In this document: piece after piece, positions 1 to 64,000 of the stretch
How the letters are laid out: the number at the start of each line of letters is the position of its first letter
Numbering within the stretch: the stretch's first letter is position 1
Assembly (NCBI GenBank): GCA_029891345.1
Contig: CM057009.1
Coordinates: 210,856,709-210,920,708, forward strand
Reading direction: 5' to 3'
DNA from: Dryococelus australis
Lineage: Eukaryota; Arthropoda; Insecta; Phasmatodea; Phasmatidae
DNA length: 64,000 nucleotides
Program-made: the position numbers and the translations under genes
The notes under the pieces: generated by a model
What the model was told of the DNA's origin: nothing
Database searches by the model: none
Seen by the model: only the letters and a program-made list of their open reading frames with translations

Positions 1-1740
1 TTCAATAAAATATTAACCTACAAGTTAAAATTAATTGCCTAATGTTGTACTAAAGTGGCATTTTGAAAAGCCAACAACATTTTAAACATCAAAGAAGGCA
101 ACAAAAATTGAAGCAAAATCAGGTTAAAACTATCAGCAAATTTTTCAAGAAACATACATTTCCAAAAACAATTTCATCCCAATTTAAAAGTTTCTCTGTA
201 ATGCTAAACTGGCAAAACCATATTATGTATAACTACATCGGAAGCACATTAGCCAATAGGAAACAAAGGCGTTCAAAAATTAAATTTTTTGGAAATGTGA
301 TAGTTATAAAAATAAAGTGTGCACTAAAATAATACTTTGCATGGCAGTATTATATACTGTAATTATTTTAATGGCATGAATAAAAATGTAATTGACTTTC
401 CAAGAAAAATTACTATTCCATTACAGTAAGTGTAATTACTTCTACAGAAAACACATTGGACATGCTCCATTGTAGTTTATGTAAACAATAAGGTATATCA
501 CTCAAGAAAACTTTCTTTCAAATGAGCCCCTAGTCTTAATAATTACCATATAATTTAAATGTAAACAAAGGTGTGGTGTATACATAACTACAACATTAAT
601 TTTAAATTCACGTGTAACATGTCAACATGTAGCCTGTAGTTGTAAAGAATAAAATTAAGTAAATTGTAAGGTTCTAAAACAATGCAGTACAATATACATT
701 TTAATTATTTCAATATTGCTTACCTTGCAATAATTTCTCCATTGCTGTTTGCCACAAGTTGCTTGTGCATTCAATTTCTCTTTACAGTTATTCTTCTTGT
801 TCTCAGCTGTCAACTGTTGGGTCTTATCACATGACTAGTTGGCACCTCCTGATTCATCAGTGAACACAGAATATTTTATAGGGTTCTAAGAAATTGACAA
901 TTTCTAAGCATGATTGGCAATGTCATACATAGGCCTAGACTCGAAGTTCTGATACATTTGTTTAAATTTCTTATGGTTGTATGAGGATCTCAAAGTCACA
1001 AACATTCGAATGATGTGAAATAACATTGATAATGTCCAAACGGTGCCTTTCCAGAACTTTCAGGAAATACATAGAGATGGCACACAGGTGTGAGCACCCC
1101 ACCTACTACCTACTCACAGCATGCATTAGAGAATAGTGTCTCTGGTTTGTTGATGTACCGTGCTTCTGCGTCCGTGTAAAAAATATGTTTCCGACGAACC
1201 ATGTAATTACGGCTGTTGGTTCTTGTTTCACGACAAGTGACTATTATTGCCTTCAAGAGATGTGCTAGCAGTTATACACCAATAAATATTATACGTACAC
1301 CAGGTATGCCACTGTACGATAACTCTGCATACACCAACCAGATAAATAGCACATTTGGGCCTTGAACATTAATAAATGTATGCATTTTTAATTGTTTATC
1401 ATCATGGCAGTAAGCATTGAGGGTAAGGAAGTGGACCTGCAAGCAGCCTTCAATAGTTTGTTGATACATTATTCGCCCTTGCAACAACAGCTAAAAATTC
1501 AGACTAACTTCAACACCCAGTCACAATGAATCTTTCTTGCAACCACCAGTTATTGTATGAAACTTCTTGTTAGATTCAAGCATCCCAATATTTAATGGCT
1601 GTATCGATAAGAATGTCTTAATGTTCATTACTAAATTGGAGTAAGTTGTTAAATTTGCAATTGGACAGACCAGGGAACTTTGGCAATTGCTAAATTAGTA
1701 ATTTTGGGGTCGCTTTGGAATTGCAAAGAATTACATAACT
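1..1740. other. Anonymous AT-rich DNA, no gene seen
   Basis: I see no coding pattern, repeat array or RNA gene here. The longest open frames (around 63-332 plus and 1272-1487 minus) are low-complexity or lack any recognisable motif, which is what chance gives in AT-rich eukaryotic DNA. Confidence 0.5.
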
Positions 1741-1752
1741 ATAAAGACTTGT

Positions 1753-2930
1753 TTGTCTGAGCATTTCAACCACAAGCATACTAGCAGCTTCTACCAAGAA
1801 AAGCTAAGCAAAATTCACATGAAAGATATAGAAGGAGTTGAGGAAACTGCAGGCAGGATTCACAAGATCAATGTTAATACATCTGAGCTTGTCCGTGACA
1901 ATGCTGCAAATGCAGCTATTAAATATATGACACATCAAACACATTGCAGGCATACCTTAAAGGTTTCTCAGGAGAGCTTGGCAAATTTACATGCTTGGTG
2001 AAGCCAAAACATTTTGCAAAGCAGGAGTCAGCTGTTTGTATCATTGAAGCTGACTGACGTGTTGTCGATGAAAAGCCACATAAACTTGTTCGCTTGCTAC
2101 TTCTGTCATAATATATGTCATAAGCCAAGTCAGTTTAGAAAGAAGCAAGGTGCATGCTTCATACGTGGCAGTAAGCTGCATTTAGCAAATAACTGTCAGG
2201 AAAGTGTTAGTAATAAACATGAGGATCCATTAAACTAGAATGGGCCTGGCAGTGTCACAAACACCAGCCCCAAATAAGAGGTGTGCCCATTATAGTAGCT
2301 GATGATAATGATAACCCTCAGTTACATTTAAGGGTAAACACTGCTACTTGTTAGTGGAATTAAGTTGCCAAATCTCATTAATGTGGCATAGGATGTTTCG
2401 AGTTGTGCAGAAACTGTCTGCATCACTATTTACTGTCACAAGCCTGAATGGTAAGAGTGTACGAAAATAGGGAGAATGTGATGTTGACATTTTAACTGAC
2501 CAAGATACATATAGGGTAATACATCCAGGTGGTTTACCAAATAAACAGAGGATTTGCCTTCACAAGTTATATCCATTGGAAAGAGTGAAAGGAATCCATA
2601 AGAATGAAAGGCGTGTGCATGGGAGTAGCTAACCTATCTCACCCTACTGAACTTGTACAGAAATCTGTAAATCTGAATGCTGCTAAGGATTTACCACCAG
2701 ACACAGGAAAGAGAGTCCAGACAAATTATGTTCTCCCAGTGTGTGACAATTATGTTCTGGTTCCGCCTGTTTTCAAACATGATTTCCTTAATGTTAATCA
2801 TTGTTACATTTACAGAAATATTATTCATGCATCTCATAACAAAAACAAAATGATGCCATTGAACACTGTCAACACAAGTCAAGTAGTAGTAAATTTCATT
2901 CAGGTACTAAGTTAGCAAATGTACAAGTGT
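1753..2930 (+). pseudogene. Decayed retroelement gag/protease-like remnant
   Basis: Broken plus-strand frames contain a basic stretch followed by a zinc-knuckle-like motif near 2154-2195 with spacing C-x2-C-x4-H-x4-C, in which the second cysteine has become arginine (CFIRGSKLHLANNC). About 130 bases further on, near 2334-2390, a hydrophobic run resembles a retropepsin active-site strand, but the aspartate is not preserved. Order and spacing suit the gag-to-protease junction of an LTR retroelement. Several stops and frame changes interrupt it. No RT, integrase or LTR was found nearby, so clade and limits are unknown. The 2604-2915 frame continues the region without a recognisable domain. Confidence 0.35.
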
Positions 2931-3089
2931 TGAAGCCTGAGAATATCCTCCCTCGTGATGACGTTAGTCCTGTAGCAGCCAGAAAATTTCAAAATAACCC
3001 TGAGAGATCAAAAGTATCCGGACAGCCTGTGTGTTTAACATAGAGGGTGAGACAGTACTGTCATCTACCGTGTGAAACACATGGTCAGC

Positions 3090-3685
3090 GATCACAATAG
3101 TCAGCAGAATGGGATGGTCGGCGAAACTTGTGGACTTTAAACGTGGGCCGGTGTTCAGTTGCTACTTGTGTAAGAAGACTGTGCATAAGATTTCTACCTT
3201 TCTGAATATCCCTAGGCCCACTGCTTCCAATTTTATAGTAAAGTGGAAGCGTGAGAAGGCATGTACAACACTAAAGCGTGCAGGCTGACCTCCCATGTTG
3301 AACACCAAAGACCGCCAAGAGCTGAAGAGGGTCGCACACAGTGTAATCATCAATCATCCATTGCCACCATCAAACAGAAATTCCGACCTGCATCAGGATC
3401 TACTCCAAGCACCACGATGACTACTCGGCATGAGGTGCAGAAACCTGGTCTCCAGGGCCGAGCAGCTGCCCATAAGCCACACATCACACAGGCACCGCCT
3501 TGCATGATGTGAGGACCATCAAAACTGGACAATAGAACAGTGGAAAGCCATTGTGTAGAGCAATAAATCACAGTATATAATGTGGTGATCTGCTGGTAGG
3601 GTGTGGGTACGGATAATGCCTGGTAATGACACCTACCAGCTTGTATAGTGTTGACTGTGAAATTCAGCGGTGATGGGGTTACAGT
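3090..3685 (+). pseudogene. Tc1-like transposase, N-terminal half
   Basis: Conceptual translation shows the Tc1 helix-turn-helix region, then the position of the GRP linker motif near 3280-3300 (interrupted by a TGA), a basic stretch, and the first catalytic block near 3560-3600. There the usual W-S-D-E-S pattern reads S-N-K-S, so the first catalytic aspartate is apparently lost. The strand preceding the glycine-rich turn is readable up to 3681. At least four stops and one frame change are present. The frame breaks exactly where the gypsy LTR begins (3686) and resumes in phase at 11209, so this was one gene. Confidence 0.75.
3682..3685. repeat. Target-site duplication CAGT, left copy
   Basis: CAGT directly precedes the TGAG start of the gypsy LTR and recurs at 11205-11208 directly after the CTCA end. 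Four-base duplications are usual for Ty3/gypsy integrases. Collapsing the two copies restores a continuous Tc1 transposase frame. Confidence 0.8.
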
Positions 3686-5230
3686 TGAGAAGAATCAATT
3701 CATTTTGGGAATTTTTTTGTCAATAGTAGTATTTTGCTAGGGTTGGCAATTGTTGGTAACTAGGTAGTGTGTTATATTTTACCGCACATAAAATGTATTT
3801 TTAATTGGCCGGCCAATATGATAATAATCATAATTATATTTCCACATGTAATATTTTTAGTCTTGTTATCACGTTTTGTTAAATTAATATATTCCACTTT
3901 TGTTAGTTGAACTTACATTTGTGTTGAAACATATTGCAGTTCAAATACTGTTAAAGGCAGTGGCCCTAGGTGCACTGCATGTGGGTCTGTATCACGTGAC
4001 GCTGACTGAAAACACTAGTTGGGGGAGTCGCCTGAGCACTTTGTGTGTGTGGACAGTCAGTCGTCCGTTGCCAGGTGAGCTATTAGCAGCTGTAGTGCAT
4101 GCTGCTGGTGCAATTAGAGGCTTGGCTGGTAAAATGTGGCGTGTGACTTATGTATGCAAAGTGGACTTGTAATTTGAGACTGTATCAATGAGCCAAGTAT
4201 AACGAGAGATCGTATTGGTATAAGGTTGCATGTTTGATAACATGTCACACAGCAAATATAGTTTTAATGGCCAACAACGCCATAGTTTTATGTGCAATGT
4301 GTAACATATCCTCGCAGAACATGGCATGGAACTGCATATTACGCAAGTGATTGGTAGACTTGTAATCTAGTCTTACTGTGAGGTTTTCCACGTTTATATT
4401 TATGTGGGGGGCATATAGAAGAGGTGATATGTGCGGCGCAGTGTTTTGGATTGATGCTGAATGAAACCAGCTGCTCACTTCTCAGCCAATCATATTTCGC
4501 GGGCACTGATGCCTGCCTATAATGCAATGGGAGGAACAACGAGTTTCATAGGGGCTATAAGGTGCCTTTGAATGTTGCTTCTGCTTTCCAGAAAACTACC
4601 AGGTATGAGCGGCATCAGAATTTGTTTACCCATAATGGTCAGGGCAGTTTACTTCCGCTACAAACTTTCAAAAGTGTTTTTTAATTTTTAATTTAACACT
4701 TAGCGCACCATTTTCGCAGCCGTCTGGCATTGCAAACTGAAAATGTTAAATGTATTGTGTGGCCAGAATATTTGTAATGGAAATTCTAGCAATGCAATGT
4801 GTGTAATGTCAGAGATGTAAATGTGGTTAACTTTTAAACATAATTTGGCTACCATTTTGGTCACAAGTTTAGCCTGTATTGTTGTTGGCATGAAATATAC
4901 AGAGTGTGAAATGCAATGAAAATTATCATAGTGTATTAAATAGTAAATAAACTAACCTTACTTTCAAACTTAAATAGACTATGAATGCTATTGACTTACA
5001 AAGCAAAACCCTGCCCATCTATATGCTGAATCATATACATTGGTGTAAGATTTTTGGCTGAACACATGAGTATGGACACGGCGCAACATTTATTACAGAT
5101 ATTTAACAACAATTTCTTGTAATTGAGTTCGCTGTCTATTCCCAGGTTTTGTTTGGAGGTTTAGGGATAAATACATGGAATGAGGTAGTATTGAGTACCC
5201 TGAAACCCAACGGGGGTAGAGGGCGGCTCA
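3686..5230 (+). repeat. 5' LTR of the gypsy element
   Basis: This 1545-bp repeat starts TGAG and ends CTCA and is similar along its length to 9535-11204. It holds a 14-bp palindrome made of two opposed CCAAT boxes (3804-3817). Small open frames inside it occur in both copies and are not genes. Confidence 0.85.
3804..3817. promoter_or_regulatory. Palindromic double CCAAT box in the LTR
   Basis: The perfect palindrome attggccggccaat places two inverted CCAAT pentamers four bases apart. It is intact in the second LTR at 9654-9667 although neighbouring bases differ. CCAAT pentamers are known NF-Y targets, so a role in LTR transcription is a plausible inference. Confidence 0.4.
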
Positions 5231-6065
5231 AATCTGCGGCACTCTGCTCATTTTCTTGTTATTGCATGGTAATGTGGTGTGTAACAAATATAGTGTGCTT
5301 TGTAATCATGACTTCGTGGATCTACAGAGTAGATAAGCCTACTCTTATGGCTAATTTAAATGCTGCAAATATTCAGGTGGAGGAAAGTGAGAGCATGGAT
5401 GAACTTCGTAAAAAAATGGCAGGACTGGTACAGGGTTTTGATAAAAATAGCCAAAGTAGTACCAGTCAAACAGGTCAAGTGGAATAGCTCCTTAATAGTG
5501 ACTATTCGCGATTGATAGCTACTTCTTCCCTAGGTAAAGTTCAAGAGCTTCGTGATTGTAGCGCCAGTAGTATTTTACATTTTTGTTTAGAAGTAGACAA
5601 GTTGTAAAGGATAAAAATCTTTCAGAATGACATTAGTTCATTGCAATCAGTAATAAATAAGAGTGCTGGCATGGAAATGGAAATTCTAGCTGGGGAATAG
5701 AAAAAGGGGAAGAATGGCACAAGGTGAAAGATAGATTATGGGAAAATTTGGAATTGAGCCGTAGATATAGAGAACCGAGCTTACATTTCACATTTGTATA
5801 ATCAGGAAACTAAGGCCAAAAATGAGGGTAGCAAAGTGAAGGAGAGTGAAAAGGGCCAAGAGCGGGCCAAGAAAAGGTGCGGACAAGAGCGAACTTAATC
5901 GCCTTTTGTACAGGTAAAAGGAGAGAGGTACGAAAATGCTTCCATTGTGGCTTGAAGGGACATATGCACAGAGACTGAAGGGTAGTTAAGAAAGAAAGAA
6001 AAAGTAGGGAAGGTGTGGAGAAACAATTACTACAATAGGGTGCCGAAAGGAAACAAAAAAAAGGG
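5231..6065 (+). pseudogene. Gypsy gag remnant with zinc knuckle
   Basis: A gag-like frame starts near the ATG at 5308 and runs to a stop at 5485, with a charged, helix-prone segment rich in E, K and D. Further broken frames follow. At 5937-5978 the nucleocapsid knuckle is recognisable as C-x2-C-x4-H-x4 followed by TGA where the last cysteine codon would be. The next segment is very lysine-rich and leads into the protease. No intact gag can be read. Confidence 0.65.
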
Positions 6066-7990
6066 AAGCTATTTGTAGCTGTTCAAATGAAAGGGAAAAC
6101 CCAAGCAGCTCTTTTTGACACTGGCGCTAGCGAATATTTCATCAGGCAGAAATTAGCTAACCAGTTAGAAAAGGAATTCCTGGAGTTAAAGAGGAAATTG
6201 CAGGTAGAAGAGGGATTTCAATTACTGGTCGCTAATGGATCATCTTGTGAAATGTGTGTAAAATTGAGTTTATATTTGAAGATCCAAAAGTATAGCTGGA
6301 CTAAAGATTTTTGGATAGTACCAGGGTTACTTAATAACATGATTTTTGGATTGGGTTTTTTAGCTGAAACTAAGGCTAACATAGATTTTCAACACCTAGA
6401 ATTGAAATTTGATTTCGATCCTAAAGGGTCTAAGATCAGCCTTGTAAAGGAAAATGTGGGGAAAATTACATGCCAAAACATCCAAAGTAAAGGAGATGTG
6501 TTAAATAAGGAGCAAAGAGAGGAATTGAAACAGTTACTTAAGGAATATCATGACGTAATAACTAAGAGGGTAGATTGTTGCCTAGGTGCCTCTTATAGTA
6601 TTCACGTAAATGATGATACCGCAATTCGTCTGAAACCTTATCAGTGTTCACCACCTAAATTGAATGACTTCAGAAATATAGTAGCAGAGCTACAGGAACA
6701 GGGTATAATTAGGCCTTGTATGTCACCTTATGCTTTCCCGGCATTTTTAGTTAAAAAGAAAAAACCAAGGCAGTATAAGTTAGTTGTCGACTATCAACAA
6801 TTAAATAAAAGGGTCAGTTTGAACCCTTTTCCCACGACAAACGTAGATAATGTGCTGCAATATTTTGGGGAATTGGGGAAGCAAAAATATTATCTGTTAT
6901 AGATTTCAATACGGCCTTTCACCAGTGTGGTTTGAATGAAGAAAATAAAGGTTATACTGGAGGCATTTAGAATGGAATCGCATCCCATTCAGTGTGAACT
7001 TAGGGGGGACGATGCCTGGCCCGTATATTGCAAAAAGTTCTGGAAGAATACCACTTCAAATTCCTTATCCTATTTTTAGATGACATTTGTATTTTTTCTA
7101 AAGAGCCTGGCGAGCATCTAAAACACACAAAGTTAGTACTAGATAGGTTGAGAGAATTGGGTTTTACTGTGAATCCAGAAAAAATGACCTGGGCCAGATA
7201 AGAAATTAAATTTTTAAGCTTTATTCTGTCCAAGGGTAGGCTTATCATGGACCCGGAAAAAATCGCTCTGATTGTCAATTTCCCTCAACCCAAGAACGTT
7301 AAAGGAGTAAAGCATTTTATGGGAATGCTAGGATATTTTTCTCGTTTTATAGCTGGCTATGCCGAGATGTGCGCCCCCTTGAATAGTTTAATGAAGAAAG
7401 GCATCCCTTTTATTTGGGGTGAAGATCAGAATAAATCTTTTTGTAAGGTAAAATATGCCATCTCCCATCCACCTGTTTTGGCTTTACCAAATTTTTTCAA
7501 AAAAATTTACTCTACAGGTCGATGCGTTTTATATTACCTTAGGTGGAGTGTTATTACAGGACTTAGGGTAGGGTCTGCAACTGATTGCGTTTGCCAGCAG
7601 AACGTTGAATGAAAGTGAACAACACTTGAGTGCTTTTGAGAAAGAGGTTTTAGCTTGTGTCTGAGGGACTAAGAAATTTTCCGACCTATATTGAATATCA
7701 GGAATTCAACTTGCAAATAGGTACTTAGGCATTAACCTGGCTATACACTTACCCTAAGCAAGTAGGAAAGAACGGTCGCTGGATAGCTAGGTTGAACAAC
7801 TTTAGGTTTAACATTGTACACACAAAGGGAAAGGACAACGTTGTGGCTGATTGTTTATCTCGTATGTACAAGGATGGTGATAGCGAGTTTGTCAAGGAGG
7901 CAGTATGTGAAAATGGAGATAGGAGTGATGAAACCAAGAGGGAGGAATATGCTACAATGGTTAGAACTATGCCAGAGCTGTTCACTGATT
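6066..7990 (+). pseudogene. Gypsy pol remnant: protease, RT and RNase H
   Basis: The longest clean stretch (6087-6902) begins with a retropepsin whose active site reads DTGAS (about 6117-6131), then the linker and the start of the reverse transcriptase with the conserved proline/phenylalanine and VDYQQLN-type block (about 6780-6810). Beyond a frame break, the RT catalytic block reads FLDD near 7076-7087 in place of YLDD. The thumb/connection region follows (7247-7480), including a GMLGYFSRFI-type motif, and then RNase H pieces near 7515-7680 and 7790-7870, where DCLSRM marks its usual end. Stops and frameshifts occur every few hundred bases. Proteolysis, cDNA synthesis and RNA removal are the known family roles. 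Confidence 0.8.
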
Positions 7991-9210
7991 TCAAGGAATG
8001 GCAGAGAGAGGATAAGGAATATGAAAATATTAAGGGCATGATTGCTTCTGGGAATAACTCAAAATATTGCCTACATAAGGAGTTAATTTACTTTGTCGAT
8101 AGGTTTAAAAATAAAGAAGTTTTTGTTCCTCAAATAGGCCAGACATTTAGTTTTGAAGTACTTTCATAGCTCGCCCAGAGGTGCCCATATGAGGAGGGAG
8201 AAAACGAAAGCCTTAATCAAAAGAGAATTCTTTTGGCCAGACATACCATACTATTGACAAGTTTGTAAAAGAATGCAAGGAATGCCAATTAGCTAAGCAA
8301 CCGTGTAAGAGCAAGATAGGACACTACTTGGTGAAAATCCCCACCCATCCTTGGGAAAGTCTTTATGGACATCTATGGCCCACTGCCTAGTTCAAAGGGT
8401 GGAAATAATCATATTTTTATCCTAGTTGACGGGTTTAGCATGTTCACTGTATTACTTTTCTTATGAGATATGAAGGCGGGTAGTATTGTTAAAGCTTAGG
8501 TGGAAAAAATTTGGAAAATAGTTAGGGACCCAGAGATATTAGTTTCTGATAATGCTAGCTATTTTAATACCCGTACTATGAAAGACATGCACTTTCAATG
8601 TGCAATTAAACATGTTAATATTAGACCGTACTATCCTTGTCCAAATTTGGTGGAGAGGATCAATAAAAATGTGAAGATGGCCTTAAGTATCTTTCACAAT
8701 GTGGACCAGCATTGCTGGAATCAAAATTTGTCTCAATTAAATTAAGCTATCCATTCTGTACCACATAGTTTGACGGGTTTATCCCCGAGTAAGGTGGTTT
8801 TTGGTCGGGAGCTTTCGTTACCACTGCTTAATATGTGGGGAATCCCTCCTGAATCTTTGGAGGCAACTAGTGGTAAAGAAATGGAAGCAATTTGGCAAAA
8901 CACATGTGTTAACCTACAGAAAGCCAGGAGAGGGTTGGAAAAAAAGGTACAAAAGAGATAGAATAGATAACCCCTATCAGGTGGGTGACCTGGTGGCTTG
9001 TCGACACTATGCAAAATGCAATATGGCAGAACATTTTTGTCTAAATTAGTGATGCTATATAATTGTTCCTTTAAGATCTTATGTTTTTTGCGATCGGTAA
9101 CCGTGCTACTGGGTGAACCTGCACATGACTTTGTGGTTAAGAAAGCACATATCTCACTAATCAAACAGTATTGTGAACCTAATGGTGATTCTGATACGCA
9201 AAAAGACTGA
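7991..9210 (+). pseudogene. Gypsy integrase remnant
   Basis: Broken frames follow the order of a gypsy integrase: an N-terminal zinc-binding region near 8080-8300 (partly lost), a first catalytic block near 8365-8385 (DIYGPLP), a second at about 8533-8550 (SDNASYF), and the glutamate block near 8645-8665 (LVERINKN). A C-terminal region follows with the S-x-T-G-L-S-P block near 8768-8790, and a final basic segment ends at 9210. All three DDE positions can still be recognised, but in separate frames. The product would join cDNA to target DNA; this copy cannot. Confidence 0.75.
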
Positions 9211-9515
9211 TTATAAGGTTTTGGACCATGAGTAAAGATACCAATGAGAATGATGGTTTGACTGGGATATGTTTATTTCCTTATTGTATTTGAGATTCAT
9301 ATCTTTGTGTTAATGTATGTTTTCATTCTCTCTTATCTCTCGCTTTTCTGCTATGTTATTTGTGGGGGAAATACAGTATTTGTTGTTGCCAAAGTTGACA
9401 TCCCAGCCATTAGAGGTATGAAGTATGTTATGATAGATGGAGGAGGTGGTGTACGATCTTAAGATTAACAGGTGTTTGAGCAAATTTTGTGCTTCAGCCC
9501 CCCTACTTATTTTCA

Positions 9516-9534
9516 GGGGGGGGGGGGGGGTAGT
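9516..9534 (+). promoter_or_regulatory. Polypurine-tract-like G run before the 3' LTR
   Basis: About fifteen G residues followed by TAGT lie directly upstream of the 3' LTR start at 9535, where plus-strand priming occurs in LTR elements. The run may have expanded by slippage. Confidence 0.5.
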
Positions 9535-9653
9535 TGAGACAAATCAATTAGTCTCCGGGATTTCTTTTGTCAATAGCGGTTTTTTGCTAGGGTTGATACT
9601 AGTTGGTAATTTGGTAGTGTGTGATATTTTACGGCATATAGAATGTATTTCTA

Positions 9654-9667
9654 ATTGGCCGGCCAAT
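9654..9667. promoter_or_regulatory. Palindromic double CCAAT box, 3' LTR copy
   Basis: Same perfect 14-bp palindrome as at 3804-3817. Confidence 0.4.
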
Positions 9668-11003
9668 AATATTAATGTAATTACATTTCAACATGTTATA
9701 TTTTTATAATCTTATCATGTTTTGTTAAATTAATACATTCCACTTATGTTATTTGAACTTATGTTTGTGTCGTAACGTATCACAGTTCAAATACTGTTAC
9801 AGGTGGAAGCGCTAGGTATGCTGTGTGTGGGTCTGTATCATATGATGCTGGCTGAACACCCTAGTTGGGGAAGTTGCTTCAGTGCTTCATGTTTGTGAAC
9901 AGTCAGGCGTCTGTTGCTTGGCGAGCTATTAGCAGCTGTAGTGCATGCTGCTGGTGCAATTAGAGGCTTGGCTGGTAAAATGTGGCGTGTGACATATATG
10001 CAAAGTGGACTTGTAATTTGAGACTGTATCAATGAGCCAAGTATAACGAGAGATCGTATTGGTATAAGGTTGCATGTTTGATAACATGTCACACAGCAAA
10101 TATAGTTTTAATGGCCAACGACGACATCGTTTTATGTGCAATGTGTAACATATCCTCGCAGAACATGGCATGGAACTGCATATTACGCAAGTGATTGGTA
10201 TACTTGTAATCCAATCTTACTGTGAGGTTTTCCATGTTTATATTTACGTGGGGGACGTATAGAAGAGATGATATGTGCGGCGCAGCATTTTGGATTGCCA
10301 CTGGACGAAACCAGCTGCTTACATCTCGCCAATCATATTTTGTGGGCACTGATGCTTGCCTGTAATGCAAGGGGAGGAATGACGAGTTTCATTGGGGCTA
10401 TAAGGTGCCTTTGAACGCTACTTCTGCGTACCAGAAAACTACCTGGTATGAGCGGCATCATAATTTGTTTACTCATAGTGGTCAGGGCAGTTTACTTCCG
10501 CTACAAACTTTCGGAAGTGTTTAAAACTTTTTAATTTAGCATGTAGCGCACCATTTTTGGGACCATCTGGTATTGCAAACTGAAAATGTTACTTTTTGTA
10601 TGGCCAGAATATTTGTAGTGGAAATTCTAGCAATGCAATGTGTGTAATGTCAGAGATGTAAATGTGGTTAACTTCTAAACATAATTTGGTTACCATTTCG
10701 GTCACGAGTTTAGCCTGTATTATTGATGGCATGAAATATACAGAGAGTGAAATGCAATGAAAATTATCCTAGTATATTAACTAGTAAATAAACTAACCTT
10801 GCTTTCAAATTTAGATAGACTGTGTATGCTAATGACTTAGAAAGCAAAACCCTGCCCATCTATATGTTGAATCACATACATTGGTGTAAGATTTTTGGCT
10901 GATCACACAAGTATGGACACGCGCAGCATTTATTACAGATATCTAACAACTATTTCTTGCAATTGAGTTTACTGTCTGTTCCCAGGTTTTGTTTGGGGGT
11001 TTA

Positions 11004-11085
11004 GAGTGAGTGAGTGAGTGAGTGAGTGAGTGAGTGAGTGAGTGAGTGAGTGAGTGAGTGAGTGAGTGAGTGAGTGAGTGAGTGA
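11004..11085. repeat. (GAGT)n microsatellite inside the 3' LTR
   Basis: About twenty tandem GAGT units. Absent from the 5' LTR, so it arose or expanded after integration, or in one template strand. Confidence 0.9.
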
Positions 11086-11204
11086 AGCGATTTGGGCGGC
11101 TGTTAATAGAGAGGTCTTGAGAGCCGATGTAGGTTTACGGTTAAACATGTAGAGTGAGGCATTATTGAGTATCCTGAAACCTGACGGGTGTAGAAGGCAG
11201 CTCA

Positions 11205-11640
11205 CAGTGTGGTCATGTTTCTCTTGGAGAGGCTTGGCCCATTCGTTGCTTTACATGGTACTGTTAAGGCCATAAATGGACATTTAAACTGCTTTCATAT
11301 TGCCTACCATTGAAGGACAGTTTAGGAACACTACTGTGTCTTTCAACATGACCGAGCACCCATCCATACTACAAGGCGCGTAAGGGAGTGGTCTGACAAC
11401 AACAACGTCCCACTAATGGACTGGCATGCGCAGAGTCCTGATTCAAATCAGATAGAACATCTCTGGGATATTTTGGAACGAGACTTTATGCTTGACCACA
11501 GTGATTCAATTGAAACCTCTTCTCATATCGGAATAGGCTGCAATTCCTCGGAAACCTTCTGCCCCTTGGTCGAAAGTATGCCAGTAAGAGTGCAGGCTGT
11601 TGTCAATGCTAAGGGTGGGCCAACACCATATTGACTGCCA
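11205..11640 (+). pseudogene. Tc1-like transposase, C-terminal half
   Basis: The frame resumes at the CAGT duplication with the glycine/tryptophan-rich strand, then the second catalytic aspartate block near 11343-11365 (FQHDRAPIH), and the W-x-A-Q-S-P-D block leading to the catalytic glutamate at about 11448-11470 (IEHLWDILE). A C-terminal tail ends in the G-G-P-T-P-Y pattern typical of Tc1 proteins, with a stop at 11632-11634. The block before the second aspartate holds a stop. Family role: cut-and-paste transposition into TA. Confidence 0.8.
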
Positions 11641-11708
11641 GTGTTCCTGATAGAGGGCGGCCCAAACTTGTACTTCATTTTCAGGTGTGTGTCCTGATAC
11701 TTTTGATC

Positions 11709-12286
11709 AGTATTGAATATCAGTATTGCTAGATCATGTAGTGAATATCAGCACCACTAGAAGTGTTCTGAACAGTAACCCTAGTAAAACTGAAGATGTG
11801 TTTTTAGTAGGACTACCACAAATGCAAATTATTCCATTTACAACTAAATCTCAATAATTAATAAATTGGCACCTCTAAAAAAAAATTATTTTCTTAGGTC
11901 GTGGTATATTTTCTGTCTCGCAGTCAAGTGTTTCATGACAGTATAAAGACAAATAAATACACAAATGTTAAGATGACAATAATTAGTTACCAATTTCTTA
12001 AACCGACACACGCTACAATCTATAAATCGGCAAACAAAATCCAGCTATCATTTTTTCTATTATGAATTGTCAAGTAATAAATAAGATTATGACTATGCCT
12101 ACTGCAATTATAATAAATTCGACATAGTTAAAGAGATTGAAAAAAATTATCATGAACTTGTAAAAGGCCAAATCTGATCAACTTATACTCAAAATAACAT
12201 TCACATAGCATTTCACACTAACATCCAATCACTTGAAATTCCAGACAATCAATGACAAGGCCATTCAAAGAAATAACTTTACTCAC
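11709..12286. other. Anonymous AT-rich DNA
   Basis: No coding pattern or element recognised. A short motif (tattgaatatcag) is roughly repeated around 11712-11750. Confidence 0.4.
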
Positions 12287-12368
12287 CAAACTCATGACAT
12301 TCTGAATGTTCATAAGGATTATGATCTTCAGAAGTAGAAGGCCCATCAGCAGGAGAGATTTTACGAAC
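12287..12368 (-). other. Exon-like block, minus strand
   Basis: On the minus strand a TTTCAG acceptor-like sequence (12369-12374) precedes, and a consensus donor GTGAGT (12286-12281) follows, an 82-base open block. The translation is acidic and Ser/Pro/His-rich with a P-S-T-S-E-D core. The same kind of peptide (L-S-T-S-E-E) is encoded in opposite orientation at about 12478-12556, and the DNA is clearly similar. It could be a small exon of a host or transposase gene whose other exons I do not see. No family is assigned. Confidence 0.35.
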
Positions 12369-12376
12369 CTGAAATT

Positions 12377-12610
12377 ATGTCAGTATTTAGTGAGTCTAGT
12401 ATGCCATTTATTTCAATATCTGGAATTTCAGAAGACTCAGCTTCAGAGGTTATCGCTAGTCCTGGGCCGTCTGGTATCGATTGTGCTCCTGCTGATGTGC
12501 TTTCTACTTCTGAAGAGTGCAATACTCATGGACATTCAGATCATCATGAATTTGATGAGAAAAGTGATTGGCGAGTGACCTCATCATTGGTTGTTTGGAA
12601 TTTCAAGTGA
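12377..12610 (+). CDS. Acidic Ser/Thr-rich open frame, unknown
   Basis: A 77-codon frame from an ATG, rich in serine, glutamate and aspartate with no hydrophobic core; the middle (12478-12556) is an inverted duplicate of 12287-12368. Acidic serine-rich stretches like this occur at the N-termini of several DNA-transposase families and in host regulatory proteins, so composition alone decides nothing. It may be an exon-containing fragment rather than a complete gene. Confidence 0.25.
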   Translation: MSVFSESSMPFISISGISEDSASEVIASPGPSGIDCAPADVLSTSEECNTHGHSDHHEFDEKSDWRVTSSLVVWNFK

Positions 12611-13650
12611 TTGCACGTTTATGTGTTGCAGTTACTGTGAGATGCTATGTAAATGGCCCATTGTTTGTTATATCTAGGTCAGGTTGTTGTGTATTTAATA
12701 TGTCTTTACTAGTTATGTTTTTGTGAAATGTTTTTAGAATCCAATTTAAACCAACAATGAAATAAAAAAATTCTTATATTTTATACAGGTAATGTACTAT
12801 ACCCAAGTTAGCTACCCAACCCAACTAGATCAAGTGTACAACTCAATTCCCGAGAATTGTTTACTAGTGTGACGTAGTTAATGACATAAAGACGTATAGT
12901 TGAAAAGGTTGGTAGTAGTTGCAATGAATAAAGAAGTAAGTTAGAATAGCGGAGAAATTTAGTTTTCGTAAACTGTACGTCTGCATGTTTATTCATATTG
13001 TAGAATAAGAAAAAGTTATGAATAGGTGCTCTTGTGCAGTCATAGAGTAAAAAAGAAAGTATTTTACGTATTCAGTGTCTTCAGAGTCAGTTTTATTATG
13101 GGAATCTCTCATAAACTGGATACGTAATGTATACAGTGATAAAATAGTATGCGTCATATAAACTGAAGTAGTATACAATAGCGTACGTAGTTTAAAAAAC
13201 CTGTTGTGAATAATGGTGTTGTGTCCGACAGATAATTATATACGTTCCATAGTGCAAACAATGTGAATGTTGTGGAATAATGAGGATGAGTGTGGCATTA
13301 CAAGTTGGCAGAAAATGGATCTGTTTGTTACAGGTAAGTGTTAGTTAACTTAGTAATGTATCAGGTTTAATTAACAGTGTTTTAGGTAAGTAATGTTAGA
13401 TCAGGATTCTGTAGCAGGTACCTAGTCTTTACCTATTGTAATTAATAATTGGAAATGTTTGATGGTTGTAGTGACATATAGAAAACGCTTATAGTAGTAG
13501 TAGGTAGGTGCTCTTAGGATAGGGGTAGTTTGTTTAGGTGGTATTTGATAGAGCGAAGTGTATAATATAGCAGAAATTGTATTTAACTAAACAGGAAATG
13601 AGATTGTGTGTGGAAATAATATTTTACATGTGGCCGAAATAGGAAACCAT
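12611..13650. other. Anonymous AT-rich DNA
   Basis: No gene, repeat or RNA recognised. Confidence 0.4.
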
Positions 13651-13651
13651 T

Positions 13652-14030
13652 ACAGTGATTAATCCACACGCGACCCATGATAAACAAGGTGTGGCTGATC
13701 TACCAAAAAATATGATTCGTCATTTACAGATATGCTTAAGTTTAGGCAGCAATTTAGTTATTTATTGACTATGATTGTTCAAAATATGTATCGATTACAA
13801 TGATTCGCCCACACACGAGCAGTGATAAACAAGGTGTAGCAGAAGTATCGAAAATTGTGATTCATTGTTTAGTGATATACGTTAGTTTTGGTGGCAAATT
13901 ACACAGTGATTCGCCCACACATGACCTGTGATAAAACCACGTGTGTCTGAAATACCTAAAATAGTGAATCATCATTTACAAATAGGATATGTTAGCTTTG
14001 GCAGCAAAATAGTAATTTATTGACTATAAT
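13652..14030. repeat. Three degenerate tandem repeat units
   Basis: Units begin at 13652, 13797 and 13903 with a-c-a-(g/a)-t-g-a-t-t followed by a C-rich c-c-c-a-c-a-c block, a t-g-a-t-a-a-a run and a late t-t-t-g-g-(c/t)-(a/g)-g-c-a-a block. Units are about 105-145 bp, with indels. No coding pattern. Confidence 0.6.
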
Positions 14031-14031
14031 C

Positions 14032-14096
14032 CCTATGTGGTATCCTGTAGTACACCTGAGTGGATGGGCTAAAGTGTACTACCAGATACCATATGT
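14032..14096. repeat. Imperfect hairpin, about 26-bp arms
   Basis: The left arm begins tatgtggtatcctgtagtac and pairs with a right arm containing gtactaccagatacca across a loop of about 10 bases, with few mismatches. It abuts the tandem repeat at 13652-14030. It could be the fused ends of a small foldback element or part of a MITE. Confidence 0.55.
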
Positions 14097-14352
14097 GGTA
14101 TCGGGTCGTATATTTGAGAGGATTTTCTCTAGTGTACTATGCAATTCCAATGTCTATAAATGCTGAACTGTCCCTGCACAAAAACCCCCAAATTCCCTGG
14201 GGTGCCCTGTTAGACTGTCATAGGTAAGGGATGTGGCAACAGTAAAATACATATGAAGTCATCCACGCCCTATTGGTGAAATCATAAAATGCATGTAAAC
14301 ATTGTGGAATATGGTTGTACACTAATTCCAGCAAACCTATCTTAACATATTT

Positions 14353-14898
14353 TTGGGTTATTTTATCCATTTGCAGATTAAAAGGTGCCCCGAGGTAAAC
14401 TTTAAAACTAAGTTGAGTCACTTATCAGTACAGGGCAGGGATATTCTTGAGCAGACTCTCCATAAATTTTCAGGTATTTTTAGTAAACGAGATAATCTTT
14501 TCCAGTCATCCCATTTGGGCAGCATAGGATTAATACAGGAGAGACCCTGATAATATACAAAAAAAAGCACACCAGGAACCACAACTTCAGCAGCAACTAG
14601 TTCAAGACGTGGTTAATGAACAGTTATCAACATAATTTTAAGTACCTCAAGATCCTTGTGACCCTCCATGGTCCTTTCCTAGTGTTATTGTGAAGAATAA
14701 ATAACCATCTTGGCAGACAAGCTTTATACTTTACGTAGACTTCTGGTCTCTTATTAAGATGACAGTGCACTGCATTTATCTTTTACCTAACTAAGTAAAA
14801 TTATTGATAATCTTGGGAAGTGCCCTGTATTCTCAGTAGCTGACCTTAATTCGTCCCATAAATTATATATTCATCAAGATGACAAGGCAAAAAAATAT
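14353..14898 (+). pseudogene. Gypsy-type RT N-terminal remnant
   Basis: Broken plus-strand frames follow the gypsy pol order just before and into the RT: an LSHLSVQGRDILEQ-type linker, a segment matching the P-W-S-F-P block (about 14665-14685), a VDF-x-S-L-x-K-MT block near 14735-14765, then the L-P block and the V-A-D-L-N-type strand near 14830-14860. The catalytic YxDD region is missing because a different LTR begins at 14899. Several stops and indels are present. It is a different copy from the element at 3686-11204. Confidence 0.6.
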
Positions 14899-15686
14899 TG
14901 TTAAGTGTGGACTGCCATGTTGGGCACAGGGAGCATCTGCCCGCCCTTGTGTCATCTGGTGGGTGGGATGATTGATTTCTACTTGTAGTAGCATCAGTGT
15001 TTTCCCAAGCCCCCTCCTCTTTCTTCTGAAGAAGTAAACAGTGGCGGGCTATTGAATTAAACTTTCGGTAATCTCCTTCCTCAGAGCACCTAGACACGTA
15101 AAAAAGTTTCTGTACTAGGGCAGATGACACTATAAATATCCCAGCAGCCTGAGAATTGGAAGTTATTTGTGGTACATATCTGGCTAAAGTGTGGCATTCA
15201 GGTGAAGTCTGGTGTAGTGAAGGACATCAGCGGAGGGGACAGACGAGAGGCAGTGGTACCAAACAAGTAGTGTACTAATGTGCGTGGGAGGATTCTGAGT
15301 GCTCTAGAACATTCTGAATTGTTGGAATATGGACTGAAATAAGGTGAGACTACATGAACACGTGATACAGACTTTACTGTAAACATTGGAACCGTCAAAT
15401 ACTGACATACTGTTCATAAACTAATTTAATAGGTTTTGAGACAATGTTTATTGGGACTGTTTTAGTTATCTGATTGCATTAATTTTTGTGAGCTGATGGA
15501 AAATTATGTGAATATAAATTATAAATACCAAGTGACAGCCACTTATTGTTAGATATTAAGTTGAGAGTATTTTCTTTGTAGTGTTTGTAATAAAATTGTA
15601 AAATTATTATTACCTCTTCTAATTACTTAAAACCTGCATCCCTTTAAGAGCTTGGATAATCAAACTGACTTTAAGAAACTGTAACA
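14899..15686 (+). repeat. LTR of a second gypsy-type element
   Basis: A 788-bp block that starts TGTTA and ends TAACA (inverted), contains AATAAA near 15590, and is followed one base later by a primer-binding-site-like sequence and then a gag-like coiled-coil frame. Its partner LTR is not in the window, so it is a 5' LTR of a truncated element. It interrupts the RT remnant upstream. Confidence 0.6.
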
Positions 15687-15687
15687 C

Positions 15688-15705
15688 TGGTGTCAGAAGT
15701 GGGAT
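15688..15705 (+). promoter_or_regulatory. Primer-binding-site-like sequence
   Basis: tggtgtcagaagtgggat begins with TGG one base after the LTR end, as a tRNA 3' end complement would. The exact tRNA was not determined. Confidence 0.5.
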
Positions 15706-15844
15706 GGAGGCATTTATACAATAATGGAATTGTAAAATAGGTCATACAGTAGGTAGCCTATAGTTATTAAGACATACTTATTAAGTAATTATAGCACAGG
15801 GATGCAGAATTAGGTTTGTTTTGCAGTGAATGATAACTAGGAGA

Positions 15845-16208
15845 ATGTTTGCAGATATGGAATCACTGCGTGCATTGATTGAATCTGCAAATGGTATACA
15901 TTAAAATGTAAATAGTCAGATTAGTAGTGTTAATGTAAATTTAAATATTCACATTAGTAATGCTAGAAAATCTGTAAATACCAAATTGATAACATTATTG
16001 AACATTTGAATTGACAGATAAGAAAATATAAAATGTAAACTGAAAGATAAAAGGAATTAACTAGTGAATAATAAAATAGATTCCGTGGAAAAGAAAATTG
16101 ACAGTGTGAGTGAAAGGTTCGACAGTGTTGAGTAAAAGGTGTGCCAGGAAGTGAGGACCTTCAAGAAAGAATGGCAAGCATTCCTACAGCCGCACAAAAG
16201 AAGATACA
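15845..16208 (+). pseudogene. Gag-like N-terminal remnant, coiled coil
   Basis: From the ATG near 15845 the translation is a heptad-like, charged sequence with repeated I/V-x-S-V and K-I-D-S-V units (clear at about 16080-16130), resembling the N-terminal coiled coil of gypsy gag proteins that follow this kind of LTR. Four stops interrupt it. It ends where a Tigger-like terminus begins at 16209. No zinc knuckle remains. Confidence 0.4.
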
Positions 16209-16229
16209 GTAAGTCCTCATATTAAGCAC

Positions 16230-18450
16230 ACTCTTACAGCGTACATTGTAATCTGTGGCCTTTTTATTTGTACAGTTTTTAATGCCTGCCATTTTGGAGG
16301 TATTATACATGACCAACATTATTTATTTATTTATATGTAAAGTACAACCACAGTGATTAAGTTAATGAGCTACATATTTATTTTGTAATGTATGTAAATA
16401 TTCATTTTTCAGTTTTATTTCAGAACTATAATTTATTTATTTCAAGTGATTCTTTAGTACGTAATAATTTTCATCTGTTTTATGTATTATAAGTGTTTCA
16501 GATTTTGTCATATTTATTGCTATGAGTCAGGTTAATTATGTTATTTGGTTGCGATGACAACGAAGTGGCGTGATCACAACTGGGATTGCCATGCCAGGAT
16601 TGGTCGAAGCCATATTACACCTTAAGTGTTTGTTGGAGTGATCTCCATATTGTATTGGTTCTACCGTTAGCAGAACTGCAGCTAGTCCTCGCAGACCGAT
16701 AGGAATTTTATTATATTTAGGGTTTAAGTCATGTTTCATATTTAAGAACGCAGACAACCAAGAGCAGAAAATGGTATCTCGGGTTACATGTAATAATTTT
16801 GTCTGCTTGCACTACCTACATGATTATTTAGTAAGTTTGCCACCCCTGAGTGATGTGTGGTGCAAATTATAAAGACATTAATTTTATGTGTACTAAGGCT
16901 CACTTGACTGAACTGAGGGAAGACTACGGACTCTATCCCAGGACCCTACATGCTGCAGACGATGAGGACCAGCTACTATGCTAAGTTTATTAGTGAGTTA
17001 AACAATTTTACATCTACTTTTGGAAATAATTTGTACAATGACCAAGTTCTTGTTCCTACTGAAAGTGAAGCCAACCAGTCCGCCATGTTTAAAAGTAAAC
17101 ATTTTAGTTTAATTTTTACACTCACAAACCCCGTACAATTTCACGTTTACTCAAGCTCCCAAGTAGTGGTGTGAGCTTTTCCAGTAATAATTTAATTATT
17201 TATTTTGAATAACATTTTTGCAAGAAACACTAAGTTTATGATGCGGCTAATACTAGTTTGAGCAATCTCAGTTGCAGCCACATATTTTTTCACAAGTTAA
17301 GCTCTAGCTTGATAATGCAAATAACAGTAATCTTAAGTGATACGACAAGCTAGAATAATCTGATTTGTACATTGTTTTTAAATATAGCTGTTCAAAGAAA
17401 TTATTCAATGGTCGTAAAGATTACGTGTGAATATAGTTATGAGTCATCTAATTATTTTTAATTCTATTCAAATGTGTCTAGTATTCCCACACAAGGTAAA
17501 TAAATTCATAATTGGTAATATTTAAAGAGAGTGCCTTTTCTCATGACAAAATATATTCAATTCAGCCCTAATTATTTAGTGAAGCTGTAAGGGAATCTAT
17601 GTGTCATCCATTATTTACCTATGGTACTCACTCCTATGGTAAGCAAATTAAAGGAGAGCAAACGTTGGAGATACAACACTATATGCCGAGTTCCTGTTCC
17701 CTGGAATCTTTGACAAGGAAGAGAAAGTTTTCCAATTGTAATTGATATATGTGCAAATACCTACTCACGGGCAAACATTTTACACCTACACTATAGTTGA
17801 ATTTTTACAGCTCACACCATAAATTAACCTAATTTAAATCACTGTACCCATATACGGCATCCCACTGCTATTCCAATACAGAATTCCTAATCCATGTTAC
17901 ATAATGCACAATAATTCGCTATTGCGCACACCTCTGCATTATAACTTTTGATGAGAAATGTAGTAGTAATGTGCTAACTTGTATTTGAGGGTGTCTGTAC
18001 TTCAGTCTGCCAGCATATCTGCTTTGCTTCTGCATACACACACTCTTTATTTCTCTCTCTAATCAGGATGCCGCAATCATATTGGTTATCAGCACGCGTG
18101 CTTCTCTTGCAGTCGACATGCTTCGGGCAGTAAAACACGCTAAGCTCCTTGAAAAGTTACTTGTCTTTGTTGTACACTTTAAAGCCTAGTTTGTTGGATG
18201 TTTTTCAGCTGTGTACAAACGATACCGTATATTGTTTGGTGCAATTTATTGTGTCTGTTGTTTGATTTTTAAACGATTATACAGTGTTGTTGCAAATATT
18301 AATTCATATTTATTACATAAACATTTCTGAGCACTAATGTAAATTTTTGTAAATCAACTGTCTGATGAGCAGTGTTGACATACTGTGTTCTATTCATGAA
18401 AGTTTTCATAATATAATATTTTAAGTTTTACATGTGTAGGGTGTTATTAT
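16230..18450. other. Non-coding stretch within the Tigger-like region
   Basis: No coding motif was seen. Small frames at 16536-16757 (minus) and 16950-17174 (plus) match nothing I know. Confidence 0.4.
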
Positions 18451-18460
18451 TCATTCTCTA

Positions 18461-18864
18461 ATGCCTGCAAATCAGGCTGGACATTCCGCTAAAAAGTGTA
18501 GAAAAGCAGTCTCTCTCACAGTGAAAATGGATGTTCTACATTAATTATAGAGTCAGGTCAAAAGTTGTCAGCTATAGCGCTGTCTCTAAATCTACCCAAA
18601 TCTACAGTGAACAAGATACGGAAATATTCAGACAATATTAAAGAGAGTGATAAATCTGTGATGCAATTGAGTGCCTCCAGAGTGGCCCACACTCGGTGTT
18701 CTACACTAGAGAACACGGAGAAGCTGCTTGATCTCTGGATAGAAGACCATAACCAGCAGAATGCACCGGTAAATCTAGCTATCATCCAGAGCAAGGCATC
18801 ATCTTTCTACCACTCTCTGCAGGAGAAATGCGAGGGTTCACAGGGCAAACAGTTCAATAAGTAG
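18461..18864 (+). pseudogene. Tigger-like transposase, DNA-binding domain
   Basis: From the ATG at 18461 comes a K-(R/A)-x-L-T-type first helix (AVSLTVKMDVL). After a one-base frame change near 18545 the second helix-turn-helix core follows (SAIALSLNLPKSTVNKIRK), then a polar linker. Next is the start of the CENP-B-type domain with E-x-T-E-K-L-L-D-L-W-I at about 18712-18744 and N-x-P-V-(N/S) near 18758-18777. The frame ends at a stop at 18862-18864, before the DDE domain. It would bind the transposon ends. One early frameshift and loss of the catalytic domain make it a pseudogene. Confidence 0.6.
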
Positions 18865-18883
18865 ATGCATAAAGCCGATTCTA

Positions 18884-19210
18884 GCCCAACCCACATTTTC
18901 TTCGAAAAAACAAGCAATTTGAGGTCAAAATCAAGGTTTTTTACTCCAAAAACATGGTTTGAAATTTAAGAAATTAAGCATTCTAAAAATAAGCAAATTT
19001 ACACAAAATCAAGCAAATTTACCAACTTTCTTTCAAAAATATCATGCAGACTTGGCACCTTAAATACAATAATTTTTAAACTAAAATAAAGCAAATTTCT
19101 CGCTTTTCAAGCAAAATTTTCATGTTTTTTTAGAAATAGCAATTTTGTAAGCAAGCAAGCAAGTTTAAGATAAAATAAAGCAAATTTAAGACAAATTTGA
19201 GTGAAAATAT
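18884..19210. repeat. A-rich short-repeat zone at the left edge of the Polinton
   Basis: The motif aagcaaattt recurs at about 18984, 19013, 19089 and 19180, with variants and a short (caag)n run near 19150-19163. Low-complexity A-rich DNA such as this could be the terminal region of the Polinton, but no inverted partner was found. Confidence 0.4.
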
Positions 19211-19318
19211 AAAAAAATATCATTTATAGAATTTATATCTTTTCTTCAACAAAAGTAAAATACCAAGATGACTTTTTAAAGTCTACAAATAAAGAAAAAT
19301 CTGAAGCATAGCCAATAC

Positions 19319-19525
19319 TCATTCCATAATCCCAACCATCACAACAATCCTAACCATAAACATCTTATTTAAAATCAGAACATTAATTTGATCTGAAATC
19401 ATTTCTATGGATTTTTTAAAATTTTCGAAATGAACAATGTCCAGTTCTTTATCAATAAAAGTTTCTGTTTTTATAATTTCATATCCAAAATCCCGAAGTT
19501 CTAAAAGTTCTATAATTTGATCCAT
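19319..19525 (-). CDS. Small open frame downstream of the capsid gene
   Basis: A 68-codon minus-strand frame with regular hydrophobic/charged alternation lies 190 bases past the capsid stop, on the same strand and with the same AT-rich codon use. No motif recognised. It may be a small accessory gene or the decayed end of a larger one. Confidence 0.25.
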   Translation of the reverse strand: MDQIIELLELRDFGYEIIKTETFIDKELDIVHFENFKKSIEMISDQINVLILNKMFMVRIVVMVGIME

Positions 19526-19714
19526 TTAATATATAAAAAAATTTGCATATATTTTATAAAAGTGTGATACTATGAGAACATTTTTTATTAGAATTATTAT
19601 TTTTTATTTTATCAAAAATTAATAAGAAACTTTTAATGCAACCACTCAACTACGAGTCTAAAAAATTGTATTAAAACTCTGAAACCATTTCTTGTTTCTG
19701 TAAAATTGTCTACA

Positions 19715-20429
19715 TTATTCATGAATAAAATTTAAAATGTATGTACCTTCAGTGATATTTTCTTTCAAATAATCATAAGTTAAATTTTGTTGGCTAATTA
19801 AAACAACATTACAAATTGTATTAGCCTCAACTGCTTTTTTAAAATCTACACTAATTCTTATATTTGTTTTATCTTTAACTACTGCTGTTTTTTCTATACA
19901 GGAGGTCAATAACACACAAACGTCTTCATCCCCAAAATTAATAATAATTGATATTGCCAGGATAGCTTGTAGTTGACTTATAATAAAGATAATTATTTCT
20001 GTATTTTGTTCTAGAATTTATAAAATCATTAAAAGGCAGAAACATTTTAAGACAAAGATCATTATCAATATCTAGATTACAATTTCCTTTTGGAAAAATT
20101 TAATTTCTATCATTTTTAACAAAAATATTTCTTACATTACAATGATCAAATATTGAAGCGTGCATATATTGCTAGGCGTGATTTTTTCTATTAGTTTGGA
20201 AAACCAAAATTACAAAACCAGGCATGTCAATTTTCAAATTATTAAACTGATCTTTTGTACCAAAATTAAAAACGGTTGTCCCAGCAGGGTCTTCTTTTTC
20301 TAAAAATTGCCAATACTTAAAACTAATATGAAATTTAGGATTTTTATAAATTTTTTCTTTAATTGCAATTGATGTGTTAGCTTCGTATTCAATAATAGGC
20401 CACAAAATTTCTAATTTTTCAATAACAAT
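19715..20429 (-). pseudogene. Polinton major capsid protein, C-terminal part
   Basis: Minus-strand frames resemble the second half of Polinton double-jelly-roll capsid proteins: a conserved L-E-I-L-W-P strand, an aromatic F-K-Y-W-Q-F block near 20290-20320, a G-F-V-I-L-V-F-Q-T block near 20200-20230, and an F-D-H-C-N-V-R-N block near 20115-20145. After frame breaks come the R-I-S-V-D-F strand near 19845 and the end at 19715. Known role: hexameric capsomers of an icosahedral virion. The N-terminal part is on the other side of the LTR-like block 20430-22387, and the flanks join in the same frame once that block is removed. Frameshifts near 19920-20160 break it further. Confidence 0.65.
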
Positions 20430-22387
20430 TGACGCCGTTGGGTGAGACACGAGACGAATGATGACACATATACTTACTGGTAATTTGGGCACCAGTGGTG
20501 CTTCCCAATCACCGCACTATTGAGACTCGGGGTTCTCAGTGATGCTGTGGGTTCTGTGTGTCTGTCTCAGCCGTGCGTACTTACAAACCCGTAGGCAATA
20601 CTAAACCTTTTACTAAACATTGCTGGAAATAAACACTTAATAAAATATATGTGGCTAGGACACTATCACTACTGAATAAAAGAGTTAAGTTCAATGTAGA
20701 CTTGTTTTTATTGTTATTATGCATACACATCAACATGCCAATGAAATTATGATTATCTCTGTCATGACTAGCCAATTCCACTTGGGTGCTCCCCAGCCCA
20801 CAATTACTCTAGCACATGCCAAGATGGATGATCTCAACGAGGTGCGTGAAAGCACAGCCTTCATAAGGAAAGAGGGCCAACAGCCGCTAGGGTGGACTGA
20901 CGGTTTTTCCCTAAAGACAGGACACGGTGAATTACAAATGAAACCCTTAATATATATTAACATGTGTGATTACCCTGCATAACTAATGCAAACTTGTCGG
21001 GGCTCGCCCTCTAACACGTGGGTAGTGTGGTGACGGCCTATACACAGAGCCGACTAGGACGGGAATAATTGCACCTTACACTAATTACAAAATTACATAA
21101 ACCCTCAAAAGATACATGAAACAAGATGGGACACGAGATGAGTATTCACAATAAACACACAAAATGTGTGAAAACAAGTTTATATGGCGCGGATGCCACT
21201 GGATGAACTTCATAGCGAACCATGTGGTGCAGGTGAAATTGCAATATTCCTCAGTGAAAACGGTAAATTAAATTCAGACAAAATATTATTCTGTTAGAGA
21301 CTATTATTCTCTTTACGATTGAAGTGGTTACAGGCGTGTGACATGCCTGATGGTGGTTAAAATCAACATTAACGTGACCGCATGGTTTAGTACAGAAGCA
21401 TCAATTTACGTGAAAAACACATTGAACCCTGAATAAAATTTAACATACAACTGTTAATAAATTATTGCACATACAATGTTACATAAATAAGCTCTCAAAT
21501 GCAATGCTGGCATATACGTAGACTCTGCGTCTGTCTGCCACATGGTTATACGTGATGTTGCCGTAAAATATTCAAACACGAAAAATTACTCCCAAATACA
21601 TACATAAAAACAAAGCCCTTGAAACTGCGTGTAGCAATAATGAAGAAGTTACAATGAAACGCCGTAAATACAGGCGGACGGCACCTGATTCAAGTTGCTC
21701 GGGTCACGTGACCTCTCCGACATATTTCTCCTCCTCCTCCCCGATAAAGTTAAAATGCCACAAGGGCGCAAGAAATTAATAAAGCGGAAGCACAATGCTG
21801 GGGAAAATGTCTAGCAAAAACGTACGCAAGCAAAGGTTAACCGGTAAACTAAATAGACTATGGATACCTAAATCAGTGAACAAAAGCTGTAGTGCATACA
21901 TGACAGTGTCTTACCTCGCCAGCTCTCCTCAACACACTGTCCAGAGACAAATGTCGCACAGACCTACAATGACCACCTACGGGGTTCACATAAGCCGAAG
22001 CGCTATGCACGCCGAGTAAAATATTTTATTATAGAAAATAAAATGGCACAAATTAAATTTAATATTGTTTTACATTTTTATAATTTTCTTATGAATTTCA
22101 ATATTATTTTAGTGTCTCTTTATGACTGCGTTCATGCCAGAATATTAAGCGTTCTTAATCTCGGTGCCGCGGGCACTTTGAATTTTATAACCAAACAATT
22201 TAAACTTGAACACATTTTAAGACATATTAAACACTGAAAATACAATAGAACACATTTTAAACTGAAAAATAACATTTATATGATAGTTCAAAATTATTGA
22301 CCTATTTGAATATATGCGGAGACACGTGACACGTGCATGGTGAGCACCATCATGGGCTCTAGTGCTGCTGGCTGTTAGCAGGTGTCA
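20430..22387. mobile_element. LTR-like insertion inside the capsid gene
   Basis: A 1958-bp block, visibly richer in G+C than its flanks. It starts TGACGCC and ends GGTGTCA (6 of 7 inverted) and is bounded by CAAT on both sides (20426-20429 and 22388-22391). TG...CA ends, a 4-base duplication and no coding capacity fit a solo LTR of a gypsy-type element. I did not find an internal region, primer site or second LTR. Frames at 20719-20982, 21795-22019 and 22043-22237 have no recognisable motif. Confidence 0.55.
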
Positions 22388-22830
22388 CAATTTTACCTGA
22401 ATCAGCATAGCTTTTATCAACCAAACCATCTGCTTTTTTTAGTTTCATAAACAAATATACAATTGTTATGAGATGAATTTCTAAAAAAAAGTGATTTTAT
22501 AACCACCTTTCCAGTTAACTTCATTATTATTGTGAATAAAGCCAAACAAGTATCTTAATGGATACACTATTTCATTTATTCTATCAATGGAAAAAAATTA
22601 GAACAAACATCTACATTTTCTAATTTTTCGTATTTTGCCTCCCCTCCAGTTTTATCTCTTTTTAGTATGCAATATTCTTCGAAAACATAAGCATCGTTTG
22701 AAAAAGAAAAGCTATCTCTTATGGGAATATCAAACTTGATCCTATTATTGTAAACATTTCAATTCCCCTTCGTTTGATCTGTTGGGGGGAAAGTTTGTCT
22801 CTCAAAACTCTCAATGCTTTTATGACTCAT
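22388..22830 (-). pseudogene. Polinton major capsid protein, N-terminal part
   Basis: The minus-strand ATG at 22830 opens a frame with an early aromatic/proline segment and an I-K-F-D-I-P-I-R-D block typical of the first strands of Polinton capsid proteins. A strand near 22590-22680 follows, then a P-L-(R)-Y-L-type block after a frameshift near 22570. A stop near 22760 and one or two frameshifts break it. It runs up to the CAAT duplication at 22388, beyond which the LTR-like block begins. Confidence 0.55.
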
Positions 22831-22857
22831 TTATAAGTTAAAAATGTTTTTATATAA

Positions 22858-23850
22858 ATGAAGGATTCACGGGGTGTTTCTCGAGTGCAATTGCTCATCG
22901 AGAAGTATTGAAATTATAAAAAGAACCATGCGGCAGAATATGGAGAAAAAAAAAGCAAGAAAAAAGATCTACCATTAATTCTTGAATTACAAAATATTGG
23001 CAAAAAAGTAGAACAAGTGAAGAAATCAAAAATTTAATAACAGCACTAGTACCTGTTGCTGCAAAAAATTTAGATTATCCACCAACACCAGAAGAAAATT
23101 CATTTGAAAGAGAAGTATCCCCAAAATCACCAATGGGTGTTACTCCACTAAAAAATTTACCACCTATAGCAGGTGTTTCTACTACATAAATCTCGGAAAA
23201 TATATTTCCAAAAATATTAAATGTTATTAATGATAAATTTGGTTTAAAAGGAGATGAGCAAGGTTTTAAAATCGGAGATACAAAAGTCAAAATAGATAGC
23301 GATTTTCTATTTGTCAAAGATAAAAAATATGAATTAACAATATGCCTTACTAATTTTTTTACAAAAAGTAAAAAACATGATCTTGTAGATAAATCCACTA
23401 GTGAAGATAAATTCACTAATGAGGACTACAAAAATTATGCAGAAATTGTTTTATTAACAAATGCAGCACATCAAAATTATGATCCAACTATGAGCATACC
23501 TTCGAGTATAGGTTGGAAGTATAATGAAATAATTAAACCATTTATCATGAACATATAAAAAATTCTCCTAGATCTAGAGAAGGTATAAAAAAATATTATA
23601 GTTTGCCAAAAGAACATATTTGGATGGACGATGTTAGAAAATTAATCCATACATTGTTAATTATTTATGGTGAAGAAAATGCTGGAAATAATTATTACAA
23701 TGAAAAAGTAAGTATAATGAATATGCTAAACAATAAATTTCCTGACTTTGTTGTTACTACCACCAAAGGAATTCCATGTCTAATAAGAGTTTTAAATGTT
23801 ATTCCGCACTCATTTTGGGATTCTGAACACCATGGAAAGGCATTATAAAC
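22858..23850 (+). pseudogene. Polinton conserved protein of unknown function
   Basis: From the ATG at 22858, in divergent orientation to the capsid gene with a 27-base gap, broken frames give a basic N-terminus, a proline-rich linker (about 23080-23190) and an F-K-I-G-D-T-K-V-K-I-D block near 23263-23300. A Y-x-L-T-(I/P)-x-L block and a Y-T/N-x-E-D-Y-x-N-Y-A-E-I block near 23425-23450 come next, then an L-P-K-x-x-x-W-M-D-D-V segment at 23610-23640. I recall this domain order from arthropod and other animal Polinton proteins without assigned function. It sits directly upstream of the PLA2-like gene, as if part of a virion-protein block. At least five stops or frameshifts. Confidence 0.5.
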
Positions 23851-24150
23851 TGGGCATTAAACAATTTAAATTTGCTCGAAATGCATTTGCCAGGTTATAA
23901 TTATTGTGGACCATTTACAAAATTAAATCAAAGATTAGAAAGAGGAGATGCAGGAGTGAATAAACTAGACGAAGCTTGTAAATAGCATGATATTGCTTAT
24001 AGAGACCACAAATATTTAAAATCTAGGCATGAAGCTGATAAAATTTTACAAAAAGATAAAAAATAAATAATGTTAAATAAATATACTCCAATTGGAGAAA
24101 AAATTGCTCCTGCAGCTGTTGCCTCAACAATTATTACAAAAAGAAAATAA
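23851..24150 (+). pseudogene. PLA2-like (parvovirus VP1u-type) protein
   Basis: The frame reads a calcium-loop-like motif (YNYCGPFT, about 23896-23919) and then the helix with D-E-A-C-K, a TAG at 23983-23985, and directly after it the H-D of the catalytic dyad (23986-23991), A-Y, and a charged helix ending at TAA 24064-24066. The same frame continues with an alanine-rich tail to 24150. This is the arrangement of secreted and parvoviral phospholipases A2, a domain also seen in Polinton-like viruses, where it is thought to act on membranes. The two in-frame stops make it inactive here. Toxin-type or entry function is inference only. Confidence 0.6.
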
Positions 24151-24208
24151 GATTTTGGAATTAAAATGTTTTATTGAATATATGTATTTTATATTTTACT
24201 TATGTAAA

Positions 24209-24600
24209 TGAAGATAAAAAGCTTAACTTTCGATATACCCATTGATCAATTAAGAGATTTGGGTATAGATTAATTTTTAACAAAAGATCAACTTGAGCAA
24301 AAAAATAAAAAAATTCAAAGAAGGCAAAGGTTTCTTGCTAACCTTGGCATTGCCAATATTTAAAAAAAAAATATTAAAAGAAAAAGCCGGCAATGGTTTA
24401 CATCATGCAGGAATTATCCCTCTCATAGTTGCTGCTTTAACTGGCCTTGGTGTTTTAGTAGTAGTAGTAGTAGTAGCTACTTCAATTTATAATTCTGTTG
24501 AACAAACTAAAAAAAAATAAAAAAGAATTAGAAGAACAGAGACACGATTTAGCAATGGAAAACAAGGCTGGTAGTGGTGTAGTTGCGAAAAAAGGAGGAT
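24209..24600 (+). pseudogene. Hydrophobic virion-core-like protein upstream of the protease
   Basis: A short start (ATG 24209) and a lysine-rich stretch lead to a glycine-flanked hydrophobic helix of about 25 residues (24410-24490: IIPLIVAALTGLGVL then a run of valines). An E-E-Q-R-H-D-(x)-A-M-E block and a glycine-rich basic tail follow. In Polintons a segment of this composition precedes the protease, sometimes in the same frame, and it resembles small basic/hydrophobic core proteins. The valine run comes from a GTA repeat. Three frame changes occur. Confidence 0.45.
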
Positions 24601-24995
24601 GGTCAAAAAAATTTTGCTCCATTGTCCAATATCAATATTGAAAAATATGTAAAAAATAAATAAATATTAAAAATTTCAGAAATGTTTATATGATTGACAA
24701 ACTACCAAAAAATATGGTCAAAAATGAATGTGCCATGGTTAATTTTGATATTTCAGCAAATCCTGGCACTCATTGGGTTTGCTATTTTAAAGGAAACCAT
24801 TATGTATATTATTTTGACTCATTTGGAGGCAATATTCCTAATAATATAATTAATTATTTAAAAAAAAATAATGTTTATTACAATGATGATAGAATTCAGA
24901 ATTTTAATTCTGTTATCTGTGGACATTTATGTTTAATTGTTTTACACCTTTTTCGAGAATTTTAAGTTTAGCGATATAATTTCTATGTTATTAAA
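24601..24995 (+). pseudogene. Adenain-like cysteine protease (Polinton PRO)
   Basis: The clean part (24690-24965) contains the adenovirus-protease pattern: histidine in P-G-T-H-W-V-C-Y (about 24762-24785), the acidic residue in Y-Y-F-D-S-F-G (24807-24827), and the cysteine region C-G-H-L-C-L (24918-24935). The N-terminal strand is readable upstream of 24690 in another frame, from about 24620, so a frameshift near 24660-24690 has cut the gene; a stop at 24963-24965 truncates the C-terminus, which continues for about 30 bases. Known role: maturation cleavage of virion proteins. Its neighbour upstream is the likely substrate-type core protein. Confidence 0.7.
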
Positions 24996-25079
24996 TGAAA
25001 GATATATTTGGGAAACCATTGATTGAATCTTTAAATAAAAACTTTGATAATATTGCTGAAGATTTTTAAAAAATATGGA

Positions 25080-26075
25080 CATTAAAAATGCAATTCAAGT
25101 GTTTCTTCTTTACAAAGTGAGTTAAGCACTTGTTTTGGCTTTACATAATGGTATGTTTCTTTTCTGAAGCGAAGAATTGTTAATATAGCTGACCCCATTG
25201 ATGGAAAAGATGTAGTTAACACAATATTTTAAAATTAAAAAATGGCTGATTATGCTTTAAAAGAAGATGTAAATTTACAATTCAATAACACTATTGCTGA
25301 TTATATACAACTAATAAATAATGCAAAACAGACATAAAAAAAAAGAGATGTAGATTCAAATATAAAACTATTGTTGCTGATTATGCATTAAAATAAGATG
25401 TTGAATCACAATACAACACTAGTGTTTCTGATTTTAAAACATATGTAGATTCAAAATATAATACCATTGTTTCTGCTTTACGAGATCAAATAAGTAAAGT
25501 TTTTGTTGACACAATGGACTATGTTTCTATTCAAAATCATAGAATTAATAATATGGCAGATCCTGTAGATGGCAAAAATGCAATCAATAAAAGATATTTC
25601 GATATATATACACACATGCATGCATTACAAAATAATGTTGAATCAAAATACAACACTATTGTTTGTGATTATGCATTAAAAACATATGTAGATTCAAGAA
25701 TCAACACTATTGCTTCTGATTATGCCTTAGCATCGGATTTAGATTCAGTATCTACGGCATTAAAAAAGAATATAGATTCAAGATACAATAATAAATAAAT
25801 AGATGATAAACAGCAAAATTTAAGTCAATCAATTGAAAAATTTAAGAATGGAAAACCTCATATATTTTATTTGCGTGGAAAGTGGAATAAAAATAATAAT
25901 GTTTTTCGCATAGACGATGTTATTTTTTTTTTGATGGATTGTACTGTATAAAATCATTTCTGATAATTTATCCGATGATAACTGTTACTAAGGGAAGTAC
26001 AAAAATTGATTATAGTAAACCATTTGATGTTAACAGAGGTAAGTTTTTAACTATTAAAATTAAAAATAAATAAAT
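25080..26075 (+). pseudogene. Fibre-like repeat protein
   Basis: The region encodes about six copies of a 17-residue repeat of the form N-T-I-V-x-D-Y-A-L-K-x-x-V-D-S-x-x (clearest at 25650-25780). These are interspersed with an A-D-P-V-D-G-K-(N/D) junction motif (25556-25580) followed by N-K-(R/Q)-Y-F-D, a pattern also found in trimeric tail fibres of phages and in fibre-like proteins of Polintons. The C-terminal segment (25845-25960) has no recognised head domain. Frames shift at least four times. The longest clean frame is 25514-25798. A receptor-binding spike is a reasonable inference, unproven. Confidence 0.5.
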
Positions 26076-26140
26076 AATCTAATTATTTTGTTGATGGAAT
26101 GTTGACCACAACAGGAATACTCGTAAAATACAAAGATTAA

Positions 26141-26153
26141 CTCTCTCTCTCTT

Positions 26154-26195
<42 letters not shown>

Positions 26196-26204
26196 ATATA
26201 TATA

Positions 26205-26297
<93 letters not shown>
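26141..26297. repeat. (CT)n then (AT)n microsatellite
   Basis: CT repeats (26141-26194, one interruption) pass directly into AT repeats (26195-26297). Located between the fibre-like gene and the integrase. Confidence 0.95.
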
Positions 26298-26300
<3 letters not shown>

Positions 26301-26303
26301 TAA

Positions 26304-27408
26304 ATGGAGAACACATGCTGTTTGAAATGCAAGAAAGTCACTGAAAATAATATAAAAAATGAAAATACAACAATTGGGCGATTAGTACAGAAAAGTATAT
26401 GCAATTCTAAAACATCAACATCCTTTAAAAAAAAAAAAAAAAATTAGCTAAATGTGAGAGCAGGAATAATCAATGAATTATATAAAACTGCACGAAAAAA
26501 TTTTCCAAGAAGAAAAGTTATTTCATATGGCACTGATGATTTGTGGCAAATGGGTCTTGTAGAAATGGATATTGGAAATTTAAAAGGTATAGCTCGCATA
26601 AATAAAGGCTATAAATATTATGTCAATTATTGATGTTTTTTCAAAGTTTGCATTTTCTTTACCAATCAAAGATAAAACAGCAAAAAATGTAACAAATGTT
26701 TTAAAATATTTTGACAAAAAGAAAACCAAATAATTTACAAAGTGACAATAGCTTAAAATTATATAATAAAATATTTAAAGAACTTATGGAAAAATAAAAT
26801 ATAAATCATTTTTTCTTCTTTTTCTAAATTAAAATCTAGTGTTGTTAAAAGATTTCTTCGAACTTTAAAAAATATAATGTGGAGAAAATTTACTTTGAAT
26901 GGCAATTATAAATGGACAAATTAGTGAAAGACTACAACACAAAGTACAGCACTATTGGTATTTAGCCAATTGAAGTTAATAAAAAAATTGAAAAAGCAAC
27001 AGTTAAAGCAGCCTATGCTACACAAAATTTATTGCAAACCAATTTTGTGTTTACTAAACCAAAATATAAAGTTGGAGATATTGTTCGCGTGAGCAAATTG
27101 AAAATTTTTTTTTAAAAAGGTTGTACTGCTAATTGGTCAACAGAATTGTTTACTAGTTGTAAAGTTTTAAATTTTGATATACCAACTTACAAATTAAATG
27201 ATACAAAATGAGAAGAAATAATGGGTAGTGTTTATGAATACAAAATTATGAAAACTAACTATCCTGATGACTATTTGGTCAAAAAAATTTAAAAACTAAA
27301 GGCAATAAAGTGTCACCTAAAGCAGACTCTGCTGCGCAAATTTATGTAAAGTGGTTGGGTTTTGATAATTCTTACAACTCTTGGAGTAAGAAAACAGATG
27401 TACTGTAA
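26304..27408 (+). pseudogene. Polinton integrase with C-terminal chromodomain
   Basis: The ATG at 26304 opens a C-x-K-C zinc-binding-like N-terminus. A Y-x-x-A-R-K-N-F-P-R-R block follows near 26480-26510. The first catalytic region (26535-26575) reads L-W-Q-M-G-L-V-E-M; family members have D where G stands (26553-26555). A V-I-D-V-F-S-K-F-type strand follows at 26625-26650, then the second aspartate in Q-S-D-N (about 26735-26746). The glutamate block has lysine in its place (26847-26849: V-V-K-R-F). The end (27300-27408) is a chromodomain, with Y-V-K-W-L-G-F-D-N-S-Y-N-S-W visible. The chromodomain is known in Polinton integrases and could target chromatin. Multiple frameshifts; dead copy. 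Confidence 0.75.
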
Positions 27409-27439
27409 AATGCTTTATATTTTATTTATAATTAGCTTC

Positions 27440-28292
27440 TTACTCAATTTGATGAAGATTATTTATACCATTAATTAATTGTTGTTGAGTATAATTATTT
27501 CCAATGATGTTAAAATAGTTGCGAAAACACTCAATGTTGGCATTCACAGTTTCTTTCATTCTTTGGTATAAATTGATAGAATTTGGAACACATTCAAATC
27601 TCAATAATATGTCACAATTTGGATGTATATCTTCGATTCTTTGCAACCATTTTCAAGGATTTCTTCCTGAGTTCTAATCACATAATAATCATATTAATCA
27701 TATTCACAATCCACATCGAACAATTCTAGATGAATAAAAGTTGGATTTAAATTATGGTTTTGTGTTTGTGGTAAAACATGAGGGGCCATATCTCTAATTT
27801 CTTCATTTCTGGGATTTATTACATTATCAACTGTTTGTGTTAAATTTTCAATATGACCATCTTTAATTTTATTTAAATATTTTTAATGCTCCAGTTGGCC
27901 TTTGCATAAATGTATTATATTTTTTTAAATCTTATATTCACCATGTTTTCTAATTGAAGGAATAACTTCTTGTGTAACACATTTTTTATTTTTTTTATTT
28001 TTTAGCAATTGGTAATTTTGAGCTCATAGTTAGATCATAAAGGCCATATTCTGTGATAAAAATTGTATTTTTTTCATTATATGTTAGGGTAGGTGTTTTG
28101 TCTCCCCTACTAATAGCTTCTAATTTAGCTTTATCTTCCACATCTATGTGTGTTTTGATAGTATCTTTATATTCTAAAATTTCAGCAACATCTTTGGCTT
28201 TAAACTATGGATTATTTTCCTCATTAACAATCACAGAAACTCGTTTACCAGAGTAAATAAGCTCGTTGTTAAGTGTCTAGAATTGACTCAAT
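27440..28292 (-). pseudogene. BRO-N domain protein, copy 1
   Basis: On the minus strand, the BRO-N pattern reads from about 28292: an E-S-I-L-D start (the ATG has become ATT), V-S-V-I-V, then F-K-A-K-D-V-A-E-I-L-E-Y near 28160-28200. Next come I-D-V-E-D-K near 28125-28145 and I-F-I-T-E-Y-G-L-Y-D-L near 28030-28070. Beyond frame breaks, a C-terminal region ends at a stop at 27440. BRO-N proteins are DNA-binding proteins common in baculoviruses, other large DNA viruses and phages; function here is unknown. A tandem copy is at 28430-28778. Confidence 0.65.
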
Positions 28293-28429
28293 TTTTATAT
28301 GCGAAAATATGCGCAAGTGAAAATGGCAAGTTGTAATAAGTGTTTTTATTAAGATTCTTTTTTATGAAGAAAATGAAAAATTGAAGAAAATAATTTTACA
28401 AAATATAGCAGATTTTTCATTGCCTCTTA

Positions 28430-28778
28430 AGGGCGTCTGCCAGATGCTCATTCAGTTTTCTAATAAAATAGTATCATCTTCATCAATACTTTTTCTATAA
28501 TTAAATAGCCCTTAAGGAGTTAAATAATAAAACCCATATTCATTGCTAACATTTGTGCCCGAATGCAAGTGTAACTGCGAGTTACACTCCATTTTTTTAT
28601 AATATTTAATGTGTTTTTCTCTAACATTGTCCATTAAAGATTTTCTGGAATTGGAATATTCTAAAACATAAATACCTTCAGCTTTAAACTAAGGATTATC
28701 TTCTTCATCAATAATCATAAAAACTTTTCTACCATTGTAAATAAGTTTGTTGTTATTTATATCCAGAATTGATTCCAT
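28430..28778 (-). pseudogene. BRO-N domain protein, copy 2 (partial)
   Basis: Minus-strand ATG at 28778 followed by E-S-I-L-D-I-N-N-N-K-L-I-Y-N-G and M-I-I-D-E-E-D-N-P, closely like copy 1, then a stop, F-K-A-E and L-E-Y. The second half of the domain is shortened, with an E-Y-G-F-Y-Y-L-T block near 28530-28560. The 35 bases upstream of the start are similar to those upstream of copy 1, so promoter and gene were duplicated together. Truncated by about 28430. Confidence 0.55.
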
Positions 28779-29386
28779 TTTTATTTACGAAACTATGCGT
28801 AAGTGAAATTGGTTAAATTTTAGTAAAATTTTTCAGTTGCTGCATTATCTGCAAAAGATTTGATGTGGGGATTAGAAATTTGATTGAATTTACTATGAAA
28901 TTGGTTGAAATTTAGTTAAATTATTGAGTTGCGCCAAGATCTGCGATAGTCTTCTACTGAATTTACTAAAAAGTGTACATAATTGAAAAAGACAAAAGGT
29001 TTATGAGCAAGCTAATGCTGTGCCAGGGACCTAATGTTTTTGGAGTTTACAGATATCTCTATTGTGCCAGGGACTCCATTTTTAACTTTTCCTGCCATAT
29101 TTTAGGACCAGCAAAACTCCAATTGGAGAAACCCATCACCTCATCCACCGGCCGGCCTTTTTTTATTTATTTTTTAGTGGAGAGGTGATGGATTTTTTTT
29201 TCTTGTACTCTCTCATAAGCTGCAGGTGCCCTGCACCATATGAGGAATACACACATCATTTTTTGCATTAATACTCGTATACAGAATATATGGGCAAGAG
29301 AAATGAAATGGTTTGGCCCAAATTTTGAATGGTTTTGGTGATAATTTAATATTGTGGGCGCCTTTCAACACAATTAAATTTCCTTT
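28779..29386. other. Non-coding AT-rich spacer in the Polinton
   Basis: No conserved frame seen. A short phrase (gtgccagggac) occurs twice, near 29010 and 29064, and a CCGG-rich palindrome lies near 29148-29156. Part of this stretch looks unlike the AT-rich Polinton flanks and may be a small insertion. Confidence 0.35.
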
Positions 29387-29452
29387 CAACTAAGGATCGA
29401 ACCCCGAATCTCGAGTTACAAACCAAGCACCCAACCACTGAGCCAAAGTGGC
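29387..29452 (-). repeat. tRNA-like sequence (SINE head or tRNA pseudogene)
   Basis: The minus strand reads an A-box (TGGCTCAGTGGTTGG) and, 38 bases after, a B-box (GGTTCGATCC) in the right order and spacing. The middle resembles the anticodon arm of tRNA-Thr(TGT) with a TTTGTAA loop. The acceptor stem does not close, so it is not a functional tRNA. A tRNA-derived SINE head is the best guess; I saw no body or tail. Confidence 0.5.
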
Positions 29453-29455
29453 TGG

Positions 29456-29930
29456 GTGAACGAGAAGCTGATAAAAATTCTGCATTTGGTGAGCTACAAT
29501 GTTAATAATGGGAGTGTTCGATGCTTGGCAAGGAAATATAATTTTATTCACTCTTGCTGCGTGAATTCACAACTGTGTTCTCTGCTAGGAGTAAACTTTC
29601 TGCATCTTCACTTGTCGAGAGCAGCATGGCTGAGATATCCACATTGCATGATAACATATTTCCTGTTGCGGACAGAGCACACTGCGAGCTCAACGAGGAA
29701 AACTTGCACCACCAGAACACACCGCAGTTCGGTTGCAAACGAGAGTGTAGATATGGTTTTTTTTCTCACTACGAGAGTGTGCTGAAGTTTAGTTGTGGAC
29801 GTGAGTGTATATAGCCTTTTTTCTATCACTGCAAGAATGTGCTGCAGTTCAGCAAATGATGTAGATAAGCTAATTTGTAAAATTTCTTGCTAGTCGCAGC
29901 TGCGCAACTACACAAATATTGAAATCACAA
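29456..29930. other. Short-repeat region without a gene
   Basis: Near 29738-29860 a phrase of about 50 bases (a-c-g-a-g-a-g-t-g-t-g-c-t-g followed by a T-rich run) is repeated two to three times with changes. More G+C-rich than the surrounding Polinton, so possibly a foreign fragment with the tRNA-like block. Frames here show no motif. Confidence 0.35.
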
Positions 29931-29939
29931 AAGAGAGCG

Positions 29940-30612
29940 TTAAAATATGAAATTTTTTATTTGATTACGATATTGCCCACTGTTCATTTTTCTACTCAAA
30001 TCTAATGTTAAAAAAAAAAACATAATTTTTGTTCCAGCACAAGGCAATATCTCTTTAAATTTCTCAAAACTCATATCTCCTCCAACAAAATCGCAATATA
30101 TAAATTTCAAATTTGTTTCATCTTGTCGAAAATTTGTGTTATCTCATACTAATTGCTTGGGGACTCTGGAATATGTCTGCACAAGATAAAAAACATTGCT
30201 ATTTTTATGCCAACCTCTAGTAAAATATTTGCAGACTACATCTTGCTCATCCAATATTACAGCATCAAAAATTACGAGAGAATTATTTTCACATTGATCT
30301 AGTGAAACCATTTCACCATTGCTACTTTAAAAATAAGCCATTTGTTCATTGAATATTCTAGATATAACTTTAAAATTGTCTTGTAATTGAATATATTTTG
30401 GTTGATTCAAAGTTTTCGAGCAAACATAGAGTTTATAAAAATTTAGCCATCCTGTCTTATAAAAAAAAATTAATTATTAAATTTGTCTTCCCACGGTTGC
30501 TTCGTCCTACAATCAACCCTCTAATATTATTAGGCAATAATTCACCTTTTTTTTTATTCTTGGAAGTTTCCTCAGAAATTAAAACATCAACACCCCAGTC
30601 AACTTTTTTCAT
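29940..30612 (-). pseudogene. A32-type DNA-packaging ATPase
   Basis: The minus-strand ATG at 30612 opens a frame with a Walker A loop, G-R-S-N-R-G-K-T-N, near 30500-30525. The Walker B strand (I-F-D-A-V-I-L-D-E) lies near 30260-30295 after frame breaks. A sensor-type segment near 30130-30210 and the F-V-G-G-D-M-S-F-E-K-F-K-E-I block near 30055-30100, characteristic of Polinton/NCLDV packaging ATPases, follow; the stop is at 29940-29942. Known role: pumping DNA into the capsid. The Walker B acidic pair is partly retained. At least three frameshifts; dead copy. Divergent with the minor-capsid-like gene, 25 bases between starts. Confidence 0.7.
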
Positions 30613-30637
30613 TTAATTACAATAATTTTTGTAATAA

Positions 30638-31336
30638 ATGGATAATAATAAATTTTTCAAGTTAACAAACAACAGTTCTATTCTTAAGAAGAAACTTCAC
30701 TACAATATAATTCATAAAGATAAATCGATAGCATTAGCACGTTTTCATGCAAAATTCTTAACTCCAAACATAGAGAATAATACTATAACTACAATAGAAA
30801 AACTTAGTCTTGTTGATAAAAATACAGTTATCACAATCCCCAGATACCAATATGATGTTGAATCTTTGAAAGAAGCTATAAAATTAATTGAACCATTTAC
30901 AACAAACTACACTGAATTAACAGACAATGTGAAAAATAGAATAACAATTAAAACCAAGTTTGATATTACACTTGATGATCACTTATCTGCTATTATCGGT
31001 TTTGAAAGATCATTAACTACTGAAAAAGACTAAGTTGTCATGGGCACTAAATTGCCTAATTTTAATCCATATAAAACAATCAATGTTCATTGTAACTTGG
31101 CATATGGCATGTTTAAAAAATATGATGAATCTAACCACTTGGTGACTAATATAATTGTTAGTTTTCCACCAAAAACTATGTTTGGTTTTAGAGACTATGT
31201 TATTTATGAGCCTCCATATCCAACTTTTTATAGAATAAACAATGAGCAATTTAACAACATTGTTCTATAAATTAGAGACTAAAAGGGAAAATTTATTCAT
31301 TTTGATGGTTCTGTCAGTGATGTTTTGGAAATTTAA
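30638..31336 (+). pseudogene. Minor capsid (penton-like) candidate
   Basis: One frame runs from ATG 30638 with a stop at 31031-31033, resumes at 31040, and has further stops at 31268-31270 and about 31280 before ending at 31336. It has alternating beta-strand-like hydrophobic patterns, an I-T-I-P-R-Y-Q-Y-D-V-E-S-L-type block near 30835-30870, and an F-P-P-K-x-x-F-G block near 31165. The C-terminus near 31290-31330 resembles the last strand of a protein I recall as conserved in animal Polintons (G-x-L/F-I-x-F-x-G). Position next to the ATPase and compact beta pattern suit a penton-type minor capsid protein. The identity is inferred. Confidence 0.45.
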
Positions 31337-31429
31337 GATGTTTAAAATATTATACTATTTTATTAGAAAGTATATGGGGAACTGCTTGTCCCCCTTAAGA
31401 GGTACATATAATAAAATTGTAAATTTTGA

Positions 31430-34400
31430 TATCCATATGGCAAAGTATCTATTTTATTTTCTAGTATAATTCTCTTGTTATCACAAGGACTCAGAGCTAT
31501 TTTATTAACCTCTGCTGTATATATTTTGTGTTTTTCTCACTCCTTATCAAATTCATTGTTCTATATTGAATTTTCTCATCAAACAAACAATTCTTATAAT
31601 CTTCAAATGTAATTCTCTTATTAATAAAAACACATTTTTTCACACCTTTAGATTTTTTGTTTTCTTTATCGTCAACACTATATGAATACATTTTTGTTCA
31701 TAAATCAACAAATTTGTTCATTATTTTCCCATTACATTCGTCTTTCATTTTTCCAAAAACTTTTTTTATTTATTTGTGGCATGTTATAGATATCGTCTTT
31801 TGGATAATCACTTGTATCAAATTTTTTTATCATCAACTTCATGACTTCATAGAAATCTTTTGTTTTTATGTTATAAATGTATGAATCTGTATGTGGATAG
31901 CATAGTTAAATTTTATCATCATATTTTGGCTTCACCACTTTACGATGGAAATCATACATCAATTCTTTCTAAATATCCAAAATTAACATGCCCACATATA
32001 TTGGCTTATTAAATTTTACATTAGTTTTCTCAATGTGAATATCTGCAATATTCTCATTAAATATAGTACTCTTTTGAAATTTGGTTTTGCTACCAATTTT
32101 TCACATTTTTCAGCATCTGATACTAATTTTTTATCTACTCTGTTTCTTATATTTTCCATAGTTTTGCCAAACACAGAATTATTCATGAGCTTACAGAAAT
32201 TTTTTTTAAAATCATTTTTAGCATTAGTTATCATTGTTGTGTTTAAATTAAATATATATACCTTTTTAACCAATCAGACTGATCAAACATTATTATATAT
32301 TTTTGTATGTTTTAATCCATTATTTAGACACTGTTTCAAGTTGCGATAGTGAATTACATACTTTTGTTTGTTATCTAAAGTTGTTAATAATTAAGATTGA
32401 TTTGTTTTTGGAACTACCTTATTTTCAGGACAAAAAGGTAGATCTTTATGCAAATTATGTAGTTCTTGTGGATATTCTAAATCAACCTCTAATATATAAC
32501 CATCTTGTGAATCACCTTACAAATTTAATATTTTTTCACTCCAATAATCTAAATCATATAATGCATAGTACACCAACTCAAAATCACCACATGGTAAATG
32601 CTGCGACATTGCATAACCATATAAATTATTCACATTGAGATAAGCTAAATAATTTGATTTTTAATTTGGATTAAAATCCTCTAAATATTTGTTATTAGCT
32701 TTAACATATCGCTTACAACATTGCGAAATACCACCTCGAATTCCTTTTTCAATCATTAAAATCATATCATAGTTGCGTAATAAATCTAGTGGTTGTTTAG
32801 TAATTTTTAACATTGCATTCCATGATAAACCTGGTGCTGTAAAATACCATGCAGGATCTAAATCATCAGAATTTATTCATGTGTTTCAAATTTTTTTGAA
32901 TATATCTGCTAACAATAATACATTACTTTTTAAATACAAATCATCGATTTCAGCAAGATTTTTAATATTAAATTGGTTCCATATATTTCTTGCTTATTTG
33001 TATTCATCTTCATATAAACTATTTTTGTTTAATTTATTGTAAAATTCACTCTTTGGTGGAAGTTCAGTTTCTTCAAATTTCTTCCAACTATCTATATAAT
33101 CTTATGGGTAAACAGCATTTTTTCTAACTAAATCAACTTGAACTTCTGGAAAATGTTTTTGTGTGTTTTTCATGTGATATTTACTTAAATTAGATGATAA
33201 TTTATCTAAACTACTGGCCATAAATTTAAACGTGTCTATAAACCTCATTTTTAAATTTTCTGCATTTTTCCCAAAAGTTATACACTTTTCTACATTATTT
33301 GTTACTAAATCTATATTTATATCATCATATCCCAACTCTTTAATAAATAAATGTGCATCATATCCAGCTATGTTATGGAAATAAATTGGTACCAAATTTG
33401 GTCATTTTAATTTTAGATTACAATTATTACATAACGGATTAATAAATTTTCCACTTATGTGATCATGATGAAGTACTTTTTTATTTCCTATGTATAATTT
33501 TTCTTCTTTTGTTAATGGGTGCGTGCATTGGCTCAATTTGTGAATAAATTTCACCAACTTCCTCTACTTCTCTTTGTTTTTGTTTGTATAAATATTTTAT
33601 GAGCATCTGGGCCACGATATACAACTGGTGGCTTATACTCACCATAAGCAGATACAATATAATAGAAAAAACCAGATGCTTCATGCAACTGATATTTCAT
33701 TGTATATGATTCGTCATTCGATTTTAAATAAATGTTATTTATTTTATCATTAGTAAGTTTATATTTTTCTTTGAGTATTTCTTTGTACAGACCATTATTG
33801 ATATCATCTTCTATTAAAACTGGATATTTTTTAATAAGGTTAAATTTCTAAATTTCTTCTAGATTTGGTTTAGTTGTTGATATTTTATTTAAAATTGACT
33901 CAAAATTTGCATATATTATGAATGGGACTTTCGTGGTGCGTTTTATATTTTAAAATTTTATTTGTTCTCCTTTTGAAGGCAATTGAATTTTTACTGCTTC
34001 ATTTTTCAAGCAATCTTCAGTATGTTTATTTAATTTTTCTTGAGAAATAAAAGAATTGAAGAGACATATCGCATATATAAGTTTTATGTTGTTTATTATT
34101 TTTTTTGTGCTGAAACTAACCTTGATAAATCTTTTATCCAACAGTAATGCGAGTTTATATCACTTTTGAAATAAAGTAAATTTATGTGCTTATATTTTTT
34201 ACTTTTTGTAAGTTTTAGTGGATATACCATGGATTCATCTTTAATAGAGAATACATTTATAGATATGTCAATTTGATTTTCTATTTTTGGTATATCATCA
34301 ATTTTAATTGGATATTCAATTTTATCTAATGCTTTCTCAATGTTATGACCTACATTTTTATATTTAGGTACTCTTTGTGGGTCATTTTCTGCAGGAAACA

Positions 34401-34790
34401 GTGCATATTTTACAGTTCCAAGAAAGCATCTTTGATCATTGTTTCTAACATTTATGCATGGTTTTTTATTCTTAATCGCTTCTGGTAGTTCAATATATGA
34501 TGATTGATGTATTATACTTATTTATTGCTAATTTTATTCCAATTACTCTATATAAATTCCATTCAGAACCTCTTCTTTGAAATTCAGATAATTATGTGAG
34601 TAATTCCTATTTTGTAAATTTTTATTATTTCTCCTTCGTTTAATATTGTATGATTATAAGACTGAAATGTAAATAATTCTACTTGATTATTTTCCTGCGT
34701 GCAACAATTGGTATATAATTTAATGCTGGTTTTCACCCCTCTAATGTTCCTAAGATAATCACGTATCGTCTCAAACATTATTTTTTACTG
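31430..34790 (-). pseudogene. Polinton family B DNA polymerase, main part
   Basis: The minus-strand frames run from about 34790 to 31430 in the order of protein-primed polymerases. They are: an N-terminal region with an N-D-Q-R-C-F-L block (about 34420-34450); a C/H-rich D-H-I-S-G-x-F region with C-N-N-C-N near 33420-33480; exonuclease motif H-N-I-A-G-Y-D-A-H-L-F near 33340-33375; motif A near 32620-32645, where asparagine (32634-32636) stands for the catalytic aspartate; motif B with L-M-N-N-S-V-F-G-K-T near 32155-32190; and motif C with P-H-T-D-S, where histidine (31891-31893) replaces the first aspartate of DTDS. A C-terminal K-R-I-I-L-E block ends near 31440. Two catalytic losses and many frameshifts show it is dead. 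Its 5' part lies beyond the CR1 insertion. Confidence 0.8.
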
Positions 34791-35247
34791 AAGTTAAAAA
34801 TTTATTATTAGGCTGTACTAAATTAAAGGAATGAGGGAATATGCCCGCCACAGACGGACTACAGGTTGTGTTGTTCCGTATTTAAGGTTGTTTTGGCTTG
34901 TGATTAGTTCTAGCAATAGGTTTAAATATAGGTGGAGTAGTAGTTTGAGGTATAATTAGAGTTTTAAGATTTAAGATTAGTGTTTTATGTGGTAATTAGT
35001 TATAAGGAGGGAGTAGTGTCCGATTGCGTGCACGAGGCCGAGGCCTTTGTTATTGTACGAGTGTAAAGTGTATACGGTGTAAGTTAGGCTAGTTAAGAAC
35101 GTGTGTGTATACGTAGATATTTGGTGTATGTTATAAGGGAGAGTAGTTTTAGTTTTAAGTTAGTTAAACCTTTTTTTTTTAAGAGAAAGGGTAAAAGAAA
35201 AGAAAGAAAAAAAAGGGAAGAAAGGGGAAAAAAAAAGGGAAAAAAAA

Positions 35248-36781
35248 ATGGTAGGGAGGTGTAAGTGTAAGGGCTGTGGAAAGGTGTGGAGAAGGTTAGA
35301 TAGCGGTGTGCAGTGCGACCAGTGTGGCAGCTGGTACCATGTTGGCTGTATAGGGATCAGGGAGGAGGAACTGGAATCACTACAGGAACATCAGTGGAAG
35401 TGTGAGGAATGTGCTGAGGGAAAGGGTTTAGTGGTAGTGGTAGGGAACAAATTGAGGGTAGAGAAGGAAACGCAAATAAGTGGAGAAGATGGAAACTGGA
35501 TTTGGGATATGCTGAGGGGAAGCTTTGTAGAGGGTGTGCCAGTGCCAATGGAAGGGGCTAAGGAGGAGAGGTGGAAAGGGGAGATGGTAGATTTGATGAG
35601 CAGGAAAGAGAGGGAAATGATGCATAGGAGTGAGAGGATGGAGGAAAAGGTCAGGAATGAGATGGGTAAGAGTAGAGTAGAAATGAGGGTGGATAAGTTA
35701 GAGGAGGAGTTGGAAGATGTAAAGGGGGTGCTAAGGAAAATGAAAGCCAGTCCACAGGAGGAAAAGCTAAGTAGAGAAGAAGAGTTAGGCAGAATGCAAG
35801 TAGGGCTGCAGAAGGAACTGCAGGAGGAAAGGCAGAGGAGGAGGGAGGCAGAGATAGAGGTGGTAAGATTAAGGAGGAGGATAGATGAGTTGGAGGCAGT
35901 AGAAAGGGATAAGACAGTAGGAGACATAAGACAGCAAATAAGGTTAGAGGAGCAAGAAATAGTAGCAAAGGATAAGGTGATAGTAGTAGGCAGGAAGCAA
36001 TCAGGAATAGAGGAATGGGAATCAGAAAGCAGAGAACAGGCATTGGTAGAAGGTAGGAAACAGTATGCTGAGGCTTGCAAGTGTGTGATTAGCAAAGACC
36101 AGCAAGCAGGACAAAGTAGACAGTTCAGGGCCATAGGGGAAAGAGGAGGGCTGGCCAAAAGGAGGGAAACAAGGGTGCTGCAGGAGGCCGGAAACAAGGA
36201 AAGGCAGGTGGTTGAAAGAGCCACAAAGCAGGAAAAGGTTGTAGGAAGGGAGCCAGAGGTAGTTTTTCTAGGCAGCTCTATTGTAAAGGGGGTGGAGCTG
36301 AGGAATATCAGGAAATAAATGACATATAAAGCAACTTTTGGGGGGGGGGGGGGCAAATACCAGGGATTTGGAGGAAAGGGGTAGTGGGATGAAAGGTAGC
36401 AGGGTGGCAAAAGTCGTTCTCATTCATGTAGGGGGAAATGACCTGGCTCATAGGGAGGTGGGGCAGAAGGTAGAGAGGGACCTCAGGGGATTGCTGAGGA
36501 AAGTGAGGGAGAAGTTTCCTGGAGCTAGGGCAGTAGTCAGTGGCATGCTGGTTAGGAAAGGAGTATCCTATAGGAAGGCAGTGGCTGCGAGTGAGGTATA
36601 TGAGAGGGTGTGTAGGGATTTGGGGGCTACATTTATAGATAGTAGGAAATGGGTAGGCTGGGTAGGGAGGGACCAGGTTCACCTGACCGAACAGGGAAAG
36701 AGGATTCTAGGTGACCTGCTAGGTAGAGAAGTAGCTGGCTGCATGGAGAGGGTCAGGGCAGAGCAGCAGTTGTTGAAATAG
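35248..36781 (+). pseudogene. CR1-like ORF1: PHD finger, coiled coil, esterase
   Basis: From ATG 35248 an N-terminal PHD finger (residues about 5-56) shows the C4HC3 pattern, including C-D-Q-C-G-S-W-Y-H and a final C-E-E-C. A long glutamate/arginine-rich coiled coil follows (residues about 110-240), then basic linker. The SGNH esterase starts near 36270 with L-G-S-S-I (family: G-D-S), breaks at TAA 36316-36318 and at a run of 13 G (about 36341-36353), and continues at 36338-36781. That part has H-V-G-G-N-D-L near 36423-36443 and the D-x-V-H-L catalytic pair near 36672-36686. PHD and esterase ORF1 proteins are known in CR1-group elements and are proposed to bind RNA, DNA or membranes. The G run probably slipped. 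Confidence 0.75.
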
Positions 36782-36850
36782 CAATCAGTTAGAAGCAAGG
36801 AAACGGAAGGGGAGAGAAATGGAGAGGATAGCATTGATCAGGCTGCAGGG

Positions 36851-39685
36851 GTGGAGATAGGAGGTAAGCAATGTAGGATGGTAAAGCAGAGTACTAGTAT
36901 AAAGATAATGGTGGTGAACTGTAGGAGTGTGTACAACACGCTGGAGGGTTTCTGGGGAAAGGTTGAAGGATATGGGGCGGATATAGTGGTAGCTGTGGAG
37001 ACTTGGTTGACTGAGGAAGTACTGGACATAGAGTATAGGCAGGATGAGTTCACCATCTTCAGAAGAGACAGGGATGGGAGAGGAGGAGAAATAATGGTGT
37101 GTAAGGAAAGGGCTAAAAGGGGCGGTAGAATGGGTTAGTGAGGATAAGGTAATAGAAATTAAATTGAGTGGTAGTAGTAATAGGAGTATTACTTTGCTGG
37201 CAGCGTATAGACCACCAGGACAGGGATGGCAGGCAATTGAGATGATCAAGAAGAGGGTCGATAGACTAAAGGACAGGCAGTGGGTTGTTGTAGCAGGGGA
37301 TTTGAATATGCCAGGGGTGAAATGGGTAGAGGGTGTAGAAGGAATGGGTAGCATAATGCTGAGAATGGCAGCACAGTTAGTGAACAGAGGATTAGTCCAG
37401 ATAGTAGAAACACCTACAAGATAGAATGACGAGGGTGTTGGGTCAGTGCTGGATGTGGTGTTGGTCAGACCAAGGAATGCTGTAGTCGGTGCAATAGTAT
37501 TGGATGGTATAAGCAACCATCATATTCCGGTTGTAGAAATTGGGATTGGCAGGATGAGAGAAGTGCAAATGACAGAAAGGTTGGTGTGGCAGTATGGGAG
37601 AGGAGACAAGAAGGGGGCAGAAATCTTCCTGAGAGACAGGTTTAAAAAATGGTCTATGGAGGAGGGTGTAGAGGGGTTGTGGAGGGAGTTTAGAAGATTA
37701 ATGGAGGTCATGTTGGAGAAATTTGTGCCACTGAAACGGTTACGGGCTGGGGGAGATCCCCCATATTATGGACAGGAGATTTTGAAAATGAAGAAGTGCA
37801 GAAAATTACATGCCAAGTGGAGAAATGAAGGGATGATAAGATCTAAAGAATGAATGAAACAAATGGGTAGGGAGCTTGAAAGGATGATCAAACAGGCAAA
37901 GAATGTATTTCTGAGGAACATGGTGGAAGAAGGCAAATGCAAGGAATGGAGGAAATTGTTTAGGTATGTTAGGCGGTTAAGGGAAGGAGAGGAAGGGATC
38001 CCTCTGCTAACAGGAAGGGATGGTAGGCATGCGACAAATGACCAAGAAAAATCGGAGATGCTGCAAGGACAGCAATTGTCAGTGTTTGAGGCAAACGAGG
38101 GTTGGAATAGGGGGACAAACAGGATTCGGGGGGTGTATAGTGAGTTTAAGATGAGGGAGTGGGAGATAGAAATGGTAATTAGGGGTTTGGAGAGCAGTAA
38201 GGCAAGGGGGACCAGATGGGATAGGAAACGCAGCACTAAAGTTTGGTGGCAAGGAGTTGGCGAAATATTTAGAAGTGCTGTTTAAAAAGTCCTTAGGAGA
38301 GGGTAAGTTACCACAAGATTGGAAGGATGCTATGGTGGTACCTATACACAAGCAGGGAGAGGATAGGAGGAGGCCTGGCAGCTACAGGCCGGTGAGTCTC
38401 ACATCAAGTACAGGAAAAGTAATGGAGAGGCTGGTGGTGCAGTATGTGGTGAGGGTAATGAACAATAGGAATTCGTTGGAGGAGTCCCAGCATTGTTTCA
38501 GGAGGGGTTACTCATGTGAGACTCAGCTGGCTGGGTTATTAGAGGATCTGGTGCAGGTAATAGGTGAGGGGAAGCAGGTGGATGCCTGCTTCATAGATTT
38601 TGAGAAGGCATTCGATAAGGTGCCCCATGGAACATTGATGAGGAAAGTGGAGGCGCTGATACCTGACAGGAGGGTAGTGGAATGGATAGGGGACTTTCTC
38701 AGGGGACGAAGGCAGAGGGTGAAAGTGGGGGAGGCAATATCGGAGGAAGAGGTGGTTACGTCAGGGGTACCACAGGGAAGTGTGCTGGGTCCTTTGTTAT
38801 TTACCATAATGGTAAATGACATGGGTTTGGGGATTAGAGGAAAAATCAGATTGTTTGCAGATGATTATGTTGTATATGCTGAGGTGGGAGAGGGGGGCGG
38901 AAATTTGCAGGCGGACATTGATAAGATATGGTTGTGGACCAGAAAAAATAAAATGAAGATAAATGTAGGAAAAACTAAGGTAGTGAGGTTCACAAGGAAG
39001 AAGATGATAAGCAGGGACATGTACAGATGAGAGGGACAAGAGATATAAGAAGCAGCAGAATATAAGTATCTAGGGATTGTACTGCAGGGAGACCTCAGGT
39101 GGAAAAAACAGGTAGAGAGGGTGATAAGCAAAGGGAAGAAGGGCTCTGGGTATGCTGGGAAGGGTGCTGAATGGAGTCAGCTGTGAGGTGAAGGAGAAGG
39201 CGTATGGAACAATGGTACAGCCAATGTTAGAATATGCTGCAGCAGTATGAGACCCGTATGTGGAGGTGGAGGTGCGAGCACTGGAAAAGGTGCAGAGAAA
39301 GGCAGCAAGATGGGTGAAGGGTAGGTGGAGAAGGCAAGGGCAGGATGATGAGGAAGAAGGGAACTATAGGCCATCTGTGATGATGAAAGAAATGGGGTGG
39401 AGCTCATTGAAGGACAGGAGGAAAGTTGAACGGTTAGTCAGAATGTTCAGGGTGGAGAATGAAGGAGGATGGGTAGGGCTACACTGCAAGCTAAGTAAGG
39501 GGGTGTTTAGGGGAAGAGGAAACAACAGTGAGAAGCTTCAGAGGGTGTGGAGGAGAACGGAGCGGGGTAGGCAGTCCATGCTTGTGAGGTCTGTGAGGGA
39601 GTGGAATGTGTTGAGGGAGGAATTGGTATCTGTGAGAGGGGTTGGTAAATTCAGGAAGGGAGTGGAAAAGGAGTTGGTTGGGTGA
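36851..39685 (+). pseudogene. CR1-like ORF2: APE endonuclease and reverse transcriptase
   Basis: The endonuclease starts near 36905 (V-N-C-R-S), has E-T-W-L near 36997-37008, G-D-L-N at about 37299-37310 and the S-N-H-H block near 37510-37520. Breaks are near 37110-37140 and at TAG 37422-37424. A linker leads to the RT (clean 38257-39030): P-V-S-L near 38390, F-I-D-F-E-K-A-F-D-K-V near 38591-38623, G-V-P-Q-G-S-V-L-G-P near 38765-38795, and the catalytic F-A-D-D near 38857-38868. After a TGA at 39028-39030 the thumb and basic C-terminus continue in shifted frames to 39685, ending K-E-L-V-G. Known role: target nicking and target-primed cDNA synthesis. Catalytic residues are intact, but stops prevent a full protein. 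Confidence 0.85.
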
Positions 39686-39731
39686 AGGAGAGTTGAGAGA
39701 GCTCGCCACTGGCCGGTAGCCTAATTGCGAG

Positions 39732-39757
39732 TGTATGTATGTATGTATCTATGTAAT
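39732..39757 (+). repeat. TATG-type 3' tail of the LINE
   Basis: Four to five tatg/tatc units directly after the LINE 3' part. Short microsatellite-like 3' ends are typical of CR1-group elements. Confidence 0.6.
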
Positions 39758-39769
39758 TTGAGGTTATGT

Positions 39770-40269
39770 GTATGCTTGCATAATATTGTATCGAATTTTC
39801 AATGTTATATGTTGATATCCTATTTTTAAAAGCTGCATTAACTCTGCAATTTTCATTGGTTCTTCTATAACAAACACATTAGTAGAATAGGGGAAGATTT
39901 GTTTTTATCTTGTTTATATCATTCATTGATATTGGCATCGGCTAAAGGTAATTTTGTTAAATTATTCTTTGTTCTCCATTCTGTTACTCACTTACTTTTA
40001 TCTCTAGGTTGCATGAAAACATTAGTAGAAAATGGGAAAATTTCTTTCAATTGTTTTTTAGCTTTTCTATATTTTATAGTGTCATTTGAAAAGGGTAAAT
40101 TTGTAAAGTTTCTTTTTCTTTGATGATTTATAATAAGTGGTATAATAGCTGCAATTAAATCAGCTTTCCGTAGCTTGTGCAAATATTTTAGTTCAAATTT
40201 TCTACCTATATTTCTTAACTCTCTCACTGTCTTTTCGCTCAACATATGATTTATCTTTGAAGACTCCAT
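39770..40269 (-). pseudogene. Polinton polymerase, N-terminal SAP-like part
   Basis: The minus-strand ATG at 40269 opens a 93-codon frame with a SAP/Rho-N-like helix pair (T-V-R-E-L-R-x-I-G-R-K-F-E-L-K-Y-L-H-K-L-R-K-A-D-L-I), a known N-terminal module upstream of the polymerase in many Polintons. After a stop near 39988 the same strand continues with a helical linker to about 39770, where the CR1 element starts. It therefore looks like the 5' part of the polymerase gene 31430-34790. The SAP-like domain probably binds DNA. Same AT-rich codon use as that gene. Confidence 0.55.
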
Positions 40270-40380
40270 ATTTGTTTATTTAAAGAGAAAATATTCTAAT
40301 TACAAAATAAAACATACAAGAAAAATATATAGTGGAATAGCATCGTAAAGATGTTTAAATTACTGGGAATTAATATTTAA

Positions 40381-40870
40381 CTACTTGTTGAGACTATAAT
40401 TCTTAAGATATTCACTAAAACAATTTTTACACATACTTGTATGTTGATCCTTACACAATTTATTATAAGAAAATAATTTTATACATTTATTCTCATTACA
40501 AACTATACATGTTTTTATTGGATAATTCTCCTTTTGAATTTCATTTAGAATATCTATTGATGTGCTGTGTGATCTAGTTTTTTTTATGCTTTTCGAGATA
40601 TCCATTGCAAACATATTTTCCACATTCGCATAGAATTTTCTCATTTTTTAGCGACTTCTATCATATTCACTAAAGCATATTTTGCATTTTGTTGTATGTT
40701 TGTCTATAGTAGCTTTGTGGGGATAAAATGAATCAATAGATTTATTCTCATTACATACTACACATGTCTTTCTGTAAGAATCATGTTGAATTTCATTTTT
40801 ATTGTACGATTTAATATTTTTATGCTTTTTGAGAGATTGTTTAGAAACATATTTTTCACGTTCGTCTTCT
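40381..40870 (-). CDS. Tandem zinc-finger-like module, two copies
   Basis: Minus strand. Each copy has a basic K-x-S-K-S-I-K-K lead, a Ser/Asn-rich linker, then K-T-C-(V/I)-V-C-N-E-N-K, a spacer, and H-T-(T/S)-x-C-K-x-C-F-S-E-Y. This is a C-x2-C...H-x3-C-x2-C finger. Copy 2 is 40381-40644 (87 codons, ending in a proper TAG), copy 1 is about 40665-40870. A stop and a frame change separate the copies. The DNA copies are clearly similar, so this is an internal duplication. It lies upstream of the SAP-like part in the same direction and is probably a nucleic-acid-binding extension of the polymerase or a separate small gene. Confidence 0.45.
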
Positions 40871-43460
40871 TAACTATTTTGCCCTTACACTTGTAGCTAC
40901 ACAATTTCGCCTGAAGCCCAAAAATTCAGTCATAATGGCTCCTCCACCATCATCCTTAAACTTCCCCAACACTTTGGCATTGGTTGAGGAGTAGCAGGGA
41001 TGATCGAAAGGGTAGCAGGACATGTTAAATTCAGTGCTGAACACATGATCAGTAGCCAGGTCCAGTAAAAATCATCAGTGCAGAAAGAATATATGAAGCT
41101 ATCTGTATATATATACTAAGTTGCATTCATCGCCATACCATCATCTCACCATGTCATAGTAGAAGTGAAACATTACTGTTTTGTACAGTTTGAGGATGGA
41201 GAACCCAGCATATATAGGCTTATCAAATAAAATAGTAGTCTCCTTTTCTACTAGCATCAGGGCAAATTTATCATGGTAAATGGTTCTGTTCCTTTACACT
41301 GGTTTCCGTGTTTCCTCAGCCTCATCTCACTACATACCAGTTCCATCTTTTGTCGCTTCTTTTGTTCTCCATCTGCTAGCCAAACAGTTCTTGGCAAGCT
41401 TGAAGAAATAATGCACAAAACCATTCCTGGCATTTCTCTTTTCTGTATTCAGATTGATGTAGGCTTTCAACAACGGAGACTGCTTGAATAAAAGGGCACA
41501 ATGACTCTTCATCACCTAGAAGCCATAGGATAATGCTTGCTTCAGAGTCCTGTAATGTATGATGTAATGTTCCTAATCATCAAGAGTTGTAATTAGCTTC
41601 TTTTGGTTTGAGCCTGGGGGACACTGGTTCAATGGGAAGAAGGGCAGATCCTTATGGTTGTTATGCAGAGCTGCAGGATATGCAATATCAAACTCCAGGA
41701 TATAGCCAACACCACAATCATCAGGTATGGACATGATATCGATGTTAATTTCATTCCACCTGAAATTACATAGCGGCAATGGTACATTCATCGCCCATTC
41801 ATAAAGATAGTGTGCATCAATGTATTGCAGGTATGTGTCTGGCTTGCTGGTATTGTGCTCACCTTCCATGTACCTGTTGTTGGCAGCACAGTATCACAGC
41901 ATGCACTGATAGCTAACTTAAGGTACAGGTACATGTCATTGTCCCCCAGCAGCTCAAGTTCCACCTTTGTCATATGCAGCACTGCATTGAACGAGAACCC
42001 TGGGAGGCTCACATAGTGGGCCCAGTCAAGCTGATATATTTCCAAACACAGGTTCTGGAAATTCTCGAAGATGTAAGCTAAAAGGAGGATGTCAACCTTT
42101 AAATACACCACTTGTGCATGGACAGTTATTATCAGAGATATTACTGTTGGTGAGGCAGTTGTAAAATGATTGTTGAGATGGCAGCTGTGGCTCTTCCAGT
42201 GTGGCAAGATCGGTAATGTAGTAATACGGATACACTCCCTTATGTATCCCCAAGGACCTCATCTGGACTGAAAAATTTCTTTGTACTTGTAAACTTGTCT
42301 GCAGGCAGGTTCTGAGCCAGTGAAGCAAGAATTGCAGCCATGAAGCAATACGTATAGACAAAATTAATGGCAAATCGGTCACCTAGCTGTTTGAAAAACG
42401 TAATCATTTTCTCTTCACTATGTGAGATAGTGAAGATGTCCTACATACAGTATACCAGCTGTTTAATAATTAAATTCTCATTGTAGGAGTGATGATGAAA
42501 AACTAGGACCAGCTTCTTCGGCCGGCGATATAGAATGTTGCACTGATTACATACAGCACCAATGTACTGTCCTGAAAATGGTCATGGTCTCTGACTTTGT
42601 AATTTGTCTCTGTAAATGCAGTATTACAATACATGCAGTCTCTTGCCTGGTAGTACATTGCACTGTGGCAGTTTTTAAATTTTAGGATGCTTGGTTTTCC
42701 ATCCGATGAGGCATTGGGCATTTCCACATGTGCTGCCGCATGCAAATATCAGTTCCGTTTATGCTGCTACAGACACTGCAGACCAGTCAGCCCTGATACT
42801 CGTGGACGATCATCATAGTATGTGAAGCACTGCTTGCAGATATGAATATTCCTGTTACATGCAGTAACATGGGAAAGGACGAGACAGCACAAGTCTGTAA
42901 CATACATATAATGGCTGTTTGTGTCATCTGTCACAAGCAGCAGGTCAAAACGCTAAGTCTTTTCGGCTCTTGCTACACGTACCGGTATTATTTTCAGTCC
43001 CTCATCCAAGACATAAAAGTTCAAAGACGTACCAGGTTTGCATCTTTCAAAAGTACTGATCTGTTTCAGAGGGGTCGGGAAAGTGACACCATAAAAATTA
43101 AATTTCTCCTCCAGTTCGTGGTAGCGATGGTTAACGTGCTGGGGGGGGCCTTTACCCCTTCCAAAAATCTGGCAAGAATAGCCCACTTGAAACATTTACT
43201 ATCACCTCCATTCTGGGGGTGAATGACTGCCTTCTTCGCATTGATAGATGCCAACAAATCTATCCACGATGAAGCTCTCAGTGGGTCCAATTTACTACTA
43301 CACAGCTGGAGTCTGTTCACGGCAGTAAGCATCCTACCACTTCTCTTCCCCTGCACTCTTCAGCCTCCTGAAAGATCTTGCATACTGCAGAGTCAACAGC
43401 TTCATCAAAATCAGGGGTACAGTAGAAGCCCGGAATACCGCGGCCCATTATACAGCAGAT
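40871..43460 (-). pseudogene. Second Polinton polymerase remnant
   Basis: Minus-strand frames parallel the polymerase at 31430-34790 but are much more G+C-rich. From the N-terminus: A-K-K-A-V-I-x-P-Q-N near 43205-43235 with K-C-F-K-W-A-I; E-E-K-F-N-F-Y-G near 43085-43115; a C/H-rich region with C-M-Y-C and R-D-H-D-H near 42575-42645; the Y-Y-Y-I-x-D block near 42205-42240; motif A with I-D-A-H-Y-L-Y (aspartate kept, 41816-41818); the C-P-P-G-S-x-Q-K-K-L-I-T-T block near 41590-41620; a K-A-Y-I-x-L-N-T-E-K-R block near 41440-41470; and motif C near 41095-41120, where Y-I-Y-T-D-S has tyrosine for the first aspartate. It ends at about 40871 in mid-domain, fused to the zinc-finger module. Many stops. 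Confidence 0.75.
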
Positions 43461-44734
43461 TAGGTTATACACAGGCAATTTATGTCCCCACATTAGGACA
43501 CTGGCTTTTTTTGCTACTGTACTTGGTCACTCCCGGAATAGTGCAGAAAGCCTGGAAACTCTATGTTTCTATGCATCACAACTAGCCTAATGCACCCACG
43601 AGACTTATCAATCGCGTACCCACAGTATAGGAAATGTGCAATTAAAACGTGTTCTCTCGGAGTGCTCCCACTCTCTCCCCGCATATCATTGCATTCCATC
43701 ACAGCACCATCCCTACCATGCGGCACAGCTGACCGCATGTAGCCGCCAGATGCATGCAGCCATTTCCAGCTGCAAATGCACTTAAGAGTTGGTGCACGCA
43801 AGAGTGAGTCTTATTGATGGCACTGTCTATGAAAAGCAGGCAGCGGTTTACAAAGGCAACGCTGCAAGCCACCACAATAAGCGTATTGCGACTTGTGTGC
43901 CCCTGCCCTTCAGCTGATTGAATTTTGGAGGTTATTTTAAAAGAATTTTCTGCTCAACGGCCTTGCCTCTCTCAAGGAGACTCGGGATATAATGAAACTT
44001 CTATATTGGGTAAGCGTGACTAATTAAACTGTGACTAGCCTCTGAGACAAGAATTTGGAGGATTGTGCGACCTTAAGTGACAGGTGTACGACGAGAGTGA
44101 AGCATTGAGCAAGAAGAACGAGTTGTGACGAAAGTGACAACCAGGAGTGCAGTCTGCAGACTGCGAGCATCGAATCAGTGGAGAGAAAGAGACTGGCGAG
44201 AGAGACTGTTGAACTGAATGCATGTGTGACAGACATTTGGAATGGTGGAAATTGAGAGATTGAGTATGTGTAAATAATGAGTGTGAATCAAGTGATTGTA
44301 ACCAATATACAGACTTTGTAAAGACATTCATCATAATTGAGATAGATATTAAATATTGTGCACACTGTGAATAACAAGAGTAATAGTGGAGACAGGTAGT
44401 TTAATGTTGCAAATAATATCTGTGTGAATAAATTAATAATCAAATACAGTTCTTTGATTTTTATTGACACCTCCATTCCTCATGAACTGAGATATGGCCC
44501 TCTGTTGACTAGTAACAATACTTTCACCTGAAAAACTAGAACCGTGAAGTACTTTTTCACAACAAAATATCAACTATGGCATTTTTAAGGAGACAAACTT
44601 AAAATGAGAAATTATAGACATAAACAAAACTGATGCTTTTTTATGTACACACTTGGCACTTAAATTTAAAAAAATTATGTTTGCATTATAAAAACTACTT
44701 AAGTTGCACTAAAAGTAGTCCTGTTACACTAAAT
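43461..44734. other. Region without a recognised gene
   Basis: The first part may hold more of the polymerase N-terminus in decayed form. A block at about 43870-44470 ends with AATAAA (44426) and an A/T-rich run before gacacctcc, which looks LTR-like. I could not find a matching start, target duplication or second copy, so it is left unassigned. Confidence 0.3.
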
Positions 44735-45460
44735 TAAATTCTAGTTAGCCCTGTTTTCTTGCAAGAAACTGAGTAAAAAGAATTTCCAAAGGGTTTGGAT
44801 TCAAATTTTTCCGTAGGTCTGACAAAATATGTCAGTATCCCAAAAAAGCATACTTGTCAGCATTAGATGGGGGTATGGAAGAACAGAAACAGACTTCTTG
44901 ACAAATTTGTTAACTTGGTAAACCCAGCAATACACATCGGTGACCTCAACATTCTTCATTGCTTTTTGACAATACACCACGTGAGTCTGAAAAGCTAAGT
45001 AGCCTTCCAGAAACTCTTGACATGAAACTTCAACATGGAAAATCTTCTTTGCAATGTAATATAAATCAACATCAAATGAGTTAGTTGCTATGTTATTAAG
45101 TAGAATAATTTACTAATAGCTTATTTGCTCCCCAATGCACCCTCTGTTTACAAGTTGATACTAACTTTAAAGATAAGAAAGTGCACCATGGAGTTTGGGC
45201 ACAAGTGCATGTCCTGACCTTTCCAATTCAGTAATGACTTCAGTTGTGGTGGAACAGTGATTAAACAAAAACACTGTTACACATTTGATGACACTAATGC
45301 TTTCTTTGGACAGTTTTTGAAAAATGTCATAGCACTACTTCCTTCCTCTTCCTGACCAAAAAAATTCACCACGTCATCCAAATACTCGACAACATATTTG
45401 ACAGATATAAACCAAGCATTCCATTTAGTCATTACTGGACTTGGAAACAACAATGGTGTA
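44735..45460 (-). pseudogene. hAT-like transposase C-terminal remnant
   Basis: The minus strand shows V-M-T-K-W-N-A-W-F-I-S-V-K-Y near 45405-45450, resembling the T-R-W-x-T-W block of some hAT-type proteins, then an acidic helix. An E-L-E-R-S-G-H-A-L-V-P-K-L-H block lies near 45200-45240, and finally near 44800-44880 the A-D-K-Y-A-F-L-G-Y...I-L-S-D-L-R-K-N-L pattern, like the A-E-R-S-F-S-x-Y-K-x-I-L-S-D dimerisation block. Many stops and frame changes. No N-terminal zinc finger or terminal repeat was identified. Alternative: a domesticated or KRAB-like hAT-derived gene fragment. Confidence 0.4.
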
Positions 45461-45814
45461 TTTTATTCACTTGGATATTTTTTCCTTCAAAAAGGAAATA
45501 CCAGTCTTTTCATTTTCTTGCATTCAAGAATCCATGTTTTGTATTCTGTACACACTGATTCAATTCTAACAATTTAGAACTCTAATGGAGTTGCAACCAG
45601 GTACAACTTATAGGCCCAGCATTGAATGTTGACCATGCTGTATGACAATATTTCTTTAAATGGGGAAATGCAAGCTGTGAGTTACCTACTAGAGCCACGA
45701 GCCACAATTCCCATATCATCATACTGTATGTCATATTGTGCAATTTTTGAGAAAATGGCTCATGAGCACTCTGAAATTGTAGCATCCTGATGCTCTTAAC
45801 ATATATGTAATTGT

Positions 45815-46335
45815 ATATACACACACGTCACACACATGCATAACGTGTTTAGGAAACTTGTACAAACTCGGGCACGTGATTCATGACCGGAAAGGAGGAA
45901 GAATGTTATAGGACACCCAAGGTCCATCTCAAATCTTCTGCAGAAACTCTTAAAAGCGGAAGGCAGCAAGCATATTACGTGGGATACTATGCAAAGTACT
46001 TGCATTAGAGGAACAAAAATTGGTATACGGATTAATTAAACCAATATCTTGAATAAAAGGAAGGTATGGTACATTGTATGCACTCCCATCATGCAATAAC
46101 AGAGGTTGGCAATATTTTATTGCATGCAACATTTACACCATAAAGTTAAAGTATTTGTTGATACCATGGGGTGAAGCAGCAAACTATAATAAGCCAACTA
46201 GGCCCCTTAATTGCAACTTTCTAGGACCCACCGTTTCCGTGTAAAATACAAACGAAGGGTATAGTGATAGCCAGGCCATGGCCTGGTAAATAGGCAACAT
46301 GTCCTGCACCCAGTGGTAAACACATGTTGGTACTG
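45815..46335 (+). repeat. Left inverted arm
   Basis: Pairs with 47635-48185. The outer 370 bases pair best; the inner part is looser with indels. Confidence 0.6.
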
Positions 46336-46479
46336 TGATGCATGATGTTACACATCAGAGCCAGTTCCCCTTTCCCCCTCCAAGCAGTGCAGTTTCCAGC
46401 CCCATCTGCTTGAGCAGCATGTCACTGCTTCGATTAATTTGGTACAGCAGACATGAACATGGACAAGTACACAAATTCT

Positions 46480-47520
46480 TAAAGGATGGTAATGGTCTTG
46501 GTGTATGGTGAAGTGAGAGGCAATAGCAGAGCAGCTGCACATGTGTACAGCCAAAGACACCTTGCACGACATCAGCTTAACCACCAGACATTTGCACACC
46601 TTACACAGTGACTATGGGAAATAGGCACCTTTCAGCGTCAGTGTGTACCTGGTCAACCAAGAACCATCCGTACTCCGCAGTTTGAAGAGGCTGTCTTGGA
46701 GAATATAGCAGAAAATGCTTCAACAAGCAACTGCACAATCACACAGAGAATGGATGCATCAAATAACACTGTATGGTGTGTCCTTCATAAACACCTGCTG
46801 AAACCATACCTTATGTACAAGGTACAAGCACTAGGGCCAGCAAATTATGCCCATCAGCTAGAATTTTGCCAGTGGTTCATGCAGCAGTGAGAAACTGATC
46901 CAGATTCCCCAGCAATTGTAATGTTTACAGACGAAACCACAGTCACAAAGGAAAGCGTTTGCAACAGTAGAAACATCCACGTGTGGGATGGCTTCAACCC
47001 ACATGTAACTGTAATGAGAGGCTACCAACACAGTTTTGCCATCAACATTTGGGCCAGTATAGTGGGGGACAATGTTATTGGCCCATACCTGCTGCCAAAA
47101 CCATGTGTCAGGATTTCAATATTACGATTTCCTGCAGTGCCAATTTCCACAGTATCTGAAGATTTTACGCACGCCATCAGCGAACGGATGCGGCTGCAAC
47201 ACGACTGTGCACCACCCCATTTTACCACGATTGTGCATGACCACCTGACCACAACGTATCCCGCTTTCTGGATAGGACAACGGGATGGCCTCGTGCTTGG
47301 CCATTGAACTCCCCAGACATTATGCCATTACACTTCTAGCTGTAGGGATTTCTTAATTTATGTGTGTATGAGACACCTGTGGCATCTAAAAAGGACCCGT
47401 TAGTGAGGGTCATGACTACCTGCGATCAAGTGCGAGACAAACCAGAATTTTTTTAACACATCTGCCAGTCTCTAGTATGCGGTATGAACTACTGCAATGA
47501 CATTGGAGGAGTAAATTTTA
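46480..47520 (+). pseudogene. Mariner-superfamily DDE transposase
   Basis: A frame near 46490 reads V-Y-G-E-V-R-G-N-S-R-A-A, then a HTH region with G-Q-P-R-T-I-R-T-P near 46650-46680. The helix block N-T-V-W-C-V-L-H-K-H lies near 46765-46795, Y-A-H-Q-L-E-F-C-Q-W-F near 46848-46880, the first aspartate in F-T-D-E-T (46924-46938) and the second in Q-H-D-C-A-P-P-H-F near 47197-47222. The third acid, expected in P-D-x-x-P-L-D-F, reads P-L-H-F (about 47322-47333), so it is replaced by histidine. This belongs to a transposase family common in insects and annotated as mariner or Tc-like. Stops at 46888-46890 and near 47331-47340 and a frame change near 47300 make it dead. Confidence 0.75.
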
Positions 47521-47634
47521 AACATTTGTTGTGAAATTGGTTGTGATACTGCCACCTGCATAATCTCAAATGACTGCAGTGTCTGTTTTATTGTGCTGTC
47601 ACATAGTGCCTTCAGTACCGATAATGAATTGCTA

Positions 47635-48185
47635 CATCACGGAATGTTCATGTGCTTACACACATTAGTAGCCACACTACTGGGCCCATTAAGTCATTAT
47701 CACTACTCACCAGGCCATGGTATTGCCACTACTAAACACATAGTAGGCAATTTAACCTGAAATGGTAGGTCCTACAGTTGCAACTAGTGGGCCTTTTGTG
47801 CTAATTACACCGCCCTGCTTCATCCAATAGTGTCCCCTAGCAAATTAACCTCATGGTGTACATGTTTCATGCAATCAAAGGGTGCAAATTCCTATTATTT
47901 AGGTGATGGGGATGTGTACAACATACCAGACCTTCCTTTTATCGCAGATCTTGGTTTAAGGAGTCTGTATACTCATTTGTGTTCCTTCAACGCAAGTACT
48001 TTGCATAATATCCTACATAATATGCTTGCCACCCTCCACTTTTAAGGACTTCTACAGCCCTTATTATTTCAGATGGACCATGGGTGTCCTATATCAATCT
48101 TCATTTTCTGGTCATGAATCACGTGCCCGAGTTTATACACATGTTTCTGAAATACATGTATGTACACACACTATATAGAGTAAAA
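47635..48185 (-). repeat. Right inverted arm
   Basis: Reverse-complement partner of 45815-46335. Confidence 0.6.
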
Positions 48186-48589
48186 CCCCATTTTTACAAT
48201 TACCAAGAGGGTAAGGTAAACAAAAAGTTAGTGGTATAACTAGTAAGCCTACGTTACTCTAAATTAATGCAAATAATTCTTAATGAAGTTAGCTTAGATA
48301 ATATATATGTATTGACCTCTCATTAATAGCAATATCATTACAAATGAAACCAGAAACAGGTGCAACAGTAGTGAGAATTACAAATACACACGTGCCTTAC
48401 CAGGGACTCAAACCCAGAATCCTAGAACTATACGCTAGCATGCAATCAAATGCATTATGGAGGTTGTATTCACAGCATCAATGTGGGATATAACAGTCTT
48501 AATGTTTGAAATAATAGGGTTTACTAACCTGAAATATTTACAGGGCTATTATTTACAAAATAAATATGTGTGACATATAAAACACTGAA
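48186..48589. other. AT-rich DNA with a possible tRNA-like B-box
   Basis: On the minus strand near 48385-48425 the sequence ggtttgagtccctgg resembles a B-box, but no convincing A-box lies at the right distance. Possibly a SINE scrap. Confidence 0.25.
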
Positions 48590-51530
48590 GTTTACATGGC
48601 CTATCATAGCACTACTTGTGTGAATAATTAGGTGGAAATAGGTTGATGGAGCCCCGAGATATGGCATAAAAACATAGTTTTCTTATTTCATGCTATCTTA
48701 CGAAATTACCTAAAAAAAAGTTTTTTTTATACGACACTTTTAATAGATACTGCAAGCATAAAACATTTAGTTGAATTTCGTAAAATTCTTAAATAGATAT
48801 GACAAACTCAACAAAATATTTATACGGTCAACTTTTTTAAAACTGTTCAACACCACATAAATCATGTAAGTTTACATGGCATTCTGTAGCACTAATGGTG
48901 TGCAAAATTCAGTGGAAATTAAATTAATTGTACTGCAAATATGGCAAAATGATTAATTTTCTCACCTGGCACTATTTTGCAAAAGACCAACAAAAGAGCA
49001 TCTCTGTATATATAATTGGTGCTTGTATTAAATACTGTTAATATACAAAATTTTGTTAAATTTTGTTGAATTGTTTAATAGAGATAACATACTGATATAA
49101 ATCATTTATATTAACACCATTAAATATGACCTACAGCACCTAAAACATTTCAGTTTTCATAACCTACTGTAGCACTATTTGTGAGTAAACCCTGATAGGA
49201 ATCTGTTGATTGGTCCTAGAGATATGGCATATGAGCTCCATTTCATTCATGTGACAATATTCATGAATGGAGAACAAAAAGTTTGTATACATATTAGCAA
49301 ATCCAATGATTGTCATAAATACAGCACACAAAGTTAAGTAAAAATCTGTTACATTGTTCCGTAGATACTATAGCACATTAAGCTAAGTGTTGTTATAGCA
49401 TCAATTCTGAAAAAAAGTGTCTGGCACACTTAAATCATTGGTTGATTGTTTCCCTGAGATATGACATAAAAACTTAATTTTTTCATGAAGGGCTATTTTA
49501 CAAAATGGCAGAGAAATTACTTTTTATTTAAACAAATTTTATTTTTATAACAGGTATTGACAACACAGAAAGTTTATTTCAATTTTGTTTCATAGTTTCT
49601 TTTATATAACATACTGAGGTGAAATGTTTACACTACTACCAGTTTTAAAATAAATGTCTGCCCCACTCAAAACACATATATATTTACATGACCAGCCAAA
49701 ATGATACTGATTTGTCGAATTTGATGGGAATATGTTGGTTTTCTCCGAAGATATTACAAAAATTTTAACTTATGTGATGCTATCTTACAAATGGCTGACA
49801 ACAGACATTGTGTAGGCACATCTGATGGTTGTAATATATAAAGCCAGCATACAAAGTTAAGTTGGAATTAATTTCACGGTATAGGTGACATCACATACTA
49901 TGCTAAAATGGTAGCCATTTTGATAGTCAGTGTTCAACTAAAAACATATTTGGGTACATACTTTACAGACCTGTCACAGTACCTACTACTTGTTTGCAAA
50001 ATTTGGTAGTAATTGATCAATTGTTTCCCAAGATATGTCAAAACTGTATATAATATTCATGTGGTGCTATCTTACAAAATGGCAGGAAAAGTGGCTCTGA
50101 GTAGACACACTTGATATAATCCATTCACAGTTATTTTTTCAGCCTTTTGTGAATCCCTGCTAAAGTTCTACTTGCAAGATATTCCTCCACCTCGTGCAAA
50201 CTAAGCTTAACTAAGCCTGGATAATTACACCAGAGGGACAAAGCACCACATTAGTGCACACTCAGTGTAATAGTATTTTGTATAAGGACTATTTCTCACC
50301 ACACGTTACCAACATACCTATTTTCTCCCGGTTTTTTTATTCAAATTATTTATAAAGCATTATAATTTATAGATAAAACATGAATAGCATTTAAATATAA
50401 TAGGAAAAAAAGTAACTTTTATGAACACAAGTATAAAATGCTTGTGATACAGGGAATATTTAGGAAATAACTAAACACGTCATACAAGGGGAGATTTTTC
50501 AAAGGATTAATTCAAAAAGGCAGAAGAAACAGTGAGTGGACTATAGTCGTAATATATATTTCCAGCAAAGTTAAGTAAGAATTGATTACATGGTATCTAT
50601 GATAAAGCAAACTAAACTAAAATGGCTTTATGGCCACCATTTTGAATTTAAGTGTCTGAAAATATACTAGTTTACATCACCTGCCACAGTACTACTTGTT
50701 TACTCAATCTGGTAGGAATCTGTCAATTGTTTCCTTAGCTATGACATGAAAACTTGGTTTGTTCATATGGTGCTATCTTAGAAAATGTGGGGCAAAATGT
50801 TCTTTGTGTAAACACTATTGATAGTTGATATTTACACTGCCAGCATACAAAGTTAGAAATGATTACATTGTTTCAACAACATAACCAACTACTCTAATAC
50901 GACTATATGGAACAATTTTTAAAACAGGTGTTTGAGTATCTTCGAACACACCAATTTACATCACCTTCCGCAGCACCACTAGTATCCAAAATTTTGTAGG
51001 AATCTAGTAATTGTTTCCTGAGATATGAAATAAAAACTTATTTATTTCACGTGGTGCTCTCTTACAACATGGTGGGCAAACATGGATATGTGTTGACAGA
51101 TACAATGCTTAAATATTTTCAGCATAGAAAATTAAATTGAAATAGGTCACACGGTATGGTAAAATATTTCTATAGTAGCTATTTTGAAAATAAGTCCCTA
51201 AACAATTTTAATCACATACATTTACATGGACTACCATAGCATTACTTACCTGTCAAATTTGGCTAAAATTGGCCCAGTAGTATTTGAGTCATAGCATAGA
51301 AGCTTTATTATTCATTTGATGCTATCTTCCAAAATGGCAGACCAACAACAATATCAATCTCTAAATATAATGCTTACGTGATGCACTGTCAACATTCAAA
51401 ATTTGGTTAAAATTTCTATTTAAAGTCACTATTTTGAAAGTAAGCACCCGTTGTGGTTGAATACTTGTCAGATGTCCTTACTAAGTTCTACGTATGTACG
51501 GAGTTTGGTGAAATTCTGTTCACGTGTTCA
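48590..51530. repeat. Degenerate tandem array, period about 280 bp
   Basis: A block of the form g-a-g-a-t-a-t-g-(g/a)-c-a-t-a-a-a-a-a-c recurs near 48655, 48934, 49207, 49452, 49744, 50028, 50735, 51012 and 51282. Each is preceded by a c-a-t-a-g-c-a-c-t-a-c-t-t-g-t-like block and followed by a g-c-t-a-t-c-t-t-a-c-a-a-a-a-t-g-g block. Spacings are 245-292 bp except one gap of about 707 bp, where other sequence (about 50100-50500) intervenes. Units are heavily diverged. No frame is conserved between units. Confidence 0.7.
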
Positions 51531-53990
51531 AAAAAAAAAAAAAGGAGGGGGAGGGCACATCCAATACACACAGGAAAGTGATCTCATAAGCCTTTCTTAC
51601 CTTCGGAAAATAGACTAAAAAGCGTAAAAAGTGTTTAAAAAAACGTAAAAAGGTGCAAATTGAGGTACAGCTTTAAAATTAATCCAAGCTATCTTGTCTG
51701 TGCATTCTTTCTCCTCTTCTTTAATAAACACTTTGTATGGGTAAAATTCAGCAGGAAATAACTGAATAGTAATGGTATTACAGAAATGTCTTTACTATAT
51801 CACATTTTGTCAATAACTACAGCTTACCATGTAAGACTTATCTCAAAATATATACAAAAAGATTGCAAAACAGTAGCCACAAGCAACTTAAACTGATAAT
51901 AAGCGCAACTATTCCAGATAGTAAAATCTTCACAGCCTAATCACAAAGCAGTTACACACATTTTCAAACACAAAATTGTTCTGCAGATGATGGATTCGCA
52001 ACATGGGCTCCAAAATATCACCCAGTTCTTTTAATTTCCATTCTTTAGTACATTTACATTCTTTCTTTACTGTTTTTACATCTTTTTTACTCTCCATCCA
52101 CACTGTGCAGAATTTTTTTGTAAAAATGTTGCAGTTTTTAAGCATACTGACAGGCATTCAGTCTTTTTATGCCATATCAACACAACTTATCGAAAACTTT
52201 GGAATTTTTTTATATTTAAACTAAAATGTTTGCCACCATTTTTTCACAATCATAACTAAACAAACTGAGGTAATATTACAAAAATCTAAAATTCTTCTAA
52301 ATGTAATTTCTGATGTCGCTTTTTTAACATTGCTGAAGGTTATTTCAATACACGCCAACATGCGAAACATTAAGAACATACTAACATGGTGTGCAATTGA
52401 ATATCACTAGTGCTTACACTTGCAGTAAGAGTCAACTATTGATGCCATCTTACTTTATCAGCATTCATTGTGCTGTTGATTGTGGTCCTGAACATTTCAT
52501 ACACTATTATAAAACTACGGTAGTGTGAAGTTTCACAAACTCATTATCACTATCTCTTGACATTGACAAAGGTATCTGCTTTTTTTATGTATCGTACACA
52601 ATTTAAAAAGCGGGGAACAATAAAATTCCTGCAACCTATTTTGCAGGAAGCCAATGCATTACAATTATACGGTTCTAAAAGGAATTTCAAAAAAAAGTGC
52701 AAAAAATGGGAAAACATAAATACTGGGATACTGGGAACATAAAAAATGGAGTTCTACTGTATACGCTATTTAAATGTTTGTTATTGACCTGAAAACTAGT
52801 ACCTAGATGTGAAAATTATTTTCTGTACACAAAACTATAGGTAACACGACAGGCTTACCAATGATTTATCCCTTCACATAAAATAAGCATAGTCTGAAAA
52901 TTGGTATGCCTATCTCAAGTTAAATATGTGTATACATGTTTTGAAGATTAACATACTTTACTTTCATACTCGCTTGATACATTATTGTCAGGCCATTCCG
53001 CTGACAAAAAGGTCTTTGCACCAAGACAAGAGCTGTCAGGTTGATGGATAAGCTTCCTTCGAAATCTAGGGCCAGGTGAGGTAATAGAGAAACAAGAATT
53101 AAACTTTCAAAGTTTTGTGCTGTAAATAAAATGTAAAAATTTCAATTAATTGCTGTAGGGGTGTAATTTTTCAAGTAGTTGCTGATTCTGTAATGATTTT
53201 AAAAATTTGCATAAGACTTTCTGTAATGATTTTTAAAATCTGCATAAGACTTTGGCTTAATTTAAAAAAAAAATGTGTGTCCCATTTTTATCCAGGAGTT
53301 TGGGGCAATAATGGGACTGGCTGGGGCAATTCAGGGACACTGCAGTATTTCAATGGGAAAAAGGATTTGTTCAATTCTAAGGGAATTGTGGGACAAGTTA
53401 ACTATACATTATGTGTTATAATTTTTTTAATGATTATTTTGGTAATTTTCTCAATTTCATTTAATGATCAAAAAACTTCAATAAAACATACACAAAAGAA
53501 AGTTAGTTTTCCTTACATAAAAACCGATTACGTTTCGCAAAAAAAAACCATACAATATTTTTTTGACAATAATAAATCAAAACATTACCTGTAAAAAAAT
53601 TGGATCAATATATATATAATTTATTTAAGACTAATGAAAATACGTTAAGCTATAACGCAGATCATGTAATCAGCACAATGGCTTAATTGGTTGAAATATG
53701 GTCCTAAAAGCATGCATATATTAACAAAATAAAATAACCTTGGGATAAATATATGTTTAGAGTTGGTTTATAATATTTTAATTATTAACTCCCAATATTA
53801 CTTCAACACTGCATCTAATCTATTATTCTCTCAACTACATCTACATCAAATGAAAACTCATATTGAATCCGATCTCCTACACACAGTACTTTGGTTGATC
53901 AAGCTTTTGTACAATGTCATTAGTGTTAACAAATGTGACGTCATTTTCATCAGGCATAAACACCTTGTGACTGCGATTGCTTACCACTTT
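51531..53990. other. Anonymous AT-rich DNA
   Basis: A poly-A/G-rich tract lies near 51530-51555. A direct duplication of about 33 bases (tgtaatgattttaaaaattt start) is at 53189-53252. A 133-codon frame at 53193-53594 begins inside that duplication and contains one hydrophobic run, but has no recognised motif. Nothing else was supported. Confidence 0.4.
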
Positions 53991-54021
53991 TGACGGGAAA
54001 TACGTCCTGTTTTTCGCGATA

Positions 54022-54572
54022 TGTTAGTCCCATGACTCCTGAAATCATGCGCTGTATCACACGCTATTTTTCCGTCACACGATTTCGATACCACACTTTG
54101 GGGCCGTGTGCAAAGTTCCAGTTCATTGGTTGACGCCCTAACCTTGCTCTCTCATTGGTGGGCGACTCTTCTCGCCCTGACTTCTCATTGGTGAGAGACT
54201 GCTTATGTGTGACGTCTTGGTGGAGGGAGACGTCTCCATACTACACTCATGTTGCTTTATTATACCATGCATGGCCTGAAGGGAGACTTCAGCAGAGGAC
54301 ACCAGAGATTGTACATCACCACCTGGGATGACTCGCCTGGGCTGCGCTGAGACTCCACTCTCCTTCACCACTGCTGATATATCATGTTATTGCTTCTATT
54401 GCCGTTATTTTATATTAACAATTCCCATGTCATCTTCCGCTGCATCGCCAAGTAATTAGATGTATAACTAAAAGTGTAACAGTTTCAGTGTTTGATTTAA
54501 TTAAAAGTGTTAAATTGACTTAGATTATTTCTTATTGAGAGTTTGTGCTCAGCCCTAGACTGCTCGGGCACC
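54022..54572 (+). repeat. 5' LTR of an env-bearing gypsy-type element (limits approximate)
   Basis: Directly upstream of a primer-binding-site-like sequence lies a promoter-like region: three ATTGG boxes (54124, 54153, 54187), two inside a tandem ctcattggtg repeat, and a TATA-like ttattatacc near 54257-54266. A T/A-rich stretch before 54540 could carry the polyadenylation signal. The start is guessed from TGTTAG at 54022. The 3' LTR is not in the window, so neither boundary can be confirmed by comparison. Confidence 0.5.
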
Positions 54573-54578
54573 ATAAAC

Positions 54579-54597
54579 TGGTGGCAGCGTTTTGGAT
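54579..54597 (+). promoter_or_regulatory. Primer-binding-site-like sequence
   Basis: tggtggcagcgttttggat begins with TGG a few bases past the inferred LTR end, as expected for a tRNA-primed element. tRNA identity undetermined. Confidence 0.5.
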
Positions 54598-54739
54598 AGT
54601 TACTCCAGGCGGCTATAACTGAACCCACTTCGAAGGGTTATAGGTTGTAGGTGATAGGTGTTATGCCGTTGAAAACCGTGTTAGGTTTTCCTCCGATGAA
54701 TTGAAATTCAGTTGCTTTGTTTTATTTGCACGTTGTGTT

Positions 54740-56499
54740 ATGAATGCGAATCATGAAGTAGTAATTGAGCTGAGCAGTGTTGCTGAGTGGGACTTTTTAA
54801 TGTGTCCTGAAGCATTTAGGATTGTGCGCATTTCAGTTGACGAATCTAATACAATAGAAAGAAAAGATTTGCAGGATTATAATGAACACTAGTACTGTAA
54901 GAAATCATATTGTTTTAATGTTGAGTATGTCCACGGACCTATGAATAACAGAGTAACTGGTAATGCTGATTGTCACATAGATTTTGAAGATATAACACAG
55001 CACACTTGGGCTAGAGTTGAATATTGCAGAAATTATCTGGATTCAGCTCCACTGCTTTGCTGTATTTTGCAAAAGCACTAGACGTTATGCTAACGTGCTT
55101 ATTATTTTTTCAGAGGCAAGAAGGGAAAGTAGTAGAGTTTACAGTTCTGATAATATACGTAGTTTTAACTAGGGTTTAGAAGAACATTCATATAAATTGA
55201 TACAGAAATTTTGTCAAAAGCACACATCTTTCCTCTTGTCCCAAGTAGAGCCATTTCGTGCTAAGTTGAATGCATTAACTACCGGTTCAAGACTGGAACT
55301 AGCTTTCAAGGGAAAACCAAAGTGATCTTTTCCAACTCCCGCATATAAATTATACATGTATGAAAATTCTTCTGGACGCGTAGTGTTGGAAATGGACATT
55401 CATATTGTAAAGAGGTTCATACCTAGACATCGTGTTTATCCAGAATTTGAAATAGAAAGGCTTGACCCAGTTGCAAACACAGAGCCTTCGACTTCACAAG
55501 ACGCAAAGGTAGAACGTGAGCAAGTGTCTACTAGTTCTTCACATTCGGAACATATTGCTGTTCCTAAGAGAGAAAATTTGAACATGATTCATGAAAATAA
55601 ACCTACAAGTAGTAGTACTCATTACGATACTCCGAAGAAACGGAGTCACGCTCGTAAGACTTGGATATCTCTTTCGAAATTAAATGAATAAAATTCAATA
55701 AGTTGTAGTAACACTTTTCTGGTTGACATGGAAGATGAAAGACGTCGTCAACTAGCCCACGCGATACCAGCTCAAACTCAAGTACCAGCTCAAGTTAAAG
55801 ATTTGGCGATTATTTCATTAGTAGATTTGTAGATAGATGTCGTAAATTATGTAAGAAAACAGTTCCATATATCGATGAGCCTGAGAAACAGGAAATTTTG
55901 AATCAGGTAGCTGAAAAGAGGTTATTAGCAGCTTTCACTTACGGGTTACAAGGTAACGTAGGTCAGCACAGTTAAGATATAAGATATCACAAACCATGGA
56001 CGAAGCTGAACGCATGGCTATAGCCTTAGAGGTTACAGAGGCACATCAGGAATGCAGAACAAAATTTGATGATCCTCAGAGGAGGAGAAAGGTGTATAAC
56101 ATAGTCTCCCAGCAAACAAGTGTGGCACGGGGTAACGCGAGATGTGGTGAAAATACTTCCATTAACAGAGGTTTTGGAAGAGGTTATAACTCATATTACC
56201 GTGGTTTGATTGATAGCAGTAACAGTAGAAAGAGTCTATCGAGAGCAGGTGTTTCTCCCAAGAACATGAGTTACAGACAAGAACACGTCAATAACTGTAA
56301 TATTAGATGTTTTAACTACGAACGTTTTGGGCACATGATCAGAGAATGCCGAAGTTTCGGAACCCCACAACGAGCTCACGCACCTAGGAATGAAGGGCAC
56401 GGCATTAGAGAAACTAGCGAGAATATAGGTAGTAATCAACCAAACACGAGAACACGAGTGTCAGCCCCGGGCACCATATGGCGGCAATTACAGTTGTAG
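54740..56499 (+). pseudogene. Gag of the env-bearing retroelement, decayed
   Basis: Fragments begin at the ATG 54740 with a beta-rich segment, then a region to 55690 with a Ser/Thr/Glu-rich tail. A stretch near 55900-56060 has a helical Y-x-I-S-Q-T-M-D-E-A-E-R-M-A-I-A-L pattern typical of the capsid/nucleocapsid junction of gypsy gag. The zinc knuckle at 56308-56349 reads C-F-N-Y-E-R-F-G-H-M-I-R-E-C, with tyrosine for the second cysteine. The frame ends at 56497-56499, overlapping the protease start at 56478, a usual gag/pol overlap. Multiple stops before 55996. Confidence 0.6.
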
Positions 56500-57761
56500 A
56501 AGGGAAAGAGACCATAATATCAGTTCTTGTCGAGGGCCAGTCTCACTCATTCTTAATTGACACAGGGTCCGATATATCTCTCGTTCGACCCAGAATCAGC
56601 GGGAATATTATCGATGAATCTCAATTAGGAGTGAAAGGCGTAACTGGAGACACTCTCTAGATCGCAGGTACTCAGTATGTAGAGTTGTGGGTGAATGGCC
56701 AATGTTACTCATATTGGTACCTTGTGTGCGCATCACAGCTTCCTTCCGAGGGAATACTTGAAACAGATTTTCTCCGCTATTATGATGCCAGAATCGACTT
56801 GAAAGAACAGACATTGTATCTCCAAAATACGTTTTATTTAGATACATATAATTCAATAACTTGCATAATTGAGAAAGAGCAGCGGAAACAAGCTGAGAGC
56901 CTAGGCCATCTCTGAACTTGGATCCAGATCTGTGAATGGTAATCAATACAATGAAGTGAAAATTATACAGCACACGATTCTGCCACCAAAATTGGAGACG
57001 GTGATAGATATTTATTTGCACACGGCAGGTTGGGATGCTGACTCAAAATTGCTTCTTATCAAACCGACATTAAAGAATGTACCGGGCATCCATGTGGCAA
57101 CTTAATTCTTACCGGTAAGAGTCTCCCAGAGAATGAGGTGTATAGTAGGAGCAGTATGGCTAGAAACTCTATAGGGACATGTAATAGATTCAGTGAAACG
57201 AATCTGGAGGACGGGGTGACCAACCGTCAGGATACCTGTGTAGTCGAAAAGAAGGCACTTGTGAGGGTGAGTGACCAGTGTGTTATCCCCTTTGTTTCAG
57301 GGCAAAGGGATGTGTCCCAATGTTTCGTGCCTCATCACGATCACGTCAAAGGGGGCAAGAGGACATGGTGTCCTAGTCGAGCGGAAGATGCAGGAGCGAC
57401 ATGTGAAGTAGGCGGTCATGTTGAGAGGACTACTGACAGGGTAGGTCAAGCTGAGGGTTCAAGGAAACCTCACAGAGCGTTAGTAAAATCAGCAAATGCA
57501 GTGACAAAAATCGTGAACATTACTAATGAGATGCTCGTCGTGCCAAAGGGTAATGTAATAGGATTTGCCACACTTGTCAGTGACGTTGCTGAAGTACTAT
57601 ATGTAAATAGCGTATCCCGAATATCCGAGAGAAGTTGTATAAATCTTGGGTCAGAACAAAGTGATTTTATGTCGCCACAAATAGAACCATGGGAGAAAAT
57701 CCTTGCAGATGTCCCTAGAAACAAATATAAAAGTGTTCGCTTCCAGGCTCCGAAGCAGTAA
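56478..57761 (+). pseudogene. Pol N-terminus: retropepsin and linker
   Basis: The protease region begins at 56478 and shows the active site I-D-T-G-S-D-I-S-L-V near 56557-56586. A TAG at 56658-56660 interrupts it, and the same frame resumes (56685-56915). The second half has an I-L-E-T-D-F-L block near 56754-56774, like the I-L-G-x-D-F-L flap/helix of gypsy proteases. After a break comes a 207-codon open frame (57138-57761) with a P-K-G-N-V-I-G-F-A block near 57541-57570, typical of the pol linker before RT. Known role: cleavage of Gag-Pol. Confidence 0.7.
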
Positions 57762-57836
57762 TCCCCTCGAGTTGTGTTAGCCATAAAGTGAGTGAATTAG
57801 TTAGCGAGGTCACAGAACAGGACAGATTTTGTCGCT

Positions 57837-58350
57837 GTGTCCCCAAAATCCGCCGAGATAGTGTATGACGAGCAGATGCAGTTCCGATTCCAAATGAAAC
57901 CCCCCCCCCCCCCCGAGTCATGTCGTAAAAGTTTGATATGTCGTAATAATAGTCGTGATAAAAGTTTGATATGTGATGACAAAAAGTTGAAGGGTCAAGA
58001 TAATTTGAGATGTCAGAGTAATGTAAAAAGTAGTAAAAACAGAGAAGTTAACTTTGAAAGTACGTGCATAAATGAAAAATTGGTACCGATGTTAGATAGT
58101 TCACGTAAAATGGGAATAAATGAGCCGAATTATGTACAGAATCAAGGTAGTCAGAGTTGTGAAACTCGCACAGAAAATACGTTTAAATCATCGAATGGAG
58201 AGAATTAAATATTAAATGTGCCAAATTGTTTAGTGACTCAAGGTAGTCCGTGTTTTGAAACTCACACAGCAAATAATAGTGAATCAGTGAAGCAGAAGGG
58301 TAAAATGTTACCAGCGCTACCAAAAGATGAATTTAAAGAGGTAGAGAAAA
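57837..58350 (+). pseudogene. Pol linker segment with C-run
   Basis: An open frame (57837-58208) rich in Asn, Ser and Lys begins with a proline run encoded by about 14 C residues (57901-57914), a slippage-prone tract that probably shifted the pol frame. Low complexity; no domain recognised. Confidence 0.4.
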
Positions 58351-58351
58351 A

Positions 58352-59750
58352 TTGTTAGAATATGTGTTAATGAAGTTTGCATATATATTTCAAGTGGAAG
58401 ATAGTTCAAATTTTGGGTGCACGAACTTATCGAATCATAAGATAGATACAGGAGAGGCCAGACCAATAAAACAGAATCCATACAGAGTACTGCATGCATT
58501 GAAACCAGTAATTGCAGAGCAAATAAATGACATGATTGTTAAAAATATTATTTCACAGACTAAATCACCTTGGCAGTTTCCCGAAGTGATGGTGAAACAG
58601 ACAAATAAAGATGGTTCTTTTAAATAAGATTATGTATTGAATTCCGTCAATTAAATAAAGTTACGAAGCAGGATCCTTATCCAATTCTGAATGTCACAAA
58701 GATGTTAGATTCCTTGCATGGGTCGAAATATTTTTCAACATTGGACTTAGCGAGTGGCCACTTCCAAATTGAGCTAGAAGAGAGTGATAAGGAGAAAACT
58801 AGTTTTGGTACATTCATGGGGAAATATGAATTTAATAGACTCCCGTTTGGACTGTGTAATGCCCCAGCTACATTTGAAAGGTTAATGGAGAATTATGTTC
58901 TAACAGGTTTGTTAGGTGATCAGTGTTTAGTATACCTTGATGACATTATAATATTTAGTAGTAATGTGCTAGAATATGCAGAGCGCATGTGTAAAGTTTT
59001 GTAAAGACTAGGGGAAGCTAATTTGCGAATCCAGCCTAGCAAAGTGTTCATTTGTACAAGGTAGTGTAGAATACTTAGGGCATGTTGCAAGTTCAAAAGG
59101 CATAAAATCAAATCAGAAAAATCTACAAGCAATTAAAAAACTCACCAGACCTAAAAATTTAACAGAAGTTCACTCAGTGGTAGGTTTATTTCAGTATTAT
59201 AGGAAATTTGCGGACATTGCAAGACCATTGACGAAATTAACTTAAAAAGATGAACCATTCATTTGGGGTGCAGAATGAGAGGAAGCTTTTAAAATGTTAA
59301 GAGAAAAATTAATTTCATATCCGATTCTTGTATATCCAGATTTTTCGCAACCATTTATTGTGAATACAGATGCTAGTAATTATGCCATAGGCGCTGTCCT
59401 GTCTCAAATGAACGGACACAAGAAACCAATCGCTTATGCCAGTAGACAATTAAATACAGCACAAAGGAATTACAGTACAACAGAAAAAGAATTGTGCGCT
59501 TTAATTTTTGCCACATAACAGTTCAGAGCATATTTGTACAGACGTAGATTTACCGTTATTACTGATCATGCTGCATTAAGATGGTTACTGAATTTGAAAG
59601 ACCCTAGTTCGAGACTCACTCGATGGGCACTTCGTTTAGCAGAGTTTGATTTTGAAGTAGTCCATAAACCAGGCAAGAAACACGGGAATACAAATTGTTT
59701 GTCGCGAATGGTAAATGCGATAAATTCGGAAGATTTTACTAGAGAAATAA
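58352..59750 (+). pseudogene. Reverse transcriptase and RNase H
   Basis: RT begins near 58440 with the I-D-T-G-E-A-R-P-I block, then the S-P-W-Q-F-P block near 58565-58582. After a TAA at 58625-58627 comes F-R-Q-L-N-K-V-T near 58640-58665. The clean part 58702-59004 has F-S-T-L-D-L-A-S-G-H-F, L-P-F-G-L-C-N-A-P-A-T-F and the catalytic Y-L-D-D near 58932-58943. A TAA at 59002-59004 and frame changes follow. RNase H starts near 59340 with V-N-T-D-A-S and has T-E-K-E-L near 59482-59496, I-T-D-H-A-A-L near 59558-59578 and C-L-S-R-M near 59695-59709; a TAA lies at 59516-59518. Catalytic residues of RT are kept. Confidence 0.85.
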
Positions 59751-61242
59751 TTAAGAAAGCACAGAGGGAAGACGAAACATGTCAAAGTATAATTAATAAG
59801 GCAGATAAGAGAAATGTCTTTATTGATAGGGAAGGCATCCTATACAAACGCGAAGAGAACAAAATTTTAGTAGATGTTCCAAAGTCGCACATGATCAGAG
59901 TAATTAGTCATCACCATGTCACTCCATTTTCTGTTCACCAAGGCATGAAGCGAACTCAAAACCTCCACAAATCTTTGTAGTTGTGGCCAACATTGACTAA
60001 AGATGTAGATGAATATATTGTGAGGTGCGATGATTTTCTTAGGAGAACAAGTATGAAAATGACAAAAGCACCATTAGGTTCCTTACTGCAAGTAAATTCC
60101 CCATTTCAGTAGGTATCTTTAGATATTTTAGGTCCCTTACTGATGAGTAAGAAAGGGAATAAATATGTGATTACATTTATTTATTATTTCACAAGGTACT
60201 GCGAAGCGATACCAATTCTCGATCAAACAGCAGAGATGGTAGCGAAATATTTTGTACAGCAGATTATTTTAAGGCATGGTTGTCCTAAAAGCCTGCTGAC
60301 AGATCAAGGGAGAAATTTTGTGTCTAGGTTGATGTTAGAGACATGCAAAGTGTTAAAAATTAAGAAGTTACAGATGACCCCTTCAGACCACAATGTAATG
60401 GACGTGTTGTGAGATTTCACTGAACCCTAGTGGACATGACATCTCATGTAAATGAATACAGTAGTAAATGGGAAGAATATTTGCCATATACAGTGCACGC
60501 ATATAGGACGGTTCCTCATTCAGTGACGGGTTATAGCCCACACTATTTGTTTTATGGGAAAGAAGTTAGGCTATCCCCTTTAGGTGAATTGAGTAGTCAG
60601 CCTAATGTGCTAGAAGGAGGTATGACAGCCAAGGAACACGTAGAAATTTTGAAGTAGCTAGCGAAAGGAATAAAGTAGTTTTTGAGAGACAAAAAGAGTT
60701 ATGACAAGAAGTCAAAATCACCAGATATTGAGGTAGGTGATTACACGTATTTAAACACACCAAGTGTTAAGAAAGGCTGAGTATCTAAGTTTCATAATAA
60801 TTTTTGGTCTGGACCTCATAAAATTTTGAGAAAACTGAGCTGTCACATTTGAAGTATTTTATTAGACAAGAAAAAAGTTATTGTGCACAGTGATAGATTA
60901 AAGTTGTCTAAAAATTCTACAGAGCCAAGCAGCTCGTGTCCAGGCCCAGACACAATGTGTAGGGAAAAAGCCCCGCGGATTATTGATGAAGTAGAATTAG
61001 TTGAAAAATTTTGCAATAGTGAAAGTTATAAAGAATTAAGTGAAGAAAATATAGGCTCAAAGTCATGCCCAATTTTAGCAGACCTAACAGAGTTAGCAGA
61101 AATACGTGAAGTAGAGGAAATAAGTGTTGAATGCCCTAGGGACGACAGCAACATCAATGATTGTGAGTTTTTTGACAATGTAGAAACTGATGACGTTTGG
61201 GAACCGTCGCGTTATTTAAAAGGGAAAATTTGGAGAAAATAG
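59751..61242 (+). pseudogene. Integrase and pol C-terminus
   Basis: The N-terminal zinc-binding region has two histidines near 59900-59945; its C-x2-C pair reads C-D-D-F, so one cysteine is lost. The core shows L-D-I-L-G-P near 60118-60135, L-T-D-Q-G-R-N-F near 60296-60319, and the glutamate block shifted by one base near 60385-60420, where valine (60409-60411) stands for glutamate. An S-V-T-G-Y-S-P-H-Y block near 60520-60547 and V-H-S-D-R-L-K-L-S near 60880-60906 mark the C-terminal domain. An acidic tail ends at 61240-61242. Stops at 59978-59980, 60655-60657 and elsewhere. Strand transfer would be impossible with this core. Confidence 0.75.
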
Positions 61243-61389
61243 GTGAACCTAGTGTCAAGGATAATTTGCGTTCAAGTGTAAGAAATCCCTCAATGGAAGA
61301 GGAGGAAGCAGAAATAAGTGATGCATAGCCTCAGAGTATAATGTAACCTAGAATTAAATGATAATTATGAGTTCAATGTGAAAAATTAA

Positions 61390-63307
61390 ATAAGAGATAT
61401 ATTGGTTTGCATTGCAGATCACACCATAGGCGCTGGCGTGATTCTGGTCCAAGGAATGGACGTCGTATTAACAGGAGACATGGACGATAGTGCTAGACAT
61501 ACCCATTAGAAAATTGGAGAGTATTAATTAGGAACCAACTGAACATGATTAAAGAGATGAAGTTTTCTGGCAACCATGCGATTGAAAAACCACATTCAGA
61601 GACAGATGTTCTTGATAGACTAATTGCAGAAATAGAGGAGGAATTAAATGAATTAACTTTGATGTTACCCAGAAAATAGTCTCGCGAAAAGAGAGGTCTG
61701 ATAGATGCAGGTGGTAGTATTCTGAAATTTTTATTTGGCACACTTACCAAAGATGATTATGTCCGTATTCACCAAGTCACTAGTGAGTTGGGGACGAGAC
61801 AAGAAAAATTGATTCATATAGTAGAGAAACAATTAACTTTCGTGAAAGGAGGGATGAATGCCAGAGTAGAGAAAAACTCTAAGGATGTAGGCATTTTAGC
61901 AAACGAGTTAGTGAAAGTAATAAAAACCTTGAACCACATGACTGCTTGGAATACTTTAACGACCTCAATGATTGAAAGAAATCACAGAACAATTAGCGAT
62001 CGAGGCGAAGAACTTATATACAGTAGTTTGCTGAGAGAATTACAATTAACTCTTCAGTCTTATAAACAAGAGGTAACAAAAATAAAAGTGGCATTGGATA
62101 TCATAGTGACTAGTAGGTTACTCACTTTGTTATTAACTCCAGGAAATTTGTTAGAAATTATTTGAGATATTGCTCTTACATTACCCGCGAACAAGACTTT
62201 GATAGCAGGAACAGATTTAGATCAGGTTTCCAATTATTATGAAGTAACGATGGTACATGCACTTGCTACAATTGATAATATACAGATGATAATTGAGTTT
62301 CCTTTGAGATCCGTGAATAGGTATTTCACAATTTACAAAGCTCACACTTTCCCAGTGTTTGAGAGAAATTTAGAGAGATATGTTCAGATAGTTCCTGATG
62401 CACCTTATATCGCGCTGTCAGAGAACAGGCAATTTTATGCGTTAATGTCTGAAGCAGACATGAGTCAATGTAAAGGCGGGATTAATATAGTTTGTCCAGC
62501 TAATGTCCCGACGTTTTCCATAAAGGTTCCGAATTGTCTAGTGAATGTAACATTGTCACAACATCGTTACGATTATAAAATGTGTAAAAGAAAAGTTCTA
62601 ATTAACTCATTCGTACCAGTGTTTATCAGGTCAGTAGAAGGTGATAGTTGGATTTATTCAGTACCGGGAAGGATGAAAGGTACTAAAATGTGCCCCTATG
62701 AAAAGAGTGAAGCATGCGTGGTGGAGGAGTGGATCTCGGCGCAGGGAGTCATGTCCCAGGTAAGCAGGTGTCTAATAACTAATGAGAGAATTCAGTTGTT
62801 ACCATACAGTAACAAGGTAACACATCAAATACAAAGTGAATGACGTCAAGTTCTCTCCAGTTCAGTCCTTATTAACAAATAGTGAACAAGTATTCGTTGC
62901 ATCCATAAAAACTGACTTCAATATTAGTCTGTCAGATCTAAATACAGAATAAGATGTACAGTTGAATCATCTTATGCCAGACATTCAAGATTTAAAACAT
63001 AAAGGTTTTGAGACAATACATTGAATGCCACAGTCACTACTTGGTGGAGTTTGTTATGATGGGATGTCTGGTACTCGTCATCTGGTTCCTGAAATGGCGC
63101 CTGTGTGAGACACTGACCAGGTGTTCACGAGCCTGCCTCCCACGTCAGAAGGTAGCTGAGACCACAGAGCCTGCCCAACTTCTCGAGGATCAAGCAGATG
63201 CAATGGAGATGTGTGCTGGTTCAAGCACAGTTCCAGCCCCGCAGCCAACATCGAGGATGACAGCCACTACTTGCTTTAAGAATTCCATGATAAGTCGAAG
63301 TGATTAA
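61390..63307 (+). pseudogene. Env-like fusion glycoprotein, decayed
   Basis: The gene follows pol, as in errantivirus-like elements. An N-terminal segment (about 61410-61660) is split by frame changes and a TAG at 61677-61679 just before a furin-type cleavage motif R-E-K-R (61683-61694). A glycine-rich fusion-peptide-like stretch follows, then a long helical region (61788-62162), TGA at 62163-62165, and a cysteine-bearing ectodomain (62199-62843). After a frame change a transmembrane helix (about 63040-63100, M-G-C-L-V-L-V-I-W-F) and a cytoplasmic tail run to 63305-63307. Architecture resembles the baculovirus F / errantivirus Env group. The stops and frame change prevent an intact product. 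Assigned from architecture, not from a search. Confidence 0.65.
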
Positions 63308-64000
63308 ATATTGATGCCCAGAGGCAAAATTAAGTAGAGTCAGTGAAAAGCAGAGTATAGTGAGCGGAATTTTAAAAATTTAATGCTACAGCAAGTAATA
63401 TTACACTAGGAATCCGATATTCCAGAGAGCAACAAACATAAAATGTCCTAAATGTTTATTCAATTGTTTGATTGATTTTTTGAAGATAATTTAATGAACA
63501 TAAGATACGTTGTGTTATGAACATATATATTACACGAAATGATATTTCCTTGTTCAATTACTCCATGAACATTACAAATAAATGATGATCAAACTATTTA
63601 ATAGTCTTGGTACGCTAGACAGAGCTGTAAAAAATGTTTGTAATAAGTGTTGATGCTTAATGTTATCCAATATGTATATTGTGTATGAGATTTTTTTCAG
63701 CTGAACTTTGGAAAATTACAAAGGCGAACTTAAATAATGAGGAAGGTGACATGGTACTCCCCATTTTGAGTTCTGTTAATTTTAAAGTTATTTGATGGAA
63801 CAGTAATTAACTCATTCCCTTTTATTAACTTTAATTATTCTGTTGACCACAAGTATGGAAGCAATTTCATAAAGCATCAAGAAAGAAGACTCCTGTGTCA
63901 ACATCACTGCTACACCAATGGCTGTTAGTTGGTCAACCGGAAAACTTGAATTTCCGTTACTGGCGAGTCCACATCCTGTTTTTTCTGATAGAGCAGTTGC
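63308..64000. other. Region after env, no second LTR seen
   Basis: AT-rich sequence without a motif. I compared it by eye with the 54.0-54.6 kb LTR and saw no match, so the 3' LTR lies beyond the window or is lost. Confidence 0.4.

What the first reader, a model, noticed from the sequence alone, without database searches (positions are those of the whole stretch)
18880..40870. Virus-like Polinton with an unusual accessory set (PLA2-like, fibre-like, two BRO-N genes)
Seen: one AT-rich block carries capsid, minor-capsid-like, ATPase, protease, integrase-chromodomain and protein-primed polymerase genes, plus a PLA2-like protein, a repeat protein with phage-fibre-like motifs and tandem BRO-N genes. 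Known: the core set defines Polintons/Mavericks; BRO-N is typical of large DNA viruses. Inferred: this lineage carried tools for particle attachment, membrane passage and gene regulation, so it may have been transmissible like adintoviruses. The combination is the most system-like signal in the window.
Basis: partly seen in the sequence, partly recalled or inferred. Interest (0 to 1): 0.8.

Follow-up and report, generated by a model that had tools for sequence, protein, structure and literature searches.

The report
Decayed virus-like Polinton in stick insect
A broken copy of a virus-like mobile element sits in this stick-insect genome; its membrane-lipase and BRO genes belong to a large family of related copies, and many of those also carry a tissue-dissolving protease gene that seems not to be described for such elements.

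Summary
Confirmed with corrections. 18860-40869 is a broken Polinton/Maverick in what is almost certainly Dryococelus australis. Its left end, AGTAGA at 18860, is shared with 5 of 20 fetched copies whose flanks differ; its right end is lost. A LINE and a 1.7-kb repeat interrupt it. PLA2 (31 bits), BRO-N (56 bits) and PolB pass Pfam cut-offs on the window's own pieces. Capsid, integrase, ATPase and the second BRO-N pass only in relatives from the same genome. The fibre protein is motif-level only; protease and minor capsid stay unproven. The accessory genes are a regular part of a very large repeat family. A younger relative pairs a hemopexin-type matrixin with an open-frame capsid gene. PLA2 in insect Mavericks and BRO-N in some polintons are already published; I found no matrixin-bearing Polinton in the papers searched. 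PLA2, protease and most pieces of ATPase, polymerase and integrase suggest past purifying selection; fibre does not, BRO only weakly. Transmission remains inference.

The parts
18860..18960 (+). left terminus, starts AGTAGA; outer part of what is, in one other copy, a terminal inverted repeat of about 360 bp
   Evidence: homology to 4 of 20 fetched copies starts at 18860 and to a fifth at 18859, flanks differ; inverted pair 12.7 kb apart elsewhere, 88% over 364 bp
19322..20516 (-). major capsid protein gene, later part, in pieces (19322-19525, 19718-20017, 20175-20516)
   Evidence: 61% and 59% aa identity to the open-frame double-jelly-roll protein in L043; window piece alone 13.7 bits, below cut-off
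20689..22391 (.). 1.7-kb repeat inserted in the capsid gene (not part of the Polinton)
   Evidence: 80% match in L016 at another position; other copies match the window on both sides but not inside it
22579..22758 (-). capsid gene, first part
   Evidence: 50% aa identity to the start of the L043 capsid frame
22986..23845 (+). N-terminal part of the PLA2 protein, three pieces, no known family
   Evidence: L024:7778-8416 holds the first two in one frame; L040 and L022 hold the last and PLA2 in one frame
23827..24108 (+). parvovirus-type phospholipase A2 domain: YNYCGP piece 23827-23982; HDIAY motif in the next piece, after a stop
   Evidence: PF08398 31.3 bits; 57.7 bits in the whole-genome scan, which reads through stops by itself
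24281..24517 (+). small protein with hydrophobic stretch, candidate membrane-active capsid-core protein
   Evidence: same place in sister copies; no family
24660..24962 (+). adenain-like cysteine protease
   Evidence: PF00770 15.8 bits, below cut-off; dN/dS 0.31
25065..25795 (+). repeat protein with phage-tail-fibre motif
   Evidence: PHROG 2710 E=1.1e-6, controls no better than 0.019; internal repeats
26448..27405 (+). retrovirus-type integrase with chromodomain, broken
   Evidence: Chromo 20.5 bits, below cut-off; sister copies rve 38.0 and 40.8 bits
27443..28204 (-). BRO gene: BRO-N, middle, DUF3627 tail, in three pieces
   Evidence: PF02498 55.9 bits, PF12299 31.1 bits
28515..28688 (-). 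second, partial BRO-N
   Evidence: 20.0 bits, below cut-off; sister copy L010/L015 42.3 bits; tandem repeat 28169-28326 / 28656-28812
28973..29940 (.). segment of unknown nature in the accessory slot
   Evidence: matches L015, L016 and L024 only, of 20
29943..30612 (-). A32-like packaging ATPase, in pieces
   Evidence: 65-89% aa identity to the L016 frame, which scores Pox_A32 27.3 bits
30638..31267 (+). conserved protein, candidate minor capsid protein, one stop inside
   Evidence: conserved between ATPase and PolB; dN/dS 0.43 and 0.20; no convincing family and no PDB match
31366..34784 (-). [quoted passage not shown]
   Evidence: PF03175 30.9 bits on 33105-33401; PF02945 29.7 bits in a related frame of L033
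34956..39750 (+). LINE retrotransposon inserted between PolB and the SAP/Rho_N gene (not part of the Polinton; bounds approximate)
   Evidence: RVT_1 109 bits, PHD 34 bits
39767..40275 (-). SAP/Rho_N-type gene
   Evidence: PF07498 30.3 bits
40384..40869 (-). zinc-finger repeats resembling endonuclease VII; last recognisable Polinton sequence
   Evidence: PHROG 1035 E=7.8e-7; internal 59% repeat

Best explanation
The block is one old, broken integration of a Polinton (Maverick) lineage that amplified heavily in the ancestors of this stick insect. Inferred working of the ancestral element: protein-primed PolB copied the linear genome between terminal inverted repeats, and the integrase-chromodomain protein inserted it into host chromatin. 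Capsid, protease and A32-type ATPase built and filled particles. The PLA2 domain opened a host membrane during entry, as in parvoviruses, and the fibre-like repeat protein served attachment. BRO genes acted on viral or host DNA as regulators. Shown here: most gene identities, a conserved gene order, a real left terminus, insertion at different sites, and a purifying-selection signal on PLA2, protease and most pieces of ATPase, polymerase and integrase. Inferred: particle formation, the role of each accessory gene, and spread between individuals. The stretch beside BRO is a variable accessory slot that holds extra BRO genes in some copies, a matrix metalloproteinase in others, and both in a few.
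For: Families. The same genes recur in the same order in the 20 fetched stretches, apart from truncations and a second arrangement in 6 of 20 (L022, L026, L028, L031, L032, L033), where the polymerase block is inverted next to BRO. Terminus shared by 5 of 20 copies with different flanks and one inverted terminal pair. Copy number: DNA searches scored only 40 of 6501 and 40 of 7575 candidates, the window included; Bro-N, PLA2 and matrixin family searches scored 150 each of 6492, 11228 and 1850 candidates, and each listed match passes its cut-off. Pooled pairwise dN/dS: PLA2 0.36, protease 0.31, integrase piece 1 0.40, ATPase pieces 0.29, 0.37 and 0.58, orf30.6/31 0.43 and 0.20, PolB 0.43 and 0.47, DUF3627 0.49; control stretches in three frames 0.50-0.97.
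Against: Fibre dN/dS is 0.88, BRO-N 0.70 (0.53 against the window copy alone), BRO middle 0.73, capsid pieces 0.55, 0.58 and 0.81, the 24281 protein 0.78, PLA2 N-part 0.78 and 0.39, integrase piece 2 0.63: no clear constraint for several of these. Margins are modest: the wrong frame at +1 gives 0.48 for PLA2 and 0.50 for one PolB piece, and one of the three control stretches overlaps the N-part of the PLA2 protein. No target-site duplication was found at the one inverted pair examined. Protease, chromodomain and fibre stay below curated cut-offs. No exogenous relative was found with three queries. The AlphaFold2 model of a related capsid protein is of low confidence (pLDDT 47.5).
Confidence: 0.88

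Rival explanations
1. A purely intragenomic transposon: capsid, PLA2 and fibre genes are leftovers, and spread was by replicative transposition within the germ line only.
For: Very high copy number; capsid, fibre and the 24281 protein show little constraint; no viral contig matched.
Against: PLA2, protease, ATPase and orf30.6/31, needed for particles or entry, show dN/dS of 0.20-0.43, apart from one ATPase piece at 0.58; a younger relative keeps an open capsid frame.
Confidence: 0.3
2. The accessory genes are chance insertions of other repeats or host genes next to a plain Polinton.
For: The block does contain two foreign inserts: a LINE and a 1.7-kb repeat.
Against: PLA2, fibre and BRO recur at the same relative place and strand in sister copies. 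PLA2 and matrixin hits lie within 15 kb of each other 6 times, 0.2 expected.
Confidence: 0.04
3. A mosaic of two or more nested Polintons, so that the gene set never existed in one element.
For: A second, more diverged PolB relic abuts on the right (41088-43000); two gene arrangements exist in the genome.
Against: Single sister stretches of 10 kb carry PLA2, fibre, INT, BRO, ATPase and PolB together (L016, L020, L021, L023, L029).
Confidence: 0.08

Closest known systems
Sf Maverick 1 and 2 of Spodoptera frugiperda (PMC5803895, passages read)
   Same: ATPase, integrase with chromodomain, weak adenain-like protease match, PolB with endonuclease-VII similarity, and a protein with parvovirus-type PLA2
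   Different: in the passages I saw no BRO-N, DUF3627, fibre or matrixin is listed; 'metalloprot' does not occur in the main text
Adintoviruses (definition read in a passage of PMC11071296)
   Same: PolB, rve integrase with C-terminal chromodomain, adenovirus-like virion genes, animal host
   Different: the OTU-like N-terminal domain of PolB and reciprocal hexon BLASTp similarity were not tested; the window copy is a broken integration
BRO-N in polintons, and the Oxyrrhis marina PLV (PMC12721341, passages read)
   Same: BRO-N domain as accessory gene, near the packaging ATPase in the Oxyrrhis element
   Different: there BRO-N is fused to VRR-NUC and a tyrosine recombinase is present; here BRO-N goes with DUF3627 (or T5orf172 in some sister copies) and the integrase is rve-type
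Matrix metalloproteinases of baculoviruses and other insect viruses (recalled, no call)
   Same: a matrixin encoded by a virus-like element of insects
   Different: found here beside Polinton genes; absent from the window copy

Membership tests
[quoted passage not shown]
   PF03175 30.9 bits, cut-off 25.8
Polinton/Maverick | rve integrase with chromodomain | tested here: met
   sister copies rve 38.0 and 40.8 bits, cut-off 32.6; Chromo 20.5 bits on the window piece, below its cut-off of 25.1
Polinton/Maverick | A32/FtsK-type packaging ATPase | tested here: met
   L016 frame 27.3 bits, cut-off 22.8; the one window piece scanned matches nothing
Polinton/Maverick | adenovirus-type cysteine protease | tested here: inconclusive
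   PF00770 15.8 bits, cut-off 21.3; conserved position and dN/dS 0.31
Polinton/Maverick | double-jelly-roll major capsid protein | tested here: met
   PF21738 97.9 bits in L043 and 39.6 in L037, cut-off 27; window piece 13.7 bits, below; predicted model of a relative too poor to use
Polinton/Maverick | penton / minor capsid protein | tested here: inconclusive
   30638-31267 is a conserved candidate; no convincing family and no PDB match
Polinton/Maverick | terminal inverted repeats, AG start (AG start recalled) | tested here: met
   AGTAGA end shared by copies; one inverted pair 12.7 kb apart, 88% over 364 bp, one of its two ends altered; window copy keeps only the left end
Polinton/Maverick | 6-bp target-site duplication (recalled feature) | tested here: inconclusive
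   one inverted pair examined: flanks differ, but its left end is altered; not testable for the window copy, whose right end is lost
Adintovirus | PolB with OTU-like N-terminal domain | not tested
   no profile or reference compared
Adintovirus | hexon recognisable by BLASTp against adintovirus hexons | not tested
   no reference sequence at hand
Parvovirus-type PLA2 | calcium loop and HD catalytic motif | tested here: met
   YNYCGP piece and HDIAY piece in the window, separated by a stop; together in the L018 frame
BRO family | BRO-N domain | tested here: met
   55.9 bits, cut-off 25.6; second copy 20.0 bits, below, but 42.3 in a sister copy
Phage-type tail fibre | fibre N-terminal domain | tested here: not met
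   PF03906 17.2 bits in the window and 19.4 in L034, cut-off 25.2; motif-level PHROG match only

The most novel reading that the evidence does not exclude
Stick insects host a Polinton lineage that captured a secreted matrix metalloproteinase with hemopexin domain and expanded BRO genes in tandem, giving a virus-like element equipped to cross membranes (PLA2) and basement membranes (matrixin). Twelve of 150 scored matrixin hits have 524-residue open frames without stops, 7 of the 12 at 118.2-118.5 bits; the one stretch examined next to such a hit carries an open capsid frame. So the lineage moved recently and may still be active or infectious.
Probability: 0.35. Interest if true: 0.75.

Novelty: new variant of a known kind. 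Interest (0 to 1): 0.5.

Why it matters
Polintons stand between transposons and viruses. A genome with a very large family that carries entry-type (PLA2), regulatory (BRO) and perhaps tissue-breaching (matrixin) genes, in old and in younger copies, is a place to test whether animal Polintons really travel as viruses, and how insect viruses and Polintons trade genes. The host is a critically endangered species whose genome paper leaves 1.56 of 2.17 Gb of repeats unclassified (PMC10268593, passages read); part of these may be Polinton sequence.

Tried and rejected

Terminal inverted repeat within the window: none found by repeat search or BLAST. TCTACT near 41247 was looked at by eye as a right end and dropped, since its flank does not match the left flank.

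Matrixin in the window: no tblastn match better than E=0.2. BRO relatives in the protein database: none from two queries. PDB by sequence: nothing for the capsid relative, orf30.6/31 or fibre; for the window capsid piece only unrelated rows at E>=0.6. Capsid structure model: too poor for a fold search, so none was run. Co-occurrence of whole-genome hit lists is weak because only 40-150 of thousands of candidates are scored: 7 of 15 list pairs had no co-occurrence within 15 kb, among them BRO with the PLA2 block, BRO with the terminus, and PLA2, the PLA2 block, matrixin and the terminus with PolB. An unbiased sample of copies anchored on PLA2 could not be fetched, so the share of copies lacking BRO is unknown. 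A search for the fibre in the own genome did not complete.

Control found wanting: the stretch 22789-23040, used as non-coding, overlaps a frame that in L024 continues into the PLA2 protein; without it the control range is 0.50-0.81.

Papers: no paper held both 'polinton' and 'matrix metalloproteinase', none four of five of maverick, polinton, baculovirus repeated ORF, insect, metalloprotease; two wider term sets were swamped by unrelated papers. The adintovirus paper and two polinton reviews are not held.


Full report
Where the window lies. It is G000:C17:210856709-210920708 in a 3.4-Gb assembly. A protein search returned two Dryococelus australis proteins, one on a contig of 326569885 bases, exactly the length of C17. 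The published genome of that species is 3.42 Gb in 17 major scaffolds with N50 262.27 Mb (PMC10268593, abstract and passages read), and C4 here is 262277254 bases. The paper names Scaffold_4 as X. C17 is the fourth-largest contig among those whose lengths I saw, so the window is probably X-linked; that is inference.

What is there. All genes were read as stop-to-stop pieces. Left to right: a capsid gene on the minus strand (19322-20516 and 22579-22758), split by a 1.7-kb foreign repeat; then on the plus strand a PLA2 protein (22986-24108), a small hydrophobic protein, a protease, a fibre-like repeat protein and an integrase-chromodomain gene; then on the minus strand a BRO gene with BRO-N and DUF3627, a partial second BRO-N and an ATPase; then a plus-strand conserved gene (30638-31267); then a minus-strand PolB, a LINE insertion, a Rho_N/SAP-type gene and zinc-finger repeats up to 40869. 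GC is 0.27 in the Polinton part, 0.47 in the LINE and 0.37 in the flanks.

Strength of each name. On the window's own pieces PLA2, BRO-N, DUF3627, PolB and Rho_N pass Pfam cut-offs. Chromodomain, second BRO-N, protease, capsid and T7-type fibre do not. Relatives from the same genome lift capsid (97.9 and 39.6 bits), ATPase (27.3), integrase (38.0 and 40.8) and second BRO-N (42.3) over cut-off; sister PLA2 frames reach 31.6, 50.2 and 56.0 bits. The fibre gains from a PHROG match (E=1.1e-6) that one reversed and three shuffled controls do not reproduce, but two of three sister pieces do not match that model.

It is an element with a real end. Homology to 4 of 20 fetched copies begins at 18860 and to a fifth at 18859, in a search that started 3.4 kb further left, while the sequence outside differs. 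A whole-genome search with 18860-19320 scored 40 of 2713 candidates, and two of them form an inverted pair 12.7 kb apart on C6 that is 88% identical over 364 bp. I found no target-site duplication at that pair, one end of which is altered. The window copy has lost its right end; a more diverged PolB relic follows from about 41088 (57-58% DNA match to sister PolB; 50% over 54 aa).

The accessory genes belong to the family. Of 20 ten-kilobase stretches, taken as the 20 best-listed matches to the INT-BRO block apart from the window itself, 20 have BRO, 19 integrase, 15 fibre, 14 PolB, 11 protease, 10 PLA2 and 10 ATPase. Ends of stretches and deletions explain part of the misses, and the sample is biased towards INT-BRO by construction. 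At least 5 of 20 have two or more BRO-N stretches (L015, L022, L028, L032, L033). Genome-wide, 7 pairs of same-strand Bro-N neighbours lie 0.8-0.9 kb apart among the 150 listed. Two sister stretches show another BRO type: a BRO-N of 56 bits in L033 and a T5orf172 domain of 39.6 bits in L028. In a search of 5.8 billion proteins the capsid of L043 found five relatives: two fragmentary D. australis gene models, one 73% identical protein on an unnamed 1.5-kb contig, and two at 25-26%.

Beside BRO, 10 of 20 stretches carry a matrixin: between BRO and the ATPase in L017, L019, L021, L024, L025 and L029; between BRO and the inverted SAP-PolB block in L026, L032 and L033; in L034 no ATPase lies within the stretch. 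PF00413 gives 55.5 and 56.0 bits in two frames, cut-off 24. The window has none; it carries a second BRO-N and a segment of unknown nature there instead. Genome-wide 150 of 1850 matrixin candidates were scored, all over cut-off; 12 of the 150 have a 524-residue open frame without stops. Host matrixin genes may be among the 150. Next to one of the 12, a 2.2-kb stretch shows a matrixin tail with hemopexin (36.6 bits) tail-to-tail with a 386-residue open capsid frame; the other 11 were not examined. Matrixin and PLA2 hits fall within 15 kb of each other 6 times against 0.2 expected. I found no paper that pairs polinton with matrix metalloproteinase in the held library.

Selection. I pooled pairwise dN/dS over aligned copies in the coding frame, in the two other frames, and in three stretches taken as non-coding. 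These controls ran 0.50-0.97, or 0.50-0.81 without the one that overlaps the PLA2 protein's N-part. Lower than every control: orf31 0.20, ATPase pieces 0.29 and 0.37, protease 0.31, PLA2 0.36, PLA2 N-part 2 0.39, integrase piece 1 0.40, PolB 0.43 and 0.47 (4 and 7 sequences), orf30.6 0.43, and barely DUF3627 0.49. Inside the controls: capsid 0.55, 0.58 and 0.81, matrixin 0.57 and 0.78, the third ATPase piece 0.58, integrase piece 2 0.63, SAP 0.67, BRO-N 0.70, BRO middle 0.73, hydrophobic protein 0.78, PLA2 N-part 1 0.78, fibre 0.88. Wrong frames of real genes can also be low: 0.48 for PLA2 at +1. The second BRO-N (one pair here; 2.01 over three copies) gives no information. Comparisons with the window copy alone gave BRO-N 0.53 against 1.00 and 0.87 in the other frames. 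Decay after insertion pulls values towards 1, so absence of a signal is weak evidence.

How it probably worked. The gene set fits a linear protein-primed genome that integrates by a retrovirus-type integrase and is packed into adenovirus-like particles; PLA2 would open an endosomal membrane, as proposed for parvoviruses and Polintons (PMC4642659, passage read). BRO-N is described as a DNA-binding domain first named in baculoviruses, with regulatory roles proposed (PMC12721341, passage read). A matrixin could help cross basement membrane, as proposed for insect-virus matrixins (recalled). Gene identity, order, insertion and past constraint are shown to the degree given above; the rest is inference.

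Known or new. PLA2 in insect Mavericks and polintons (PMC5803895, PMC3671162 and PMC4642659, passages read), BRO-N in some polintons (PMC12721341, passage read), and abundant Mavericks in other stick insects (PMC5691397, passage read: 3.13% of the Timema cristinae genome) are known. New as far as the held papers go: the BRO-N plus DUF3627 and T5orf172 set in an rve-type insect Polinton, the variable accessory slot, and the matrixin. I class it as a new variant of a known kind.

Noticed in passing
41088-43000 (-): A second, more diverged Polinton PolB relic abuts the right side of the block.
   Followed up: partly
34956-39750 (+): LINE with a PHD-finger ORF and a reverse transcriptase, GC 0.47 and strong GC skew, inserted between PolB and the SAP-type gene; similar ORFs lie in L025.
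   Followed up: partly
18502-18861 (+): Tc5/Tigger-like transposase DNA-binding ORF that ends where the Polinton begins, so the Polinton may have inserted into it.
   Followed up: no
20689-22391: 1.7-kb repeat that sits inside the capsid gene here and, at 80% identity, between fibre and integrase in L016.
   Followed up: partly
3683-5164 and 9532-11004: Direct duplication of 1.5 kb at 88% identity, 5.8 kb apart.
   Followed up: no
L022, L026, L028, L031, L032, L033: Second gene arrangement: the SAP-PolB block lies inverted next to BRO or matrixin, in the place of the ATPase.
   Followed up: partly
L028:5313-6118, L033:5223-6394: BRO-N genes of another type, with a T5orf172 domain following in L028 and a similar frame in L033.
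   Followed up: partly
L043:3-1160: Open-frame double-jelly-roll capsid gene next to a hemopexin-type matrixin in a younger Polinton group of the same genome; described only.
   Followed up: partly
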